From: Microthrixaceae bacterium
GTDB taxonomy: Bacteria; Actinomycetota; Acidimicrobiia; Acidimicrobiales; Microtrichaceae
Assembly: GCA_020845705.1 (NCBI GenBank)
Contig: JADLFH010000054.1
Coordinates: 24,099-88,098, forward strand
Length of the DNA: 64,000 nucleotides
Direction of reading: 5' to 3'
Part shown: positions 1 through 64,000 of the stretch, in pieces
Layout of the letters: each line of letters opens with the position of its first letter
Numbering within the stretch: the stretch's first letter is position 1
The notes under the pieces: model-generated
What the model was told of the DNA's origin: nothing
What the model saw: only the letters and a program-made list of their open reading frames with translations
Databases searched by the model: none
Program-made: the position numbers and the translations under genes

Positions 1-61
1 AACTCCCGGTCACGTTGGTCTGAGGGCCCCCTCGATTCGTAGCCTGGATCCCCTAATCGCC

Positions 62-1009
62 ATGGCCGTCTACTCCTCCGTCCTCGAAATGATCGGCAAC
101 ACGCCGCTGCTGGATGTCAGTCGCCTGTCGCCGAACCCCAACGTGCGCATCCTCGCCAAGATGGAGGGCCAGAACCCCGGCGGATCGGTAAAGGACCGGA
201 TCGCTCGGCAGATGATCCTCGAAGCCGAGGTCGACGGCCGCCTCGGCCCGGGTGCCACCTTGCTGGAGCCCAGTTCGGGCAACACCGGCATCGCGTTGGC
301 GATGATCTGCCAGGAGCGCGGCTACTCGCTCAAGATCATGATGCCGGAGTCGGTGTCGATCGAACGCCGCCAGATGCTGGAGGTGTTCGGCGCCGAGCTG
401 ATCCTCACCCCAGGCCCCGAGGGCTCCAACGGCGCGGTCAAGCGCGCCGTAGCTCTCGCTGCCGAGCATCCGGAATGGGTGTTCCTCTACCAGTACGGCA
501 ACGAGGCGAATCCGCGAGCGCATTACATGACCACCGGTCCCGAGGTGCTCGCGGACTGCCCCGAGATCACCCATTTCGTGGCGGGGTTGGGAACGTCGGG
601 GACGCTGCTGGGCGTGGGTCGTTACCTCAAGGAGCAGAAGCCCGACGTGAAGGTGTTGGCAGTGGAGCCGCCGTCGGGCGAACTCGTCGAGGGTCTGCGC
701 AGCCTGGAGGACGGCTACATCCCACCCGTGTTCGACAAGTGGGGCGGCCATGACCTCCTCGACGGCAAGTCGATCGTCCGTCCGCTCGAGTCGTTGAAGT
801 GGACGCGCAAGCTGGTGTCGATCGGCTGCTTCGCGGGGATCTCATCGGGCGCCGCGCTGGCGGGCGCAGCGAAGGTGGCGACCCGGATCGAAGAGGGCAC
901 CATCGTGTTCGTGGTGTGCGACTACGGATGGAAGTACCTCTCCACCGGCGCCTATACCGACGACCTGTCCGCGGCCGCCGACCAGATCGAGAAGATCGTC
1001 TACTTCTGA
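62..1009 (+). CDS. cysM: cysteine synthase, CysM type
   Basis: PLP-dependent beta-replacement enzyme of 315 aa. The PLP lysine lies in GGSVKDR (about K44) and the substrate/phosphate loop SSGNTG at 71-76. The C-terminal half carries GLGTSGTL and ends with DYGWKYLSTGAY. The arginine of GLRSLEDGY (about R213) aligns by eye with the arginine that gives Mycobacterium CysM its preference for O-phosphoserine, so the enzyme may use O-phosphoserine with a CysO-type sulfur carrier rather than acetylserine. The order cysM-murI and then rph-rdgB matches the mycobacterial mec-cysO-cysM-murI-rphA-rdgB region; mec and cysO would lie left of the window. The family is certain, the substrate is inferred. Confidence 0.93.
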   Translation: MAVYSSVLEMIGNTPLLDVSRLSPNPNVRILAKMEGQNPGGSVKDRIARQMILEAEVDGRLGPGATLLEPSSGNTGIALAMICQERGYSLKIMMPESVSIERRQMLEVFGAELILTPGPEGSNGAVKRAVALAAEHPEWVFLYQYGNEANPRAHYMTTGPEVLADCPEITHFVAGLGTSGTLLGVGRYLKEQKPDVKVLAVEPPSGELVEGLRSLEDGYIPPVFDKWGGHDLLDGKSIVRPLESLKWTRKLVSIGCFAGISSGAALAGAAKVATRIEEGTIVFVVCDYGWKYLSTGAYTDDLSAAADQIEKIVYF

Positions 1010-1801
1010 ATGGGCCGCCCCATCGCCATGTTCGATTCGGGCTTCGGCGGGTTGACCGTTGCCCGTGCGCTGATCGACCTGATGCCCCATGAGCATCTCG
1101 TCTACCTGGGCGACACGGGTCGTTACCCCTATGGGCCGAGACCCCCCGAGGAGGTCCGTTGCTTCGCGCTCCAGATCACCGACGAGCTGCTCCGCTACGA
1201 CCCCAAGGCTCTGGTCGTGGCGTGCAACACGGCGGGGGCCGTAGCGCTGGAGGAGTTGCAGGACCGCCTCGACATCCCGGTGTTCGGCGTGATCGATCCG
1301 GGGGTCCGCTCGCTGATACAGGCGACGCGGAACGGGCGGGTCGGGGTGATCGGCACCGTCGGCACGATCAACTCCGGCGCCTACCAGCGTGCGGTTGGGT
1401 CGGCCGCCCCGCAGCTGGAGCTGACGGCTCTGGCCTGCCCCGGGTTGGTGGAGTTCGTGGAGCGGGGCGAGACCGATTCCGAGCAGGTCCACGTTCTGGC
1501 GCAGCGACTGTTGGCGCCGGCGATCGAAGCGGGTGTGGATGCCCTGCTCCTCGGGTGCACCCACTATCCGTATCTCGCCCGCACGCTCGGCGATGTGATG
1601 GGTCGGGACGTGGTGCTGGTGTCCTCGGCGGACGAGACGGCGTTCGAGGTCTCACACCTCCTGGGCGGGCCCGGAGCGGAGGACACCGAGACCCCGGCAC
1701 CGACGTTCCTCACCACGGGAGACGTCGAGTGGTTCACCGACCTGGGTGGACGGCTGTTGGGGCCCGAGCTCGCCGGAGCGAGACAGGTGGTCTGGGACTG
1801 A
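1010..1801 (+). CDS. murI: glutamate racemase
   Basis: Makes D-glutamate for peptidoglycan by cofactor-independent racemisation. The 263-aa protein has the expected length. Both catalytic cysteines are present in the usual settings: ACNTAG (C72) and LLGCTHYP (C183). The N-terminal FDSGFGGLT carries the conserved Asp-Ser. The start codon follows the cysM stop directly with no gap, so the two are co-transcribed and probably translationally coupled. It ends facing the next gene, convergent, with 17 bases between them and no clear terminator. Confidence 0.96.
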   Translation: MGRPIAMFDSGFGGLTVARALIDLMPHEHLVYLGDTGRYPYGPRPPEEVRCFALQITDELLRYDPKALVVACNTAGAVALEELQDRLDIPVFGVIDPGVRSLIQATRNGRVGVIGTVGTINSGAYQRAVGSAAPQLELTALACPGLVEFVERGETDSEQVHVLAQRLLAPAIEAGVDALLLGCTHYPYLARTLGDVMGRDVVLVSSADETAFEVSHLLGGPGAEDTETPAPTFLTTGDVEWFTDLGGRLLGPELAGARQVVWD

Positions 1802-1818
1802 GGGCGTGTGGGTACGGC

Positions 1819-2919
1819 TCAGCCGCCGGCGCCGACGGTGGTGGGGGGTTGGGTCGGCGGCGTCGTGGGCGGCGGAGTCGTGGGTGACGGGGTCGTGGGT
1901 GTCGTCGCCGAAGGTGAGGAAGTCGATGCGGACGGGGCGCGGGTGGTGGGCACTGACTGATCGTGGTCGGGCCCGGCCTGCACGGCGGTGGTCGCGCTCT
2001 GGCCTTGGCCCGAGCGACCCGATCGGCTGGAGCCGGAGGAGCGCGAACCGCTCGATGAGCGTGACGAGGGGATCCTGCCCGAGGTGTTGAGCTTCGGTGA
2101 CTTCGCCCCCGGCGCCGGGATCTCGCCCGCGGCCAGGGTGACCTGCGTGACTGCCGAGGCGACCAGCGCCGCGTACGCCTCGGCTCCATCGGCGGTCAGG
2201 TGGAGCCGGTCGCCGCTCGTGAAGGACGGATTGTCCTCCCACCAGGAGTTCCAGTCGACGATCGTGAGGTTCGGGTGCAGCCGAGTCGCCTCACGGAGCG
2301 CCTCGTTCACCTCGCTCCGGTCCTCCTCGAACTCGCCGGCGTTGATCCAGATCACATGTGAGACCCCGCTCAACGCTTCCAGGGCCTCGGCCACCTCTGT
2401 GGCGAACTGCTCCTTCGACCCGTTGTAGTTGTTGCCCAGGTTGAGCACCGCGATCTCACCGATGTCGTCGCGCCGCTTCTTGACGACACGGATGGCCTCG
2501 GGCAGGAATCTTCCGACCCGGGTGTCCGCGGTGACCGACCAGCCTTCGAGCAGGTCGCCGAGGTATGGCGCGGCTCCCTGCATGACCGAGTCGCCCACGA
2601 CGAAGACACGGTTGTCGATCGTGTGGGTGGGTGGCCTCACCGGTGCCGTCCCGCCTCCGATCAAGCCGCCGGGCACGGAGAGATCCGTGCTCTGCAACAG
2701 GGTCGTGGTGGGTTCGGCGCCTCCGACGCGGGTGTGGCCCGCAGGTGCGGCCCATGCGGCAAGGCCGGCGCCGATCAATGCGCCGAGCGCCATCGTGGCG
2801 ACGATCCACCAGCCGCGACTGTGCAGGTGTCGACGCTGCGAGGCGGACGCAGGAGCCACCGAGTGGGTGGGTGGTGGGTGCAGGTCGGTCACGGTGAGGC
2901 GGCGTCGGTGGATGGCCAT
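1819..2919 (-). CDS. membrane-anchored SGNH-hydrolase-like protein
   Basis: 366-aa protein starting MAIHRRRLTV. A single membrane segment near residues 35-55 (WWIVATMALGALIGAGLAAW) is followed by an extracellular SGNH fold: the block I serine is in VVGDSVMQ, and the Asp/His pair is in SGDRLHLTADG. This is the soluble domain usually found after acyltransferase-3 O-acetylases, but here it stands alone. The C-terminal about 90 residues are Ser/Pro/Thr-rich and probably span the cell wall. A longer in-frame start at 3075 would overlap the promoter region of divergent rph and lacks a sensible N-terminus. Likely role: esterase or transferase acting on a cell-wall acyl group; substrate unknown. Confidence 0.75.
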   Translation of the reverse strand: MAIHRRRLTVTDLHPPPTHSVAPASASQRRHLHSRGWWIVATMALGALIGAGLAAWAAPAGHTRVGGAEPTTTLLQSTDLSVPGGLIGGGTAPVRPPTHTIDNRVFVVGDSVMQGAAPYLGDLLEGWSVTADTRVGRFLPEAIRVVKKRRDDIGEIAVLNLGNNYNGSKEQFATEVAEALEALSGVSHVIWINAGEFEEDRSEVNEALREATRLHPNLTIVDWNSWWEDNPSFTSGDRLHLTADGAEAYAALVASAVTQVTLAAGEIPAPGAKSPKLNTSGRIPSSRSSSGSRSSGSSRSGRSGQGQSATTAVQAGPDHDQSVPTTRAPSASTSSPSATTPTTPSPTTPPPTTPPTQPPTTVGAGG

Positions 2920-3078
2920 CGGACGGCAGTGGCGTCGAGATCGACCTTCCACCGTACCGGGCGGGCGCCTCGGCGTCGCCGCATCCCGCCCGGTGGGCAC
3001 CGGTAGGGTGCGCGGGTCCGGTCGGCCGCAGAGGCCGACTCGACCACATCGACTCGAACACTGAGGAGCCCACACGCC

Positions 3079-3816
3079 ATGCGACCCGACGGCCGAAAGG
3101 CGGGCGAGCTACGCCCGATCACCTTCGAACGCGACTTCACCAACTTCGCGGACGGATCCGTCCTCGTGAGCTTCGGCGACACGCGGGTGCTGTGCACGGC
3201 GATGATCGACGAGGACGTGCCCAGGTGGATGCGCAACACGGGCAAGGGGTGGGTGACGGCCGAGTACTCGATGCTGCCGGGCAGCTCGCCCGAACGCATC
3301 GGGCGCGAGCGCCGGGGCCCGAAGGGTCGAACACAGGAGATCGAGCGACTCATCGGGCGATCACTTCGGGCGGTCTGTGACATGGCCGCCCTCGGTGAGC
3401 GGCAGGTTCTCATCGACTGCGACGTGCTCCAAGCCGACGGCGGAACCCGAACAGCGTCCATCTCCGGCGCGTGGATCGCCCTGCACGATGCCCTCAGCCG
3501 GCGTGTAGCCGCGGGGGCTTTGGGTCGTCACCCGCTCACCGATCACCTCGCTGCCGTCTCGGTCGGAATCATCGGTGGAGAGGCGCGGCTCGACCTGCCC
3601 TATGTCGAGGACAGCACGGCAGAGGTGGACATGAACGTCGTCATGTGCGGCGACGGCCGTCTGGTGGAGGTGCAGGGCACGGCGGAGGACGAGCCGTTCA
3701 CCAGGGCGCAGCTCGACCAGATGCTGGTGCTCGCGGAGACCGGCATCGGCGAGATCATCGACTTGCAGAGGGAGATGATCGCCGAGCCACCCTCGGTGAG
3801 AGCAAGTCAACGATGA
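3079..3816 (+). CDS. rph: ribonuclease PH
   Basis: Phosphorolytic 3'-5' exoribonuclease that trims tRNA 3' ends. The 245-aa protein begins with the family signature RPDGR, contains the [15 protein letters not shown] segment and the [16 protein letters not shown] block, all typical of bacterial RNase PH. A GAGGAG ribosome-binding site lies about ten bases before the ATG. It starts a tightly coupled run rph-rdgB-galT-galK in which each stop overlaps the next start. A TAGGGT hexamer at 3003-3008 is a possible -10 box in the 159-base divergent gap. Confidence 0.96.
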
Positions 3817-4421
3817 CGAGTCCGCCCGTGATCGTTGCGGCGACGGCGAATCCGGCCAAGCTCTCCGAGATCCGCGAGATCCTGGACGGGATCTTGGAAG
3901 TCCTGCCCCGCCCGCCGGGGCTCCCCGATGTCTCCGAGGACGCCCCCGATCTGGTCGGCAACGCTCGACTGAAGGCGAACGCCGTTGCCATTGCGACAGG
4001 CCGATCGGCACTTGCCGATGACACGGGCCTGGAAGTGGCCGCGTTGGGCGGCGCGCCGGGGGTTCGCTCGGCCCGCTACGCGGGCGACGACGCGACTGAT
4101 GCCGAAAACGTCACGCTTCTACTCCATCGCATGCGCGGCGTCACAGACCGTTCGGCCTGCTTCCACACCGTTGTGATCGTCGCCGGGGGCAGCGGTGAGG
4201 TGATCAGCCACGGGCTCTGCGAGGGGACGATCGCGACCGAACCGCGGGGTGGAGGCGGCTTCGGCTACGACCCGGTCTTCGTCCCCGCCGAGGGCGACGG
4301 ACGTACGTTCGCGGAGATGAGTGCGGGGGAGAAGCACGGGATGAGCCACCGGGGCCGCGCCCTTCGAGGTCTGTTGGAGCTGGTGGCGGGGGACGGTGTG
4401 GAGCGCTTCGATGGCCGGTGA
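3813..4421 (+). CDS. rdgB: non-canonical purine NTP pyrophosphatase (ITPase/XTPase)
   Basis: Ham1/RdgB family house-cleaning enzyme that hydrolyses dITP and XTP to monophosphates. The 202-aa protein starts with the substrate loop [15 protein letters not shown], followed by DDTGLEV (catalytic acid), RSARYAGD, and [11 protein letters not shown]; all are in family order. The ATG overlaps the rph stop codon (ATGA). Choosing a start further upstream in the same frame would run far into rph and is not supported. Confidence 0.94.
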
Positions 4422-5385
4422 GCTGCGACTCGACCCGCTGAGCCGTGAGTGGGTGAACATCGTGGGGCATCGCCAGGCCCGACCGAACCTGCCGGAGGGT
4501 TGCCCCTTCTGTGTAGGTGGCCTCGAAGCGCCGGAGCCCTACGACACCCGGTGGTTCCCGAACCGTTGGCCTGCATACGAACCGGGCGATCCCTTCGACG
4601 CAGTCGGTGTCGCGGCCGCAGCGCCCACCGATGGCACCACGCCACCGCAAGAGGCGGTCGGAGCGGCCGAAGTGATCCTGTACTCGCCGCGCCACGACGC
4701 CTCCCTGGGCTCCCTGGGGGTCCCGCAGGTTCGCAAGGTCATCGACCTGTGGGCCGAGCGGACCGCCGCGCTCTACAGCAGGGCGGAGGTGCAGTACGTG
4801 TTGGTGTTCGAGAGCCGCGGGGAGGAGGTGGGCGCCACCATTCATCATCCCCACGGCCAGATCTACGCCTTCCCGTTCGTGCCCCCGGCGATCCGAGCCG
4901 AGGCCGACAGCGCCCGCAGCCGCGGCGACGTCGTTGCCGCGGAGATCGCGGCAGTCGAACGCTCCGGTGAGCTGGTGGTGGCGTCACAAGGTGAATGGGT
5001 CGCGTGGGTGCCGTACGCGTCGGGCTATCCCTACGGGGTGCGCATCGCTCCCCGCGGGTGGGTCGGTCGCCTCGACGAGCTCGACGACACGGGACGTGAC
5101 TGCTTCGCAGCGGTCCTGGCCGATGTGCTCGGCCGCTACGAACGTCTCTTCGCAGATGAGCCGGGCGCGAGTGCTGTGTTTCCGTATCTGATGTGGATTC
5201 ACCAGGCCCCGAAGGTCGAACCCGAGCTGCACCACCTGCACATCCATCTCGCCCCGCCCCAACGCGCGGCGGGTGTACTGCGGTTCGTCGCTGCCGGTGA
5301 GGTCGGCTCGGGCACGTTGTCGAACCCGGTGGTACCCGAGGACGCGGCCGAGAGGCTGCGCTCCCTTGGGACGATTCAGCCGTGA
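4411..5385 (+). CDS. galT: galactose-1-phosphate uridylyltransferase
   Basis: Leloir pathway enzyme exchanging UMP between UDP-glucose and galactose-1-phosphate. The 324-aa protein has the zinc CPFC motif near residue 30 and the catalytic HxH motif in HHPHGQIYAFP around residue 145. Further histidines (LHHLHIHLAPP) fit the second metal site. The ATG at 4411 lies inside the end of rdgB. The galT-galK pair is coupled to an RNA/nucleotide-hygiene pair here, an unusual but translation-coupled arrangement. Slightly shorter than the E. coli enzyme. Confidence 0.93.
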   Translation: MAGELRLDPLSREWVNIVGHRQARPNLPEGCPFCVGGLEAPEPYDTRWFPNRWPAYEPGDPFDAVGVAAAAPTDGTTPPQEAVGAAEVILYSPRHDASLGSLGVPQVRKVIDLWAERTAALYSRAEVQYVLVFESRGEEVGATIHHPHGQIYAFPFVPPAIRAEADSARSRGDVVAAEIAAVERSGELVVASQGEWVAWVPYASGYPYGVRIAPRGWVGRLDELDDTGRDCFAAVLADVLGRYERLFADEPGASAVFPYLMWIHQAPKVEPELHHLHIHLAPPQRAAGVLRFVAAGEVGSGTLSNPVVPEDAAERLRSLGTIQP

Positions 5386-6425
5386 GGGTGGCGGTCCCGG
5401 GAAGGGTCAACCTCATCGGCGGCCACGTCGACTTCCACGACGGACTGGTGGTGAGCGCCGCGGTCGACCGCTACGTGACGATCGAGGTCGCGGCGACGGG
5501 TGGCCCGCTCGTCGAGATTTGCTCGGAGGGGTTCGATGGTTCGGTTGTGGTTTCGGCCTCTGGCGAGCAGCGGCGGGAGGCACACCTGCCGTCGTGGGGG
5601 CGGTTGGTGGCTTCGGTGCTGAGTGAACTTGACTCGCTGGGTCGTCCGCCGGGGGGCTTCCGTGCCGCCGTAAGCTCGAACCTGCGGGCGGGCGGCGGTT
5701 TGTCGTCTTCGGCGGCCTTCGCCCTGGCGGTGGCGGTCGTTGCCACGCGAGCAGTGGAGTGGAGTGCGGATCCGCTCACTCTTGCCCTGGCCTGTCAGCG
5801 TGCCGAGCATGCCGCCACGGGTGTGCCATGCGGCATCCAGGATCAACTCGCGATCGTGTTCGGAGGTGTGGCACAAATCGACTGTCGGACACTGGAATCG
5901 GAGCCCCTGGTGCTGGGCGAGGATGTCGCGCTCCTGTTGGTCGACTCGGGTGTGGTTCGCCAACTGGAGCACTCGCCTTGGGCCGACAGGCGGGCGGAGA
6001 GCTTCCGCCAGTCCAGGCTGTTGGGCGTCGAGTTGCTGCGCGACATGCCGTCGAATGCGGATCTCGATGACCTTCCCCTGGCTCGACACGTCGTCGAGGA
6101 GATCGGTCGGGTCCGGGATTTCGCGGTCGCGCTGAGAGAGGGTGACATGGTGGGGGCCGGGTCGCTGATGACCGCGAGCCACGAGTCCTCCAGGGACCTT
6201 TGGCGGTCGTCGTTGCCCCAGCTGGATCTCCTCGTCGATGAGCTTGTGACAGCCGGCGCGTATGGCGCGCGGCTCACCGGAGGAGGCTTCGGCGGCAGCG
6301 TCGTGGCCCTCTGTCGGGCCGAGTCGGCGGGTGCCGCGGCCGATTCGGCGTCGGCCGCTTTCGAGCGGGCTTTCGGAGAGCGTCCCACGGCGCACGTTGT
6401 CAGGCCAGTGGTCGGCCTGAGCTGA
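5382..6425 (+). CDS. galK: galactokinase (GHMP kinase family)
   Basis: GHMP kinase of 347 aa, somewhat short for GalK. The N-terminal signature reads PGRVNLIGGHVDFHDG; the usual GalK signature has GEH at this place, so the glutamate that contacts the sugar C6 hydroxyl in known GalK proteins is replaced by glycine. The ATP loop is GGLSSSAA, the catalytic aspartate is in GIQDQLA, and motif 3 is GGGFGGSVVAL. The GTG start overlaps the galT stop (GTGA). Its neighbour makes galactokinase the best call, but the altered signature leaves room for a different sugar. Confidence 0.88.
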   Translation: MRVAVPGRVNLIGGHVDFHDGLVVSAAVDRYVTIEVAATGGPLVEICSEGFDGSVVVSASGEQRREAHLPSWGRLVASVLSELDSLGRPPGGFRAAVSSNLRAGGGLSSSAAFALAVAVVATRAVEWSADPLTLALACQRAEHAATGVPCGIQDQLAIVFGGVAQIDCRTLESEPLVLGEDVALLLVDSGVVRQLEHSPWADRRAESFRQSRLLGVELLRDMPSNADLDDLPLARHVVEEIGRVRDFAVALREGDMVGAGSLMTASHESSRDLWRSSLPQLDLLVDELVTAGAYGARLTGGGFGGSVVALCRAESAGAAADSASAAFERAFGERPTAHVVRPVVGLS

Positions 6426-6436
6426 CCCGACCGCGC

Positions 6437-7480
6437 TCACCAGCCGCGGAGATCGACCGGCCAGGTGTCGATGACTTGACCTCCCCCGTCGGGATCGGCG
6501 GTGTCGATCACGGCGAGATGCTCGTGGTACGCGACGGTGGGATCGATGTGGGCGGGCAGCATCCGGATTCGATCGCCGACCCGCGGTCGTCTCGGCGCAT
6601 CCCAGGTGAAGCTGACGTGCTCGTCGGAGCAGAAGAAGACCCCACGACCTTCGATCTCCGGATCTCCATGGTCCATGCCGAAAGCCTTCAGCCCGGCGTC
6701 GGCCACGGCGTAGCCGTCGTCGTTGACCGACAGCACCGTCGCCTCGACGAACAGCGCCTGGCGGAACGGGAGACCGAGCCGACCGTAGTGGGTGTCCATC
6801 AGCAGATAGCTGCCCGCCTGTATCTCCGAGGCCCACTGATGCAGGTCATAGGTGCCGGTGCCGCCGGCTGAGATCACCTCTCCACCGACGGCGTCGTGGG
6901 CCACCCGGAGAAGCTCCATCGACTTGCCCACCTGCTCGCTGCGCCACGCCCTGTCGGGGTTCCCGACCACATGACCTTCGTACCCCATCACCCCACGAAC
7001 CTCGATCCCCGCCCCGCGCGCCAGCTCCGCCAGGTGGCCGGCTTGGTCGGGGCGGCAGCCGCAACGAGGCAGTCCGACGTTCACGTCGATGAGCGTCGCG
7101 ACCGGCCCCAGGCGGGCGGCCGCTGCCGCGGTCTGGATCGTCTCGGGGGAGTCGACCGCGATGGTGAGGAGCCCTCCACCCGCACGTCCCGCGGCTGCCA
7201 GCCGACCCAGCCGAGGCGCATCCAGTGTCTCGTTTGCCACCAGTAGATCGGTGCCGAGCCCGGCCGCCACCAGCCCCTCCGCTTCGCGGAGAGTCGCGCA
7301 GCAGAACCTCTCATGGCCGGCGCGGTTGCGGACGTGGGCGAGCAGCGGCGTCGACTTCACGGCCTTGGCGTGGGGTCGCAACGAAGCGCCCGGGCGGTGT
7401 CGTGCCATCACGTCGGTGTTGTGGTCGAGCGCGGTCAGGTCGACCCAGGCTGCGGGCGTGGGGAGATCGGCCAGTCGCAC
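6437..7480 (-). CDS. D-threonine aldolase / alanine racemase N-terminal family PLP enzyme
   Basis: 347-aa fold-type III PLP protein starting VRLADLPTPAAWVDL (GTG start). The PLP lysine is in LRPHAKAVKS and the glycine-rich phosphate region follows. The C-terminal domain of the DSD1 family is visible with the metal-binding HxD (LPAHIDPTV). Members cleave D-threonine or dehydrate D-serine; which one applies here cannot be told. A longer start at 7585 would overlap the upstream glycosylase by 73 bases and adds sequence unlike the family, so the GTG was chosen. Convergent with galK. Confidence 0.78.
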   Translation of the reverse strand: MRLADLPTPAAWVDLTALDHNTDVMARHRPGASLRPHAKAVKSTPLLAHVRNRAGHERFCCATLREAEGLVAAGLGTDLLVANETLDAPRLGRLAAAGRAGGGLLTIAVDSPETIQTAAAAARLGPVATLIDVNVGLPRCGCRPDQAGHLAELARGAGIEVRGVMGYEGHVVGNPDRAWRSEQVGKSMELLRVAHDAVGGEVISAGGTGTYDLHQWASEIQAGSYLLMDTHYGRLGLPFRQALFVEATVLSVNDDGYAVADAGLKAFGMDHGDPEIEGRGVFFCSDEHVSFTWDAPRRPRVGDRIRMLPAHIDPTVAYHEHLAVIDTADPDGGGQVIDTWPVDLRGW

Positions 7481-7512
7481 CGGAGGAAGGTATCCGCTCG
7501 CGTTCGGGTGGC

Positions 7513-8298
7513 TCAGCGCTGGTGATTGGGGCAGTGCTCGATTCGGCGGCCACCGAGTGACGTGGTCTCGATCCGTGAACCGCAACGTCGGCAGTGCTCC
7601 CGGTGGTAGACGTAGAGGCGTTCGTCGTCTCGCATCCGACCCGACGGTCGTCCGATCTCGGCGGGGTCGGTGGTGACGATCCGCCCCAGCCGCCTACCGA
7701 TCCGCATCAGGCGGACGGTTTCCTCCCAGATCAAGGTGAGCTCGTCTTCGGAGAGGGAGCGTCCGGGTCGGTGGGGATCGATCCCGCAGGTGAAGAGGAT
7801 TTCCGCCCGATAGACATTGCCGATTCCTGCAACGACACGCTGATCCAACAGGAGCGCGCCGATAGGGGCGGCGCTGTGGCGGATCCGCTCCCGCATCTGC
7901 TCAGGCCTGGCCGCGCGCCGCAACGGGTCCGGCCCGAGGCCGGCGATGATCTCGTCGCGATCGGTGGGGGAGATGAGATCGCAACGTGCCGGACCGATCA
8001 GGTCCCAGCAGACACCGCCACCGCTGAGTCGGAGCCTGATGGTGTCACCGGCGGGAAGGTCGGGTGGCCGACGGCGGAGCTTGCCGATGAGGCCGAGGTG
8101 GATGTGGAGGGTCTGCGCTCCGCTGAACTCGGCGAAGAGGTACTTGCCCCACGCCTCGGCGTCGAGGAGCCGTTCGCCGTCGATGAGCGAGGCGCCGGAG
8201 GCGAATCGGCCCTGCGGTGAGGACGCCTCGACGGGCCGGGTACCCAGGGTGGAGCGCAACTCCCGAGCGAGGCGATGGATGATGTGGCCCTCGGGCAT
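7513..8298 (-). CDS. Fpg/Nei family DNA glycosylase/AP lyase
   Basis: Base-excision repair enzyme for oxidised bases. The start at 8298 is fixed by chemistry: the processed N-terminus must be Pro-Glu, and the protein reads MPEGHIIHRLAREL. The helix-two-turn-helix (VVAGIGNVYRAEILF) and the catalytic lysine in WGKYLF are present. The C-terminal zinc finger is CRRC followed by CPNH, so the fourth ligand is a histidine instead of the usual cysteine. 261 aa. Probably transcribed with the downstream PLP enzyme (32-base gap). Nei type is favoured over MutM by the N-terminus, but not certain. Confidence 0.88.
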   Translation of the reverse strand: MPEGHIIHRLARELRSTLGTRPVEASSPQGRFASGASLIDGERLLDAEAWGKYLFAEFSGAQTLHIHLGLIGKLRRRPPDLPAGDTIRLRLSGGGVCWDLIGPARCDLISPTDRDEIIAGLGPDPLRRAARPEQMRERIRHSAAPIGALLLDQRVVAGIGNVYRAEILFTCGIDPHRPGRSLSEDELTLIWEETVRLMRIGRRLGRIVTTDPAEIGRPSGRMRDDERLYVYHREHCRRCGSRIETTSLGGRRIEHCPNHQR

Positions 8299-8365
8299 CG
8301 CGGGCAGTCTGCACCGCTTCGTCGGCATCCCGCGAAACGACCTGCCTGCGGAATACCGTTGCGAG

Positions 8366-9319
8366 ATGTCCGATGACACGTATCCGACCGGGGAGCCCGG
8401 CCAAGGCGAATCGCAGGATCCGAATGCCTGGCCGGCACAGCCGCCCCCTCCGGCATACGAGCCGCCGCCACCGGCTCCGCCTGCTCCTCCCGCCCCTCCG
8501 GCATACGAGCCGCCGCCACCGGCTCCGCCTGCTCCTCCCGCCCCTCCGGCATACGAACCGCCGGCCGCGCCCGGCTACCAGGCTCCACCGCCCCCCGCGC
8601 CCGGCTACCAGGCGCCGCCCCCTCCGGCCCCTCCGGCATATGAGCCGCCGGCCGCGCCCGGCTACCAGGCTCCACCGCCCCCACCCCCCGCGCCCGGCTA
8701 CCAGGCGCCGCCCGCCTATGGTGCTGCGCCCGCTGCGGGTGGCTGGGGTGGCGGGGACGGCACCACGCTGCCGCCTCCCCCGGGTGGCTATCCGCCGGCG
8801 GCACCAGGTGCCTACGGGTATCAGCAGTACGGTGGGGCGCCGGTCGCCGCCTACGCAGGGTTCGGTGCCAGGCTCGGTGCGCTCCTGGTAGACCTGATCA
8901 TCGTCGGAATCCCCATGGGCATCGCGTTCGGGGTGCTCTGGTTCTCCCTGACCGCCAACGGGGTGTGCATGTCGACCACGGGTTTCGGGGTCGAGGAATG
9001 TCGCGCGTTCAAGAGCGAAGGCAGCCGCACCTTGTTCTGGCTGGCCTACGTGGGCGCATACCTCGCGGTCACCGTCCTCTACTACATCCTTCCTGTGGCC
9101 AAGGGCGGCCAGACCGTCGGCATGAAGGTCGCCAAGATCAAGGTGGTCGGCATCGCGACCCAACAGCCGGCTGGAATCGGTCCGATCGTCGTTCGCTATC
9201 TCGTCCGCAGCTTCATCTCGGGTGCCATCTGCGGCCTGGGCTACTTCTGGATGCTGTGGGACGACCGCAAGCAGACCTGGCACGACAAGGCGGCAAGCAC
9301 CATCGTCGTCACCACCTGA
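8366..9319 (+). CDS. RDD-family membrane protein with proline-rich repeat N-terminus
   Basis: 317-aa protein. Residues 1-150 are low complexity (Pro, Ala, Tyr, Glu) built from imperfect repeats such as AYEPPPPAPPAPPAPP. An RDD domain follows: the Arg in FGARLGALLVDLI, two or three membrane helices, and the Asp pair near LWDDRKQTWHDKAAS. RDD proteins are of mixed or unknown function; some act as Na+/H+ antiporters, others as membrane anchors of regulatory or secretion components. The ATG at 8366 opens directly into MSDDTYPTGEPGQ. An earlier in-frame start would lie inside the divergent glycosylase. Confidence 0.8.
   Translation: MSDDTYPTGEPGQGESQDPNAWPAQPPPPAYEPPPPAPPAPPAPPAYEPPPPAPPAPPAPPAYEPPAAPGYQAPPPPAPGYQAPPPPAPPAYEPPAAPGYQAPPPPPPAPGYQAPPAYGAAPAAGGWGGGDGTTLPPPPGGYPPAAPGAYGYQQYGGAPVAAYAGFGARLGALLVDLIIVGIPMGIAFGVLWFSLTANGVCMSTTGFGVEECRAFKSEGSRTLFWLAYVGAYLAVTVLYYILPVAKGGQTVGMKVAKIKVVGIATQQPAGIGPIVVRYLVRSFISGAICGLGYFWMLWDDRKQTWHDKAASTIVVTT
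8453..8730 (+). repeat. in-frame proline-rich coding repeats (48-bp unit)
   Basis: A 48-bp unit starting with gcatacga occurs at 8453, 8501 and (diverging) 8549, encoding a 16-residue Pro-rich block. It is followed by two rounds of a second unit encoding PAAPGYQAPPPPAPGYQAPP. The unit lengths are multiples of three, so copy-number change would keep the RDD protein in frame. Confidence 0.85.
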
Positions 9320-9444
9320 CGGTGCGGTGGTGGGCCACGCTCCAAACGTGGCCGACGATGTTCACCGCCTCGTGATTACGAGGACACACTTCCGCAACAA
9401 AGCGCCGTAATCCTGTCAAGCACATCGCACGGACAGGAGCTCGG

Positions 9445-10644
9445 ATGGATTCTGGCAGTTTGACCTGGGTGCTGGTCTCGGCCGCACTGGTGTTGTTCAT
9501 GACCCCGGGTCTGGCCTTCTTCTACGGAGGCATGGACAGGGGTCGCAACGTCCTCAACATGTTGATGATGAACTTCTACTGCGTTCTGATCGTCCCCTTG
9601 CTGTGGGTGATCGTGGGCTATTCGCTCACGCAGGGTGAGGGGAACTTCATCGGCACCCTCGACCACTTCGGACTGAAGGGCATCGGCATCCTGGGTGAGG
9701 ATGCCGGCGGCACGTTGGCCACGATCGCGTTCCTCGGGATGTTCGCGGCGATCACTCCTGCGTTGATCTCCGGTGCGGTTGCGGACCGGATGAAGTTCTC
9801 AGCCTGGGCGATCTTCGTTCCCGTCTGGTCGCTTGTCGTCTACGTCCCGGTGTTCCGCTGGGTCTATGGCGGCTGGTTGGGTGACCGCGGGTCACTCGAC
9901 TTCGCCGGTGGAACGGCGATCCACGTGAATGCCGGGATCGCGGCGTTGGCGGCTGTGGGGGTTCTGGGTAAGCGGAAGGGCTGGCCGGAGGAGGGTCATC
10001 CGCCGCACTCGATGCCCCTGGTGATGATCGGGACGGGAATCCTCTGGTTCGGCTGGTTTGGCTTCAACGCCGGGTCAGCGCTCGCCGCCAACGGTCAAGC
10101 GGTCCAAGCGTTCATGAACACGTTCCTCGCCGCGGCGGCCGCTGGGTTCGCCTGGTGTGTTGTGGAACGCGTCAGGGACGGTCACTTCACCAACCTGGGC
10201 GCGGCGTCGGGAATCGTTGCGGGTCTCGTGGCGATCACCCCGGCCGCTGGGTACGTTTCGGGAATGGCGCCGATTGCGATCGGGGTCGTGGCCGGCGCGA
10301 TCTGCTGCTATGCCGTCCGCCTGAAGAACCGCTTGGGCTACGACGACGCACTCGACGTGGTCGGGGTCCACTTCGTCGGGGGTCTCGTCGGCTCGCTCAC
10401 CATCGGGTTCTTCGCCAACCCGGAGTATTTCGGCGCGGATTTCATGGAAGGTCTCTTCTACGGCGGTGGTGTGAAGCTGTTGGCCGAGCAGGCCCTGGCG
10501 AACCTGGCCGCGATCGTGTGGTCATTCGCGGTGACCTTCGGGATCATGATCCTGCTGAAGAAGACCGTGGGAGTTCGGGTGAGCGAGGAGGCCGAGGTCG
10601 AAGGACTCGACCTCTCCGAGCATGCGGAGGCGGCTTACCACTGA
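9445..10644 (+). CDS. amt: ammonium transporter
   Basis: Amt/MEP/Rh family channel of 399 aa with about eleven membrane helices. Family blocks include FFYGGMDRGRNVLNMLMM near the N-terminus, GGTAIHVNAG with a conserved His (about residue 155), and DDALDVVGVHFVGG with the second pore His. An AGGAG ribosome-binding site precedes the ATG. It is followed after 63 bases by a P-II gene, the standard amt-glnK pair, in which the P-II protein closes the channel when nitrogen is sufficient. Confidence 0.96.
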   Translation: MDSGSLTWVLVSAALVLFMTPGLAFFYGGMDRGRNVLNMLMMNFYCVLIVPLLWVIVGYSLTQGEGNFIGTLDHFGLKGIGILGEDAGGTLATIAFLGMFAAITPALISGAVADRMKFSAWAIFVPVWSLVVYVPVFRWVYGGWLGDRGSLDFAGGTAIHVNAGIAALAAVGVLGKRKGWPEEGHPPHSMPLVMIGTGILWFGWFGFNAGSALAANGQAVQAFMNTFLAAAAAGFAWCVVERVRDGHFTNLGAASGIVAGLVAITPAAGYVSGMAPIAIGVVAGAICCYAVRLKNRLGYDDALDVVGVHFVGGLVGSLTIGFFANPEYFGADFMEGLFYGGGVKLLAEQALANLAAIVWSFAVTFGIMILLKKTVGVRVSEEAEVEGLDLSEHAEAAYH

Positions 10645-10707
10645 GTGGTCGGTGTTCAGAAGTGAGTTGAAACGACAGTCGACAGTTCGGAAAGAAGGAG
10701 CCACACC

Positions 10708-11049
10708 ATGCCCAGTCTCGTGACAGCGATCATCAAGCCGTTCAAGCTCGAGGAGGTACGCACCGCACTTCAGTCGGTCGGCGTGCTCGGGCTCACGGCC
10801 ACCGAAGTCCAGGGTTACGGCCGTCAAGGGGGCAAGACCGAGACGTTCCGCGGCTCGGAGTACAAGGTGGAGTTCGTGCCGAAGGTGAAAGTCGAGGTAC
10901 TCGTCCCCACCAGCGAGGTGGACGAGGTCATCACGGTGATCGCTCGGACGGCGAACTCCGGCAAGATCGGGGACGGCAAGATTTGGTCGGTGGATGTCGC
11001 CAAGGTCATGCGCATACGAACCGGGGAGTTCGGCGACCAGGCGATCTGA
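10708..11049 (+). CDS. glnK: nitrogen regulatory P-II protein
   Basis: Trimeric sensor of 2-oxoglutarate and ATP/ADP that regulates Amt. The 113-aa protein has the P-II start (TAIIKPFKLEEVR), a T-loop GRQGGKTETFRGSEYKVEFVPK with Tyr52, equivalent to the Tyr51 that is modified in other bacteria, and the C-terminal GKIGDGKIW signature. A GAAGGAG ribosome-binding site precedes the ATG. Location after amt supports the GlnK role. Confidence 0.95.
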   Translation: MPSLVTAIIKPFKLEEVRTALQSVGVLGLTATEVQGYGRQGGKTETFRGSEYKVEFVPKVKVEVLVPTSEVDEVITVIARTANSGKIGDGKIWSVDVAKVMRIRTGEFGDQAI

Positions 11050-11073
11050 GACGCCCGGGTCCCCCGTCCTCGC

Positions 11074-12552
11074 TCAGAGGCTGTCGCGGCCCATGCCGGC
11101 GAGCAGTCCGCCGACACAGGCAAGGACCCCCACCCCACCGCAGGTGATCCACATCGCCTCGGGGCTGACGACATCGGAGAGCCGGCCGGTTGCCAGCGAG
11201 CCAACCAGGATCGACGACCACATCACCCCGCGTGCAGTTAGCGTGACCCGACCCTGGAGTTCTGCGGGGAAGAGACGCTGGCGCATCGCGGCCCAGTTCG
11301 TCATGAGATACGCGAAGGCCACGCCGCCGATCAGGAACGCCACCGTCGCCGATGCGATCGACGGCGCCAACCCGACGGCCATCACCGCTGCTCCGAGTAC
11401 GCCCGTGGACACCGGGAGGACCGCGGGGCGGATCTTGTCGGTCCGCTCCACCATCGGGGCGGCGAGGATGCCCGCCACCCCGCCGAGAGCGAACAGCGCT
11501 CCGATGCCGAACGGTCCCAGGTCGAGCGACCGTCGTGCGAGGGTGACGAACTGCTGTCCCAGCGGGAGCGTGCAGATGTTGAACAGTGCCGTGATGACAA
11601 GCGCACGTCGGAACATCGGGTGTTCCGTCAGCAGGCGGAAGGACTCACGCATCTCGGCCCGCCGCGAAGGAGCGGAGGTGGCCTCTGCCCGACTTTCGGC
11701 GAGCTCGATGCCGCCCTGTCGGATCGCACGGCGCACTGAGAGGAGCGCAGCGGCCGACAACAGGAAGCTCACGGCATCGAACCCGAAGGCGAGCCACAGC
11801 CCCGCTTCGATCAACGCCCCCGCGAGGATCGGACCGGCCGTCATGCCGATGTTCTCGGAGAGCACGAGTCTGTTGTTGGATCGCAGGTCGAGCTCATCGG
11901 GCACCAGGCGCGCGACGAACGAGCTCTGAGCGCCGTCGAAGACCAATCGCAGCAGACCCAGCGCGAACGCGGCGACGATCAGGACCGCTACCGGGAACCG
12001 GTCCAACGTGTGCAGGAAGAAGAGTCCGGCAAGCACCAGGGCGCGGCAGAGATCGACCGCCACCATCGTCGAACGGGCGTGGCGACGATCGGTGAAGGCC
12101 CCGGCGACGCTTCCCAGGAGCACCGTGGCCAGGGTCTCGGCGAACACGACCGCGCCGACGGCAAGGCCGGATCCGGTGAGGCGGTCCGCCGCGAGTGGCA
12201 GGGCCAGGATCGTCAGGTGATCCCCGATGTTCGACGCGGTGTGTCCCCACCAGAACCACTTGAATGCCCGCCAGCGGGCTCGGGTGTGTCGCCGTCGGCT
12301 GACCCGCGGCGTCGGGTCTCTCAGATCGACGACAGCCTCGTCGTCGATCGCCTCGGTGACGGGGTGGGGTGAGGTGATCCCGGCTGGATCGGCCACGGAC
12401 CCGAAGTAGCGGCCCAGCAGGCCGGTGCCGATCTGGTCTATGAGGCTCTGCTCGACGAGGCCGTGCTCGGCATCTCCCTCGTCGATCTCGGCCGCGTGCT
12501 CGGAGGGGGAAGCCTCGCCGTGCTGCGTGTCGGTCCGGTCGATCTGGCTCAC
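11074..12552 (-). CDS. MFS transporter
   Basis: About 492 aa from the GTG at 12552 (VSQIDRTDTQHG), preceded by a GAGGGAAG ribosome-binding site. About 90 charged cytoplasmic residues come first, then 10-12 membrane helices of the EntS/MFS_3 type with the loop GAFTDRRHARSTM. The start at 12678 would overlap the upstream protease gene by 40 bases. MFS_3 proteins are often exporters of siderophores or drugs; the substrate here is unknown. Convergent with glnK, 24 bases apart. Confidence 0.78.
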   Translation of the reverse strand: MSQIDRTDTQHGEASPSEHAAEIDEGDAEHGLVEQSLIDQIGTGLLGRYFGSVADPAGITSPHPVTEAIDDEAVVDLRDPTPRVSRRRHTRARWRAFKWFWWGHTASNIGDHLTILALPLAADRLTGSGLAVGAVVFAETLATVLLGSVAGAFTDRRHARSTMVAVDLCRALVLAGLFFLHTLDRFPVAVLIVAAFALGLLRLVFDGAQSSFVARLVPDELDLRSNNRLVLSENIGMTAGPILAGALIEAGLWLAFGFDAVSFLLSAAALLSVRRAIRQGGIELAESRAEATSAPSRRAEMRESFRLLTEHPMFRRALVITALFNICTLPLGQQFVTLARRSLDLGPFGIGALFALGGVAGILAAPMVERTDKIRPAVLPVSTGVLGAAVMAVGLAPSIASATVAFLIGGVAFAYLMTNWAAMRQRLFPAELQGRVTLTARGVMWSSILVGSLATGRLSDVVSPEAMWITCGGVGVLACVGGLLAGMGRDSL

Positions 12553-12638
12553 TCGTCGCTTCCCTCGATGACCTCCCCACCAAGGATGTCCGACATCCAG
12601 CTTGGCAGTCGAGGCGGCCGCGCGGGTGGTTGGTCGCC

Positions 12639-14024
12639 TCAGGCGGCGAGTGCTGCGCCCGGGTCGATCAGTCCCCACCCGTAGCCGTTGTCACGCCCTG
12701 CGCTTCCGAGATCGGTGGCTGTGGAGGTGACACGAGCGGTGATCTGGGACGCGCTCTCCGAGGGGTGGGCTGCCCTCAACAGGGCCACGAGCGCGGTCAC
12801 GTGCGGTGTCGCCATCGAGGTTCCGGACGACCAGGCATAGCCGCCGTCGAGGTAGGTGGAGTAGATGCTCGAACCCGGCGCGGCCACATCCACGTAGCTC
12901 GCCTGGGTGGAGAAGGACGAGCGGTTCATGGCCGCGTTCGTCGATGCAACCGCGATGGGCCAACTGAACGCGGCGGGCCAGCTCCAGTGGTTGTACGCCG
13001 GGTTCGAAGGAGGGCTGTTGGGATCACCGTTGTTGCCGGCGGCCGCCACCACCACCACGTCGTGGGACTGTGCGTAGTCGACCGCGGTCTGCATCGCCGC
13101 CGAGGCACAGCCCGTCGGGTTCGATTCGGGACACGTCGCGCCCAACGAGAGGTTGATGACCGATGCCCCGTTGTCGACCGCCCAGATGATGCCGCTCGCC
13201 GTCCAAGCGTCTGTGCCGGTGCCCTCGTTGGTGAGCACCTTGCCGATCATCAGCTTGACTCCCGGCGCTGCCCCCGCGATCCCGACACCGTTGTTCGCGG
13301 TGGCAGCGATCACACCCGCGACATGTGTGCCGTGACCGTGGTCGTCGTTCACCCCTTGGCCTGTGGCATCCCAGGTTGCGGCGACGTTGCCCGCCAGGTC
13401 TGGATGCGTGGTCTCGGCGCCGGTGTCGAGGACGGCGACACACAACCCGCCTCCGTTCGTGGTGTCCCACACATCCTCGAAGTCGAGCTGGTTGAGTGCC
13501 CATTGGCTCCCACGGGCAGGGTCGGTTGCGGTCGTCTGGGTGGTCATCGTGTGCTGCGGCTCGACTGCGAGTACCGCGCCGCCGTCGTCGGTGGCATCGG
13601 TCGCGATCGCTGTTGCGGCCACGACTGCGGCTGTCGGGTCGGCCACCTCGATCGTGGTGACCGACGGATGTCCATCCGCGTCGGTCGTCGTCACGGTGAG
13701 CGGCACACTCCCTGCTGATCCCGGCACCTCCGGGTCTGCGATCGCGGTGAGCGCCGAAAGGGCGGCGCCGAATGCCACCTCACCCACCGAAAGCGACTCG
13801 TTGGGTCCTTCCGTCGGTGAACCCGCCGCCTCCGGCCCCACGCCGCTGGTGCATGCCGGGGTCGTTGGCGTTGGGACTGCGGTGGTGGTCGTGGTCGGCT
13901 CTGGGCTACTGGCCGACGTCCCCCCGGGCGCAGGTGCAGTGGGAAGGCACGCGGTCACTGTCGCGGACGCAGCGAGCACGAGCGCGATGAGCCATCTTGA
14001 GGGTCCCGCCTTGGACATGGCCAA
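12639..14024 (-). CDS. subtilisin-like serine protease, lipoprotein (S8 family)
   Basis: 461 aa with a lipoprotein signal peptide ending TVTAC (C26), a Thr/Pro-rich linker, a prodomain-like stretch, then the S8 catalytic domain. The triad is clear: D200 in VAVLDTGA, H231 in DHGHGTHVAG, S403 in SGTSMATPHV, with the oxyanion Asn in AAAGNNGD. Expected to act on the outer face of the membrane. No dedicated substrate or immunity partner lies next to it. The region upstream holds a 51-bp palindromic element. Confidence 0.93.
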   Translation of the reverse strand: MAMSKAGPSRWLIALVLAASATVTACLPTAPAPGGTSASSPEPTTTTTAVPTPTTPACTSGVGPEAAGSPTEGPNESLSVGEVAFGAALSALTAIADPEVPGSAGSVPLTVTTTDADGHPSVTTIEVADPTAAVVAATAIATDATDDGGAVLAVEPQHTMTTQTTATDPARGSQWALNQLDFEDVWDTTNGGGLCVAVLDTGAETTHPDLAGNVAATWDATGQGVNDDHGHGTHVAGVIAATANNGVGIAGAAPGVKLMIGKVLTNEGTGTDAWTASGIIWAVDNGASVINLSLGATCPESNPTGCASAAMQTAVDYAQSHDVVVVAAAGNNGDPNSPPSNPAYNHWSWPAAFSWPIAVASTNAAMNRSSFSTQASYVDVAAPGSSIYSTYLDGGYAWSSGTSMATPHVTALVALLRAAHPSESASQITARVTSTATDLGSAGRDNGYGWGLIDPGAALAA

Positions 14025-14121
14025 GGCATCGGCGCCGCCGGTGCGGGGGTTGAGCAGGTGGGGCGGGAATGATCCGTTCGGCCCGCCCTGGCATGTGGGA
14101 TGTGGGCCCGGCCTCCCTCAC

Positions 14122-14172
14122 CGAACTTGCGTACGGATCCGGCCTCTGGCGACGGAATCGTACGCAAGTTCG
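14122..14172 (+). repeat. 51-bp palindromic intergenic element, copy 1
   Basis: Perfect outer arms: CGAACTTGCGTAC at 14122-14134 and its reverse complement at 14160-14172. The stem extends inward with two mismatches. The left arm continues GGATCCG, which defines its orientation as plus. It lies between the protease start and the efeO-like stop. The same element of the same length occurs at 25712, 37456 and 42075. Confidence 0.9.
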
Positions 14173-14243
14173 TTGGATCTGCGGTGAGGGCAGCCGAATT
14201 GTCGGCTACCGTCACCCATTGGAACCAACCAACTGGTTCGCCG

Positions 14244-14942
14244 TCAGCTCTTGTCCGCCACGCTGAACGTCCCCACCATTCCCAACTCGGTGTGAGGCTT
14301 GTCGGTCTTCGGGTCGACCAGGATGCACTGGTACGTGTACTCGCCGGTCTCGTCGAAGCTGATGGTCGCCGCGCCGTCCTTGCCGACCTTTGTCGACTCG
14401 ACTTCGCCTATCGCCTCCCCGTCGGGGCCGAGCACCTCGAACTCGTGTGGTTCGGTTCCACCGTTGTGCATCTCGAAGCGGATGGTCTCACCCGCGGTCA
14501 CGTCGGAGAGGTCCAGGTTCTCGTACTCGAAGTCGATCGCGGTGAACTTCTTGGTGCGATCGGCCTTCTTCTGTGGGGTGCCGCCCTTTCCGGTGACCTC
14601 GATCTTGGTGGAGAACCCCTCGCCCGTCTGGCCGGGCTTGCAGCGCAGCTCGTAGCTGCCGGCCACCAGGTCGACATCGAGGGCCCTCTTGCTGCCAGTC
14701 GTCACGTTCTCCACCTCGCCGACCACCGAGCCGTCCTCTCGAAGGACGTACAGCTCGCTTATGTCGTCGGCCTCGTTGGTGAAGGCAAAGGTGAGCTTGC
14801 CGGCGTCAAGGTCGGTCTCGGTCGGCGTGCAGGCCTTGTTGGTACCGGTGACGGCTATCTCGGTGCCGCCTCCGTCGGACGTGCAGCCGACGGCCAAGGC
14901 GAATGTGAGCATCAGAGTCGGGAGTGCCAGGGCGCGTTTCAT
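14244..14942 (-). CDS. EfeO-like cupredoxin-domain lipoprotein
   Basis: 232-aa exported lipoprotein with lipobox LAVGC near residue 20. Two cupredoxin-like beta domains can be seen, roughly residues 28-115 and 125-230; the second has MHNGGTEPHEFEVLG and GEYTYQCILVDP, carrying His and Cys that could bind a metal. It lies 33 bases downstream of the FTR1 permease on the same strand, so the pair forms an Efe-type iron import unit in which this protein would deliver or oxidise iron outside the membrane. The peroxidase EfeB is not present nearby. Confidence 0.8.
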   Translation of the reverse strand: MKRALALPTLMLTFALAVGCTSDGGGTEIAVTGTNKACTPTETDLDAGKLTFAFTNEADDISELYVLREDGSVVGEVENVTTGSKRALDVDLVAGSYELRCKPGQTGEGFSTKIEVTGKGGTPQKKADRTKKFTAIDFEYENLDLSDVTAGETIRFEMHNGGTEPHEFEVLGPDGEAIGEVESTKVGKDGAATISFDETGEYTYQCILVDPKTDKPHTELGMVGTFSVADKS

Positions 14943-14975
14943 CTTCGTTGTCCTTGTCCGGGGGTCTGTTGGTTC

Positions 14976-15833
14976 TCAGGCGACGCTGTCTGTCATGGGG
15001 CTCGGTGTTCCCACGGCCCTACTGGTGGACGCTGCGTCGGCAGCTCGGATGGGCCGCAGGAACAGCGTCATCGTCGGAACGAGGTAGGCGAAATAGGCCC
15101 CGACCTCGAGCACGGTCATCTGGGGCGCGAAGTTGAAGATGCCCTTGAGTAGCGTTCCGTACCACGATGTGGCCGAGAAGCCCAGGTCCCAGGCGAGCGT
15201 GTTGAGCCCGGGGAGGAACGCCGCTTCCTGAAGGTCGTGGATGCCGTAGGCGAGTACCCCTGCTGCGATGACGATGAGCGCAGCGCCGGTGATCAGGAAG
15301 AACTTGCGGAGGTCGAGGTGGACCGCCCCCCGATACAGCAGCCAGCCCAACACGACCGCTGTGGCGATGCCCAGGACCGCGCCCAGTGCGGGGCCCACAC
15401 CCGCGCCCTGTGCTTCGAACGTGGGGTAGATGAACAGTGCGGTCTCGAGCCCCTCGCGGCCAACGGCCAAGAGCGCGGCTACCCCTACGGCGACGGGGCC
15501 GAGGGATACTGCGTCGCCCATCTTCCCCTCGAGTTCCGCCCTGAGCGTGCGTGCGGCGCGGCGCATCCAAAACACCATCCAGGTGACGAAGCCGACCGCG
15601 ACGATCGAGGTGATGCCGCCGAAGGCCTCCTGTGCCTCGAAGCTCATCGACGCCGAGGTGAAATGCAGCGTCGCGCCGAAGCCGAGGGACAACACGATTG
15701 CCACGGCAACGCCGATCCAAAGCGCCGGGATGCGATCCCGATGGCCTCCCTTGACGAGGAACGACAGAAGGATTCCCACGACCAGTGCCGCTTCGAGCCC
15801 CTCTCGCAATCCGGTCAGGAAGGTTTGCAGCAC
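14976..15833 (-). CDS. efeU: FTR1-family iron permease
   Basis: 285-aa membrane protein with seven predicted helices and both REGLE iron-coordination motifs (R10-E14 and R126-E130), diagnostic of FTR1/EfeU high-affinity iron permeases. The GTG at 15833 is chosen because GAGG lies eight bases before it and the resulting N-terminus, VLQTFLTGLREGLE, matches the family; a GTG at 15854 has no ribosome-binding site. An IdeR/DtxR-like box 50 bases upstream suggests repression by iron. Operon with the cupredoxin lipoprotein downstream. Confidence 0.93.
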   Translation of the reverse strand: MLQTFLTGLREGLEAALVVGILLSFLVKGGHRDRIPALWIGVAVAIVLSLGFGATLHFTSASMSFEAQEAFGGITSIVAVGFVTWMVFWMRRAARTLRAELEGKMGDAVSLGPVAVGVAALLAVGREGLETALFIYPTFEAQGAGVGPALGAVLGIATAVVLGWLLYRGAVHLDLRKFFLITGAALIVIAAGVLAYGIHDLQEAAFLPGLNTLAWDLGFSATSWYGTLLKGIFNFAPQMTVLEVGAYFAYLVPTMTLFLRPIRAADAASTSRAVGTPSPMTDSVA

Positions 15834-15882
15834 GTCGGCACCTCGACAACTCACGAGCGGAAGGAGATCCCGCTGCCTGATG

Positions 15883-15901
15883 TTAGGTTACCTTCACTCA
15901 A
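15883..15901 (-). promoter_or_regulatory. candidate IdeR/DtxR iron box upstream of efeU
   Basis: The 19-base site starts with a perfect half-site TTAGGTTA and matches 13 of 19 positions of the classical IdeR consensus (TTAGGTTAGGCTAACCTAA) by eye. It sits 50 bases upstream of the efeU start, a position suited to iron-dependent repression. The second half-site is weak. Confidence 0.55.
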
Positions 15902-15946
15902 CTGCCTGAACGTTGTCAAGTCGGAGGAGGTCCTACGCTGGAGACG

Positions 15947-16366
15947 GTGAACCGGGGGAAGGATCCAGCCGATCGAGAGTCGTTGGCCCACAGGCTGCGA
16001 GAGGCGGCCGAGGAGGCCGAACGTCAGACCGGCCGTCGCGAGGAGACGCCCGAGGAGCTGCGGCGCGGACTGTCACGAGAGCTGTTGCGTGCCGTGTTGG
16101 GCGTCGTGGTCATCATCGTGGGAGTCGCGGCACTTCCGCTTCCGGGGCCCGGCTGGCTGATCATCATCGTTGGCCTCAACCTGTTGCCGTTTGCGTGGGC
16201 CGAACGCACGGTGCGGCTCATCAGGCGGAGGGTGCCCGGAGTGCCCGAAGAAGGAAACGTGCCGGCTCACATGTGGATCATCATGGCGGCGCTGACGGCG
16301 CTGGTGACCATCGGCTCGATCCTCTGGGGCGACAACATCTCGGAGTGGGCGAGAGACCTGATCTGA
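15947..16366 (+). CDS. PGPGW-family (TIGR02611-like) membrane protein
   Basis: 139-aa protein with an acidic/basic amphipathic N-terminus of 45 residues, a hydrophobic hairpin interrupted by the family motif LPGPGWLII (about residues 64-72), a short basic loop, and a third helix near the C-terminus. The family is widespread in Actinobacteria and has no known function. The GTG start is seven bases after a TACGCT -10-like box at 15934-15939, suggesting a leaderless transcript. Confidence 0.75.
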   Translation: MNRGKDPADRESLAHRLREAAEEAERQTGRREETPEELRRGLSRELLRAVLGVVVIIVGVAALPLPGPGWLIIIVGLNLLPFAWAERTVRLIRRRVPGVPEEGNVPAHMWIIMAALTALVTIGSILWGDNISEWARDLI

Positions 16367-16482
16367 GGCAGGGCCCGGTCCGCTGTGCCTCAAACTCGTT
16401 CATGAGGCAGGAGGGGCCGGATACCGCACCGGTGTGCCTCAAGGATCGGTTTGAGGCAGCAGGGGCCGGGGGGTTTGAGGCA
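16364..16482. repeat. cluster of TGAGGCA/TGCCTCA inverted and direct repeats
   Basis: The heptamer TGAGGCA occurs at 16364, 16403, 16452 and 16476, and its complement TGCCTCA at 16386 and 16435. The first two pairs can form hairpins with GC-rich loops; the last two copies are preceded by TT and followed by AGGGGCC-like or AAGGGCC sequence. The cluster fills the gap between two convergent genes and starts at the stop codon of the left one, so it probably helps end transcription from both sides. Confidence 0.7.
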
Positions 16483-16492
16483 GGAAGGGCCG

Positions 16493-18010
16493 TCAGATCG
16501 GGCGGGGGAACGTTGCGAACTGGGTCACCGGAGACCCCCGGTACCTGGCGTCCACACCGAGGAAGGAGACGGTGACGTCCTCGGGTGTGCATTCGACGAT
16601 CCCATAGCCGTTGCGGGAGGCGTCCACCAGATCCCAAGCCGGTTGCAGCGATGCCGCCAGCGCGCTCTGTTGGTCACCCGGTGGCGACGCGATCGCTCCG
16701 CCCGCGTACTCGTAGGCGACCGCCGGCGAGCTGCTGTCCTCGAAGTCGGCTCGGATCGGGCCGGCCCAGAACGAGTGGATGTCGCCGGTCAGGATGGTGA
16801 CCCCGCCGATCCGCTCGCTGACCAGATGGGAGATCAGCCTCTCGCGTTCCGCCGGGAATCCGTCCCATGCGTCGCTGTTCAGGTAGAGGCCGGCGTGTCT
16901 CAGCAGTGACGGGTCGAGTGCCCGCAGCTCGGGGGTGTCGAGGTCGAGCAGCCGAACCGCTCCGATGAGGACCGGGTTGCCCAGGAGCTGGTGACGGACC
17001 CCGGCGTCGTTCGACGCGGCGAGCCCGCCCAGCAACCACGAGAGCTGTTCGGCCCCCAGGATCGTGCGGTCACTTCGCGCCAGCTCCGGAGTCAGGAAGG
17101 TGACACCCAACAGGGTGTCCACCGGCGGGTCGCGGTACTGCCGCTCGTCGAGGAGGTGGAGCTCCGCGAGGCGCCCGAAGCGCAGCGACCGGAAGATCCG
17201 CGTGCCGTCGACCGGCATCACCGGCTGGTGTTCGAACCATGCCTGGGTGGCCGCGGCGAAGCGGACGGGGTTCAAGGTGATGTCGGTCCGGTTCCAGTCG
17301 TTGTGGAGCTCGTGGTCGTCCCACACCACGGCCCAGGGGTGGGCCGCCTGTGCTGCTTGGATGTCGGGGTCGCTGCGGTAGAGGCGGTACTTGGTGCGGT
17401 AGTCCTCGATCGTCACGCACTCGGCGACCGGCTCGGATCGAACCGGCCTCAGCAACTGGATTGCGCCTGCCTCGTAGATGAAGTCGCCGAGGAACACGAC
17501 ACCGTCGAGGTCGCGGGCCGCCACGTCGCGCCAGGCCGGGTAGTAGCCGGTCCCGTAGCACTGGCAGCTCGCGTACGCGAGTCGCAGCGACTCGAGCTCT
17601 GCGTCGGGCTCGGGGAGCGTGGAGGCACGGCCGACGGTCGAACGCACCCCGCCTGCCTCGAACCGGTACCAGTATGAACGGCCCGGCTCCAGGCCCCCGA
17701 CGAGCACCTTGACGGTGTGATCCGACGCCGCCTCGACTACCTCGGTCCCGCTCGCGACGACCGGCGACATCGACGGCGACGTCGAGACCTGCCAGTCACA
17801 CGAGTTGACCGAGGGGGCGACGAGTGGCTCGACGCGGGTCCACAGCACCACCTCGGTGTCGGAGTGGAAACCCGATGCGACGCCTTGCGCGAAGGTCGAG
17901 GTGGGGGCGTAGGCGGGTGGACTGGTGCAGGAGGTGAGCAGCCCCGGAGCGGCCATCGCGCCGGCTCCCAGCGCGCTCATACGTAGGAAATCCCGCCTGT
18001 CCAGCCCCAT
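16493..18010 (-). CDS. PhoD-like alkaline phosphatase/phosphodiesterase (copy 1)
   Basis: 505 aa, start MGLDRRDFLRMSALGAGAM with a Tat twin-arginine signal and a lipobox-like LLTSC. The metal-site blocks of the PhoD family are present: VFLGDFIYE, WDDHELHNDW, and LTGDIHSFW. Exported and folded before export; releases phosphate from phosphodiesters outside the cell, with Ca/Fe expected. GGAG lies just before the ATG, and a TATCCT box upstream (about 18041-18046) could be its -10. A second PhoD protein is encoded at 24054. Confidence 0.9.
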   Translation of the reverse strand: MGLDRRDFLRMSALGAGAMAAPGLLTSCTSPPAYAPTSTFAQGVASGFHSDTEVVLWTRVEPLVAPSVNSCDWQVSTSPSMSPVVASGTEVVEAASDHTVKVLVGGLEPGRSYWYRFEAGGVRSTVGRASTLPEPDAELESLRLAYASCQCYGTGYYPAWRDVAARDLDGVVFLGDFIYEAGAIQLLRPVRSEPVAECVTIEDYRTKYRLYRSDPDIQAAQAAHPWAVVWDDHELHNDWNRTDITLNPVRFAAATQAWFEHQPVMPVDGTRIFRSLRFGRLAELHLLDERQYRDPPVDTLLGVTFLTPELARSDRTILGAEQLSWLLGGLAASNDAGVRHQLLGNPVLIGAVRLLDLDTPELRALDPSLLRHAGLYLNSDAWDGFPAERERLISHLVSERIGGVTILTGDIHSFWAGPIRADFEDSSSPAVAYEYAGGAIASPPGDQQSALAASLQPAWDLVDASRNGYGIVECTPEDVTVSFLGVDARYRGSPVTQFATFPRPI

Positions 18011-18099
18011 CTCTCCAAACCCCCGAACTCGAGTGACTCGCCGCCGAGGATAGAGCAAGGGAACAGCCCGAGCCCAGCGGATGTGGCCTCAGGACTGCG

Positions 18100-19521
18100 T
18101 CAGGCCTTGAACCGCCACTTCCTCTCGAAAGGCAGCCGCCAGGTGTGGGGCGAGATGAGCGCGTGCATCGCCACCGGCCCCCACGATCCAGGTGCATAGG
18201 TGTGCACGTCCGGCGGGCTGGTCAACAGCGGTTCCGCCACCTCCCAGAGCCGCTCGATGCCCTCGCTGGAAGTGAACAGCGTCTGGTCGCCGGCCATTGC
18301 GTCGAGCACGAGTCGCTCGTAGGCCTCCAGCACCTCCTCCTCCTGGTCGGTTTCGTGGAGGGCGAACTGGAGGCTGAGCTTGTCCAACACCATGCCTGGC
18401 CCCGGACGCTTCCCGTAGAAGGAGAGCGACAGCTTCGAGGAGTCGGCGAGGTCGAAGGTGAGGTGATCCGGTCCCAAGGTGCCCACGCCGGAGCCCGTTG
18501 GGAACATCGACTTCGGTGGTTCGCGCCAAGCGATCGAGACGATTCGGGCTCCCTCGGCCATGTGCTTTCCGGTGCGGAGGTAGAACGGCACACCGGCCCA
18601 GCGCCAGTTGTCGATCTCGCAACGCAGAGCGATGAACGTCTCGGTCTGGCTGTCGGGGGCGACGCCCTCGATCAGGCGGTATCCCTGGTACTGGCCCCTG
18701 ACAACCTGGTGGATGTCTATGGGCACCATCGAGCGGAAGACCTTGTTCTTCTCCTCGTTGATCGCTCGGGGCTCCAGCGCTGTGGGTGGTTCCATGGCGA
18801 CGAAGGCGAGGATCTGGAACAGGTGGGTGACGACCATGTCGCGGAATGCGCCCGCTTGCTCGTAGAAGGCGGCGCGGTTGTTGACCGCGAGGGTTTCGGG
18901 CACGTCGATCTGGATGTGGTCGATGTGCTGGCGGTTCCAGATCGGCTCGAAGAGCCCGTTGGCGAAACGGAATGCAAGGATGTTCTGCGCCGGCTCCTTG
19001 CCGAGGAAGTGGTCGATCCGGAAGATCTGGTCCTCGTCGAAGAAGTCCATCACGTTCGCGTTGAGTGCCCGTGCCGTCTCGAGGTTTGTGCCGAACGGCT
19101 TCTCCATGACGATCCGCGCCCGGTTGCTGAGGCCGCTCTTGCCGAGCGTCCGAACCACCTGGGTTGCCGCAGCGGGCGGGATGCTCAGGTAGTGGAGGCG
19201 GCGAGCGTGGTCGCCCAGCGTGGACTCGGCGTGTTCCACCGCTGCCACCAACTCGTCGGCGTTCTCGGACAGCGCGGCGAAGCTGAGCCGCTCGACGAAT
19301 CCGCTCCAAGCGCTGTCGGTGACACCTCCGTGGACGTATTCGTCACACGCCCTCCGGGCGAGGTCACGGAACCGCGTCGTGTCGGAATCGTCGATGGAGG
19401 TTCCGATGATGCGGTAGTCGGGGAGGAACCCGGCCTTGTGCAGTCGATACAGCCCCGGAATCAGCTTGCGGCGGGCCAGGTCTCCCGTGGCTCCGAACAA
19501 CACGATCACATGCGGGTCCAT
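18100..19521 (-). CDS. zwf: glucose-6-phosphate 1-dehydrogenase
   Basis: First oxidative step of the pentose phosphate pathway, making NADPH. The 473-aa protein begins [19 protein letters not shown] (nucleotide-binding fold) and has the active-site [14 protein letters not shown] and FRTG-like (YLRTGKHM) blocks. The ATG at 19521 gives the family N-terminus; an in-frame start 14 codons earlier adds unrelated residues. No opcA, tal or gnd gene is adjacent. Confidence 0.96.
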
Positions 19522-19591
19522 TGGGCACCCCCCGTTGGTCGTCGAGAACCCCGGGTTCCTCATCGGCGGAAACGGGGTGTTCCTGAGACGG

Positions 19592-22500
19592 TCAGGGAGT
19601 GGCTCTGTGGTCCACCTCCAACCACACGCGGAGATCCCCGGTGTCGATCACCGGAGACCTGCCCTCGGGATCGTCGCCGTGTTCGAAGGATGTGGCCAAC
19701 ACCTCCTCCGCGATCGCGGAGCGGTGCTCCTCGATCGCCGAGGCCAACCCGCCCTCGGCCGCCCAGCGGAGGTGGATGCGGTCCGCCACGTCGAAGCCCG
19801 AGGTCTTCCGGCCCTCCTGCACGAGGCGGACCACCTCACGGGCCGCTCCGAGCGAAACCAGCAGGGGCGTGAGCTGAAGGTCGACGGCGATCGTCTCGGC
19901 GCCTTCGGAGGCCACCGCCCATCCCTCCCGGGGGGTCTCGGTTATCACGACATCCTCGGCGTCGAGATCGACGGCCGTGCCGTCGATGCTCACCGATGCC
20001 GATCCGGCCGCCACAGCGGCTGCCAGTGCCGTCGGATCGGCGTCGCGGATCGCCGCGGCGATCTCCTGAACCGCGGCGCCGTGCTTTGCTCCCAGGGAAC
20101 GGAAGTTGGGCTTAGCGCTCACGTCGGTGAGCGTCTCGGCCGACCCGAGGGTCTCCACCGCCTGGACGTTCAGTTCGTCGATCACGCTCCGGCGGAGATC
20201 GTCGGGCAACTCGGCCCAGCCGTGCGCACCCACCAGCGCCCGCGAGAGCGGTTGGCGGGTCTTGATCTTCTGTGAGGCACGGGCGGAACGGCCGAGCTCG
20301 ACGAGGCGGCGGGTCAATTCGACCTGGTCCTCCAGCCGCGTGTCGATGCGGGCTTCCTCGGCGCTGGGCCACTCCGCGAGGTGCACCGAGACGGGGTCGT
20401 TCCCGGAGCGGATCGCAGACCAGATCCGTTCGGTGACGAAGGGGGTGAAGGGCGCCATGAGCCGCACCAGCGTGTGGAGCACCTCTCGCAACGTTGCCAG
20501 GGCGGCCGGGTCGCCCTGCCAGAAGCGTCGCCGTGAACGACGCACGTACCAGTTGGACAGGTCGTCGAGGAACGCGGCGATGTGCTTGCCGGCGCCCGCG
20601 GTGTCGAAACTCTCCAGCTCCTCGGTCACCTCGACCACGAGCCGGGCGAGTCGCGAGTGCGCCCAGGCGTCGAGGGCGTTGGGGGTGCCCGGGTCGGAGG
20701 CGGCGGGATCCCAGTCCGACACGGACGCGTAGAGCGTGAAGAACGCGGAGGTGTTCCACAGCCCCAGCACCACCTTGCGGACGACCTCCTCGATGTTGGT
20801 GTGGCCCACGCGACGGGCGTTCCAGGGGGATCCGCTGCACAGCATGAACCAGCGCACAGCGTCGGCGCCGTGCTCGTCGAGCAACGGCATCGGGGCGATC
20901 ACGTTGCCGAGGTGCTTGGACATCTTGCGACCGTCCTCGGCGAGGATGTGGCCCAACACCACGACGTTCTCGTAGCTGGAGCGGTCGAAGACGAGCGTCC
21001 CCACCGCCATCAGGGAGTAGAACCAGCCCCGGGTCTGGTCGATCGCCTCGCAGATGTACTGGGCGGGGTAGGCGGCCTCGAAAACATCTGCGTTCCGGAA
21101 CGGATGGCCGAACTGGGCGAAGGGCATCGCGCCGGAGTCGTACCAGACATCGATCACCTCGCTGACGCGGCGGGCCGGCTGCCCGCAGGTGGGGCAGCCG
21201 AAGGTGACCTCGTCGACGAAGGGCCGATGGGGGTCGAGCCCGGCGCAGTCGGTTCCGCTCAGCTCGGAGAGGTGAGCGAGCGACTCCACGGCGGTCTCGT
21301 GGTCGTCGGGGCAGATCCAGATCGGCAGGGGAGTGCCCCAGTAGCGCGACCGTGACAACGACCAGTCCACGTTGCCCCGCAACCAGTCGCCGTATCGGCC
21401 CCACTTCACCGTCTCGGGTACCCAGTTGGTGCGCTCGTTCTCCTCCAGCAGGCGGTGGGAGATCTCGGTTGTCCGGATGTACCACGACGGCAGCGCGTAG
21501 TTGAGCAGGGGCATGTGGCAACGCCAGCAATGGGGGTAGGCGTGCTCGTAGGGCAGCTCGCGCAGCAGGATCCCCCTCGATCGGAGATCCTCGATGATGG
21601 GCGGGTTCGCGTCACGGAACCAGAGGCCGCCGACTAGGGGAATCGCCGGTTCGAAGTGGCCGTCGAGCTGGATCGGGTTGACCACCTCCATTGCGGCCGA
21701 GCGGATCGCGGCGAGGTCCTCGGCGCCGAACGCGGGGGCGAGGTGCACCAGGCCGGTGCCGTCGCTGGTGGTCACGTGCTCCGCGGCGATGACGCGGTGT
21801 GCGTCGGGGATCTCCACCAGATCCAGGGGGCGACGGTACGCCCAGCCGACCAGCTCGGTTCCCTTCCAGCGGCCGCTTGTGGTCGCGTCGTCGCCGACGG
21901 CTCGTTCGACGAGCTCCTCGGCGACGATCACGGCTCGGCCACCGTCGGCCGGGGTGGCTGCCACATACGTGGCCTCCTCGGCCACGCCGACAGCTGTGTT
22001 GGACACGAGGGTCCAGGGGGTGGTGGTCCACACCAGCAGGTCGGCGTCGGGTACGCCGTCGCCCTCGACAAGTGGAAAGCGCACGTAGATCGACGGGTCG
22101 ACGATGTCCTCGTAGCCCTGCGCGACCTCGTGGTCACTCAGGCCGGTGCCGCAACGGCCGCAGTAGGGGGCGACCCGGAAGTCGCGCACCAACAGGCCCT
22201 TCGAGTGGATTTGAGCGAGCGACCACCACACCGACTGGATGTAGTCGCGATCCATCGTCCAGTAGGCCTCGTCGAGGTCCACCCAGTAGCCCATCCGCCG
22301 GGTCATGACGTTGAACTCGTTGACGTGGCGGGTCACCGACTCGCGGCAGCGGGCGTTGAACTCGGCGATGCCGAACTGCTCGATGTCCGGCTTGCCCGAG
22401 ATGCCGAGCTCCTTCTCGACGGCGATCTCGACCGGCAGACCATGGCAGTCCCACCCGGCGATGCGAGGCACGTAGCGGCCGCGCATCGTCTGGAACCGAG

Positions 22501-22735
22501 GGAACACGTCCTTGAAGGCTCGTGCCTCGATGTGGTGGGTGCCGGGCAGGCCGTTCGCGGTGGGCGGACCCTCGTAGAACGTCCAGCGTTCGGCGCCTTC
22601 ACGAGCGGCGAGGGAGCGCTCGAAGATCCTCTCCCGCTCCCACCAGTCCAACAGCTCGTGCTCCATGGCGACGAGGTCCACGGTGTTGGGTAGTCGGGTC
22701 CTCTGCGCCGCTGTGGCGTCGTCGTGGGTCGTCAC
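19592..22735 (-). CDS. ileS: isoleucine--tRNA ligase
   Basis: 1047-aa class Ia synthetase. The HIGH-equivalent is PGTHHIEAR near residue 65, the KMSKS-equivalent is KMSKHLGN near residue 625, and paired cysteines (CWRCHMP, CPTC) lie in or beside the editing/insert regions. Length and motifs fit the longer eukaryote-like type II IleRS, the type that tends to resist mupirocin. GTG start. It occupies its own transcription unit, between zwf and an MFS gene on the same strand. Confidence 0.96.
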
Positions 22736-22783
22736 GGTCTCAACCCTCGCGCGTCGGCGAGCAGGGCGACCAACCTCTGCCCC

Positions 22784-23995
22784 TCATCGGGCCGCAACCG
22801 CCGTGGCATCGCGTTCCCTTCGTGCGGCCCCGGCGCGAAGCACCACGAGGCCGCCGACGGTGAGCACCGCGGCCGCCAGGAACCCTCCGCGGTAGCCGAA
22901 GAGCTCCGCGACTGCGCCGAGGACCGCGGCACCGAGACCCTGGGACAGGTCGAAGAAGCTGCTCACGGTGCCGACCGCGGAACCGCGTTCGCTGCTCGGG
23001 ATGTCGGTGATCGCGAACATCAACATCGCGGGGTACAGCATCGACATGCCGAACGCGAAGACCGCCGTGCCGATGGTGAGGCCGGCCGGTGTCGCCACGG
23101 CGGCGATGAGCAGCAGGCCGCCGGTGCCGGTCACCGTGGCGAAGGTCGCGGCACGCACCGGCCCGATGCGGTCGGGAATCCGGGCGCCGAAGATGCGCAC
23201 AGTGAGGATGACGACCGCGTAGAGGGCGAGCACGCCACGGGAGTCCTTCATCCCGATCTCCCGCACGTAGAGGGCGACGAAGGAGGTGTACCCGGCCAGC
23301 CCGATGAGGCCGAGGAACAACACCGTGCCAGGCAGCACCGCGGCAGGATGCAGGAGGCGGGTGTGCTGTTGCGGCTCGGCTCCGATGCCGAGCTCCGCCG
23401 TCTCCCTGGTGAACAACGCGATTGCGGCGGCACCCACCCCAAGCGCGGCGCTCACCGTCCAGACGATCCCGAAGTTGCCGTTTGCGCAACTCGGTTCGGC
23501 GCCACCGCACGCGAGGCTCTCGCCCAGCCAAGGGCCCAGCGCCAGTCCGCCGTAAACGGCGACAGACCAGTAGCTGATGGCTTCCCCTCGTCGTGGCTCG
23601 GGGGCGAGGTCGGTGACCATGGTTCCCGCGCCCACGAAGAAGGCGGCCTCGCCGATTCCGCCCAGCACTCGGATGACCGTCAGGGCCACGATCCCGCCCG
23701 CCACGTGGTACAGCGCGGCGGACGCGGCGACTACCAGGGCTCCTCCGATCATGAGGACCCGCCGCCCCGCCCGATCGCCGATGTGGCCCGCCCAGGGGCG
23801 GAGGACTATCGCGCCGACGGCGAACGATCCGACGGCCACCCCGACCGCGAGCTTGTCGCCTCCGAGGGGCCCCTCCACGAAGAGCGGAACGACCGGCAGC
23901 AGCATGCCGAGGGAGAAGAAGTACGCCAGGCCGGCGCTCACCACCAGAAGGAAGCGGGGCGTGATCAGACGCTGTTGGTCCTCGGCGTCCTTCAC
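22784..23995 (-). CDS. MFS transporter
   Basis: 403-aa protein with 12 predicted membrane helices. The MFS loop-2/3 motif reads GHIGDRAGRRVLMIGG and the repeat in the second half reads ARIPDRIGPVRAAT. GTG start. Forty-eight bases separate it from ileS downstream. The substrate cannot be assigned; the family pattern is that of multidrug or sugar efflux carriers. Confidence 0.85.
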   Translation of the reverse strand: MKDAEDQQRLITPRFLLVVSAGLAYFFSLGMLLPVVPLFVEGPLGGDKLAVGVAVGSFAVGAIVLRPWAGHIGDRAGRRVLMIGGALVVAASAALYHVAGGIVALTVIRVLGGIGEAAFFVGAGTMVTDLAPEPRRGEAISYWSVAVYGGLALGPWLGESLACGGAEPSCANGNFGIVWTVSAALGVGAAAIALFTRETAELGIGAEPQQHTRLLHPAAVLPGTVLFLGLIGLAGYTSFVALYVREIGMKDSRGVLALYAVVILTVRIFGARIPDRIGPVRAATFATVTGTGGLLLIAAVATPAGLTIGTAVFAFGMSMLYPAMLMFAITDIPSSERGSAVGTVSSFFDLSQGLGAAVLGAVAELFGYRGGFLAAAVLTVGGLVVLRAGAARRERDATAVAAR

Positions 23996-24053
23996 GGGTC
24001 GAGACTACGGCAGCGCGTCTACCGTGGAGTCCCCGGGTAGCGAATGGGGGACC

Positions 24054-25655
24054 ATGGACAGGCGTCGTTTCCTCGGAGGATTGGCTGCGATCGGTGCGGT
24101 GACGGCCTGCTCCTCAGACGACGGTGAGACCGATCGAAGCGGGACGCCCGACGTGTCGAGAACCACTCCGGTGACGGCCGCGCAGCCTGCCGAGGTGGCT
24201 CTTCCGGAAGGTGTGTTCGGCTTGGGCGTTGCCAGCGGGGATCCACTTGCCGACCGCGTGGTGCTGTGGACCCGTCTCGCGCCAACGCCCGAGGTCGTCG
24301 GCGGGGCAAGCCCCGACATCGACGTGGAGGTCGCGTACGACGTGGCGACCGACGAGCGCTTCGAGCGCCTCGTCGCTTCAGGGGTGGCAGTCGCCCGTCC
24401 ACAACTCGCATCCTCGGTTCATGTGGACGTGACGGGGCTGAGGCCCGACACCTGGTACTGGTACCGGTTCCGGGCCGGCGGTCAGACCTCGCCGGTGGGG
24501 CGCACGCGGACCTTCCCCGCGGCGGACGCGGCGGCCGAGCGGTTCCGTTTCGTGTTCGCATCGTGCCAGGACTTCCAGTGGGGCCACTACGGCGCGTGGG
24601 CGAGAGCCGCGGAGCAGCCGGACCTGGACGCGGTGGTGTTCCTCGGCGACTACATCTATGAGATCTCCCTGGGCGACATCTCGCCGAAGGAGGACGGCAG
24701 CCGGGTGTGGGCGTCGCCGGTGCCCATGACGGTGGAGGACTACCGCTGGCGCTACGCACAGACGAAGGCGGATCCGAGCCTCCAGGCGGCCCACCATGCC
24801 GTGCCTTGGATAGTGACCTTCGACGACCACGAGATCGCCAACAACTACGCGGGCGACATCGGCCAGGCCGACGGGGGAGAACCCGCCGGCCGCGACCGTC
24901 GCCTCGCCGGTTACCAGGCGTGGTACGAGCACACGCCGATCCGCGTCGAGCCTGAGCCGTCGAGCTTCGATGGTCTTCGAGTGCATCGGGCGAGCTCGTT
25001 CGGGTCGTTGGCTCGGATGTTCGTCATCGAGACTCGCCAGCACGCGGACCCGCCGCCGTGTCGGACGGGCGCCGATCTGCTGACCGATGACGGACCGCTC
25101 TGCGCCGAGGCGGAGGACCCGGGGCGCACCAATCTCGGGCCCCAACAGGAGGAGTGGCTGCTGGGCGAGCTTCGGGAGAGCTCGGCTACGTGGAACGTGC
25201 TCGCGAACCCGGTGATGTTCGCGGGCCTCAACATCGGCACCGCCGAAGAGCCCCGCTACACCCGCGACATGTGGGACGGTTACCCGGCGGTTCGGGCGAG
25301 GTTGTTGAAGGCGATCGTCGAGGCGGAGGTGTCGAACCCGGTGGTGGTCACCGGAGACTGGCATGCGACCTACGTGTTGGACGTGAAGGAGGCGCCTGAG
25401 GGGCCAACGGTCATGCCGGAGTTCCTGGTCACGTCGATAACCAGCGTCAACTTCGGCACCGACTACCGGGCGAACAACCCTCACGTCCGCTACTTCGCCG
25501 TCAACCACGGGTTCGCGTTGGTAACGGTCACCCCTGAGGAGTTCCGCTGCGAATTCCATGCCGTCGAGGACGTTTGGGACCCCGACACGACGATCTCCCA
25601 GGTCGACACGTGGCGTGTGAAGGCCGGCTCGCGCGAAGCGGAATCGGTGACGTAA
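24054..25655 (+). CDS. PhoD-like alkaline phosphatase/phosphodiesterase (copy 2)
   Basis: 533 aa from ATG 24054 (MDRRRFLGGLAAIGAVTAC), a combined Tat signal and lipobox (C19), so an exported lipoprotein. PhoD blocks are clear: VFLGDYIYE, TFDDHEIANNY, VVTGDWHATY, plus the N-terminal fibronectin-like domain with VVLWTRLAP. Only distantly similar to the copy at 16493, so they are not a recent duplication. It is divergent from the MFS gene, and a TACCGT box at 24020-24025 may be its -10. Confidence 0.9.
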   Translation: MDRRRFLGGLAAIGAVTACSSDDGETDRSGTPDVSRTTPVTAAQPAEVALPEGVFGLGVASGDPLADRVVLWTRLAPTPEVVGGASPDIDVEVAYDVATDERFERLVASGVAVARPQLASSVHVDVTGLRPDTWYWYRFRAGGQTSPVGRTRTFPAADAAAERFRFVFASCQDFQWGHYGAWARAAEQPDLDAVVFLGDYIYEISLGDISPKEDGSRVWASPVPMTVEDYRWRYAQTKADPSLQAAHHAVPWIVTFDDHEIANNYAGDIGQADGGEPAGRDRRLAGYQAWYEHTPIRVEPEPSSFDGLRVHRASSFGSLARMFVIETRQHADPPPCRTGADLLTDDGPLCAEAEDPGRTNLGPQQEEWLLGELRESSATWNVLANPVMFAGLNIGTAEEPRYTRDMWDGYPAVRARLLKAIVEAEVSNPVVVTGDWHATYVLDVKEAPEGPTVMPEFLVTSITSVNFGTDYRANNPHVRYFAVNHGFALVTVTPEEFRCEFHAVEDVWDPDTTISQVDTWRVKAGSREAESVT

Positions 25656-25711
25656 CGGGCGTCATACCGACCCACTGGCGTAGGACACTCTCCGAACCCG
25701 CGGCTCCTCTC

Positions 25712-25762
25712 CGAACCTGCGTACAAACCCGCGGTTCCGCGACGGATCCGTACGCAGGTTCG
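25712..25762 (-). repeat. 51-bp palindromic intergenic element, copy 2 (inverted)
   Basis: Arms CGAACCTGCGTAC at 25712-25724 and GTACGCAGGTTCG at 25750-25762. Relative to copy 1, both arms carry a change at the same paired position (T to C and A to G), so the pairing is kept. Its GGATCCG lies in the right arm, so it is inverted. A partial extra copy of the outer arm (ccgaacccgcgg) lies just left, at about 25692-25703. Confidence 0.9.
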
Positions 25763-25932
25763 AGGTGTTGCCGCGAGTCGAGCTGGGCGATGGTCGCCAC
25801 CTGGCAGCGCAGGAAGCGCCGCAACCACGGTCGCCCGAACCATCGGTTGATCCGAAACGCGGACGACTTCGCCCACAACTGCCCCGCCAAGACCTCCCCC
25901 GGAAGGTCACCGCCAAGGTGAAGGGTTCCGTG

Positions 25933-26007
25933 TGGAGCGGGCGACGGGAATCGAACCCGCGCAACCAGCTTGGAAGGCTGGGACTCTACCAATTGAGCTA
26001 CACCCGC
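25933..26007 (-). tRNA. tRNA-Gly(TCC)
   Basis: Complete cloverleaf on the minus strand: acceptor GCGGGTG paired with CGCCCGC, D-loop AGCTCAATTGGTAGAG, anticodon loop CTTCCAA within the stem CCAGC/GCTGG, T-loop GGTTCGATTCC. The 3' CCA is encoded (25933-25935). The anticodon TCC reads glycine codons GGA/GGG. Confidence 0.95.
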
Positions 26008-26219
26008 AAGGGGGTCTCATCGTAGCGGTTGATACATCACGGTCGTGCTGCCCGGGCCGTCAGCCGTCGCGGGGGAGCCTCGGCGAGGTGGGTGCGCCAT
26101 CGTCGGAGCAGACTCCTGACCCGAAGTCGGTCGGTGGCGCCACGTTCACCCCTGGATGGGTCACCACTGCGGCGCAGAAGAGGAGTGCACGCAGCGGCCG
26201 GCAGGAGTGTCGTGCGATT
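26008..26219. other. spacer between the two tRNA genes, no gene recognised
   Basis: No reading frame with a plausible start, ribosome-binding site or recognisable protein was found, and no further tRNA arms are visible. The two tRNAs are on the same strand with over 200 bases between them, so this interval may carry the tRNA-Gly promoter. Confidence 0.5.
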
Positions 26220-26296
26220 TGGTCGGGACGGAGAGATTTGAACTCTCGGCCCCCGGCTCCCAAAGCCGGTGCGCTACCAGGCTGCGCCACGTCCCG
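26220..26296 (-). tRNA. tRNA-Pro(TGG)
   Basis: Complete cloverleaf on the minus strand: acceptor CGGGACG paired with CGTCCCG, D-arm GCGCAGCCTGGTAGCGC, anticodon loop TTTGGGA in the stem CCGGC/GCCGG, T-arm AGAGTTCAAATCTCT. The 3' CCA is encoded (26220-26222). Reads CCA/CCG proline codons. Confidence 0.95.
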
Positions 26297-26341
26297 TGCG
26301 GCCACGGTAGTCGCCGGTTCGGGGCCCCGGCGGCAGGTCGG

Positions 26342-26347
26342 TAGACT
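26342..26347 (+). promoter_or_regulatory. -10 box of tig
   Basis: TAGACT, nine bases before the tig GTG, with no ribosome-binding site in between. The transcript would begin at or within a few bases of the start codon. Confidence 0.5.
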
Positions 26348-26356
26348 CCGCAGTCT

Positions 26357-27727
<1,371 letters not shown>

Positions 27728-27736
27728 GATTCCCCC

Positions 27737-28390
27737 ATGCACCCGTACTCAGCGCTGAACTACATCCCGAACCCGTCGGTCACCTGGACCGAGGCCGGTG
27801 GCCGAGATCGCTATCAGGGTGACCTGTTCTCCCGTCTGCTGCGCGAGAACATCATCTTCCTCGGAACCCCCATCGACGACACGGTCGCCAACCTGATCTG
27901 CGCGCAGCTGTTGTTCCTCGAGGCGGAGAACCCCGACAAGGACATCCAGATCTACATCAACAGCCCGGGCGGGGACATCAACGCGCTGCTGGCGATCTAC
28001 GACACCATGCAGTACATCCGGCCCGAGATCGCCACGCTCTGCTACGGCCAGGCTGCCTCCGCAGCGGCGGTGCTGTTGGCCGCCGGCAGCCCCGGCAAAC
28101 GCCTGGCGCTGCCCAACGCCCGGGTCCTCCTGCACCAGCCCTACGCGCAGTCGGGCTACTCGCAGGCTTCCGACATCGAGCTCGCGGCAGCCGAGATCCT
28201 CCGGCTGAAGGAGACCCTCGAAGAGATCCTGGCGCATCACACAGGCCAGACGAAGGAGAAGGTCGCGGTCGACACCGACCGTGACTTCATCATGACGGCA
28301 CACGAAGCCAAGGCCTACGGCCTCATCGACGAGATCCTCGTCACCCGCGACAAGGTCGACAACACCGGCCCCATCACAGCAGTCAGCTGA
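27737..28390 (+). CDS. clpP: ATP-dependent Clp protease proteolytic subunit
   Basis: Serine protease chambers of the Clp machine, 217 aa. Catalytic Ser is in YGQAASAAA, His in LLHQPYA, Asp in DTDRDFIM; the NSPGG oxyanion loop is present. Starts nine bases after tig and is followed by clpX, its unfoldase. Only one clpP copy lies here, whereas many Actinobacteria have two adjacent copies. Confidence 0.96.
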
Positions 28391-28479
28391 GTGTCGCCCC
28401 GCGGCGCCCAGCCCTTGGTGCAGAATGAGCAACCATCCTTGGGGATGGGATCACCGAAGAAGCAGATCGAGGTGCCGAC

Positions 28480-29754
<1,275 letters not shown>

Positions 29755-29761
29755 GGCGTCG

Positions 29762-31096
29762 GTGGCCGCTTCCGGTGAGCTTCCCGAGGTGCTGGCGCGC
29801 CTCGACCGTCACACCAACTTCGAGACCCTGGCCAACAGCGGAGTGGCGGCAGGCCGGGTGGCTGGGTTGTCCCTCGATCCCATGCGTCGTCTGTGCACGT
29901 TGCTCGGGGATCCACAGGATTCGGTTCCGGCCATTCACATCACCGGCACGAACGGCAAGGGATCGGTCGCCGCTATGGTCTCGGCACTCGTCGCGGCCGG
30001 TGGGCTCACGCCCGGCACCTATACCAGCCCGCATCTGGAGCGGATCAACGAACGGATCCGACGCAACGGCGAGGAGATCGCCGAGGCCGACCTGGCCGAG
30101 GTGTTGGGTGGAGTGCTCGACGTGGTCGAGTTGATGGACGCGCCGGCAACCTGGTTCGAGGTGGTCACCGCGGCGGCCTTCCGTTGGTTCTCCGAGGCGG
30201 CGATCGACGTTTCGGTGGTGGAGGTCGGGTTGTTGGGCCGCTACGACGCCACCAACGTGCTCGACGCGGACGTGTCGGTGATAACCAACATCGGCCCCGA
30301 TCACACCGACGGCGCCCCGGGATGGGAGCTGGCGGTGGCGTCGGAGAAGGCGGGGATCGTGACCCCCGGCCGCGACGTGGTCGTTGGAGCGTTGATGCCG
30401 GAGCTGTACTCGGTCGTCGAAGCCGAGGGCCCGTCAAGGATCCTGGCTCTTGGCCGCGATCTCCAGGTCCTCGACACCGAGGTCGCAGTGGGGGGCAGGA
30501 CGGTGTCGGTCGATACGCCGTGGGGTCGCCATGACAACCTCTACATCCCGCTCCACGGCCGCCACCAGGCGGGGAACGCGGCCCTGGCGATCGGCGCGAC
30601 CGAGGCCTTCCTCGACCGGGAGCTGAGCCCCGAGGTGATCGAGTCCGGATTGTCTCAGGTGTCTCTCCCGGGACGCTGCGAGGTGGTCGGGCACGATCCG
30701 CTCGTGGTGTTGGACGGAGCCCACAACCGCGATGCGGCCACTGCGTTGGCCACGACGCTGGTCGAGGAGTTCACCACGCTCGGCTCGCGCCTGTTGGTGG
30801 TGGGAATGCTGGCCGGTCGCGACCCGAGAGATGTGCTGGGTCCTCTGGCCGAGGTGGGTTTCGACGTGGTGATCGTCACCGCACCGCCCAGCCCGCGATC
30901 GTTGGATCCGTCGGTTCTGGTGGCTGCGGCGTCGGATCTCGGGCTCGCCACGCAGGTGGTGGCCGACCCCTGGGCGGCAGTCGAACGCGCGCTGGCACAC
31001 GCAGCGGAGGAGGACCTTGTGGTAGTCGCAGGCAGCTTCTACCTGGTCGGCCCCGCTCGCTCCGCGATCACCTCTGTCCACCGGTCGACGAATTGA
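29762..31096 (+). CDS. folC: bifunctional dihydrofolate synthase/folylpolyglutamate synthase
   Basis: Mur-ligase-fold enzyme that adds glutamate to folates, 444 aa. P-loop ITGTNGKGSVAAM near residue 63, TYTSPHLERINERI (folate binding), VEVGLLGRYDATN, and DGAHNRDA in the C-terminal domain are all in place. GTG start seven bases after the clpX stop. The usual actinobacterial neighbour valS is absent here. Confidence 0.95.
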   Translation: MAASGELPEVLARLDRHTNFETLANSGVAAGRVAGLSLDPMRRLCTLLGDPQDSVPAIHITGTNGKGSVAAMVSALVAAGGLTPGTYTSPHLERINERIRRNGEEIAEADLAEVLGGVLDVVELMDAPATWFEVVTAAAFRWFSEAAIDVSVVEVGLLGRYDATNVLDADVSVITNIGPDHTDGAPGWELAVASEKAGIVTPGRDVVVGALMPELYSVVEAEGPSRILALGRDLQVLDTEVAVGGRTVSVDTPWGRHDNLYIPLHGRHQAGNAALAIGATEAFLDRELSPEVIESGLSQVSLPGRCEVVGHDPLVVLDGAHNRDAATALATTLVEEFTTLGSRLLVVGMLAGRDPRDVLGPLAEVGFDVVIVTAPPSPRSLDPSVLVAAASDLGLATQVVADPWAAVERALAHAAEEDLVVVAGSFYLVGPARSAITSVHRSTN

Positions 31097-31133
31097 GGAG
31101 TGGTGGGCCACGCGCCGTAACCTCGAATCCGCT

Positions 31134-31544
31134 ATGTCACGCACACTCGTCATCGCCAAGCCCGACGCAGTCGAACGGAACCTCGTCGGTGAGATCCTCG
31201 GCCGTCTGGAACGCAAGGGCCTGAAGCTGGTCGCCGCGGAGCTCCGCCACATCAGCCGGGAGACGGCCGCTCAGCACTACGCGGAACACGAAGGCAAGGG
31301 CTTCTACGACGACCTCGTGAGCTTCATCACCCGCTCGCCGGCGTTCGTGTTCGTCGTCGAGGGGCCTGACGACACCTGGAAGATCGTTCGCACGCTCATG
31401 GGCGCAACCAACCCCGTGGAGGCAGCGCCGGGCACCATCCGTGGCGATCTCGGAACGCTTTTCACGGAAAACCTGATCCACGGGTCCGACTCCGAGGAGT
31501 CGGCCCAACGCGAGATCGGCATCTTCTTCCCCGGTCTTTCCTGA
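31134..31544 (+). CDS. ndk: nucleoside diphosphate kinase
   Basis: Transfers phosphate between NTPs and NDPs through a phosphohistidine, H116 in NLIHGSDSEESA. The 136-aa length and the N-terminal SRTLVIAKPDAVERN are typical. A TAACCT box (31118-31123) ten bases before the ATG suggests a promoter with almost no leader. Followed immediately by a long hairpin. Confidence 0.97.
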   Translation: MSRTLVIAKPDAVERNLVGEILGRLERKGLKLVAAELRHISRETAAQHYAEHEGKGFYDDLVSFITRSPAFVFVVEGPDDTWKIVRTLMGATNPVEAAPGTIRGDLGTLFTENLIHGSDSEESAQREIGIFFPGLS

Positions 31545-31551
31545 CCCCCCG

Positions 31552-31609
31552 ACCGGTTCTGTGTTGCGGATCACGACGCTCGCGTCGTGTCTCGCAACAC
31601 AGAACCGGT
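31552..31609. terminator. 58-bp long palindrome after ndk
   Basis: Outer arms of 17 bases pair perfectly (ACCGGTTCTGTGTTGCG at 31552-31568 with its complement at 31593-31609). After a three-base bulge a second 8-base stem (CACGACGC/GCGTCGTG) closes the tip. It starts eight bases after the ndk stop. There is no T-run, so it may act as a strong hairpin terminator or RNA-stability element, or be a dispersed repeat seen once here. Confidence 0.65.
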
Positions 31610-31731
31610 GAGCGGGCCGCTGGAGACGAGCGCGCCCTGGTCGCTACCATGGCGGCTCACCTGTGGTTGGGTCCGTCGCACCCGCCGCTCGACACCACCC
31701 GGTGTCGTCCCGACGAACGTCCTAGGTTCCC

Positions 31732-32766
31732 ATGGCACGCTTCTCCAGCTTCTCGGGCATGTTCGGCCAGGACATGGCCATCGACCTCGGGACAGCGAAC
31801 ACCCTCGTGTACGTGCGCGGCGAGGGAATCGTCCTGCGCGAGCCGTCGGTGGTCGCTGTCAACACGGTCACCAACCAGCCGCTGGCGGTCGGCACCGAAG
31901 CGAAGCGGATGATCGGCCGCACTCCCGCGCACATCCAGGCGGTGAGGCCGCTGAAGGACGGGGTCATCAACGACTTCGACATGTGCGAGAAGATGCTGGC
32001 CTACTTCATCCGGAAGGTTCACTCCCGGCGCTTCGCCCGGCCCCGCATGGTCATCTGCGTCCCGGTAGGGATCACCGGTGTCGAGCAACGAGCGGTACAG
32101 GAAGCCGCCGAGCACGCGGGTGCAGCCACCCCGGTGCACATCATCGAGGAGCCGATGGCGGCGGCGATCGGAGCGGGGCTGCCGGTCCAGGCGCCACGAG
32201 GCAACATGATCGTCGACATCGGTGGCGGCACCACCGAGGTGGCGGTCATCTCCCTGGGTGGCGTCGTGGCCAGCCAGTCGGTGCGGGTGGCGGGCGACGA
32301 GCTCGACGACGCGATCATCCAGTTCGTCAAGAAGGAGTACAGCCTGGCGCTGGGCGAACGCACCGCGGAGGAGGTGAAGATGTACCTCGGTTCCGCATGG
32401 CCTCTCATCGAGGAACTCCAAGCCGAGGTACGTGGGCGAGATCTGGTCACGGGCCTCCCCAAGACCATCGTCACCTCCACAGAGGAGATCCGCGAGGCCA
32501 TCGAAGAGCCGGTCGCAGCAATCGTCGACGCGGTCAAGTTCACCCTCGACAAGACGCCGCCGGAACTTGCCGCCGACATCATGGAGCAAGGAATCGTGTT
32601 GGCAGGTGGGGGCGCCTTGTTGTCGGGCCTCGACACCCGTATCCATCACGAGACGGGCATGCCGATCCGCATCGCGGACAATCCCCTCGACGCCGTCGCG
32701 CTCGGCTCCGGTCGGTCACTCGATTCGATCGAGGCGCTCAGCCGCTACTCGGCGTCGCTCGACTGA
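31732..32766 (+). CDS. mreB: rod shape-determining protein MreB
   Basis: Bacterial actin, 344 aa: phosphate loop MAIDLGTANTLVYV, second phosphate loop VDIGGGTTEVAVISLGG, adenosine motif IVLAGGGALL. Forms membrane filaments directing lateral wall growth. Its presence with mreC, mreD, mrdA and rodA means this organism uses the elongasome rather than only polar (DivIVA) growth. The first gene of the cluster. Confidence 0.97.
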   Translation: MARFSSFSGMFGQDMAIDLGTANTLVYVRGEGIVLREPSVVAVNTVTNQPLAVGTEAKRMIGRTPAHIQAVRPLKDGVINDFDMCEKMLAYFIRKVHSRRFARPRMVICVPVGITGVEQRAVQEAAEHAGAATPVHIIEEPMAAAIGAGLPVQAPRGNMIVDIGGGTTEVAVISLGGVVASQSVRVAGDELDDAIIQFVKKEYSLALGERTAEEVKMYLGSAWPLIEELQAEVRGRDLVTGLPKTIVTSTEEIREAIEEPVAAIVDAVKFTLDKTPPELAADIMEQGIVLAGGGALLSGLDTRIHHETGMPIRIADNPLDAVALGSGRSLDSIEALSRYSASLD

Positions 32767-32783
32767 CCCTCGGTCCTCCGGCG

Positions 32784-33620
32784 ATGGCCAACCGCACCCA
32801 GAGGCCGGGACGCTCGCGGCTCACGATCCTGGTCATGGTGCTCGCGTCGATCACCGTGTTGACCCTCGACGCGAAGGACGTGCCGGTGCTCGGCTCGGTG
32901 CGCTCCGCGGCGCTCGACGTGCTCTCTCCCGTTGGCTCCGCCTTCAAGTCGGCTGCGCGTCCCTTCCGGAACGCCTGGCGGGGCGTCACCGACTATGGCG
33001 ATCTGGAACGCGAGAACCGTGAGCTCAGAGACGAGATCGACGAGCTTCGAGGTCGGTCCGAGGCCAACGACGGCGTGGAGGCCGAGAACGAGAAGCTCCG
33101 TGAACAACTCGGCCTCAAACAGGAGCTGAAGATCCCGACGATCGTGGCGAGGGTGGCCACCGGCAACTTCACCAGCTTCGACGACAACACAGCGATCATC
33201 GACGTGGGGTCCGAGGGCGGTGTGAAGGTCGGCAACCCTGTCGTGACGAAGGGGGGGCTCGTCGGAAGGGTCGAGCGGGTTTCCGATACCCGTGCCGTGG
33301 TGCGGTTGATAACCGACCCCGATCTGAAGCTCGGCATCAAGGTGAAGTCGAACGACATCGGAACCGGTCGAGGCACAGGTGCCGGCAAGCCGTTCCTCGT
33401 GGACTCCGGAATCGATCTCAGCGACGACGTTGCCAAGAAGGACCTGATCACCACGGCGGGCACACAGGACTCGCTGATGCCCGGTGAACTGCCGATCGGA
33501 ACCGTCACGAAGATCACCCGAAACCAGGCGGATCAGGTGCAGGTCCTGGAGGTTGAGCTTTCGGCCGATCTCTCCCGGCTCGACTTCGTGCAAGTGCTCA
33601 ACTGGGTTCCGTCCTCTTGA
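32784..33620 (+). CDS. mreC: rod shape-determining protein MreC
   Basis: 278 aa with a membrane segment at residues 12-30, a coiled coil around 70-105 (LERENRELRDEIDELR), then the beta-barrel MreC domain with VGNPVVTKGGLVGRV. Scaffolds MreB to the periplasmic-side enzymes. ATG 17 bases after the mreB stop; an upstream extension in the same frame would overlap mreB fully and is rejected. Confidence 0.94.
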   Translation: MANRTQRPGRSRLTILVMVLASITVLTLDAKDVPVLGSVRSAALDVLSPVGSAFKSAARPFRNAWRGVTDYGDLERENRELRDEIDELRGRSEANDGVEAENEKLREQLGLKQELKIPTIVARVATGNFTSFDDNTAIIDVGSEGGVKVGNPVVTKGGLVGRVERVSDTRAVVRLITDPDLKLGIKVKSNDIGTGRGTGAGKPFLVDSGIDLSDDVAKKDLITTAGTQDSLMPGELPIGTVTKITRNQADQVQVLEVELSADLSRLDFVQVLNWVPSS

Positions 33621-34144
33621 TCGAGGTCGTCTTGATCGCCCGTTGGTCGCTGTTGGTGATCACCGCCCTGGTGCTTCAGGTGGGCATGGCACCGGAGTTC
33701 CCCGTGTTTGGGGTGGTTGGGAACCTCCTCCTGCTGGTTGCGGTCTCGGGGGGCGTGGCCGGAGGTCCCGATCGCGGCGCGATCGTCGGCTTCTGCTGCG
33801 GGCTGCTGATGGACCTGGCCCGTGGCTCGGGGGCACTCGGCCTGTCGGCACTGGCCTACACCCTGGTGGCAGCCGGCGTCGGGGCGACGATGACTCAGGT
33901 TCTCCAGATGCGACGATTGCCCACCATGGGCATCGTCGCGGCCGGCAGCGCCGTTGGAACGCTGCTGTTCGCGGTGGAGGGACAGCTCTTCGGGGAACGA
34001 ACGCTCACCAACCCTAGGCTGATGACGATCGTGGTTGTGGCTGCGCTGGTCAACGGCGCGCTCAGCCCGCTGGCGCTCCGCTTCGCCGCCTGGGCGGAAC
34101 GGCGGCCGGAGGAGCCGAAGGTGCTGGGGGCGGTCGATGTCTGA
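33617..34144 (+). CDS. mreD: rod shape-determining protein MreD
   Basis: 175-aa integral membrane protein with five to six helices and the family pattern RGAIVGFCCGLLMDL. The start is a TTG that overlaps the mreC stop (TTGA), so translation is coupled. Completes the MreBCD complex. Confidence 0.9.
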   Translation: MIEVVLIARWSLLVITALVLQVGMAPEFPVFGVVGNLLLLVAVSGGVAGGPDRGAIVGFCCGLLMDLARGSGALGLSALAYTLVAAGVGATMTQVLQMRRLPTMGIVAAGSAVGTLLFAVEGQLFGERTLTNPRLMTIVVVAALVNGALSPLALRFAAWAERRPEEPKVLGAVDV

Positions 34145-36206
34145 GCGTCCCGTCTCCTTGGCCCGCCTCTCGATGGTGGGGATCGTCTGCATCTCCTTGT
34201 TCGCGTCGCTGTTCGTGCGGCTGTGGTACCTCCAGATCATCGACAAGACCGAGCACGTCCGAGCGACGCGCATCAACCTGAAGACGGTTCGTGAGGAAGG
34301 CTCCAGAGGCAGGATCCTCGACCGCAAGGGACGGGTGCTCGTCGACAACGAGATCACCCGGGTGATCGGAATCGAGCGGCAGGACATGAGCGACCTGTCT
34401 GCCAAGGAGCGTGACGAGGTCTTCGATCGCCTGGCGGTGACGCTCACCAGGTTCGGGATCCCCACCAAGTCGGCTGCGATCTCGGCGAAGTACGACGACC
34501 GGCGATACGGGCCGCTCGAGTTGGTGCCCCTCGTCTCGGGCGTCAACTCGCCCGCACTCGAGGTCTACCTGGCCGAACGACACGAGCTCTTCCCCGGCGT
34601 CGTGGTGCGCCGACGTGCCGTGCGGACCTACCCCTACGGTGCTGTGGCCGCGCACCTGCTGGGCTACGTGTTGCAGATCAACGAGAAGGAGCTGGCGGCC
34701 AAACGGGAGGAGCACAAGGCGCTGCGGGCGCAGGATTCCGACGTGGTGGTGAAGCCCTACCAGGGTGGCGACGAGATCGGAAAGGCCGGTGTCGAACGTA
34801 CCTACGAGGACGATCTGCGTGGCACACCGTCGGACAAGACGATCCAGGTGGATGCGCGAGGCGACTACGTCACCACCGTGAAGGAGTCCAAGCCCCGGCA
34901 GGGCGACGACATCTGGTTGACGATCGACATCGACTTGCAGGCCTTTGCCGAGCAGCAGCTCGCCCAGAAGCTCGAGGAGGTTCGGGCGAAGGGGGCGAAC
35001 ACCAAGTCGGGAGCCCAGCGCAACGCCCCGCAGGGCTCGGTCGTGATCGTCGATCCCCGGAATGGGCAGATCCTCGCAATGGCCTCCAACCCCAGCTATG
35101 AACCCGCCGACCTCGTGAACGGGATCAGCTCGGCGTTGTGGGCGAAGCTGAACGACAAGAAGCAGGGTCAGCCCTTGTTCAACTGGGCGCTTCAAGGCGC
35201 CTATGCGCCCGGCTCCACCTTCAAGCTCATCTCGGCGACCGCCGCGCTCGACAGCGGGTTCCTGACTCCGGCCAACGAGCACTTCAACGACCGCGGGTCC
35301 TACACCGTCCGCAACTGCAAGGGGGGCCGCTGCACCTTCTACAACGCGGGGCGCGTGAGGCTGGGAACCGTCGATGTGGCACGTTCCATCACCGTGTCCT
35401 CCGACACCTACTACTACTGGATCGGCGATCAGCTCTGGCAGCAGCGTGGACGCTTCGGCACGACCGCGATCCAAGACGTCGCCGCCGATTTCGGGATCGG
35501 GTCGGTGAGCGGAGTGGCGCTGCCGGGGGAGTCGGCCGGCTGGCTGCCGACCCCGCAGAACCGCAAGGAGCGCCACGAGAAGTCGCCCAAGGCCTTTCCT
35601 AACGGCAGCTGGTACGCGGGCGACAACCTCAACACCGCGGTCGGTCAGGGTGACGTGCTGGTCACCCCCCTTCAGCTCGCCAACGCGTATGCCACCTTCG
35701 CCAACGGGGGGACCCGATACGTGCCGCAGATCGTGATGGCCGTGACCCGCCCCAAGGACATCGGCCGCAACCCTGCCGACCCGGACAACTACGAGGTCGT
35801 GCGGAAGATCGAACCGGAGGCCGCCGCCAAGGTGGAGTTCGTACCCGGTGCCTACGAGAAGATCTGGCAGGGGCTGGTGGGTGTGATCAACAACGGGGCG
35901 GGAACCGCGAACAGCGCCTGGCTTGCCAACCGCGCGGCGTTCCCCTTGGCCGGCAAGACGGGCACCGCACAGGTGAGCGGGAAGGAGGACAGCGCTGTGT
36001 TCGCCGCGTTCGGCCCCGCCTACAGCCCGAACAACCCGATCGCCCCTCCCTCGTATGCGATCTCGATCGTGCTGCCGGAGAGCGGCTTCGGTGGCGAGGA
36101 GGCGGCGCCGTTGGCCTTCCGCATCATGGCACCGGTGTCGAGCGGAACGGTGCCACTTGCTTCGCCGATCGCGCCCCCACCAACCGAGGGGGGAACGACA
36201 CCGTGA
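34137..36206 (+). CDS. mrdA: penicillin-binding protein 2 (elongasome transpeptidase)
   Basis: 689-aa class B PBP: one N-terminal membrane helix (11-30), the pedestal domain with GSRGRILDRKGRVL, and a transpeptidase domain with SxxK at S360-K363 (PGSTFKL), an SxN-like SSD in TVSSDTYYYW, and KTG in LAGKTGTAQVSG. Start ATG 34137 overlaps the mreD end by eight bases. Makes cell-wall cross-links during elongation and works with RodA encoded next. Confidence 0.95.
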   Translation: MSERPVSLARLSMVGIVCISLFASLFVRLWYLQIIDKTEHVRATRINLKTVREEGSRGRILDRKGRVLVDNEITRVIGIERQDMSDLSAKERDEVFDRLAVTLTRFGIPTKSAAISAKYDDRRYGPLELVPLVSGVNSPALEVYLAERHELFPGVVVRRRAVRTYPYGAVAAHLLGYVLQINEKELAAKREEHKALRAQDSDVVVKPYQGGDEIGKAGVERTYEDDLRGTPSDKTIQVDARGDYVTTVKESKPRQGDDIWLTIDIDLQAFAEQQLAQKLEEVRAKGANTKSGAQRNAPQGSVVIVDPRNGQILAMASNPSYEPADLVNGISSALWAKLNDKKQGQPLFNWALQGAYAPGSTFKLISATAALDSGFLTPANEHFNDRGSYTVRNCKGGRCTFYNAGRVRLGTVDVARSITVSSDTYYYWIGDQLWQQRGRFGTTAIQDVAADFGIGSVSGVALPGESAGWLPTPQNRKERHEKSPKAFPNGSWYAGDNLNTAVGQGDVLVTPLQLANAYATFANGGTRYVPQIVMAVTRPKDIGRNPADPDNYEVVRKIEPEAAAKVEFVPGAYEKIWQGLVGVINNGAGTANSAWLANRAAFPLAGKTGTAQVSGKEDSAVFAAFGPAYSPNNPIAPPSYAISIVLPESGFGGEEAAPLAFRIMAPVSSGTVPLASPIAPPPTEGGTTP

Positions 36207-37327
36207 TCACGACAACGCCCACGAGTCGGCTCCGCAACCGTGACATGACGGCGGCGTGGCGACACATCGACTTCGTGCTGGTGGCGCTGGTTGCCGTGGC
36301 GGCGTCCTTCGGCGCGCTGATGGTGTATTCGACGACGAGGCACCACAGCGGTACGTCGACCGTTGGCAAGCACCTGATGTTCGTCATCATCGGCTTCGGG
36401 GCGATGGGTGCGTGCGCGGCAATCGACTACCAGCGCCTGCGGGACTGGGCGCGTCCGATCTACGTGGGGATGGTGGCCCTCCTCGGTGGGGTGCTGGCCT
36501 TCGGCAGCACTCACCGAAACATCAAGGCGTGGTTCGACATCGGCCCCATCCAGGTCCAGCCCGCGGAGCTGGCGAAGCTCGCCACGATCGTGGTGTTGGC
36601 GTCGTATCTCGGGACCATCGGAGACCGACTTCGGCTCCGTCACCTCGTGGTTGCCCTGGTCGGGCTGGGCATACCGATCGGGTTGATCCTCATGCAGCCG
36701 GACCTGGGCACGACTCTCGTTTTCGTGGTGATCGGTGCGGGCATGCTGGTGGTCGCCGGCATCCCCATGAAGTACCTGGGACTGTTGTTGGTGATCGGCG
36801 TTATCGGCGTCGGTTACATCCTCAACTCCGACACGCTCGACCAGTACCAGAAGGAGCGACTGCTGGCCTTCGCAACGCCGGATCGGGTGAGCGAAAAGGT
36901 CAGCTACAACACCCAGCGTTCCCAGGAGGCTGCCGCCGCGGGCGGTTTCAGCGGCCAAGGCCTCTTCGAGGGCCCCCAGACCAGGGGCGGGTTCGTGCCC
37001 GAGCAGGAGACCGACTTCATCTTCACCGTGCCTGCCGAGGAGCTCGGCTTCATCGGCGCGGGGGGCCTGTTGGTGTTGCTCGGGCTCATCACATGGCGGA
37101 TCTGGCGTACGGCGCAGCTCGCCCGTGACGAGATAGGGCGGCTGATCTGCGTCGGGGTGTTGTGCATGTTCGTGTTCCACATCTTCGAGAACGTGGGCAT
37201 GAACCTGGGCATCATGCCCGTGACGGGCATCCCGCTCCCCTTCATCAGCTACGGGGGTTCTGCGATGATCGCCACTTTCGCAACCATGGGTCTGGTGATG
37301 AACGTCCACATGCGTCGGTTCTCCTGA
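36203..37327 (+). CDS. rodA: RodA peptidoglycan glycosyltransferase
   Basis: SEDS-family polymerase, 374 aa with about ten helices. Conserved stretches include QPAELAKLATI, MQPDLGTTLV (catalytic Asp), and the C-terminal GIPLPFISYGGSAM. The GTG overlaps the mrdA stop (GTGA), giving the usual PBP2-RodA pair. Last gene of the mre cluster; a 14-bp tandem repeat and a palindromic element follow. Confidence 0.95.
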   Translation: MITTTPTSRLRNRDMTAAWRHIDFVLVALVAVAASFGALMVYSTTRHHSGTSTVGKHLMFVIIGFGAMGACAAIDYQRLRDWARPIYVGMVALLGGVLAFGSTHRNIKAWFDIGPIQVQPAELAKLATIVVLASYLGTIGDRLRLRHLVVALVGLGIPIGLILMQPDLGTTLVFVVIGAGMLVVAGIPMKYLGLLLVIGVIGVGYILNSDTLDQYQKERLLAFATPDRVSEKVSYNTQRSQEAAAAGGFSGQGLFEGPQTRGGFVPEQETDFIFTVPAEELGFIGAGGLLVLLGLITWRIWRTAQLARDEIGRLICVGVLCMFVFHIFENVGMNLGIMPVTGIPLPFISYGGSAMIATFATMGLVMNVHMRRFS

Positions 37328-37349
37328 TCGGCTGGATGCCCTCGGGCCT

Positions 37350-37419
37350 CCGTCGCTCCGGCTCCGTCGCTCCGGCTCCGTCGCTCCGGCTCCGTCGCTC
37401 CGGCTCCGTCGCTCCGGTT
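37350..37419. repeat. 14-bp tandem repeat, five units
   Basis: Five head-to-tail copies of CCGTCGCTCCGGCT; the fifth has one change (GGTT) and a degenerate sixth (CCGTCACTTGG) follows. The unit is not a multiple of three, and the array lies between rodA and the next gene. It is not a CRISPR: there are no spacers. Confidence 0.95.
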
Positions 37420-37455
37420 CCGTCACTTGGCCTGGCTCGGCCCAGGCCCGCCCGC

Positions 37456-37506
37456 CGAACTTGCGTACGGATCCGCCCTCGGCCCACGGATTCGTACGCA
37501 AGTTCG
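37456..37506 (+). repeat. 51-bp palindromic intergenic element, copy 3
   Basis: Perfect 13-base arms CGAACTTGCGTAC (37456-37468) and complement (37494-37506), with GGATCCG in the left arm, plus orientation. The stem extends inward (GGATCCG against CGGATTC). It follows the 14-bp tandem array by 37 bases. Confidence 0.9.
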
Positions 37507-37560
37507 TCCAGGGGAGCCCTCGGCGGATCGGCTGTAACCAATCGTGTGACCTTCGACCAG

Positions 37561-37566
37561 TAGAAT
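37561..37566 (+). promoter_or_regulatory. -10 box of the B12-radical-SAM gene
   Basis: TAGAAT, nine bases before the ATG at 37576, with no ribosome-binding site between them. Confidence 0.45.
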
Positions 37567-37575
37567 GGCCCGAAC

Positions 37576-39528
37576 ATGACTTCGATCTGGCCCCAGCTGG
37601 AACCGCTGCTGGCCAAGGTGCAGAAGCCCGCTCGCTACATAGGGTGCGAGGACGGCGCAATCCAGCCGAACTGGCACCCAGCATCCGTGTCGTGGTTGTT
37701 GACCTACCCCGACACGTATGAGATCGGTCTCCCGAACCAGGGTCTGCAGATCCTCTACGACATCCTGAACTCCCGAAGCGACTCAGTCGCAGAGCGCTCC
37801 TACGCGCCGTGGCTGGATCTGGAGGCGGAGATGCGGGCGGCCGGCGTTTCCCTCTTCTCGGTCGACACCCATCGTGGCGCAGGCGATTTCGACGTCATCG
37901 GGTTCAATCTCTCCGCCGAGCTCAACTACACGAACCTGCTCAACCTCATCGACCTGGCGGGCGTTCCGGTGCGAACCGCTGCCCGCCGGCCACACCACCC
38001 GCTCATAGCGGTCGGCGGACACTGCACCTACAACCCCGAGCCAGTCGCCGACTTCGTCGACTTCGTGGTCCTGGGCGACGGCGAGGAGATCGCCGGTGAG
38101 ATCACCGAGGTCATCGGCGAGTGGAAGCGCTCCGGCCGGGAGAGCCGAGACGAAGTCCACCTGGCGCTGGCGAAGCTCGACGGCGTCTACGTGCCGTCGC
38201 TCTACGACATCACCTACGACGGGCCGGCGCTGGTCGCGGTCACACCCAACCGCCCGGGCGTGCCCGAACGGGTGGAGAAGCGAACCATCTCAGATCTGGC
38301 CGACTGGCCCCACCCCCGTCGACAGCTGGTGCCACTCACCGAGGTCGTCCACGATCGCCTCAACGTCGAGGTCTTCCGAGGCTGCACCCGTGGATGTCGT
38401 TTCTGCCAGGCGGGGATGATCACGCGCCCGGTGCGCGAGCGCCCTGCGGATCAGGTGCGCACCATGGTGCTCGAAGGGCTGCGTCGCACCGGCTACGACG
38501 AGATCGCCCTCACCTCCCTGTCATCCGCCGACTTCTCCGGCATCGAGTCGGTGGTCCAAGGCATCGTCGATGATCCGACGAACTGCGGTCAGGTGAGCGT
38601 GTCGTTGCCGTCGCTGCGGGTGGACGCGTTCGGCGTGGGGATCGCGGCGCAGATACAGAAGGCCCGTCGCACCGGCCTGACCTTCGCCCCCGAGGCGGGC
38701 ACCTGGCGGATGCGGCAGGTGATCAACAAGCTCATCCGAGAGGAGGACCTCTACCAGGCAGTCGATGCCGCCTACTCCCAGGGATGGCGGCGGATGAAGC
38801 TCTACTTCCTCACCGGCCTGCCGACCGAGACCGACGAGGACACCCTGGGTATCGCCGAGCTGGCCCGCAACGTGGTGCAGCTCGGCAAGGCGCACCACAA
38901 GAACCCGTCGGTGACGGTGTCCGTGGGTGGGTTCGTCCCCAAACCGCATACGCCGTTCCAGTGGTTCGGGCAGAACACGGCGGTCGAGCTGCAACGCAAG
39001 ATCAACATCCTCCGAGACGCCACCCGCCGTGAGAGAGGCGTCGATCTGAAGTGGCACGACCCCAAGGCCACCCTGGCAGAAGGCCTGGCGAGCCGCGGCG
39101 ACCGCCGCCTCGGCGATGTGATCGAGGACGTGTGGCGGCGCGGCGGAACCTTCCAGGAGTGGTCGGAGTGCTTCCGGCTGGACCGGTGGGAGGAGGCCAT
39201 GGCGGCTCACGGCCTCGACATCGAGTGGTACGTGTACCGGCATCGGAGCGAGGACGAGGTGCTGCCCTGGGGGCACATCTCGGCGGGGCTGCACCAGGAC
39301 TTCCTCTGGCAGGAGTGGCGCGACGCATTGGCGGAGGTCGGGCTTCCCGACTGCCGCTGGACGCCGTGCTACGACTGCGGCGCCTGCACGGGCTACTCCA
39401 TAGAGCACGTCGTTGCGTCTGCGGTGCCTCCGGGCGGCGGGAGCCAGGGGACCGGCCAGGACCTCGCCACGGCGGGTGCGGTGTCGGTGACATTGCTTCG
39501 CCGACGCGAGGAGGTGGGTGCCCCATGA
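37576..39528 (+). CDS. B12-binding-domain radical SAM protein (TIGR03960 family)
   Basis: 650 aa. An N-terminal cobalamin-binding-like domain (about 35-190) includes SWLLTYPDTYEIGLPNQGLQ. The radical-SAM core has the cluster motif C270-x3-C274-x2-C277 in RGCTRGCRFCQAG, and GLTFAPEAGTWRMRQVINK follows. A cysteine-rich C-terminal segment (CYDCGACTGYS) may hold a second cluster. The protein family is conserved beside RNase E/G and DUF2344 genes in many bacteria; its reaction is unknown, possibly an RNA or ribosome modification. Stop overlaps the next start. Confidence 0.88.
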   Translation: MTSIWPQLEPLLAKVQKPARYIGCEDGAIQPNWHPASVSWLLTYPDTYEIGLPNQGLQILYDILNSRSDSVAERSYAPWLDLEAEMRAAGVSLFSVDTHRGAGDFDVIGFNLSAELNYTNLLNLIDLAGVPVRTAARRPHHPLIAVGGHCTYNPEPVADFVDFVVLGDGEEIAGEITEVIGEWKRSGRESRDEVHLALAKLDGVYVPSLYDITYDGPALVAVTPNRPGVPERVEKRTISDLADWPHPRRQLVPLTEVVHDRLNVEVFRGCTRGCRFCQAGMITRPVRERPADQVRTMVLEGLRRTGYDEIALTSLSSADFSGIESVVQGIVDDPTNCGQVSVSLPSLRVDAFGVGIAAQIQKARRTGLTFAPEAGTWRMRQVINKLIREEDLYQAVDAAYSQGWRRMKLYFLTGLPTETDEDTLGIAELARNVVQLGKAHHKNPSVTVSVGGFVPKPHTPFQWFGQNTAVELQRKINILRDATRRERGVDLKWHDPKATLAEGLASRGDRRLGDVIEDVWRRGGTFQEWSECFRLDRWEEAMAAHGLDIEWYVYRHRSEDEVLPWGHISAGLHQDFLWQEWRDALAEVGLPDCRWTPCYDCGACTGYSIEHVVASAVPPGGGSQGTGQDLATAGAVSVTLLRRREEVGAP

Positions 39529-40235
39529 GGGTCCGCGTGCGCTTCACGAAGCTGGGACGGGTGCGCTTCGTGTCCCATCGCGATGTCGCCCGGGTTTGGG
39601 AGCGGGCCATTCGTCGGGCGGAGCTGCCCATCGCATACAGCGAAGGGTTCTCTCCGCGCCCGAAGGTGCACTTCGGGCTGGCGCTGTCGGTGGGGCACAC
39701 CTCCGACGCCGAGTACCTCGACCTGGACCTGCGTGACCCCGTCGAGCTCACCACGCTGCCGCAGCGGCTGACACCGTGCCTCCCCGTGGGGATCGACGTG
39801 ACGGCGGCGGCCGAGGTGGCCACGAGCGACACGTCGTTGCAGGCGGCGGTCGATGTCGTCACATGGCGTTTCCTCGTCGACGGCGATCCCACGTCGGTCG
39901 GTCGAGCTGCCGAAGAGATGATGGCCCGACCCTCGATTCCCACGGTGATCAACCGCAAGGGGAACGACCAGCAGGCGGACCTTCGCCCCGCGCTGCGCTC
40001 GATCACCGTCGAGGCCGCGGCAGAGGGCACTGCGCAACTCACCGTCAACCTCGCCACGCGACCGAAGAGCTTTCGGCCGGCCGAGGTGTTGACGGCATTC
40101 GATCCACCGCTGGGGGAGCGGCGCGTGCACAGGATCGAGCAATGGATCATCGATGACGACGGCGCACTCCAGCCCCCACTGGCAGCCCGTCTCGACACTG
40201 TTGGCCCGCCGGAACCCTGTCTCCGAGCCGGCTGA
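39525..40235 (+). CDS. DUF2344 / TIGR03936 family partner protein
   Basis: 236 aa starting MRVRVRFTKLGRVRFVSHRD, with the family signature of a basic N-terminus and AYSEGFSPRPKVHFGLALSVG near residue 40. In many genomes this domain is fused to the C-terminus of the radical-SAM protein encoded just upstream; here it is a separate gene coupled by an ATGA overlap. Function unknown; expected to act with that enzyme. Confidence 0.88.
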   Translation: MRVRVRFTKLGRVRFVSHRDVARVWERAIRRAELPIAYSEGFSPRPKVHFGLALSVGHTSDAEYLDLDLRDPVELTTLPQRLTPCLPVGIDVTAAAEVATSDTSLQAAVDVVTWRFLVDGDPTSVGRAAEEMMARPSIPTVINRKGNDQQADLRPALRSITVEAAAEGTAQLTVNLATRPKSFRPAEVLTAFDPPLGERRVHRIEQWIIDDDGALQPPLAARLDTVGPPEPCLRAG

Positions 40236-40270
40236 AGCGGCGCAGGTGCGCCGCACGAGAGGACGTTCAC

Positions 40271-42004
40271 ATGACCGACGAACCGACCATCGATTCAGAC
40301 CCGAGCAACCAGAAGAGCCAGCCATTCCTCATTCCGAAGACACCTCCTCCCCAGCCCCGCGTGGTCACCGATTCGGCGGCTGACGCCAACGCGAACGACT
40401 CCACCTCTTCCCCGGATGGCCCCAAGCCGCCGGGCAGCGGGAATCGCCGCCGCCGTCGACGCCGAGGCGGTGGCGGGGGTGGCGGGGGAGCTGGTGGTGG
40501 ATCCCAGCCCGGGAGCCAGCCAGGAGGCGCCCAAGCCCAGGGCGCCAAGACGAATCGAGGCCAAGTTGCCCAGGGTGGCCAGCGAAGCGGGGGCGCCGGC
40601 AAGGCCGGGGGGTCAAAGCCGCCACCGACCCCGGTCGAAGCCGTGCTCGTGGACGATGGCGGTCCACTGAACCTCGACGCCAAGACGCTGAAGAAGAGGT
40701 CGGGCCGCCAGCGCAAGGGCAAGGCGGTCGGTCGCTATCAGATGAACGTCCACGTGGATCCTGAGGGCCAGACCCACATCGCCGTCCTCGAGGGTCGCTC
40801 GCTCATCGAGCACTTCGTGTCCCGCCCCGCAGACGACATCTCCCAGATCCACGGAAACATCTACATCGGCCGCGTCGAGAACGTGCTGCCCGGGATGGAA
40901 GCGGCGTTCATCGACATCGGTACCCCGAAGAACGCCGTGCTCTACCGCGGCGATATCCACTACGACCCCGAGGACGTGCAGGAGAAGGGGCCCCAGCCGC
41001 GGATCGAGGACGTGTTGAAGGCGCGTCAGCTCATCCTCTGCCAGGTCACAAAGAACCCCATCGGACACAAGGGCGCACGGCTCACCCAGGAGGTGTCGCT
41101 GCCGGGCCGATTCGTCGTGTTGGTGCCGAACAACGGCACCTACGGCATCTCCAAGCGCCTCCCCGACAACGAGCGAAAGCGCCTGCGCAACATCCTCGAC
41201 AAGGTGAAGCCGAAGGAGCACGGCGTCATCGTGCGAACGGCGGCGGAGAACATCACCGCCGAGGAGATCGAGCGCGACGTGGCCCGCCTGCTGAAGCAGT
41301 GGGAGCAGATCGACGCGTTGGCGAGCAAGCAGAAGGGACCTGCGCTGCTCTACCGCGAGCCCGACATGGCCGTGCGGGTCATCCGGGAGGAGTTCAACAA
41401 GGAGTACCGGGCGGTGTTGATCGACGACGAGGACCTCTACGGGGAGGTACACGACTACGTCGCGGCGATCTCTCCGGCTCTGGGGGACCGGGTCGGCTAC
41501 TACGACAAGGACACCGAGACTCTCCCGCTGTTCGAGCGCTATCAGGTCACCGAACAACTGAAGAAGGGCCTCGACCGCAAGGTGTGGTTGCCCTCGGGTG
41601 GGTCGCTCATCATCGAACACACAGAGGCGTTGACGGTCATAGACGTGAACACCGGCCGAAACGTCGGCTCCTCCAGCCTCGAGGAGACCGTGCTGCACAA
41701 CAACCTAGAGGCGGCCGTCGAGATAGCGCGGCAACTGCGCCTTCGTGACATCGGGGGGATCATCGTCATCGACTTCGTCGACATGGAGGTGAAGGCCAAC
41801 CGTGACGAGTTGGTCCGCACGTTCAAGGAGGCCCTGAGTCGCGACAAGACGCGCACCCAGGTGTTCTCCGTGTCGGAGCTGGGTTTGGTGGAGATGACCC
41901 GCAAGCGCATCGGCGAGGGTCTGTTGGAATCGTTCGCGGATCAGTGCGGAGTGTGCCACGGTCGCGGCGTCGTCATGTCCTCGTCCGTCGTCGATTTCAC
42001 CTAG
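40271..42004 (+). CDS. rng: ribonuclease E/G family endoribonuclease
   Basis: 577 aa. The first about 150 residues are a low-complexity tail with an Arg cluster (NRRRRRRR) and a Gly run, likely an RNA- or partner-binding region. From YQMNVHVDPEG on, the S1-like domain (GNIYIGRVENVLPGMEAAFIDIG), the catalytic Asp residues (TVIDVNTG and IDFVDM) and the zinc link CGVCHGRG are present. Cuts single-stranded AU-rich RNA in rRNA and mRNA processing. It is closer to RNase G in lacking a C-terminal scaffold, but the N-terminal tail is typical of actinobacterial RNase E. An rne name is equally defensible. Confidence 0.9.
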   Translation: MTDEPTIDSDPSNQKSQPFLIPKTPPPQPRVVTDSAADANANDSTSSPDGPKPPGSGNRRRRRRRGGGGGGGGAGGGSQPGSQPGGAQAQGAKTNRGQVAQGGQRSGGAGKAGGSKPPPTPVEAVLVDDGGPLNLDAKTLKKRSGRQRKGKAVGRYQMNVHVDPEGQTHIAVLEGRSLIEHFVSRPADDISQIHGNIYIGRVENVLPGMEAAFIDIGTPKNAVLYRGDIHYDPEDVQEKGPQPRIEDVLKARQLILCQVTKNPIGHKGARLTQEVSLPGRFVVLVPNNGTYGISKRLPDNERKRLRNILDKVKPKEHGVIVRTAAENITAEEIERDVARLLKQWEQIDALASKQKGPALLYREPDMAVRVIREEFNKEYRAVLIDDEDLYGEVHDYVAAISPALGDRVGYYDKDTETLPLFERYQVTEQLKKGLDRKVWLPSGGSLIIEHTEALTVIDVNTGRNVGSSSLEETVLHNNLEAAVEIARQLRLRDIGGIIVIDFVDMEVKANRDELVRTFKEALSRDKTRTQVFSVSELGLVEMTRKRIGEGLLESFADQCGVCHGRGVVMSSSVVDFT

Positions 42005-42074
42005 ACGAGAAGTCCCAAGGAGTATCAAGGCTCACAACCTGAGCGGACTTGGGGAGGACGAGCCCTCCCCTTCG

Positions 42075-42125
42075 CCAACTTGCGTACGGATCCGGCGCCT
42101 GGCGACGGAAACGTACGCAAGTTCG
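42075..42125 (+). repeat. 51-bp palindromic intergenic element, copy 4
   Basis: Arms 42075-42087 and 42113-42125; one mismatch at the second base of the left arm (CCAACTTGCGTAC against complement of GTACGCAAGTTCG). GGATCCG lies in the left arm, plus orientation. Located between RNase E/G and rplU, upstream of the rplU promoter. Confidence 0.88.
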
Positions 42126-42201
42126 TGGGATCTGCCGAGTTCGCAGATGGCGACGGCACCCCTCAGGGTCGGCCGGTTGGCCTCGGTGGGTGACACGCCT
42201 G

Positions 42202-42207
42202 TAGCTT
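42202..42207 (+). promoter_or_regulatory. -10 box of rplU-rpmA
   Basis: TAGCTT ten bases before the rplU ATG; TTGGCC at 42177-42182 is a possible -35 (19-base spacing). No ribosome-binding site is visible, so the leader would be very short. Confidence 0.5.
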
Positions 42208-42217
42208 GGACGGCCGT

Positions 42218-42526
42218 ATGTACGCAGTCATCACCACCGGCGGCAAGCAGTACCGCGTTGAAGAGGGCGATCGTCTCGAGGTCGAGCGCCTCGGTGACGT
42301 CGATACCGACGTGGAGCTGCGCCCTGTCCTACTCGTCGACGGGGACACCACTCTGGCCACCCCTGCCCAACTTGCAGGCGCCACTGTGTCGGCTCGGATC
42401 GTGGGCGACGCAAAGGGACCGAAGATCAACGCCTTCACCTACAAGGCGAAGGCCAACGTGAGGAAGCGGTGGGGTCACCGCCAGCATTACGCCGTGGTTG
42501 AGATCACCAAGATCGTGAAGGGTTGA
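42218..42526 (+). CDS. rplU: 50S ribosomal protein L21
   Basis: 102 aa, starting MYAVITTGGKQYRV, the family N-terminus; the C-terminal signature KRWGHRQHYAVVEI binds 23S rRNA. A TTG four codons upstream is in frame but falls on the -10 box. rpmA follows after three bases. Confidence 0.97.
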   Translation: MYAVITTGGKQYRVEEGDRLEVERLGDVDTDVELRPVLLVDGDTTLATPAQLAGATVSARIVGDAKGPKINAFTYKAKANVRKRWGHRQHYAVVEITKIVKG

Positions 42527-42529
42527 ACG

Positions 42530-42781
42530 ATGTCGAAGACAAAGGGTGGCGGTTCAACCAAGAACGGCCGTGACTCGGAGAGCAAACGCCTCGGTGTGAA
42601 GGTGTTCGACGGCACCTCCGTTACTGCGGGGTCGATCATCGTGCGTCAGCGCGGGACCCGCATCCACCCGGGCAAGAACGTCGGCCGCGGCGGCGATGAC
42701 ACGCTCTTCGCCCTTGCCCCCGGCAAGGTGAAGTTCGGCCGGCGGAACAACCGCAAGCTGGTCGACATCATCACCGACTGA
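42530..42781 (+). CDS. rpmA: 50S ribosomal protein L27
   Basis: 83 aa, with the family signature [20 protein letters not shown] at the N-terminus, which reaches the peptidyl-transferase centre, and [16 protein letters not shown]. The usual next gene obgE is displaced 4.6 kb downstream by the dNTPase and Tad-type genes. Confidence 0.97.
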
Positions 42782-42786
42782 CGGCG

Positions 42787-43944
42787 TCAACGGCGCCAGT
42801 CGACTCCCTGAGGCAGGGAGGCCGGATCCCAGCCCAGGTGATCCATGGCCATGGTGAAGGCGTAACGGTCGGTCATGCCGGCCACGTAGGTGACCGCGTC
42901 GCGTACAGCCTCGGGGCTGCCGGCGGCGGTACCCCGAGGATCGTGGACCGCGCCGTCGAAGGGGAGCGTGTTGGGCCGATCGGCGTAGAAGTCGACCAGA
43001 GCCTGTAGCACCCGGATGACCTGTTCGGATTGAGCGACCGAAGCCGGGCGCATGTAGATGTGCTCGTAGTTGAAGCGTCGGAACTCGGAGAGCGCTTCGG
43101 CCATTGGTGAGGCCATCCCAACCTGGCCGGTTGTGACGACCGCATCCACCACTGCGGCGATGAAGGCGCCGAGTTGGCGGCTGCGTCGTTCGCCGCATCT
43201 CTCGCGGACGGCCGTCGGAAGCATCGAGGGCGTGACGATCCCGGCATGTACGGCATCCTCGAAGTCGTGGCAGACGTATGCGATCCGGTCGGCCCACGAG
43301 ACCACTTCACCCTCGGGAGTTGCAGGCGCCGGACGCGACCAGCTGTGGTTTCGTATGCCGTCCAGCGTCTCGACACACAGGTTCAGAGGGGCCAGCACCA
43401 CATCGGCGCCCCACACCGCGTGGTCGTAGCCCTCTGCGAGCAGCGGGCTGAAGGCATCCTCGGATGCGTGGCCACCCGGTCCGTGGCCGCAGTCGTGGCC
43501 AAGGGCGATGGCGTCTGTAAGTGCCACGTTGAGCCCACACGCCCGCGATATGGCCGTCGCGACCTGTGCCACCTCGAGGGCGTGGGTGAGACGGGTCCGC
43601 TGGTGATCCTCGGGGAAGATGAAAACCTGCGTCTTGCCGGCCAGGCGACGGAATGCCGTGGTCCCGTGGAGGATTCGGTCCCGGTCGCGTTCGAAACAGG
43701 TCCGCGTGGGGTCCGCCTCCTCCTCAACGGCTCGGTTGCCGGCTCCTCGTGACATCGTGGCACCTGGAGCTGCCGCTGCCTCCTCGGCCTCCTCTCGCGC
43801 CCGCCGATCGACCAGCGGGGATTCTCCGACCTTGGAGCTGGAGTCGGCGTGTGCAAGTCGGACCTGTGCGGCACCCTCCACACCTCGCATGGTCGATGCC
43901 CACGCGGTCGCTCGACGGCTCGGTGGCAGCTCGCTGTCGTCCAT
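42787..43944 (-). CDS. HD-domain deoxynucleoside triphosphate triphosphohydrolase (dGTPase-like)
   Basis: 385 aa. The HD metal site is split as in dNTPases: H in RTRLTHALEVAQ, HD in LGHDCGHGPGGH, and D in WADRIAYVCHD. The first 75 residues are a charged linker. Hydrolyses dNTPs to nucleoside and triphosphate, keeping pools balanced or limiting phage. Convergent with rpmA, five bases apart. A TAGCAT box six bases before the ATG (43951-43956) points to leaderless transcription. Confidence 0.9.
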   Translation of the reverse strand: MDDSELPPSRRATAWASTMRGVEGAAQVRLAHADSSSKVGESPLVDRRAREEAEEAAAAPGATMSRGAGNRAVEEEADPTRTCFERDRDRILHGTTAFRRLAGKTQVFIFPEDHQRTRLTHALEVAQVATAISRACGLNVALTDAIALGHDCGHGPGGHASEDAFSPLLAEGYDHAVWGADVVLAPLNLCVETLDGIRNHSWSRPAPATPEGEVVSWADRIAYVCHDFEDAVHAGIVTPSMLPTAVRERCGERRSRQLGAFIAAVVDAVVTTGQVGMASPMAEALSEFRRFNYEHIYMRPASVAQSEQVIRVLQALVDFYADRPNTLPFDGAVHDPRGTAAGSPEAVRDAVTYVAGMTDRYAFTMAMDHLGWDPASLPQGVDWRR

Positions 43945-43950
43945 GCCCAG

Positions 43951-43956
43951 ATGCTA
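43951..43956 (-). promoter_or_regulatory. -10 box of the dNTPase gene
   Basis: TAGCAT on the minus strand, exactly six bases before the ATG. Confidence 0.5.
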
Positions 43957-44070
43957 CGGACCCGCGCTGACATTCGAACCGGCGGAGGAATCGCTCAAAC
44001 CGCCGGCCGAATCCGCCGATAACCAGAAAGTGGGCGCAATCCGTTCCACAGTCGAGCGCGCAGGAGCCCC

Positions 44071-44649
44071 ATGCGACGAGATCCAACGAAAGGAGAACGT
44101 GGAGCGGCCCTGATGGAGGCGGCGATCGGAAGCATTCTCGTGGTGACGTTGATCTTCGGCGTCATCGAGTTCGGTCTGGCGTTCAAGGACTACCTCTCCA
44201 TGTCGGCCGCGGTCCGTGACGGTGCGCGTGTGGCTTCCACGTTGGGCAGTACGACCTCGACCGACTACGACGTGATCCAGCAGATCAAGAGGCGGATGGT
44301 GGCAGTCGATTCGAACCAGATCGAACGCATCGTGGTGTTCAAGGCGTCATCGCCGTCCTCGACGATCGAATCGGTGAACGCGGCCTGCAAGACGACCTCG
44401 ATCACGAACGTCTGCAACAGCTACTCCGCTGCGGACCTGAGCCGACCTTCAACCGACTTCGTGGGGTCAGGCTCGGCCAAGGACGTGGCGTGGCCGCCGG
44501 CCAGCCGGGAGGACACGCTGTCGGGTCCACCCGACTATGTCGGTGTATGGGTGCAGATCTCCCATCAGAACATCACAGGTCTCATCAACGTCGCGGAGAC
44601 CTATTCCGATGAAGTTGTCATGCGCATAGAACCGGCGACCATCTCATGA
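44071..44649 (+). CDS. TadE-like pilus assembly protein
   Basis: 192 aa. A short positive N-terminus (KGERGAALMEAAIGSILVV) is followed by one membrane helix and FGLAFKDYLSMSAAVRDGARVAS, the TadE/pseudopilin pattern with Glu at position five of the mature form. AGGAG precedes the ATG. The body is a secreted Ser/Thr-rich domain with two cysteines. Coupled by ATGA overlap to the next TadE-like gene. No flp pilin or tadA-C genes are in the window. Confidence 0.82.
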   Translation: MRRDPTKGERGAALMEAAIGSILVVTLIFGVIEFGLAFKDYLSMSAAVRDGARVASTLGSTTSTDYDVIQQIKRRMVAVDSNQIERIVVFKASSPSSTIESVNAACKTTSITNVCNSYSAADLSRPSTDFVGSGSAKDVAWPPASREDTLSGPPDYVGVWVQISHQNITGLINVAETYSDEVVMRIEPATIS

Positions 44650-45317
44650 CCCGGCTGTTGGTTGCCCGCCGAGCCCGGCCCTGCGATGAGCGCGGCACCG
44701 TCCTGGTGGAAACGGCGATCGTCGCTCTGCTGCTCATGAGTCTGCTCGTCGGAACCTTCGAGCTGGGTATGGGGTGGCGTTCGTCCATCACGAACTCCAA
44801 CTCGGCGCGTGCCGGCGCGCGGGTCTCGGCCTATCAGGGGACCGGCTACCAGGCCGATTACGCCTCCCTCCTCGCGGTCTCCTCTGGTCTGAAGTCGCTC
44901 AGCCGCCTCTCGGTAGTCAAGGTCATCATCTTCAAGGCGACCACGGGAAGTCCCACTGTTCCGAGCAGCTGTCTCGCGCTCAGCCCCACCGCGTCGACGA
45001 CCACTCCGGTCGGCCTCGACACCGCATCGACGAAGTGCAACGTCTACTCGGGATCCCAGCTCAACGCGATCTCCGCCGGCACGATCACCGCCGCCAACTT
45101 CGGAGCCGGCACCGGTGCGGCAGGGCCGTGCGCGGCATCGAAGCTCGACTACTACTGGTGCCCTTTCGACCGGGCGAACCTCCAGGCCACGGGCCTCGAC
45201 GATGTGGGCGTCTACGTGGAGGTGTCCCACCCGACGTTCTCGGGCATGTTCGGGTCGTCCTTCACGATCCGTGACACCGAGATCATGCAGATCGAGCCGA
45301 GCGCGACGGGAGCGTGA
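44646..45317 (+). CDS. TadE/TadF-like pilus assembly protein
   Basis: 223 aa with the same plan: basic head, DERGTVLVETAIVALLLMSLL helix, then GWRSSITNSNSARAGARVS. Four cysteines in the exported part (CLALS, KCNVY, PCAAS, YYWCPF) could form disulfides. Its ATG overlaps the stop of the previous gene and the TadG-like gene starts four bases later, so all three are one operon. Confidence 0.82.
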   Translation: MTRLLVARRARPCDERGTVLVETAIVALLLMSLLVGTFELGMGWRSSITNSNSARAGARVSAYQGTGYQADYASLLAVSSGLKSLSRLSVVKVIIFKATTGSPTVPSSCLALSPTASTTTPVGLDTASTKCNVYSGSQLNAISAGTITAANFGAGTGAAGPCAASKLDYYWCPFDRANLQATGLDDVGVYVEVSHPTFSGMFGSSFTIRDTEIMQIEPSATGA

Positions 45318-45321
45318 CGTG

Positions 45322-47295
45322 ATGAGCCGTGAGACGAAGGGCCACGAAGGGCGAAGCTCGTTCCGGCGTCGTCGCGCCCGGCGCGAGGAGGGCGGCTACG
45401 TGTTGGCCCTCACCGCCATGGTCATCATCCCGCTGCTCGTCATCTCGGCAATGGCGGTGGACTTCGGCGCCTGGTACACCCAGGGGTCCCGCATGCAGAG
45501 GGCGGCGGACGCCGCCGCTCTGTCGGGCGTGGTCTGGTTGCCCGACCTGGCCGAGGCGACGACGGTGGCAAAGGCGACAGCCAAGGCCAACGGCTTCGAC
45601 GACGCACTGCCCAACATCGCGGTCGTGGTGACGAAGCTCAACGACTACGAGCTGAAGGTCGACATCACCGACACCGAAGGCAGGGTGTACCTGGCGTCCT
45701 GGGTTCGTGACAACGTCACCATCACCCGCAGCGCCACCTCCAAGTACGTGCTACCGGTGCCGTTGGGCAGCCCTCGCAACTTCTTCGGCACGGGAAACAT
45801 GAACTCGGGCGACCCGGAGAACTTCTACGCCTCGATCAACGGCGTCTGCCAGGCGAAGCGGCAGGGAGACCCCTTCGCCGTGCCTCGGATCTCCACAACG
45901 ACCAACAACACCTGCTCGGATGGGGCGTCTTGGACCGCCAACGGCGACTACAAGGACCCCGCGACGAAGAACCAGTACGAGTACTACGTAACCGTCCCCG
46001 CGGGCCGCACCAACCCGATCCTGGTGAGCCTGTGGAACCCCGGCGCCACCGAGACCTACACGACGCCGGGTAGCACCACCACCAGCACCGCGACGATCAC
46101 GGTCAACAACGTGAGCGGTGGCGTCCAGGCCCAGCCGTCCACCTCCTGCACCAACGCGGGCACGAGCTACTCGTGCACCACGTCGATGTCGTTGAGAGCG
46201 AAGGCCTCCAGCGCACCCCCGCTCAACTGCAGCGGATCCGGAACCAAGACCTGCACGATCACCTTCAACGGGTCGCCGAACACCACCTTCACCATCACCA
46301 GCACATCGGGCACCCCCACCAGAGGGAGTTGCACAAGTTCAGGTTCGGGATCCAGCCGGCGCTATACGTGTCCGATAACGGTCGTCACCAGCGCTACTGC
46401 CAGCTCCACGCCCACCTGGGCGTGCAACCTCGCGAGCGACAAGTACACGTGCACGCTCACCGCCACCTACACCACCGGATCCACCTACACCGTCAACGAC
46501 CCCGGCGGCTCGGGCGTGCCGCAGACCACCTTCTCGCTGTACTCGGCCGACGCGACCCCATTGGACGACAGCGACAACCCCTTGCTCAACTCCAGTGGCA
46601 ACTGCGCGGCGGGGGATTCCACCTATCCGAATCCGCGAACCTTCGTCTCGGGAACGCCGACCAGCAGCCGGACGCTGATGGGCCAGCCCGGCTGGACGGA
46701 TTTCTGCGTGATCCCCACCTCCGCTCCGGCAGGCAAGTACGTGCTGGCGATCAAGAACGCCGCCGGCGACGGTGCAACGGGGCTGAACGGCTACGGGGTG
46801 ATGGCTTCGTACACGAACAGCATCGGCACCACCTGTGACAGCAGGACCGACTCGATGTGTCCGAAGGTGGCGGGCAAGAACTGGATCTCGATCTACGCGA
46901 ACTTCGCCGGGAGCATCGCCACCTTCTATCTCGCCGAGATCAGCCAGGAGTACGCCGGCAAGACCCTCCTCATCACGCTCTTCGACCCAGGCGAAGGCGG
47001 ATACACCATCGAGGTGCTCGACCCCAGCGGCAGTCCTGTGAGCTTCGTGGCCAGGGACATGGGTGTGGACGGGGTGACGCCATCGTCGCCGTTGTCGGCA
47101 TCGACGACCCTCGACGTGACCGCCTCGCGGTACAACGGCAAGTACGTGGAGTTGGCGATCGATCTGCCCGGGAACTACGGCGCCGGCTACTCGCAGTTCT
47201 GGTGGAAGATCCGCTACACGTTCGGCTCCAGCGTCACCGACCGCACCACCTGGGGTGTGCGAGTCCTCGGAAACCCGGTCCATCTCACAAGCTGA
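45322..47295 (+). CDS. TadG-like protein with large Ser/Thr-rich exported domain
   Basis: 657 aa. Residues 20-75 match the TadG N-terminal region (EEGGYVLALTAMVIIPLLV, one helix, then QGSRMQRAADAAALSGV). The remaining 580 residues are exported and rich in Ser, Thr and Gly with paired cysteines; two halves with beta-sandwich-like spacing can be seen, but no known domain was recognised. A GTG one codon upstream (45319) is an alternative start. Third gene of the Tad-type operon. Confidence 0.78.
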   Translation: MSRETKGHEGRSSFRRRRARREEGGYVLALTAMVIIPLLVISAMAVDFGAWYTQGSRMQRAADAAALSGVVWLPDLAEATTVAKATAKANGFDDALPNIAVVVTKLNDYELKVDITDTEGRVYLASWVRDNVTITRSATSKYVLPVPLGSPRNFFGTGNMNSGDPENFYASINGVCQAKRQGDPFAVPRISTTTNNTCSDGASWTANGDYKDPATKNQYEYYVTVPAGRTNPILVSLWNPGATETYTTPGSTTTSTATITVNNVSGGVQAQPSTSCTNAGTSYSCTTSMSLRAKASSAPPLNCSGSGTKTCTITFNGSPNTTFTITSTSGTPTRGSCTSSGSGSSRRYTCPITVVTSATASSTPTWACNLASDKYTCTLTATYTTGSTYTVNDPGGSGVPQTTFSLYSADATPLDDSDNPLLNSSGNCAAGDSTYPNPRTFVSGTPTSSRTLMGQPGWTDFCVIPTSAPAGKYVLAIKNAAGDGATGLNGYGVMASYTNSIGTTCDSRTDSMCPKVAGKNWISIYANFAGSIATFYLAEISQEYAGKTLLITLFDPGEGGYTIEVLDPSGSPVSFVARDMGVDGVTPSSPLSASTTLDVTASRYNGKYVELAIDLPGNYGAGYSQFWWKIRYTFGSSVTDRTTWGVRVLGNPVHLTS

Positions 47296-47343
47296 TCTGC
47301 TCGAATGGACGCCCACGGCGAAAACGGTCCTCGGCGGCGCCCC

Positions 47344-47349
47344 TAACCT
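47344..47349 (+). promoter_or_regulatory. -10 box of obgE
   Basis: TAACCT exactly six bases before the obgE GTG, with no ribosome-binding site. Gives obgE-proB a promoter of its own, separate from the Tad-type operon. Confidence 0.55.
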
Positions 47350-47355
47350 TGCAGG

Positions 47356-48645
47356 GTGTCCCAGTTCGTCGATGAGGCCGCGATGTGCGCCCGAGGTGGT
47401 GACGGTGGCGCGGGTTGTGTCTCGTTTCGCCGCGAGGCACACGTCCCCCGCGGAGGACCTGATGGCGGCGACGGCGGCAGTGGCGGAGACGTGTGGCTCG
47501 TGGCCGATCGCAACGTTGCCTCGCTCCTGGCGTTTCGGGACCATCCCCACCGGATCGCCACCAGCGGCACCCACGGCCAGGGCAAGCGGCGCCACGGATC
47601 GAGCGGGGAGGATGTGATCGTCAAGGTGCCCGAGGGCACAGTGGTCAAGGACCGCGACAAAACGGTGCTGGCCGATCTCGTCAACGCCGGTGACCGGTGG
47701 CTTGCCGCCTCCGGCGGGCAGGGCGGCAAGGGAAACGCACGGTTCGTCTCCAACAGGAGGCGGGCTCCGGGCTTCGCCGAGCAAGGCGAGGAAGGCGTCG
47801 AGCGTTGGGTGTGGATGGAGCTCAAGCTGATGGCGGACGTGGCCCTGGTCGGCCTGCCGAACGTGGGCAAGTCGACCCTCATCTCCCGCATCTCCGCGGC
47901 GCGGCCGAAGATCGCGGACTACCCCTTCACGACACTCGTCCCGAACCTTGGCGTCGTGCGCGTCGACGGTGAGGGGGATTTCGTGGTGGCAGACATCCCG
48001 GGCCTGATCGAGGGGGCTGCGCAGGGTAGGGGCCTCGGTCACCAGTTCCTGCGCCACATCGAACGCGCTCGGGTGTTGGTGCTGTTGCTCGACATGGCAG
48101 CCATCGACGGCTCATCTCCGGCCGATCAGGAGCGGGTCTTGCGCAGCGAGCTGGCCGACTACCGCCCCGAACTCCTGGAACGTCCGATCCTCAGGGTCGG
48201 CTCCCGGGGCGATCTGACACAGCCGGAAACCGCTGTCGACGACTCGCTCCTGAAGATCTCCGCCGTCACCGGAGACGGGATAGCCGAGCTGGTGGGGCGC
48301 CTCGCGACGATGGTGACCGAGGCCCGCGAAGCGCAGCCCGAGCCCGACTCCTACATCGTGCACCGGCCAGTGCCGGAGGGGTTCCGGATCGAACGTGGCG
48401 ATGACGGATGCTCCTTCGAGGTGGTAGGCAGAGAGGCGACGCGGGCGGTCGCTCTGTCCGATCTCACCCAGGCCGAGGCGCTTCAAGTCGCCCACGAACG
48501 CCTTCAGCGGCTGGGTGTCGACCGTGCCCTTGCCCGGGCCGGCGCACGTGACGGCGACCTGGTACGAATCGGCCGCCTGGAGTTCTCCTATGAGGGCGAC
48601 GACCACTTCCGGGTCGACGACGAGGCAGTGGGGCGTCGCCGATGA
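47356..48645 (+). CDS. obgE: Obg family GTPase
   Basis: Essential ribosome-assembly and stress GTPase, 429 aa. N-terminal glycine-rich Obg fold (ARGGDGGAGCVSFRRE, GGDGGSGGDVW), G1 GLPNVGKSTL, G3 DIPGLIEGA, and a C-terminal OCT domain (about 340-420) as in Actinobacteria and Firmicutes. GTG start. proB follows with an ATGA overlap. Confidence 0.97.
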   Translation: MSQFVDEAAMCARGGDGGAGCVSFRREAHVPRGGPDGGDGGSGGDVWLVADRNVASLLAFRDHPHRIATSGTHGQGKRRHGSSGEDVIVKVPEGTVVKDRDKTVLADLVNAGDRWLAASGGQGGKGNARFVSNRRRAPGFAEQGEEGVERWVWMELKLMADVALVGLPNVGKSTLISRISAARPKIADYPFTTLVPNLGVVRVDGEGDFVVADIPGLIEGAAQGRGLGHQFLRHIERARVLVLLLDMAAIDGSSPADQERVLRSELADYRPELLERPILRVGSRGDLTQPETAVDDSLLKISAVTGDGIAELVGRLATMVTEAREAQPEPDSYIVHRPVPEGFRIERGDDGCSFEVVGREATRAVALSDLTQAEALQVAHERLQRLGVDRALARAGARDGDLVRIGRLEFSYEGDDHFRVDDEAVGRRR

Positions 48646-49715
48646 GGCTCGTCGTAAAGGTCGGCACGTCGTCGATCACCGATGAAGACGGCCGCCTGGA
48701 CCGATCGTCGGTCGCGAAGGTCTGTGGCGAGATCGCCCTTCTCCGGGCAGGGGGCCATCAGGTGGTTCTGGTCTCCTCCGCCGCGATCGCAGCGGGTCTG
48801 CCGGCGTTGGGCCTCAGCGCCCGGCAGCGACCCACCGACGCCCGCACGCTCCAGGCGGTGTCCGCTGTGGGTCAGGCTCGACTCATGCAGGTCTACAACG
48901 AGGTGTTCGCCGAGTTGGGATCGGTGGTCGCCGGTCAGGTGCTGTTGGCGCCGCTCGACTTCATGGTCCGCCAGCAGTACCTGCACGCACGCTCCACGCT
49001 CGACCGTCTGCTCGAGCTGGGTGTCGTCCCGATCGTGAACGAGAACGACGCCGTGGCCGACGACGAGATCCGCTACGGCGACAACGATCGGATAGCGGCT
49101 CTGGTCGCCCAGCTCATCGACGCCGAGCTGTTGGTGCTGCTCACCGACGCCGCCGGCCTGTTCACCGCGGACCCGAGAGTCGAAGCCGACGCCTCCCTCA
49201 TCGAGCAGATCACCGAGATCGACCACGAGCTCGAGACGATCGCCGGTGGGTCCGGCTCGAACCGCGGCAGCGGCGGCATGTCCACCAAGATCGCGGCCGC
49301 GAAGATCGCGGCGTGGTGCGGTGTCCGAACCGTCATAGCGGCGGCTGATCGCCCCGACGTACTCGCCGACGCGATTGCCGGCTCCGCCGGTGTGGGCACC
49401 ATCGTGGCGCCACGTTCCGAGCGGCTCGCGGCGCGGAAGGTATGGATCGCGTTCGCCGTCGGCAGCTCAGGCAACATCCACATCGACGCGGGTGCCGCGA
49501 GGGCGCTGCTGGAGCGCAACTCTTCGTTGCTGGCAGCCGGGATAACGAAGGTCGAAGGCGACTTCGATGTCCGCGACGCGGTGGAGATCATCGAACCCTC
49601 GGGCGTGACGATCGCGAAGGGACTGGTTCGTGTGGATGCGGCGTCGCTGCGCGCTGCGGGCACCGACGTGCCGAGCCTCGTCGTACACCGCGACGATCTG
49701 GTGGCTGTGCCCTGA
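48642..49715 (+). CDS. proB: glutamate 5-kinase
   Basis: First step of proline synthesis, 357 aa. Amino-acid kinase domain with VVKVGTSSIT, LVSSAAIAAG, NENDAVADDEIRYGDNDR and GTGGMSTK-like RGSGGMSTKIAAAKIA, then a C-terminal PUA domain (about 270-355). Coupled to obgE. proA lies 11 kb away at 61103, separated by a minus-strand stress/regulatory block. Confidence 0.96.
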   Translation: MRLVVKVGTSSITDEDGRLDRSSVAKVCGEIALLRAGGHQVVLVSSAAIAAGLPALGLSARQRPTDARTLQAVSAVGQARLMQVYNEVFAELGSVVAGQVLLAPLDFMVRQQYLHARSTLDRLLELGVVPIVNENDAVADDEIRYGDNDRIAALVAQLIDAELLVLLTDAAGLFTADPRVEADASLIEQITEIDHELETIAGGSGSNRGSGGMSTKIAAAKIAAWCGVRTVIAAADRPDVLADAIAGSAGVGTIVAPRSERLAARKVWIAFAVGSSGNIHIDAGAARALLERNSSLLAAGITKVEGDFDVRDAVEIIEPSGVTIAKGLVRVDAASLRAAGTDVPSLVVHRDDLVAVP

Positions 49716-49740
49716 ACTGCGGCGCACAGCGCAGTTCTTT
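49714..49740. terminator. hairpin terminator between proB and pspA
   Basis: Arms GAACTGCG (49714-49721) and CGCAGTTC (49730-49737) pair perfectly around an eight-base loop and are followed by TTT on the plus strand. It fills the 24-base gap between two convergent genes, so it can serve both. Confidence 0.7.
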
Positions 49741-50558
49741 CAGCCGGCCGGTGGTTCGGGCGCCGACGCCTGCTGCTGAGTGGCGTCGGCAGATGGGGCT
49801 TCTGCAACGGTTGCCGGCTCCGAAGCTGCCCCAGCACCTACGAGACCCAACTCGCTGCGGATCTGCTCGAGGCGCGCCTGGGCCTCGGTGTTCATGGCTG
49901 CGTGCTCGACTTCGAGCATCTTTGCCTCGACGCTCGAGCCGCTGAGCTCCGCGGTTGCCGACGCCTTGGCGTAGCGCTGCTCGATCTTGGCGCGGACCTC
50001 TTCCATCGAGGGAACGTCCTCGCCGATGGTCTGGGAGAGGCTGGTGAGGGTGGCGTTGAGCGACTCCTGCATCTTGGCCTGGTCGAGCTGGGAAAGGAGC
50101 CGCTGCTTGTCCGCCAGCTTCTTCTGCAACGCGGTGCTGTTCTGGCTCACCGCGGCCTTCGCCTGATCGGAAGCCTGCGCCGCCTGCAACGCCATCTGCT
50201 TGAGGCTCTCCACCTCGGCTTCGAGCGCGATCAGACGGTTGGCGAAGGACTCGGCAGCCGACGCGTACTCGGCTGCCTTGGCCGCGTCGCCCTTCTTGGT
50301 CGCCTCGTCGGCCATGAGCACGGCTTGGCGGGCATTGGCGTTGAGCTTGGTGAGCTCCTCCAGCTTCCCGTCGAGCTGCATCTCGGTGGTCTTCTGGTTG
50401 GCGATGACCGTGGCGGCCTGTTCGGTCAGGCGACGGTGCTGATCGCGTGCTTCGGTGATCGCCTGTTCGAGCTGCACGCGGGGATCGGCACGTTCGTCGA
50501 ACTCGAGGCCGAGTTTCGCTCCGAGGTACTTCCACCAACGCCGCAGTGTCTTGAGCAT
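49740..50558 (-). CDS. pspA: PspA/IM30 family envelope stress protein
   Basis: 272 aa, nearly all long helix: an amphipathic start (MLKTLRRWWKYLGAKLGLEF) and coiled coil from 25 to about 220, the ESCRT-III-like PspA fold, then a Glu/Ala/Pro-rich tail. Binds damaged membrane from inside. A TAACAT -10 box (50565-50570) overlaps the murJ stop and lies exactly six bases before the ATG, so it can be expressed on its own. Nearby AAA+ and VWA genes suggest a common stress function. Confidence 0.88.
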   Translation of the reverse strand: MLKTLRRWWKYLGAKLGLEFDERADPRVQLEQAITEARDQHRRLTEQAATVIANQKTTEMQLDGKLEELTKLNANARQAVLMADEATKKGDAAKAAEYASAAESFANRLIALEAEVESLKQMALQAAQASDQAKAAVSQNSTALQKKLADKQRLLSQLDQAKMQESLNATLTSLSQTIGEDVPSMEEVRAKIEQRYAKASATAELSGSSVEAKMLEVEHAAMNTEAQARLEQIRSELGLVGAGAASEPATVAEAPSADATQQQASAPEPPAG

Positions 50559-50564
50559 GCGGGC

Positions 50565-50570
50565 ATGTTA
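50565..50570 (-). promoter_or_regulatory. -10 box of pspA, overlapping the murJ stop codon
   Basis: TAACAT on the minus strand, six bases before the pspA ATG; its first three bases are the TAA stop of murJ. Confidence 0.55.
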
Positions 50571-52163
50571 GGGACTGCGAAGCCCGCCGCGGTGCCGCAG
50601 CCGTGCAGCGAGTTGCTCCGCTCCCTCCACCCGCGCGGCCAGAGCTGCGACCACGTATGCGGCAAAACCCACCGGCGCCCCCAGCAGGACCCGTCCCCAA
50701 GCGCCGCCTGGGACGACCGCCCGCACCCCCGCCACCGCGACCGCCATGGCAAGCGAGGCGGCCGCGATGCGCAATGCCTGGGAGCCGAGTCGGCCGAGGG
50801 TGTCGCCGACATCGGGTCCCAGCACCCTCGACAGCACCACGAGAGCGAGCACCGCGGAGATCAGGTAGGCGGCGGAGTAGGCACCAGCGAGGCCTACCGC
50901 ACCGCTGCCCGCCACCAACAACGCCAGGACCACGTTGAGGCCGTTCTCGACGAGGTTGAGGAAGAACGGAGTCCGGGTGTCGGCGAACGCGTAGAAGGCC
51001 CGGAGGGTGAGGAGGTACACGGAGTAGCCGCTCAGTCCCACGGCGAACGCAACCAGCGTCCTGCCGGTGAGCTCGGCTGCGGCGGTGCTGTAGTCGCCGT
51101 GGCGCAACATGACTACGGCCAAGTCCTGGCCCAGCAGCACGTAGCCGATCGAGGCCGGGACGATGAGCGCCAACAGTGCTGTCAGGGCTTGAGTGAAGCG
51201 ACGCCAGAAGGCCACGAGGTCATCGTTGGCCACAGCGCGCGACAGCTCTGGCAGGAAGGTGGTCATCAACGTGACGGCGATGAGCCCATGTGGCAGTTGG
51301 AAGTAGATGAAGGCGTTCTGGTACGCCGTCACCCCTCCCGCCGGGGGGCGGTTGGCGAGGCGCAACACGACCGCCAGGGCAACCTGGTTGGCCGCCACGT
51401 AGCCGAGGGTCCACCCCGACAGGCGGACGAGCCGCCCCAGCATCGGGTGGCGCCAGTCCAGGTTCCACCGCAGCCGAATTCCGGCGTCTCGCATCGCCCA
51501 CACCAGGGGAACCGACATGGCGACGATGCCTGCTGTGGTGCCGATGCCGAGGACGAGACGTGCGTTGTCGCTACCGCCGATAGCGGAGACGCCGCCTCGT
51601 TCCTGCCTGTCGTGATAGCCGAGGATCAGGAACCCGGCGATCGCAATCACGATCACGTTGTTGAGCACGGGGGTGTAGGCCGCGGCGAGATAGCGCCGTC
51701 GGGCGTGCAACGCAGCGGTCGTGAGAGCGGTGATGCCGTAGAAGAGGATCTCGGGGAGCAGCAAATGCAACATGGGCACCAACAGGTCGAGCTTCTGTTG
51801 CCCACGCGATTGTCCACCGTTGACGTAGACCCGCCCGATCAAAGGCGCCGCAACGACGGCGAGCGCCGCTATCGATGCGGTGACGGTCATGCCCACGGAG
51901 AAAACGGCCGATGGCCCATCGATGTCACCGTCGCGGTCGGCCTTGACGAACAGCGGCACCAGCGTGGCCGACAACACGCCACCGATGAGCAGCTCGTAGA
52001 TGATGTTCGGTGTGGTGTTCGCGAGGTTGTAGGCGTCGCTGAACAGATCGCTGCCGAGTGCAGCGGCGATCACGATCACGCGGAGCATGCCGGTGAGGCG
52101 GCTCAGGCCCGTTCCCGCCGCCACGAGCACCGAGGAGCGGACGAGATGTGGGTCCTCCGTCAC
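50568..52163 (-). CDS. murJ: lipid II flippase MurJ/MviN family
   Basis: 531-aa polytopic protein with about 14 helices. The N-terminal GTGLSRLTGMLRVIVIAAALG and YNLANTTPNIIYELLIGGVLSATLVPLF are the classic MviN block. Moves lipid-linked peptidoglycan precursor across the membrane, matching the elongasome genes elsewhere in the window. GTG start overlaps the stop of the upstream coiled-coil gene by four bases. Confidence 0.93.
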   Translation of the reverse strand: MTEDPHLVRSSVLVAAGTGLSRLTGMLRVIVIAAALGSDLFSDAYNLANTTPNIIYELLIGGVLSATLVPLFVKADRDGDIDGPSAVFSVGMTVTASIAALAVVAAPLIGRVYVNGGQSRGQQKLDLLVPMLHLLLPEILFYGITALTTAALHARRRYLAAAYTPVLNNVIVIAIAGFLILGYHDRQERGGVSAIGGSDNARLVLGIGTTAGIVAMSVPLVWAMRDAGIRLRWNLDWRHPMLGRLVRLSGWTLGYVAANQVALAVVLRLANRPPAGGVTAYQNAFIYFQLPHGLIAVTLMTTFLPELSRAVANDDLVAFWRRFTQALTALLALIVPASIGYVLLGQDLAVVMLRHGDYSTAAAELTGRTLVAFAVGLSGYSVYLLTLRAFYAFADTRTPFFLNLVENGLNVVLALLVAGSGAVGLAGAYSAAYLISAVLALVVLSRVLGPDVGDTLGRLGSQALRIAAASLAMAVAVAGVRAVVPGGAWGRVLLGAPVGFAAYVVAALAARVEGAEQLAARLRHRGGLRSP

Positions 52164-52921
52164 GCCGGGCCTGTGGTGCCACCCGCGCCGCGGGCCGCTT
52201 CCAGGCCCTGCCGCAGCGCCTCCATCTCGTTGCCGATCGTGTTCAGCTCCACGCCGACGTCGTCGATACCGGAGCCGACCGATGCGCCGCCTGTCGACGC
52301 CGACAGCTCGATGGCCCGGGTGACCGTGTCGTCGAGCCGCTCCGCCAGTAGTCGGAGCTGGTCTCGCGTGGCGGTGATGGTGGAGTCCATTCGGGCCGCG
52401 GTGTCGAGTTGGGAGCGGATCGCGGTCTCGGTGCGCTGGGTCACCTCGTTCGAGTAGCCCGCCCGTGCCAACTCGTCGAGCTCACGTTGTGCGCCGGCCG
52501 CGTCGACCCGTCGACGTGCCTCCGAGAGCGAGTGGCCGGCATATGCCGTCTGCCAACACTCGCGGACGCCGTGGTGCAGCTCCCCCTCCAGAGACTCGAG
52601 ACGCTCGCGGATGGGGCCTCGCGGAGTTCGGCCGATGGCTTCGCGGTACTGGGCTTCGGCAGCGACGACTCCCTGTACCAGGCGACGCCAGGGTTCATCG
52701 AGTGCGAAGGGGTCGATGCGATCCTCTTTGGGGCCGCGGGGGATGGCGAGACCGACGCGGGCAGCGAAGAACACGGCGCCGCCGATGATTGCGCCGACGG
52801 GGTTGCCGAACGCCAACACCCCGAGTGCCGTGCCCGCGCCGGCTGCGAGGATGCCCGAGGGCGACGTGATCGCCCGCGCCACAGGGCGTGTGAAGAAGCG
52901 GTCGCGCAACGAGGGTGCCAT
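52160..52921 (-). CDS. membrane-anchored coiled-coil protein, XpaC-like (tentative)
   Basis: 253 aa, start ATG 52921 with GGAGGG just upstream. Two close hydrophobic segments near 22-55 (GILAAGAGTALGVLAFG, AIIGGAVFFAARVGL) are followed by about 190 residues of charged helices. The plan resembles XpaC-type proteins that travel with TelA, PspA and VWA genes in Actinobacteria, but no diagnostic motif was seen. Its stop overlaps the murJ start, and its start lies 15 bases after the VWA gene, so it belongs to the same transcript. Confidence 0.6.
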   Translation of the reverse strand: MAPSLRDRFFTRPVARAITSPSGILAAGAGTALGVLAFGNPVGAIIGGAVFFAARVGLAIPRGPKEDRIDPFALDEPWRRLVQGVVAAEAQYREAIGRTPRGPIRERLESLEGELHHGVRECWQTAYAGHSLSEARRRVDAAGAQRELDELARAGYSNEVTQRTETAIRSQLDTAARMDSTITATRDQLRLLAERLDDTVTRAIELSASTGGASVGSGIDDVGVELNTIGNEMEALRQGLEAARGAGGTTGPA

Positions 52922-52936
52922 CGGCCCTCCAGCCAA

Positions 52937-54757
52937 TCAGAAGTTGGACACGACCTGTGTGAACACCTGGTTGATCGACGACGCGTCGGTTGCGTTGTAC
53001 GCCGCGGCGTTCGACGCTTCCGACAGCGCTCGGAGCGCGGTCATGTCGGCATCGGCGCCGTAGCCGATCGTGAACACACGTACTGGCTTGGAGTTCTCGC
53101 CCGCGGAGCCGGCACGGACCTCACGCAACAGCTCGGTCTGCTGTTTGTCGTCGTCGGAGGTGTCGCCGTCGTCGTTGTGGCCGTCGGTCAACAGGAGCAC
53201 CGCGTTGATGCGGGATTCGTCGTAGCCGTCCAGAACCTCCTGGTAGGAGGTTCGCGAGACGTCGTAGAGAGGCGTTCCGTTCGTGGGGATCAGGTTGTCG
53301 ATCTGGCGCTTGAGCTTCTCCCGGTTCGTGCCGATCGGGCCCATGGGAACGAGGTCGAGGGCGTTTTGGTCCTCGTTGGGTCCCAAGTTCGTGGAGAAGA
53401 TCCGCAGGCCGACTTCGTCGTCGTCCTTGAAGTCGTCGAGGGCGTTGATGGCGGCCCGCTTGGCCAACTCGAGTTTGGTCTCGTCGGTGTCGGATCCGGC
53501 CGGTTCGCCCATCGAACCCGACACGTCGAGCACCATGAGGACTCGCGCGGTCTTGCGGTTCTGGGCCCACTGGCCAAGCAGGTCGACCATCACCTTGGGC
53601 TGGGGCACCTGGAGCAGCGTCGTGGGCTGGTTGGGGTCGACCCCGTTCTTGGCAACGATCGGCGCCGCCACCGCGACCTTCGGGTTGGCCGGGCGGAAGC
53701 CGAAGTCGAGCACCTTCCGCTGGTTCGCCGGCTCCTGGACGAAGTCCTGGAACAACTTGGCGGCCGCCTTCTCCTCGGCGGAGACCCACGGAGCGTCGAG
53801 GATGAAGAACGGGCTGTCGGAGTAGAGGGTTCCCTCCGTCGGGTAGATCGACACGAGGGGGGTTTTGGGTGTCCGTGGTTCCTCGCCCGGGTCGGTGATT
53901 CCGTCGGGGTTCCCCGCGTTGTAGTCGATGACCGACTTCTCCTCGACCGCGACCGCGGACGCATAGGTGAGCGCCGTGCCTCGCCGGTCGGCCCGGAACC
54001 AGTTGTTGAGGAACGTCATGGTGATGTCGCCGTAGTGGACCACGGCCGACTCGATCCCGCGGTTGAAGTCGAGGGTTGCGGGGTCGGCAAGATCCTCGAC
54101 GGTGAGGTCCTGGGTCTTTCCGACCGCGGCGTAGTTCTGGGCGATGAGCGCGGAGAGGCCCGAAGTGGAGAAGTTCGGATTCGTCTTTCCCAGCCGGAAC
54201 GGTCCCCATTCGGGGTGTCCGAGCGCAGCCCAGCCCTGAGGATCCCGCGCAAGGCGGAGGATGTCGGCCCAGCTCACGGCCTTGTCGGGGTATCCCAGCG
54301 CGGAGGCCATCGGCTTGGGCATGGCGATCACGAGGGGGGTGAGCATGAAGGGCTGTGCGTCGGGTGAACTCATCGCTGCCTCGCCCCGATCGGCGAGTCG
54401 CTGGTTGAGGATCGCACCCCAGGAACTGGCCGCGGGCGACCAGATCACGGGTTTCGGGCCGTCGGTGTTCTCGTCCCACTGCTCTGCGAGAAGCGATGTC
54501 GCGACGCCGGAGGACTTCTTCTGCGCGCGCACCAACACGCAGGTGCCTTCGACCTCTTCACGCTTGTCGTTGAAGGTGTTCGCCAACTCGGTGATGAGGT
54601 CGATCTTCTCGGGCGACGCGGCCATGTCGACCACGACACAGCCGCCTGGGTCGAAGTCGTCGCCGCCTGGTCCATCGCTGAGGTCACCGCCACCGCAGGC
54701 GGCGATGACGAGGGCTGTGGCCACTGCCACGGCGAAGAGTCGATTTGTGCTGGTCAT
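52937..54757 (-). CDS. lipoprotein fusing a solute-binding domain and a VWA domain
   Basis: 606 aa from ATG 54757, with lipobox VIAAC (C21). Residues 35-390 look like a periplasmic-binding-protein fold (VIWSPAASSWGAIL, WFRADRRGTALTYASAV). From about 403 a von Willebrand A domain follows with the MIDAS motif DVSGSMG (411-417) and LLLTDGHNDD, so metal-dependent adhesion or protein contact on the outer face is likely. Substrate-binding-plus-VWA proteins sit near PspA and tellurite-type genes in other Actinobacteria. Four-base overlap with the upstream gene. Confidence 0.82.
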   Translation of the reverse strand: MTSTNRLFAVAVATALVIAACGGGDLSDGPGGDDFDPGGCVVVDMAASPEKIDLITELANTFNDKREEVEGTCVLVRAQKKSSGVATSLLAEQWDENTDGPKPVIWSPAASSWGAILNQRLADRGEAAMSSPDAQPFMLTPLVIAMPKPMASALGYPDKAVSWADILRLARDPQGWAALGHPEWGPFRLGKTNPNFSTSGLSALIAQNYAAVGKTQDLTVEDLADPATLDFNRGIESAVVHYGDITMTFLNNWFRADRRGTALTYASAVAVEEKSVIDYNAGNPDGITDPGEEPRTPKTPLVSIYPTEGTLYSDSPFFILDAPWVSAEEKAAAKLFQDFVQEPANQRKVLDFGFRPANPKVAVAAPIVAKNGVDPNQPTTLLQVPQPKVMVDLLGQWAQNRKTARVLMVLDVSGSMGEPAGSDTDETKLELAKRAAINALDDFKDDDEVGLRIFSTNLGPNEDQNALDLVPMGPIGTNREKLKRQIDNLIPTNGTPLYDVSRTSYQEVLDGYDESRINAVLLLTDGHNDDGDTSDDDKQQTELLREVRAGSAGENSKPVRVFTIGYGADADMTALRALSEASNAAAYNATDASSINQVFTQVVSNF

Positions 54758-55626
54758 CGGTTGGCGTCCTCCACTCTGCCTCGGAGGGTAGCGAGTGCTC
54801 CTGGGTTGAAAGCGGTCCCTCTGAGACGGCGTTGCCATCCTTGGGCCACCAATGCGTCCGCCAGTTCGTCGAGTGGGATCACGTCGGTGTCGCCGGCGAG
54901 GACGATCCCGATGATCGGCCCGTCCTTCGGTGTGATCGCGGTGACCTTGTCATTGAGCGAGTGGGCATCCACCTCCAGGCCCAGTGCGATCTGGAACCCA
55001 CCGGCCGTCTGGATCAGCTCGATCACCGGAGCGGCCCGGTTCGCGAGGTTCGCCGAGCTCTCGACACGGCTCAGCCACTGGTTGAAGTCCAAGTCGTCGT
55101 CCAGCTCGGTGTTGGAGAAGTCGACGCGCTCGACGCGACCGCCGGCCAAGGCCCCGATTCCGGCTAGCCCGCCTGTGGTGTCGGCGCTGTCGTGCGCCGT
55201 CGGAACCCCTGCCGCGGCCAGACACGCCCAGTCCCTACAGTCCGCCGCAGGCGAGCCTTTCGTCACGACTGCGCTGACCCCACTCCACGCGGCCGCCTTG
55301 GTGGCGTCCAACTCCTGGCGCTCGGGCAGACCGAACGACGCGATCCCCACCCAGGGCTCGGCAACCACCCAACCGTCGGCGCCCAGGGGCTTTCCGGCGG
55401 CGAGACGATCCGCGGTGACCCCGGCCCGTTCGAGGGTGATGTCGACTCCGTCGAGCCGTCCACAGGCAGCCTCCAGCGTCGAATCGCAGATCAGGCCGGC
55501 GCGACGCGCCGGTGGCTTGTCCCCGTTGCGGCCGCCGCTGCCGCCGTCATCGCTGAACGCCCGGCGGAGCTGAATCGCTCCCAGCACCAGCCCCACGGCA
55601 ACCACCAGTGCAGCCAGCCGCTTCAC
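54754..55626 (-). CDS. membrane-anchored binding-protein-like protein
   Basis: 290 aa from the GTG at 55626, which overlaps the stop of the AAA+ gene (GTGA); a second GTG at 55638 is possible. A single N-terminal helix (LAALVVAVGLVLGAIQL) anchors an exported domain that starts GLICDSTLEAACGRL and has the alternating pattern of an extracellular solute-binding fold. Two cysteines flank CRDWAC. It overlaps the VWA lipoprotein gene by four bases. Not recognised beyond this; probably a partner of that lipoprotein. Confidence 0.65.
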   Translation of the reverse strand: MKRLAALVVAVGLVLGAIQLRRAFSDDGGSGGRNGDKPPARRAGLICDSTLEAACGRLDGVDITLERAGVTADRLAAGKPLGADGWVVAEPWVGIASFGLPERQELDATKAAAWSGVSAVVTKGSPAADCRDWACLAAAGVPTAHDSADTTGGLAGIGALAGGRVERVDFSNTELDDDLDFNQWLSRVESSANLANRAAPVIELIQTAGGFQIALGLEVDAHSLNDKVTAITPKDGPIIGIVLAGDTDVIPLDELADALVAQGWQRRLRGTAFNPGALATLRGRVEDANR

Positions 55627-57092
55627 GCGCTCTCCCACGGAGGTGGTGGTGGTGCGTCCTCGCTCGTGGCGGGAAGGTCGGCCAAGGGGTCGACGTCGAG
55701 AGCGGTCGGAGGCTCCGGTGTCAGATCCACCGCCTTCAGGGTCACCAGATCGGCTTCGGTGGGCGAAGTGAGCGCGACGATCCGGCTGGCCTGGCGGGCC
55801 ACGGCCTCCTCGAAGATGTTGCGGGCGAACCGTCCGTTGCCGAAGCCCTTGTCGCGAGGTGCCTCGCGGAAGATCCGGAACAGCTCGGCCTCTGCGGCGT
55901 CGTCGAGTTCGTAGCGCTTCGCCCCCGCGATCGAGGCGAAGATCGCCATCAACTCATGTGCCGTGTAGTCGGGGAACTCGATGGTGGTGGGGAAGCGGCT
56001 GCGCAGCCCCGGGTTGGCGTCGAGGAAGTCGGCCATCTCGTCGGGGTAACCGGCCACGACGACAGCGACGCGGTCGCGGCGGTCCTCCATCAGCTTCACG
56101 ATCGCGTCGATTGCCTCGCGGCCGAAGTCGTTCTCGCCGCCGCGTGTGAGCGTGTAGGTCTCGTCGATGAAGAGCATCCCTCCGTCGGCCTCGTCGAAGC
56201 GCTTCGCGACCTGTGGTGCGGTCTGTCCGACGAATCCGGCCACGAGACCACTGCGGTCGGTCTCGACCAGATGGCCACGCTCGAGCACCCCGAGGCTGCG
56301 GAAGACCTTCGCCAGGAGCCGGGCGACGGTGGTCTTGCCGGTGCCCGGGTTGCCCACGAACACGAGGTGTTGGCTGGTGTCCACGGTGGGCAGGCCGTGT
56401 TCCTTCCGCAGGCGCTGAACCTGCAACAGGTCGGCGAGACGTGCCACTCGGGCCTTCACCTCGGTCAGCCCGATCAGGGCGTCGAGCTCGGCGAGGAGCT
56501 CCTCCACGGGCACCGCCGGCTCCTCAGCAGGTGCCGGCTCGGTTGACGACGGCACACCTTGGGCGCTGTCGGGAGCAACAGGCGTCATCAGCTCGTCGTT
56601 GGAGACTGCACGGATCCTGCCCACGAGCATGGCTCGGAAGCTTGCGATCACGTCCAGCTCCGCCTGGCTGGTGACCACGTCGAGTGCCGCTACCGCATGG
56701 AGGATGTCCATCGCCCTGCTGTAGTAGGTCCAGGCGTGGGAGCGGTCGCCAGATGCTCCGACGAGGATCTCGAACATCGTCGAAGGAGCCGAGAACCAGG
56801 CGCCCTTGCCGGCGACGATGCTGGTGCCCCTGAGCTGGTCGGGAGTGGCCCCGGCGAGCTGAGTGTCACCGAGTCGCTCACCGAACACCTGTGCCAAGGC
56901 CCACAGCTCTGGATCCGCATGGCGTCCGTCCGCGTCGATGAAAGCCACCACGATGTTGAACGCCTCGTTGAGGGCGTCGGCCTGGGGATGCTCGGGGACG
57001 GTGCGCAGCCCGGTGGTCACCTCCGCGAGCGCGGCGCCCACCTGCTCCACGAACGCGTCGACCGTGGTCGAGATCGGATCGGCGCCGGCCAT
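55623..57092 (-). CDS. AAA+ ATPase (CbxX/SpoVK type) with TerB-like N-terminal region
   Basis: 489 aa. Residues 35-160 are helical and contain AFNIVVAFIDADGRHADPEL, which resembles TerB-type tellurite-resistance domains. A Pro/Glu linker follows, then the AAA+ module: Walker A GNPGTGKT (247-254), Walker B GMLFIDE (305-311), arginine region NPGLRSRFP. The module is of the CbxX/EccA class, which remodels protein partners. The gene leads a minus-strand run of six genes joined mostly by four-base overlaps. A TAGCCT box (57101-57106) is eight bases before the ATG. Confidence 0.82.
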   Translation of the reverse strand: MAGADPISTTVDAFVEQVGAALAEVTTGLRTVPEHPQADALNEAFNIVVAFIDADGRHADPELWALAQVFGERLGDTQLAGATPDQLRGTSIVAGKGAWFSAPSTMFEILVGASGDRSHAWTYYSRAMDILHAVAALDVVTSQAELDVIASFRAMLVGRIRAVSNDELMTPVAPDSAQGVPSSTEPAPAEEPAVPVEELLAELDALIGLTEVKARVARLADLLQVQRLRKEHGLPTVDTSQHLVFVGNPGTGKTTVARLLAKVFRSLGVLERGHLVETDRSGLVAGFVGQTAPQVAKRFDEADGGMLFIDETYTLTRGGENDFGREAIDAIVKLMEDRRDRVAVVVAGYPDEMADFLDANPGLRSRFPTTIEFPDYTAHELMAIFASIAGAKRYELDDAAEAELFRIFREAPRDKGFGNGRFARNIFEEAVARQASRIVALTSPTEADLVTLKAVDLTPEPPTALDVDPLADLPATSEDAPPPPPWESA

Positions 57093-57100
57093 CCAGCGGG

Positions 57101-57106
57101 AGGCTA
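57101..57106 (-). promoter_or_regulatory. -10 box of the AAA+ operon
   Basis: TAGCCT on the minus strand eight bases before the ATG. Located between the gene and the convergent-side end of the DsbA-family gene. Confidence 0.45.
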
Positions 57107-57113
57107 CCGGCGT

Positions 57114-57767
57114 TCAGCCCGCTTCGGATCGAGCTGCCAGCTCGGCCGCTCGGCACAACGCCCGCTCGAAGTGCTCGACGGGTTGCGCGCCCGGCACCGC
57201 GACAGCGCCGTCTACGAGGACGAAGGGGACTCCAGAGATACCCAGCTCACCCGCTGCGGCCTCATCGGCCGCCACCGCGTCGATGAACCGATCGCTCCTC
57301 AGCATTTCGGCCGCCGCGACGGGATCCATGCCGACATCGGAGGCGAGGCGGGCCAGCGTGTCGATGTCGCTCACCACCTCGCCGTCGGTGAAGTAGGCCC
57401 GCAGCAGTCGCTCTTTGACTGCGAGGTCCAGATCGTCTTCGGCTGCGAGGTGGACGAGGCGGTGGGCGTCGAACGTGTTGACCAGCACGACACGCTCGAA
57501 GTGGAAGTCGATGCCGAGAGGCTCGCCCTGTTGGCGTAGACCCTCGTTCATGCCGATCGCCTGGTCGATCGGCATTCCGTACTTCCTCGCCAGGTGCTCG
57601 GCGACGGTCTCGTTGCGTCGTGGCGGCGAATTCGGCGCCAGCTCGAAGCTGCGGAAGCGAAGATCCACCTCGTCGCCCAACCCTGTGGAGTCGATCGCCG
57701 CCTGGAGGCGGCGTAGACCCAGGTAGCAGAAGGGGCAGGCGATATCGGACCACATCTCGACGAGCAC
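57114..57767 (-). CDS. DsbA-family oxidoreductase (FrnE-like)
   Basis: 217 aa thioredoxin-fold protein with active site CPFC in SDIACPFCYLG near the N-terminus, a helical insert, and the cis-Pro loop GVPFVLVDG. No signal peptide, so cytoplasmic, like FrnE and polyketide-type isomerases. GTG 57767 is preferred because GGAGG lies five bases upstream and the product starts VLVEMWSDIACPFC as in the family; a GTG at 57791 is the alternative. Confidence 0.87.
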   Translation of the reverse strand: MLVEMWSDIACPFCYLGLRRLQAAIDSTGLGDEVDLRFRSFELAPNSPPRRNETVAEHLARKYGMPIDQAIGMNEGLRQQGEPLGIDFHFERVVLVNTFDAHRLVHLAAEDDLDLAVKERLLRAYFTDGEVVSDIDTLARLASDVGMDPVAAAEMLRSDRFIDAVAADEAAAGELGISGVPFVLVDGAVAVPGAQPVEHFERALCRAAELAARSEAG

Positions 57768-57801
57768 GGCGCCTCCAAACACCAGGGACACACAGCATCG
57801 C

Positions 57802-59022
57802 TCAGAGCGGCCCGGCTGAGACAGCGAGCAGTGACTCCATCGCGATCATCGCGGCGGGGCCGGGGATCGCCGTGTTCGTGGTGACTGCCACCGCGCGTCC
57901 GTGTACCCGGTCGAAGCCGAAGTAGGCGGACTGCGCCTCGCCGGTGCCCATGTGGCCGACGAGGCTCAGCGCGCTGGTCGCGTGACGTTCGATGCCGAGG
58001 CCGTAGCTGTGGTCGACCCCGAATCGCGACAGATCCTCCGCCGCTACGAAGGACTCCATCGCCTTGGTGGTCGATGCTGACAACAGCTTGCCCTTGGCGA
58101 GGGCCTCCGCGAAGCGGATCAGGTCAGACCCCGTCGATGCAAGAGCGCCGGCGGCACCCCCAACCGACGGATGCGCGCTGGTGGTCGAGTCGACGAACTG
58201 CCCATCGACCAACCTGTGTCCAACTGCCGTTCCTCGACGTCCGATGACATCGGTGTGGTCCATCCCCAGCGGTCCGGTGATGCGGGCGCGGACCTGCTCG
58301 TCCCAGGTCTTCCCCGAGGCCGCCGCGATGAGCTCCCCCAATACGATGTAGTTGGTGTTGGAGTAGTGGTGCTGCCCGCCGGGTTCGCCCACTCGGCCGG
58401 CCCTCTCGGCGACGGCGACCAACTCGGTCGGGGTCCACGGTCGCTGCTTGTCGGCTTGGACGATGGGCTGATCGATGTACTCACCGAGACCGCTCGTGTG
58501 CTGGAGGAGCATCCGTGGGGTGATCCGGTCCGCATCCCGAAGCGACGGCATCCACCCCTCGATGCCGCGGTCGAGATCGATGAGGCCCTCGTCTGCGAGC
58601 TGGAGGGCGACCACGGCGACGAAGGTCTTGGTGGCGCTGCCGATGTTCCAGGGCTCGTCGAGGGAGACCGCTTTGGCGTCGGCGCCGATTGTGGAGCTGC
58701 CGTCGGTCACTTCGGTGACGGAGCCGTCGGCGTCGCGGAGCGTGACCCGTGCGCCGACGAACTCCCCCGCTTCGCTGTGCGCGGCGAGCACCGAGGCCAA
58801 CGCCGAGGCGATCGCGGGGTTCTGAGGGACCGTGGTGGTGGGCGCCACGGGTCGCGGGTGGAGCGGTCGGTCCTCGATCCACCCGAGGGCGTCTCCGATC
58901 CCGGCGACCGTGGCGATGAGCAGGGCGACACCGAGCGCGATTCCCGCGGCCGAGGCCGCGGAACGCCACGGCCGACGTGCGCGTGCGCGGGGGCTGGCAT
59001 CGAGCAGGTAGGTGGGCAACAT
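57802..59022 (-). CDS. serine beta-lactamase / DD-peptidase-like protein (class C type)
   Basis: 406 aa from ATG 59022. One membrane helix (38-58) anchors an exported penicillin-recognising domain with SxxK in IGSATKTF, YxN in HHYSNTNY, and a third motif HMGTG in place of KTG, the usual set for family class C esterases and peptidases. Real beta-lactamase activity is not implied. The HisGly third motif and the N-terminal anchor are typical of actinobacterial family members. Two-component genes follow upstream. Confidence 0.85.
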   Translation of the reverse strand: MLPTYLLDASPRARARRPWRSAASAAGIALGVALLIATVAGIGDALGWIEDRPLHPRPVAPTTTVPQNPAIASALASVLAAHSEAGEFVGARVTLRDADGSVTEVTDGSSTIGADAKAVSLDEPWNIGSATKTFVAVVALQLADEGLIDLDRGIEGWMPSLRDADRITPRMLLQHTSGLGEYIDQPIVQADKQRPWTPTELVAVAERAGRVGEPGGQHHYSNTNYIVLGELIAAASGKTWDEQVRARITGPLGMDHTDVIGRRGTAVGHRLVDGQFVDSTTSAHPSVGGAAGALASTGSDLIRFAEALAKGKLLSASTTKAMESFVAAEDLSRFGVDHSYGLGIERHATSALSLVGHMGTGEAQSAYFGFDRVHGRAVAVTTNTAIPGPAAMIAMESLLAVSAGPL

Positions 59023-59149
59023 GGGGACTCCGTTTCGTTGGATCGGGCCTGCATCGGGCCCTCGTTTCGACGATGACGGAACTCCCACCTCCGGGCATCG
59101 GGCCGCAGGAGGCGGTTCGCGTGCTACCTGGGAGGTAGGCGGGAGCCGC

Positions 59150-59812
59150 TCAGTGCGACCCGGGGGTGACCACACCGCTCTCGTAGGCCACCATCACGAG
59201 CTGTGCTCGGTCGCGTGCGCCGAGCTTGGTCAGCAACCGGCTCACATGTGTCTTGGCTGTTGCGTGTGACATGTACAGCTCCGCGGCGATCTCGGCATTG
59301 GACAGACCGCGTGCCACGGCGCACAACACCTCTTCCTCGCGTGCGGTGAGCATGTCGAGGTCGACGGCTCTGGCGTTTGGGTCGTGAGGAGCGTGGCGGG
59401 CGTACTCCTCGATGAGCCGCCGGGTGGCGCGCGGCGCGAGCAGCGACTCGCCTCCGGCCACAACACGGATCGCAGCGATCAGGTCGTCGGGTTGGGTGTC
59501 TTTCAGGAGGAACCCGCTGGCACCGGCGAGCAGCGACGCGAACACGTACTCGTCGAGGTCGAAGGTGGTGAGGATCAGCACGCGGGAGGAGAGTCCCGCC
59601 TCGGTGATCCTCCGGGTGGCTTCGACCCCGTCCATCCCGGGCATGCGGATGTCCATGAGCACGATGTCGGGCCGGAGCCTCTCGGTGAGGGAGACGGCCT
59701 TGGCGCCGTCCTCTGCCTCCCCGACAACTTCGATGTCGCTCTCGGTTCCGACGAGGACCGTGAAACCCCGTCGCACGAGGGCCTGATCGTCTACGACGAG
59801 GACCCGGATCAC
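59150..59812 (-). CDS. NarL/LuxR-type response regulator
   Basis: 220 aa. Receiver domain with DD (8-9), phospho-acceptor D54 (VLMDIRMPG), Thr and Lys (FLLKD); then a C-terminal LuxR helix-turn-helix (LTAREEEVLCAVARGLSNAEIAAELYMSHATAKTHV). GTG start overlaps the kinase stop (GTGA). Regulated genes are unknown; the beta-lactamase-like gene 127 bases downstream is a candidate. Confidence 0.95.
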   Translation of the reverse strand: MIRVLVVDDQALVRRGFTVLVGTESDIEVVGEAEDGAKAVSLTERLRPDIVLMDIRMPGMDGVEATRRITEAGLSSRVLILTTFDLDEYVFASLLAGASGFLLKDTQPDDLIAAIRVVAGGESLLAPRATRRLIEEYARHAPHDPNARAVDLDMLTAREEEVLCAVARGLSNAEIAAELYMSHATAKTHVSRLLTKLGARDRAQLVMVAYESGVVTPGSH

Positions 59813-61005
59813 ATGTCCTCCCCGTCATAGGTCATGGTGGCGGTGACCCGGAAGCCGCCGCCGGGCTCGGCTCCGGCGGTGAGGGTGCCGCCGTACACCC
59901 CGACACGCTCCCGCATCCCGATCAATCCGTGTCCATCGGTGTGGTTCGAGCCGCTGTTCGTCCTGGCCGGCCTGCTGCCGCCGCTGTTGGTCACCTCGAT
60001 TCGCAGCGTCCCGTCGGTCGCGTCGACGTGGATCTCCACTCGGCTGTCCGGAGCGTGGCGCATCGCGTTCGTGACCGCTTCCTGGGCAACGCGGTAGGCG
60101 GCTAGACCGACACCGGCGGGGACGTCGGCGAGCTCGCCGCTCAGATCGAGTATCACGCTGAGTCCGGGTGCAGCCGCGTCGGAGGTGAGTTGGGCGAGGT
60201 CCGAGAGCTTCGGGACGGGGGAGAAGCAGCAGGCATCGGCCGGATCACGCAGGGCGCTCACGAGCCAGCGGATCTCCGCCAGGCTCGATCGGCTGGCATT
60301 TGCGATGTGCTCCAACGATCGCTTTGCCTCGGCGGGGTCGTCATCGAACACCCGCGCTGCGACCGCCGCTTGAATCGCGATGAGCCCCAGGGAGTGGGCG
60401 ACTATGTCATGTAGCTCCTGCGCGATCCGGAGGCGCTCTGCGGCGGCGGCGTTCCTGGCCGCCTCGGCCTGCTCCTCCGCGAATGCGTCGATCCGTCTCC
60501 GCCGCTCCAAGGTGGAGCGGCCCAACAGCACCGCCGCCCCGTAGACGCTCGTTGTGGAGACGAACTCGGCCGCTCCGAATCGGGGGACGTCGGCGACGCT
60601 GAGCACTATCAGTGTGGCAACGGCTACAACGGCGCTCGCCGCGAGTGCCCTGGGCCGACAACTGGTGCCCACCGTGTAGAGAGCCACCACGGCGGCGCTG
60701 GGCAGCGCGCCCTCGTCGTAGCCGGCGAGCATCATGGTCAACACCGCGGCACTGGAGATGAAGAACACCACGACGGGTGACCGGCGGCGCGCGAAGAGCG
60801 GAACGGTCGCCACTCCGATGAGGGCCCAGGCCATGGCGTCGCGGGACTTGGTTGCCGAGGTTCCACTCGGGTCCGATCCGGTGGTGAGAACCCCGATGAG
60901 TACGAGCAACGCTCCAACGGTGAGGTCGACCGCCCACGGCGGCACGCGTCGGGTCCACTCGAGCGGGGTCAACTCGGCCGAGCGGGACACGCCGCTTTGA
61001 GCCAT
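59809..61005 (-). CDS. NarL-type sensor histidine kinase
   Basis: 398 aa. Four to five membrane helices in the first 160 residues, then HisKA_3 with H199 in AQELHDIVAHSLGLIAIQAA and an ATPase domain ending DGHGLIGMRERVG. The membrane-embedded input domain has no large extracellular loop, as in LiaS/DesK-like cell-envelope sensors. A TAGCGT -10 box lies six bases before the ATG. Confidence 0.94.
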   Translation of the reverse strand: MAQSGVSRSAELTPLEWTRRVPPWAVDLTVGALLVLIGVLTTGSDPSGTSATKSRDAMAWALIGVATVPLFARRRSPVVVFFISSAAVLTMMLAGYDEGALPSAAVVALYTVGTSCRPRALAASAVVAVATLIVLSVADVPRFGAAEFVSTTSVYGAAVLLGRSTLERRRRIDAFAEEQAEAARNAAAAERLRIAQELHDIVAHSLGLIAIQAAVAARVFDDDPAEAKRSLEHIANASRSSLAEIRWLVSALRDPADACCFSPVPKLSDLAQLTSDAAAPGLSVILDLSGELADVPAGVGLAAYRVAQEAVTNAMRHAPDSRVEIHVDATDGTLRIEVTNSGGSRPARTNSGSNHTDGHGLIGMRERVGVYGGTLTAGAEPGGGFRVTATMTYDGEDM

Positions 61006-61011
61006 CGTCTG

Positions 61012-61017
61012 ACGCTA
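61012..61017 (-). promoter_or_regulatory. -10 box of the histidine kinase operon
   Basis: TAGCGT on the minus strand, exactly six bases before the ATG at 61005. Confidence 0.5.
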
Positions 61018-61062
61018 CGTCGTAGGTGCTGTGAGCGCATCAGCCCCGAGGTGATAGGTGTC

Positions 61063-61080
61063 GTACATCTCCGGATGTAC
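61063..61080. promoter_or_regulatory. candidate operator between the kinase and proA
   Basis: Inverted repeat GTACATC-TCCG-GATGTAC, seven-base arms. Its downstream edge is ten bases before the proA -10 box, so it covers the -35 position; it also lies upstream of the divergent kinase promoter. Confidence 0.5.
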
Positions 61081-61090
61081 GCCCTGTCGG

Positions 61091-61096
61091 TAGCAT
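61091..61096 (+). promoter_or_regulatory. -10 box of proA
   Basis: TAGCAT exactly six bases before the proA ATG, with no ribosome-binding site. Confidence 0.55.
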
Positions 61097-61102
61097 TGTG
61101 GA

Positions 61103-62350
61103 ATGTCTGTCACTCCCATCGTCGAGCTCGGCCGGCGCGCCGCGGCGGCCGCTCCTGCGGTGGCGGGCGCATCCACTGCCCGGAAGAACGAGGCCCTGGG
61201 TATTGCCGCGGACCTGCTCGAAGCCCGCGCATCGGAGGTGCTCGCCGCCAACTCCGATGACGTCGCCGCTGCCGGTGAGCGGGGGGAGAGCGCCACGGTC
61301 ATCGACCGCTTGGAGCTGACGACGGCGAAGATCGCCGCGATGGCTGCGGGTCTTCGTCAGGTAGCCGGCCTCGCGGACCCGGTGGGTGAAGTGCTCGGGG
61401 GTTGGGTGCGGCCGAACGGTTTGCGAATCACCCAGGTGAGGGTTCCCCTGGGGGTGGTCGGCATCATCTACGAGAACCGACCCAACGTGACCTCCGATGC
61501 GTTCGGCTTGTGTCTCAAGTCGGGCAACGTGGCGTTCCTCCGCGGCTCCTCGGGCGCCATTCGTTCCAACCTCTCGATCGCGGCGGTGCTACGAGATGCG
61601 CTGGTGAAGGCGGAACTGCCCGCCGACGCGCTGGTGATGGTCGACGACACGTCCAGGGACGCCGCGGTGGAGTTCATGCAGCTCCGCGGAGTGATCGACT
61701 GCCTGATCCCCCGCGGCGGCCCGTCGCTGATCGCGTCGATCCAACTGCACGCGACCGTGCCCTACATCATCGACGGCGACGGCAACTGCCACCTCTACGT
61801 CGATGCCGCGGCGGACCTGGACATGGCCGAGGAGATCCTCGTGAACGGCAAAACACAACGCCCGTCGGTGTGCAACGCGCTGGAGTCCCTCGTCGTTCAT
61901 GCCGCGGTCGCGGACGCATTCCTTCCCCGGGTCGACACGACGCTCGCCGATGTCGAGCTCGTGGGTGACGAGCGGGCCGTGGCTGGAATCGTTCGCTGTG
62001 AACCGGCCGAGGAGGGCGACTTTTCCCGGGAGTTCCTCGACCTGAAGATGTCGATACGTGTGGTCGACTCGATAGACGAGGCGATCTCGCACGTGAACGC
62101 CTCGGGCTCGGGCCACTCCGAGGCGATCGTCACAGGCGATCTCCGTGCCGCGGACCGCTTCATCGCGGAGGTGGACGCGGCCGCGGTCCTCGTGAACGCA
62201 TCGACGCGCTTCGTCGATGGTGAGGAGTTCGGCTTCGGAGCCGAGATCGGCATCTCGACCCAGAAGCTGCACGCTCGCGGGCCGATGGGCCTGCGGGAGC
62301 TCACGACCGCGAAATACGTGGTGCGTGGCGACGGCCACACCCGCGGCTGA
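61103..62350 (+). CDS. proA: gamma-glutamyl phosphate reductase
   Basis: Second step of proline synthesis, 415 aa aldehyde-dehydrogenase fold. Catalytic Cys lies in KTQRPSVCNALESLVVH, with VPLGVVGIIYENRPNVTSDA and FGFGAEIGISTQKLHARGPMGL typical of ProA. Transcribed from its own leaderless-type promoter, although in relatives it usually follows proB directly. Confidence 0.97.
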   Translation: MSVTPIVELGRRAAAAAPAVAGASTARKNEALGIAADLLEARASEVLAANSDDVAAAGERGESATVIDRLELTTAKIAAMAAGLRQVAGLADPVGEVLGGWVRPNGLRITQVRVPLGVVGIIYENRPNVTSDAFGLCLKSGNVAFLRGSSGAIRSNLSIAAVLRDALVKAELPADALVMVDDTSRDAAVEFMQLRGVIDCLIPRGGPSLIASIQLHATVPYIIDGDGNCHLYVDAAADLDMAEEILVNGKTQRPSVCNALESLVVHAAVADAFLPRVDTTLADVELVGDERAVAGIVRCEPAEEGDFSREFLDLKMSIRVVDSIDEAISHVNASGSGHSEAIVTGDLRAADRFIAEVDAAAVLVNASTRFVDGEEFGFGAEIGISTQKLHARGPMGLRELTTAKYVVRGDGHTRG

Positions 62351-62379
62351 GCGCGACTTCGCGGGCCGCGTGAAGTGCA

Positions 62380-62395
62380 TTGACCGGTCGGTCAA
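62380..62395. promoter_or_regulatory. candidate TetR-type operator overlapping the moxR -35
   Basis: TTGACCG-GT-CGGTCAA, a 7-2-7 inverted repeat. TTGACC also reads as a -35 box for the -10 TAGCCT at 62405-62410 (19-base spacing). Such sites are common targets of TetR-family repressors in Actinobacteria; no TetR gene is in the window. Confidence 0.55.
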
Positions 62396-62404
62396 GGCGC
62401 TGGG

Positions 62405-62410
62405 TAGCCT
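62405..62410 (+). promoter_or_regulatory. -10 box of the moxR gene
   Basis: TAGCCT exactly six bases before the ATG at 62417. Confidence 0.55.
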
Positions 62411-62416
62411 GGCCGA

Positions 62417-63334
62417 ATGTCCGACGGCCCCACCCAAGAGTTCCGATTCGACAGCGTCGATGATGTCCGCACCCGGCTCCGCAAGGTGGATTACCTCTCC
62501 GACGAAGGCATCGCGGGCATCGTGTACCTGGCCGACCGGCTGGGCAAACCGATCCTGGTGGAGGGCCCCGCCGGTACCGGCAAGACCCAGCTGGCCAAGT
62601 CGGTGGCGGAGATCATCGGAGCCCGGCTGATCCGCCTCCAGTGCTACGAGGGCCTGGACGAGTCCAAGGCGCTGTATGAGTGGAACTACAAGAAGCAGCT
62701 CTTGCGCATTCAGGCCTCGAAAGCAGACGGGGAAAGTGCCGGTTGGGATCAGATCGAAGACGACATCTTCTCCGACGACTTCCTGCTCACCCGTCCGCTG
62801 CTCGAAGCCATCCGCGCCGAAGACCCCGTCGTCCTGCTCATCGACGAGGTCGACCGCGTGGAAGTGGAGACCGAAGCGCTGCTGTTGGAGATCCTCTCCG
62901 ACTACCAGGTGTCGATCCCGGAGCTGGGCACGCTGACCGCTCGGCAGATCCCCCTCGTGTTCCTCACCTCGAACAACACCCGTGAGCTGTCAGAGGCCCT
63001 CAAGCGTCGCTGCCTGTTCCTCCACATCGACTATCCCGACATGGAGCGCGAGAAGGAGATCGTCCTCACCAAGGTGCCCGACATCACCGAGTCGCTCGCC
63101 GATCAGGTTGCACGCATCGTGCGGTCGATCCGCCAGCTGGAACTGAAGAAGGCGCCGTCGGTCTCCGAGACCCTCGACTGGGCCCGCACCCTCATGCTGC
63201 TGGGCGTGGAGAAGGTCGACGCGGAGGTGGCCACGAGCACCGCCAACATCCTGCTCAAATACCAGACCGACGTGGCCAAGGCCGTCAAGGAGCTCTCGAC
63301 GGACAGCTCGTCGGTGAACAAGGCCGCCAAGTAG
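62417..63334 (+). CDS. MoxR-type AAA+ ATPase
   Basis: 305 aa. Walker A EGPAGTGKTQLAKS (about 53-62), Walker B VVLLIDEVDRVE, sensor 1 FLTSNNTRELSEALKRRC, C-terminal lid. Members work as chaperones with a VWA-domain partner; the partner gene starts directly at its stop codon. The CoxD-like subgroup fits because the partner resembles CoxE. Six bases separate the -10 box and the start. Confidence 0.92.
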   Translation: MSDGPTQEFRFDSVDDVRTRLRKVDYLSDEGIAGIVYLADRLGKPILVEGPAGTGKTQLAKSVAEIIGARLIRLQCYEGLDESKALYEWNYKKQLLRIQASKADGESAGWDQIEDDIFSDDFLLTRPLLEAIRAEDPVVLLIDEVDRVEVETEALLLEILSDYQVSIPELGTLTARQIPLVFLTSNNTRELSEALKRRCLFLHIDYPDMEREKEIVLTKVPDITESLADQVARIVRSIRQLELKKAPSVSETLDWARTLMLLGVEKVDAEVATSTANILLKYQTDVAKAVKELSTDSSSVNKAAK

Positions 63335-64000
63335 TGGCCGAGCAGCTCGCCGTAGCCGGGGAGCCGATGCTCGCGCTGCTCAACGGTTTCATCGTCGAGC
63401 TGCGCCAGGCCGGCCTTCCGGTCAGCCTCACCGAGCACCTCGACGCCATGGAGGCTGTCAAGCACATCCCTCTCGAGGACCGTGCCGCCTTCAAGTACGC
63501 GTTGGCCGCGACGCTGGTGAAGAACAACGCCCACTGGCGGAGCTTCGAGACCGTCTTCGAGGTCTACTTCTCACTGCGCGGCCGCGAGTACGCCGTGGGG
63601 GACGAGCTCGCCGACCTGCCCCAGGACCTGCTCGACGAGCTCGAGTCGATGATGCAGGCCCAGGGGGAGGGCCAGATGCAGGGCGGCGGCGCGCACGAGG
63701 CGCTCACGCCCGAGGAGCTCGCCGAGATGCTCTTCCAGTCGCTGCTGCGCGGAGACCAGTCGATGATGCGGGCCGTCGCCCGCCAGGCTGTGAAGCGCTT
63801 CGCCGGGATGGAGCCGGGCCGTCCGGTGGGAGGCACCTACTACCTGTACCGCACACTTCGGAACCTCGACCTGGACGCGGTCATGTCCAAGCTGATGGAC
63901 CAGGCGCGGCTCGATCGGACCGACGATCCCCTGACGCCGTTGGAGGAGCGTCTGGAGCACGACGAGTACGAGTCACGCATCGAGCAGCTGAAGCAGGAGA
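63334..64000 (+). CDS. CoxE/VWA-type partner of the MoxR ATPase (partial, runs off the end)
   Basis: Open frame from the GTG at 63334, which shares its G with the TAG stop of the MoxR gene, to the window end (222 codons, no stop). The translation starts VAEQLAVAGEPMLALLNGFI and contains RQAGLPVSLTEHLDAMEAV, the typical opening of CoxE-like proteins, then an acidic linker rich in Met/Gln and helices (EPGRPVGGTYYLYRTLRNLD). The VWA domain expected at the C-terminus would lie beyond the window. The left end is complete, the right end is missing. Confidence 0.82.
   Translation, partial: MAEQLAVAGEPMLALLNGFIVELRQAGLPVSLTEHLDAMEAVKHIPLEDRAAFKYALAATLVKNNAHWRSFETVFEVYFSLRGREYAVGDELADLPQDLLDELESMMQAQGEGQMQGGGAHEALTPEELAEMLFQSLLRGDQSMMRAVARQAVKRFAGMEPGRPVGGTYYLYRTLRNLDLDAVMSKLMDQARLDRTDDPLTPLEERLEHDEYESRIEQLKQE

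What the first reader, a model, noticed from the sequence alone, without database searches (positions are those of the whole stretch)
14122..42125. A family of exactly 51-bp palindromic elements, four copies, all between genes
Copies at 14122-14172, 25712-25762, 37456-37506 and 42075-42125 have the same length, 13-base outer arms and a conserved GGATCCG next to one arm; copy 2 is inverted. The central 15-20 bases vary. None lies in a gene. At one stem position copy 2 differs from the others in both arms (T to C, A to G), so base pairing is preserved. This suggests a selected structure or a mobile REP/MITE-like unit copied by an enzyme outside the window. No transposase is present here.
Basis: seen in the sequence. 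Interest (0 to 1): 0.72.

Follow-up and report, generated by a model that had tools for sequence, protein, structure and literature searches.

The report
Hairpin repeats paired with nuclease genes
The four 51-base hairpins belong to a family of at least 80 copies, nearly all between genes, in this uncultivated bacterium, and hairpins of the same build stand as matching pairs around genes for a predicted DNA-cutting enzyme that likely spreads them; this would be a new, transposase-free kind of bacterial repeat.

Summary
The four 51-mers belong to a family (A) of at least 80 copies in this 75%-complete, Acidimicrobiales-like genome, nearly all intergenic and rare in divergent gaps. Versions with changed arms but kept pairing occur in other genomes of the order. 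Instead, genes for an AbiEi-like domain fused to a Vsr/homing-endonuclease-like domain (DUF559) are flanked on both sides by matching repeats, mostly palindromes of about 50 nt, usually private to each gene: 42 of 70 genes against 1 of 116 neighbouring genes; 10 of 10 in one single-contig genome. The window also holds solo copies of two other palindromes, B (31555-31606) and C (16387-16457), whose copies flank two such genes elsewhere in the same genome. Best reading: a REP-like system run by an unrelated enzyme. Shown: flanking pairs, dispersal, predicted fold, genome-wide arm changes. Inferred: binding, cutting, copying. Gap: no nuclease gene flanked by family A itself was found in this incomplete genome.

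The parts
14122..14172 (+). family A palindrome, copy 1 (GGATCCG arm first)
   Evidence: 71 bp downstream of the 3' end of a minus-strand gene by my calls
25712..25762 (-). family A palindrome, copy 2 (inverted)
   Evidence: between a plus-strand gene end and a minus-strand tRNA-Gly
37456..37506 (+). family A palindrome, copy 3
   Evidence: not found in the orthologous gap of G001
42075..42125 (+). family A palindrome, copy 4
   Evidence: not found in the orthologous gap of G001
31555..31606 (.). solo family B palindrome (52 nt); its copies flank the nuclease gene at G000:C58:87160-88059
   Evidence: 83% and 88% identical to the two flanks, at most 65% for 200 random 52-mers
16387..16457 (.). 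solo family C double hairpin (71 nt) in a convergent gap; its copies flank the nuclease gene at G000:C29:82038-82922
   Evidence: 76% and 77% identical to the two flanks, at most 63% for 200 random 71-mers
42001..42020 (+). left end of the longer element D around copy 4
   Evidence: 2 mismatches to the pattern; right end degenerate

Best explanation
The four 51-bp elements are solo copies of a REP-like hairpin family with at least 80 copies in this genome, built like the palindrome pairs that flank genes for AbiEi-DUF559 proteins in this and related genomes, and they are likely spread and kept alike by such a protein, which is predicted to bind its palindrome and cut DNA there. Shown: the dispersed family; matching palindromes on both sides of most AbiEi-DUF559 genes tested; solo copies of two such flanking palindromes (B, C) in the window; a two-domain predicted fold; arm changes shared genome-wide in each of two congeneric genomes. 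Inferred: the AbiEi-like half recognises the arms (AbiEi antitoxins bind inverted repeats: PMC7319586, abstract); the Vsr/I-Bth0305I-like half nicks or cuts at the palindrome, perhaps when it is extruded as a hairpin; repair copies the palindrome, or palindrome plus gene, to another place or over an older copy. Gaps behind stop codons tolerate such insertions, which would explain the location.
For: Matching up/down repeats at 42 of 70 AbiEi-DUF559 genes against 1 of 116 other genes in the same loci; by source 19 of 29 best model matches, 23 of 40 picked by list before their flanks were seen, 0 of 1 seen earlier. 57 of 89 distinct genes in the larger set. 17 of 25 genes in five genomes taken whole, 10 of 10 in G005. 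41 of 52 flanking repeats are more palindromic than the best of 20 shuffles. B and C solo in the window and flanking nuclease genes in the same genome. G005's flanking palindromes are 78-86% identical to two of three solo copies compared and 67-71% to the third. Fold: residues 1-192 like AbiEi 6y8q, 200-300 like homing endonuclease I-Bth0305I and Vsr. Genome-wide arm versions in G046 and G099. Hairpin carriers have the gene in 22 of 23 cases against 116 of 273 others (my tally; Fisher 5e-7).
Against: No nuclease gene flanked by family A was found: the three in G000 carry B, C or an upstream hairpin only, and A pairs about 1 kb apart flank unrelated genes. The genome is 75% complete. 28 of 70 genes lack a matching pair at the threshold and 8 of 25 in the unselected set. 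The link between protein and palindrome divergence rests on four of 1,326 pairs that share a palindrome, two of them between proteins over 60% identical and two at 30-41%; the rank correlation is about zero (-0.01) and only the Pearson test is significant (1 of 2,000 permutations). 116 genomes have the gene but no hairpin match, though the hairpin model was narrow and capped at 19 candidates per genome. The location after genes also fits an RNA role. Two pairs of nuclease units in congeneric genomes sit at the same place, so units are not always mobile. No binding, cutting or movement was tested.
Confidence: 0.55

Rival explanations
1. The palindromes are bidirectional transcription terminators or RNA 3'-end hairpins that multiplied because they are useful behind genes; nuclease genes carry a pair merely to insulate themselves.
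For: 20 of 60 hosting gaps are convergent and 7 divergent, against 12 and 67 of 150 non-host gaps in the stretches held; median distance 47 bp to 3' ends and 132 bp to 5' ends. In G046 and G099 several sit within about 25 bp of a stop codon. Stable stems.
Against: A run TTTT follows the stem in 1 of 158 foot readings, so no classical U-tract; tandem arrays of up to five; sequences that match on both sides of one gene but differ between genes are not needed for a terminator; window copies 3 and 4 are missing from G001's gaps.
Confidence: 0.2
2. The flanking palindromes are operators: the AbiEi-like half represses its own gene by binding them, and solo copies are leftovers or decoys; the nuclease half does something else, such as defence.
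For: AbiEi antitoxins autoregulate through inverted repeats (PMC7319586, abstract); the N-terminal fold matches; one palindrome usually lies just upstream of the gene.
Against: An operator does not explain the matching copy downstream of the gene or a family of at least 80 copies behind other genes.
Confidence: 0.12
3. A RAYT or another transposase now missing from the assembly, or the D-type MITE, spread family A, and the nuclease link is a coincidence of shared build.
For: Some copies lie in elements with ends CTAGACG..GTTCCAAGG / CCTTGGAACC..CGTCTAG; about a quarter of the genome is missing (ff.).
Against: No Y1_Tnp in any of the six genomes with matches, one of them a single contig; GTAG within 6 nt of a foot in 0 of 79 copies; 27 D-arm matches against 10 for the reversed control, fewer than the 80 A copies. 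DDE transposases were not searched.
Confidence: 0.1

Closest known systems
REP elements with RAYT (TnpA-REP) transposases: Nunvar 2010, PMC2817692 (abstract and outline read); Di Nocera 2013, PMC3733652 (passages read)
   Same: Many dispersed extragenic palindromes, some in arrays; the enzyme gene lies between two of its own palindromes; several families in one genome.
   Different: Enzyme of another superfamily (AbiEi plus Vsr-like nuclease); palindromes of about 50 nt rather than 20-40; no GTAG tag.
CGTC REPs (Di Nocera 2013, PMC3733652, passages)
   Same: Dispersed palindromes without a RAYT.
   Different: Short 8-9 bp stems with a CGTC tag, described as lacking a dedicated transposase; CGTC lies near a foot in 3 of 79 family A copies.
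Vsr / DUF559 nucleases and the homing endonuclease I-Bth0305I
   Different: Fused to an AbiEi-like half and flanked by its own palindromes; no intron or mismatch-repair context was examined.
AbiEi type IV antitoxins
   Different: Fused to a nuclease; a partner AbiEii toxin gene was not searched for.
Composite MITEs and BOX-like modular repeats (recalled)
   Same: Element D holds A, C or both as modules between terminal inverted repeats.
   Different: Most A copies have no D ends nearby.

Membership tests
REP / RAYT (GTAG REPs) | Many dispersed extragenic palindromes in one genome | tested here: met
   At least 80 copies, 78 of 80 outside called genes
REP / RAYT (GTAG REPs) | GTAG tetranucleotide at one foot | tested here: not met
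   0 of 79 copies within 6 nt of a foot
REP / RAYT (GTAG REPs) | Y1 (RAYT) transposase gene in the genome, flanked by REPs | tested here: not met
   PF01797 in none of the six genomes with matches; four of them are incomplete, so absence is firm only for the more complete ones (G005, G046)
MITE | Terminal inverted repeats and target-site duplication | tested here: inconclusive
   D ends around a subset only; duplication not established
Intrinsic terminators | G+C-rich hairpin followed by a T run | tested here: not met
   TTTT within 9 nt after the stem in 1 of 158 readings
DUF559 / Vsr-like nucleases (the partner protein) | Pfam DUF559 match and Vsr-like fold | tested here: met
   DUF559 over its cut-off in 3 of 3 and 5 of 6 proteins; model of the C58 protein
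Palindrome-flanked AbiEi-DUF559 class (proposed here) | Palindrome family flanks an AbiEi-DUF559 gene in the same genome | tested here: inconclusive
   Met for window families B and C; not found for family A in a 75%-complete genome
Palindrome-flanked AbiEi-DUF559 class (proposed here) | The protein binds, cuts and spreads its palindrome | not testable with these tools
   Needs biochemistry

The most novel reading that the evidence does not exclude
A second, RAYT-independent class of REP elements: a homing-type, Vsr-fold nuclease fused to an AbiEi DNA-binding half owns a private palindrome of about 50 nt, lives between two copies of it, and seeds it by cut-and-repair into dozens of gaps behind genes, with several such nuclease-palindrome pairs coexisting in one genome.
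Probability: 0.5. Interest if true: 0.9.

Novelty: new variant of a known kind. Interest (0 to 1): 0.8.

Why it matters
REP-type palindromes are common bacterial repeats, and the dedicated enzyme described for them in the papers seen here is the RAYT; one superfamily (CGTC REPs) is described as apparently lacking a dedicated transposase (PMC3733652). If a Vsr-fold nuclease plays that part in Acidimicrobiales, the origin of orphan palindromes becomes directly testable, and AbiEi-DUF559 proteins, named by one source as very-short-patch-repair endonucleases or hypothetical proteins, get a concrete substrate to try. No paper joining DUF559 or AbiEi nucleases to dispersed palindromes showed up in the listings (open-access library only; listed papers not read). 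MTES_1575 is described as a Vsr-type REase domain fused to other domains in PMC3710099 (passages), which holds neither DUF559 nor AbiEi.

Tried and rejected
Chance: rejected. One gene-conversion tract: rejected, since the copies lie on dozens of contigs. RAYT: not supported. Rfam: only two tRNAs in the window at gathering scores. Genes between family A copies at C70:73123/74462, C135:7018/8001, C165:10947/12475 and C43:42051/44208 were read: none looks like a nuclease. A hairpin pair in G276 flanks a gene that looks like a nitronate monooxygenase (name from recall), so it does not count. Exact 18-mer in genome contigs: 0 stretches, own genome possibly left out. Viral contigs: none confirmed. 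Plasmids: four Thermus records at 31% over 54% of the query and one weak Aliivibrio match. My first pattern had a miscounted spacing and missed even the window copies. The first hairpin detector missed some known flanks, so one search compares flanks without assuming palindromes. A lower threshold (36) gives 46 of 70 against 3 of 116. In one search, one of the 30 best loci gave no tested gene, genes with under 70 bp of flank on either side, alignments under 200 residues and identical proteins were dropped. Genes were called by my own codon-usage script, not by a standard gene finder. Model R2 is loose: trained on copies with very different arms, it partly recognises a build rather than a sequence. 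Of the six carriers, G056 has one match at E 0.009 and one G007 match looks like coding sequence.
Full report
What is there. The four elements are as described: 51 bp, two 20-position arms around an 11-nt centre, one arm ending in GGATCCG. They are members of a family (A). A fixed-spacing pattern finds 73 copies in the genome that holds the window (G000, 2.89 Mb in 193 contigs, 75% complete) and none in the reversed control. A covariance model gives 150 rows on both strands, from which I read out 80 places; this is a lower bound because only 150 of 3,505 candidates were scored, and one of the 80 is weak (29 bits). By my own gene of the 80 lie between two called genes, 10 have a called gene on one side only (most near contig ends) and 2 overlap a called gene. 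In 60 distinct gaps, 20 are convergent, 33 codirectional and 7 divergent, against 12, 71 and 67 non-host gaps of at least 60 bp in the stretches held; those stretches were chosen around copies, so the background is local. Some copies form tandem arrays of nearly identical units, up to five in the congener G001. The best named hits to a window protein (76% identity or less) are mostly Acidimicrobiia and Acidimicrobiales MAGs.

Structure. Inside G000 the stem varies too little to show covariation. Between genomes it is clear: 17 of 24 pairs change on both sides and no shuffle matches any of five measures, with the caveat that the relatives were found by a model that rewards pairing. Two congeneric genomes of another family add to this: in G046, 12 of 16 held copies begin xGAAG, and in G099 all 11 read copies begin xGAAC; at the one site shared by both, each genome has its own version. 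The arms change together across a genome, as expected if copies are remade from one another. The other ten G099 sites are not among the held G046 loci, which does not prove absence.

Movement. Copies 3 and 4 of the window were not found in the orthologous gaps of G001, where the gaps are 70 and 63 bp instead of 248 and 213 bp. The aligned stretches are 74-85% identical, so exact junctions cannot be read. Some copies sit in a longer element, D, with ends CTAGACG..GTTCCAAGG and CCTTGGAACC..CGTCTAG (27 pattern matches against 10 in the reversed control). D ends are seen with A, with C, or with both, so A and C behave as separate modules.

No RAYT. PF01797 is absent from all six genomes with matches and present in 5 of the other 55. 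GTAG is at the feet of 0 of 79 copies.

The nuclease link. In a scan of 298 genomes of the order, 23 had hairpins of this build. In several, two hairpins stood about 1 kb apart. In five (G086, G190, G294, G119, G231) the gene between them encodes a member of one protein family; the G190 gene is split over two frames. Pfam on three of the five gave DUF559 over its cut-off in all three and AbiEi_4 in two. In a sixth genome, G276, the gene between is unrelated. I then tested AbiEi-DUF559 genes in general, comparing 300 bp upstream with 300 bp downstream without assuming palindromes: 42 of 70 have a matching repeat, against 1 of 116 other genes in the same loci, and that one adjoins such a unit. 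By source this is 19 of 29 best matches to the model, 23 of 40 picked from the list before I had seen their flanks, and 0 of 1 seen earlier. In five genomes taken whole, 17 of 25 genes pass, including 10 of 10 in G005, a single contig. Of 52 flanking repeats examined, 41 are more palindromic than the best of 20 shuffles; 35 score 12 or more, and 31 of these are 41-54 nt long. The palindromes mostly differ from gene to gene: 4 of 1,326 pairs share one, two between proteins over 60% identical (2 of 2 such pairs) and two at 30-41%. Genomes with the hairpins nearly always have the gene: 22 of 23 against 116 of 273, my tally, whose genome sets differ slightly; G267 has no match listed.

Back to the window. 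G000 has three AbiEi-DUF559 genes. The one at C58:87160-88059 is flanked by a palindrome, B, that stands alone in the window at 31555-31606 and at C136; the downstream copy overlaps the end of the called gene. The window copy is 83% and 88% identical to the two flanks, while 200 random 52-mers reach at most 65%. The gene at C29:82038-82922 is flanked by double hairpins, C, which also stand in nine other gaps of the 0.54 Mb held, one of them in the window at 16387-16457 (76-77% identity; random at most 63%). The third gene, at C97, shows no matching pair; I read a hairpin upstream only. So the window holds three palindrome families, and for two of them a nuclease gene with the same palindrome on both sides is in the same genome. 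For family A, the one I was given, the partner was not found. This is the weakest link.

Mechanism. I commit to nuclease-driven spread: recognition of the palindrome by the AbiEi half, a cut or nick by the Vsr half, copying by repair. Flanking pairs, dispersal, predicted fold and genome-wide arm changes are shown; binding, cutting and copying are inferred. The main rival is a terminator or RNA 3'-end role, which the location fits but the lack of T runs, the arrays and the paired flanks do not. Both could be true: a mobile hairpin tolerated because it sits behind genes. Two units compared between congeneric genomes are at the same place, so units can also be inherited in place.

Known or new. 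The design is that of RAYT and REP, an enzyme gene between two of its own palindromes (PMC2817692, abstract), but the enzyme is unrelated, the palindromes are longer and the tag is missing. I therefore call it a new variant of a known kind, not a member of the RAYT-REP family.

Noticed in passing
42001-42020 and 14219-14230; elsewhere G000 C45:135274, C31:14711, C113:10512, C171:4016: Ends of a longer element D (CTAGACG..GTTCCAAGG / CCTTGGAACC..CGTCTAG) around some A and C copies; its TAG often coincides with the stop codon of the gene before it.
   Followed up: partly
37348-37430: Tandem 14-bp repeat (CTCCGTCGCTCCGG) just before copy 3, absent from the shorter gap of G001.
   Followed up: no
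L226:660-710 (G042): Another family's genome has a 51-nt palindrome with other arms in the orthologous gap before the same gene as window copy 3 (E 2.9e-4).
   Followed up: partly
17471-17512 and 24621-24662: 86% complementary stretches inside two oppositely oriented genes that look like paralogues; the encoded motif resembles PhoD phosphatases (from recall).
   Followed up: no
G005:C1:2669270, G046:C26:67, G099:C184:19688, G069:C50:635 and others: Several AbiEi-DUF559 genes carry an in-frame stop, as expected of decaying selfish genes; sequencing error not excluded.
   Followed up: no
G000 contigs C31, C43, C59, C62, C80, C102, C135: Copies or arrays lie at contig ends, so the repeats break the assembly and the true copy number is probably higher.
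   Followed up: no
L315 (G292) 2690-3442: The one control gene with strongly matching flanks adjoins an AbiEi-DUF559 unit, so a further copy of that palindrome lies on its far side.
   Followed up: partly
G276 C125:10820-11922 (L284): Two hairpins 1 kb apart flank an unrelated gene that looks like a nitronate monooxygenase (from recall); pairs alone do not prove a nuclease unit.
   Followed up: partly
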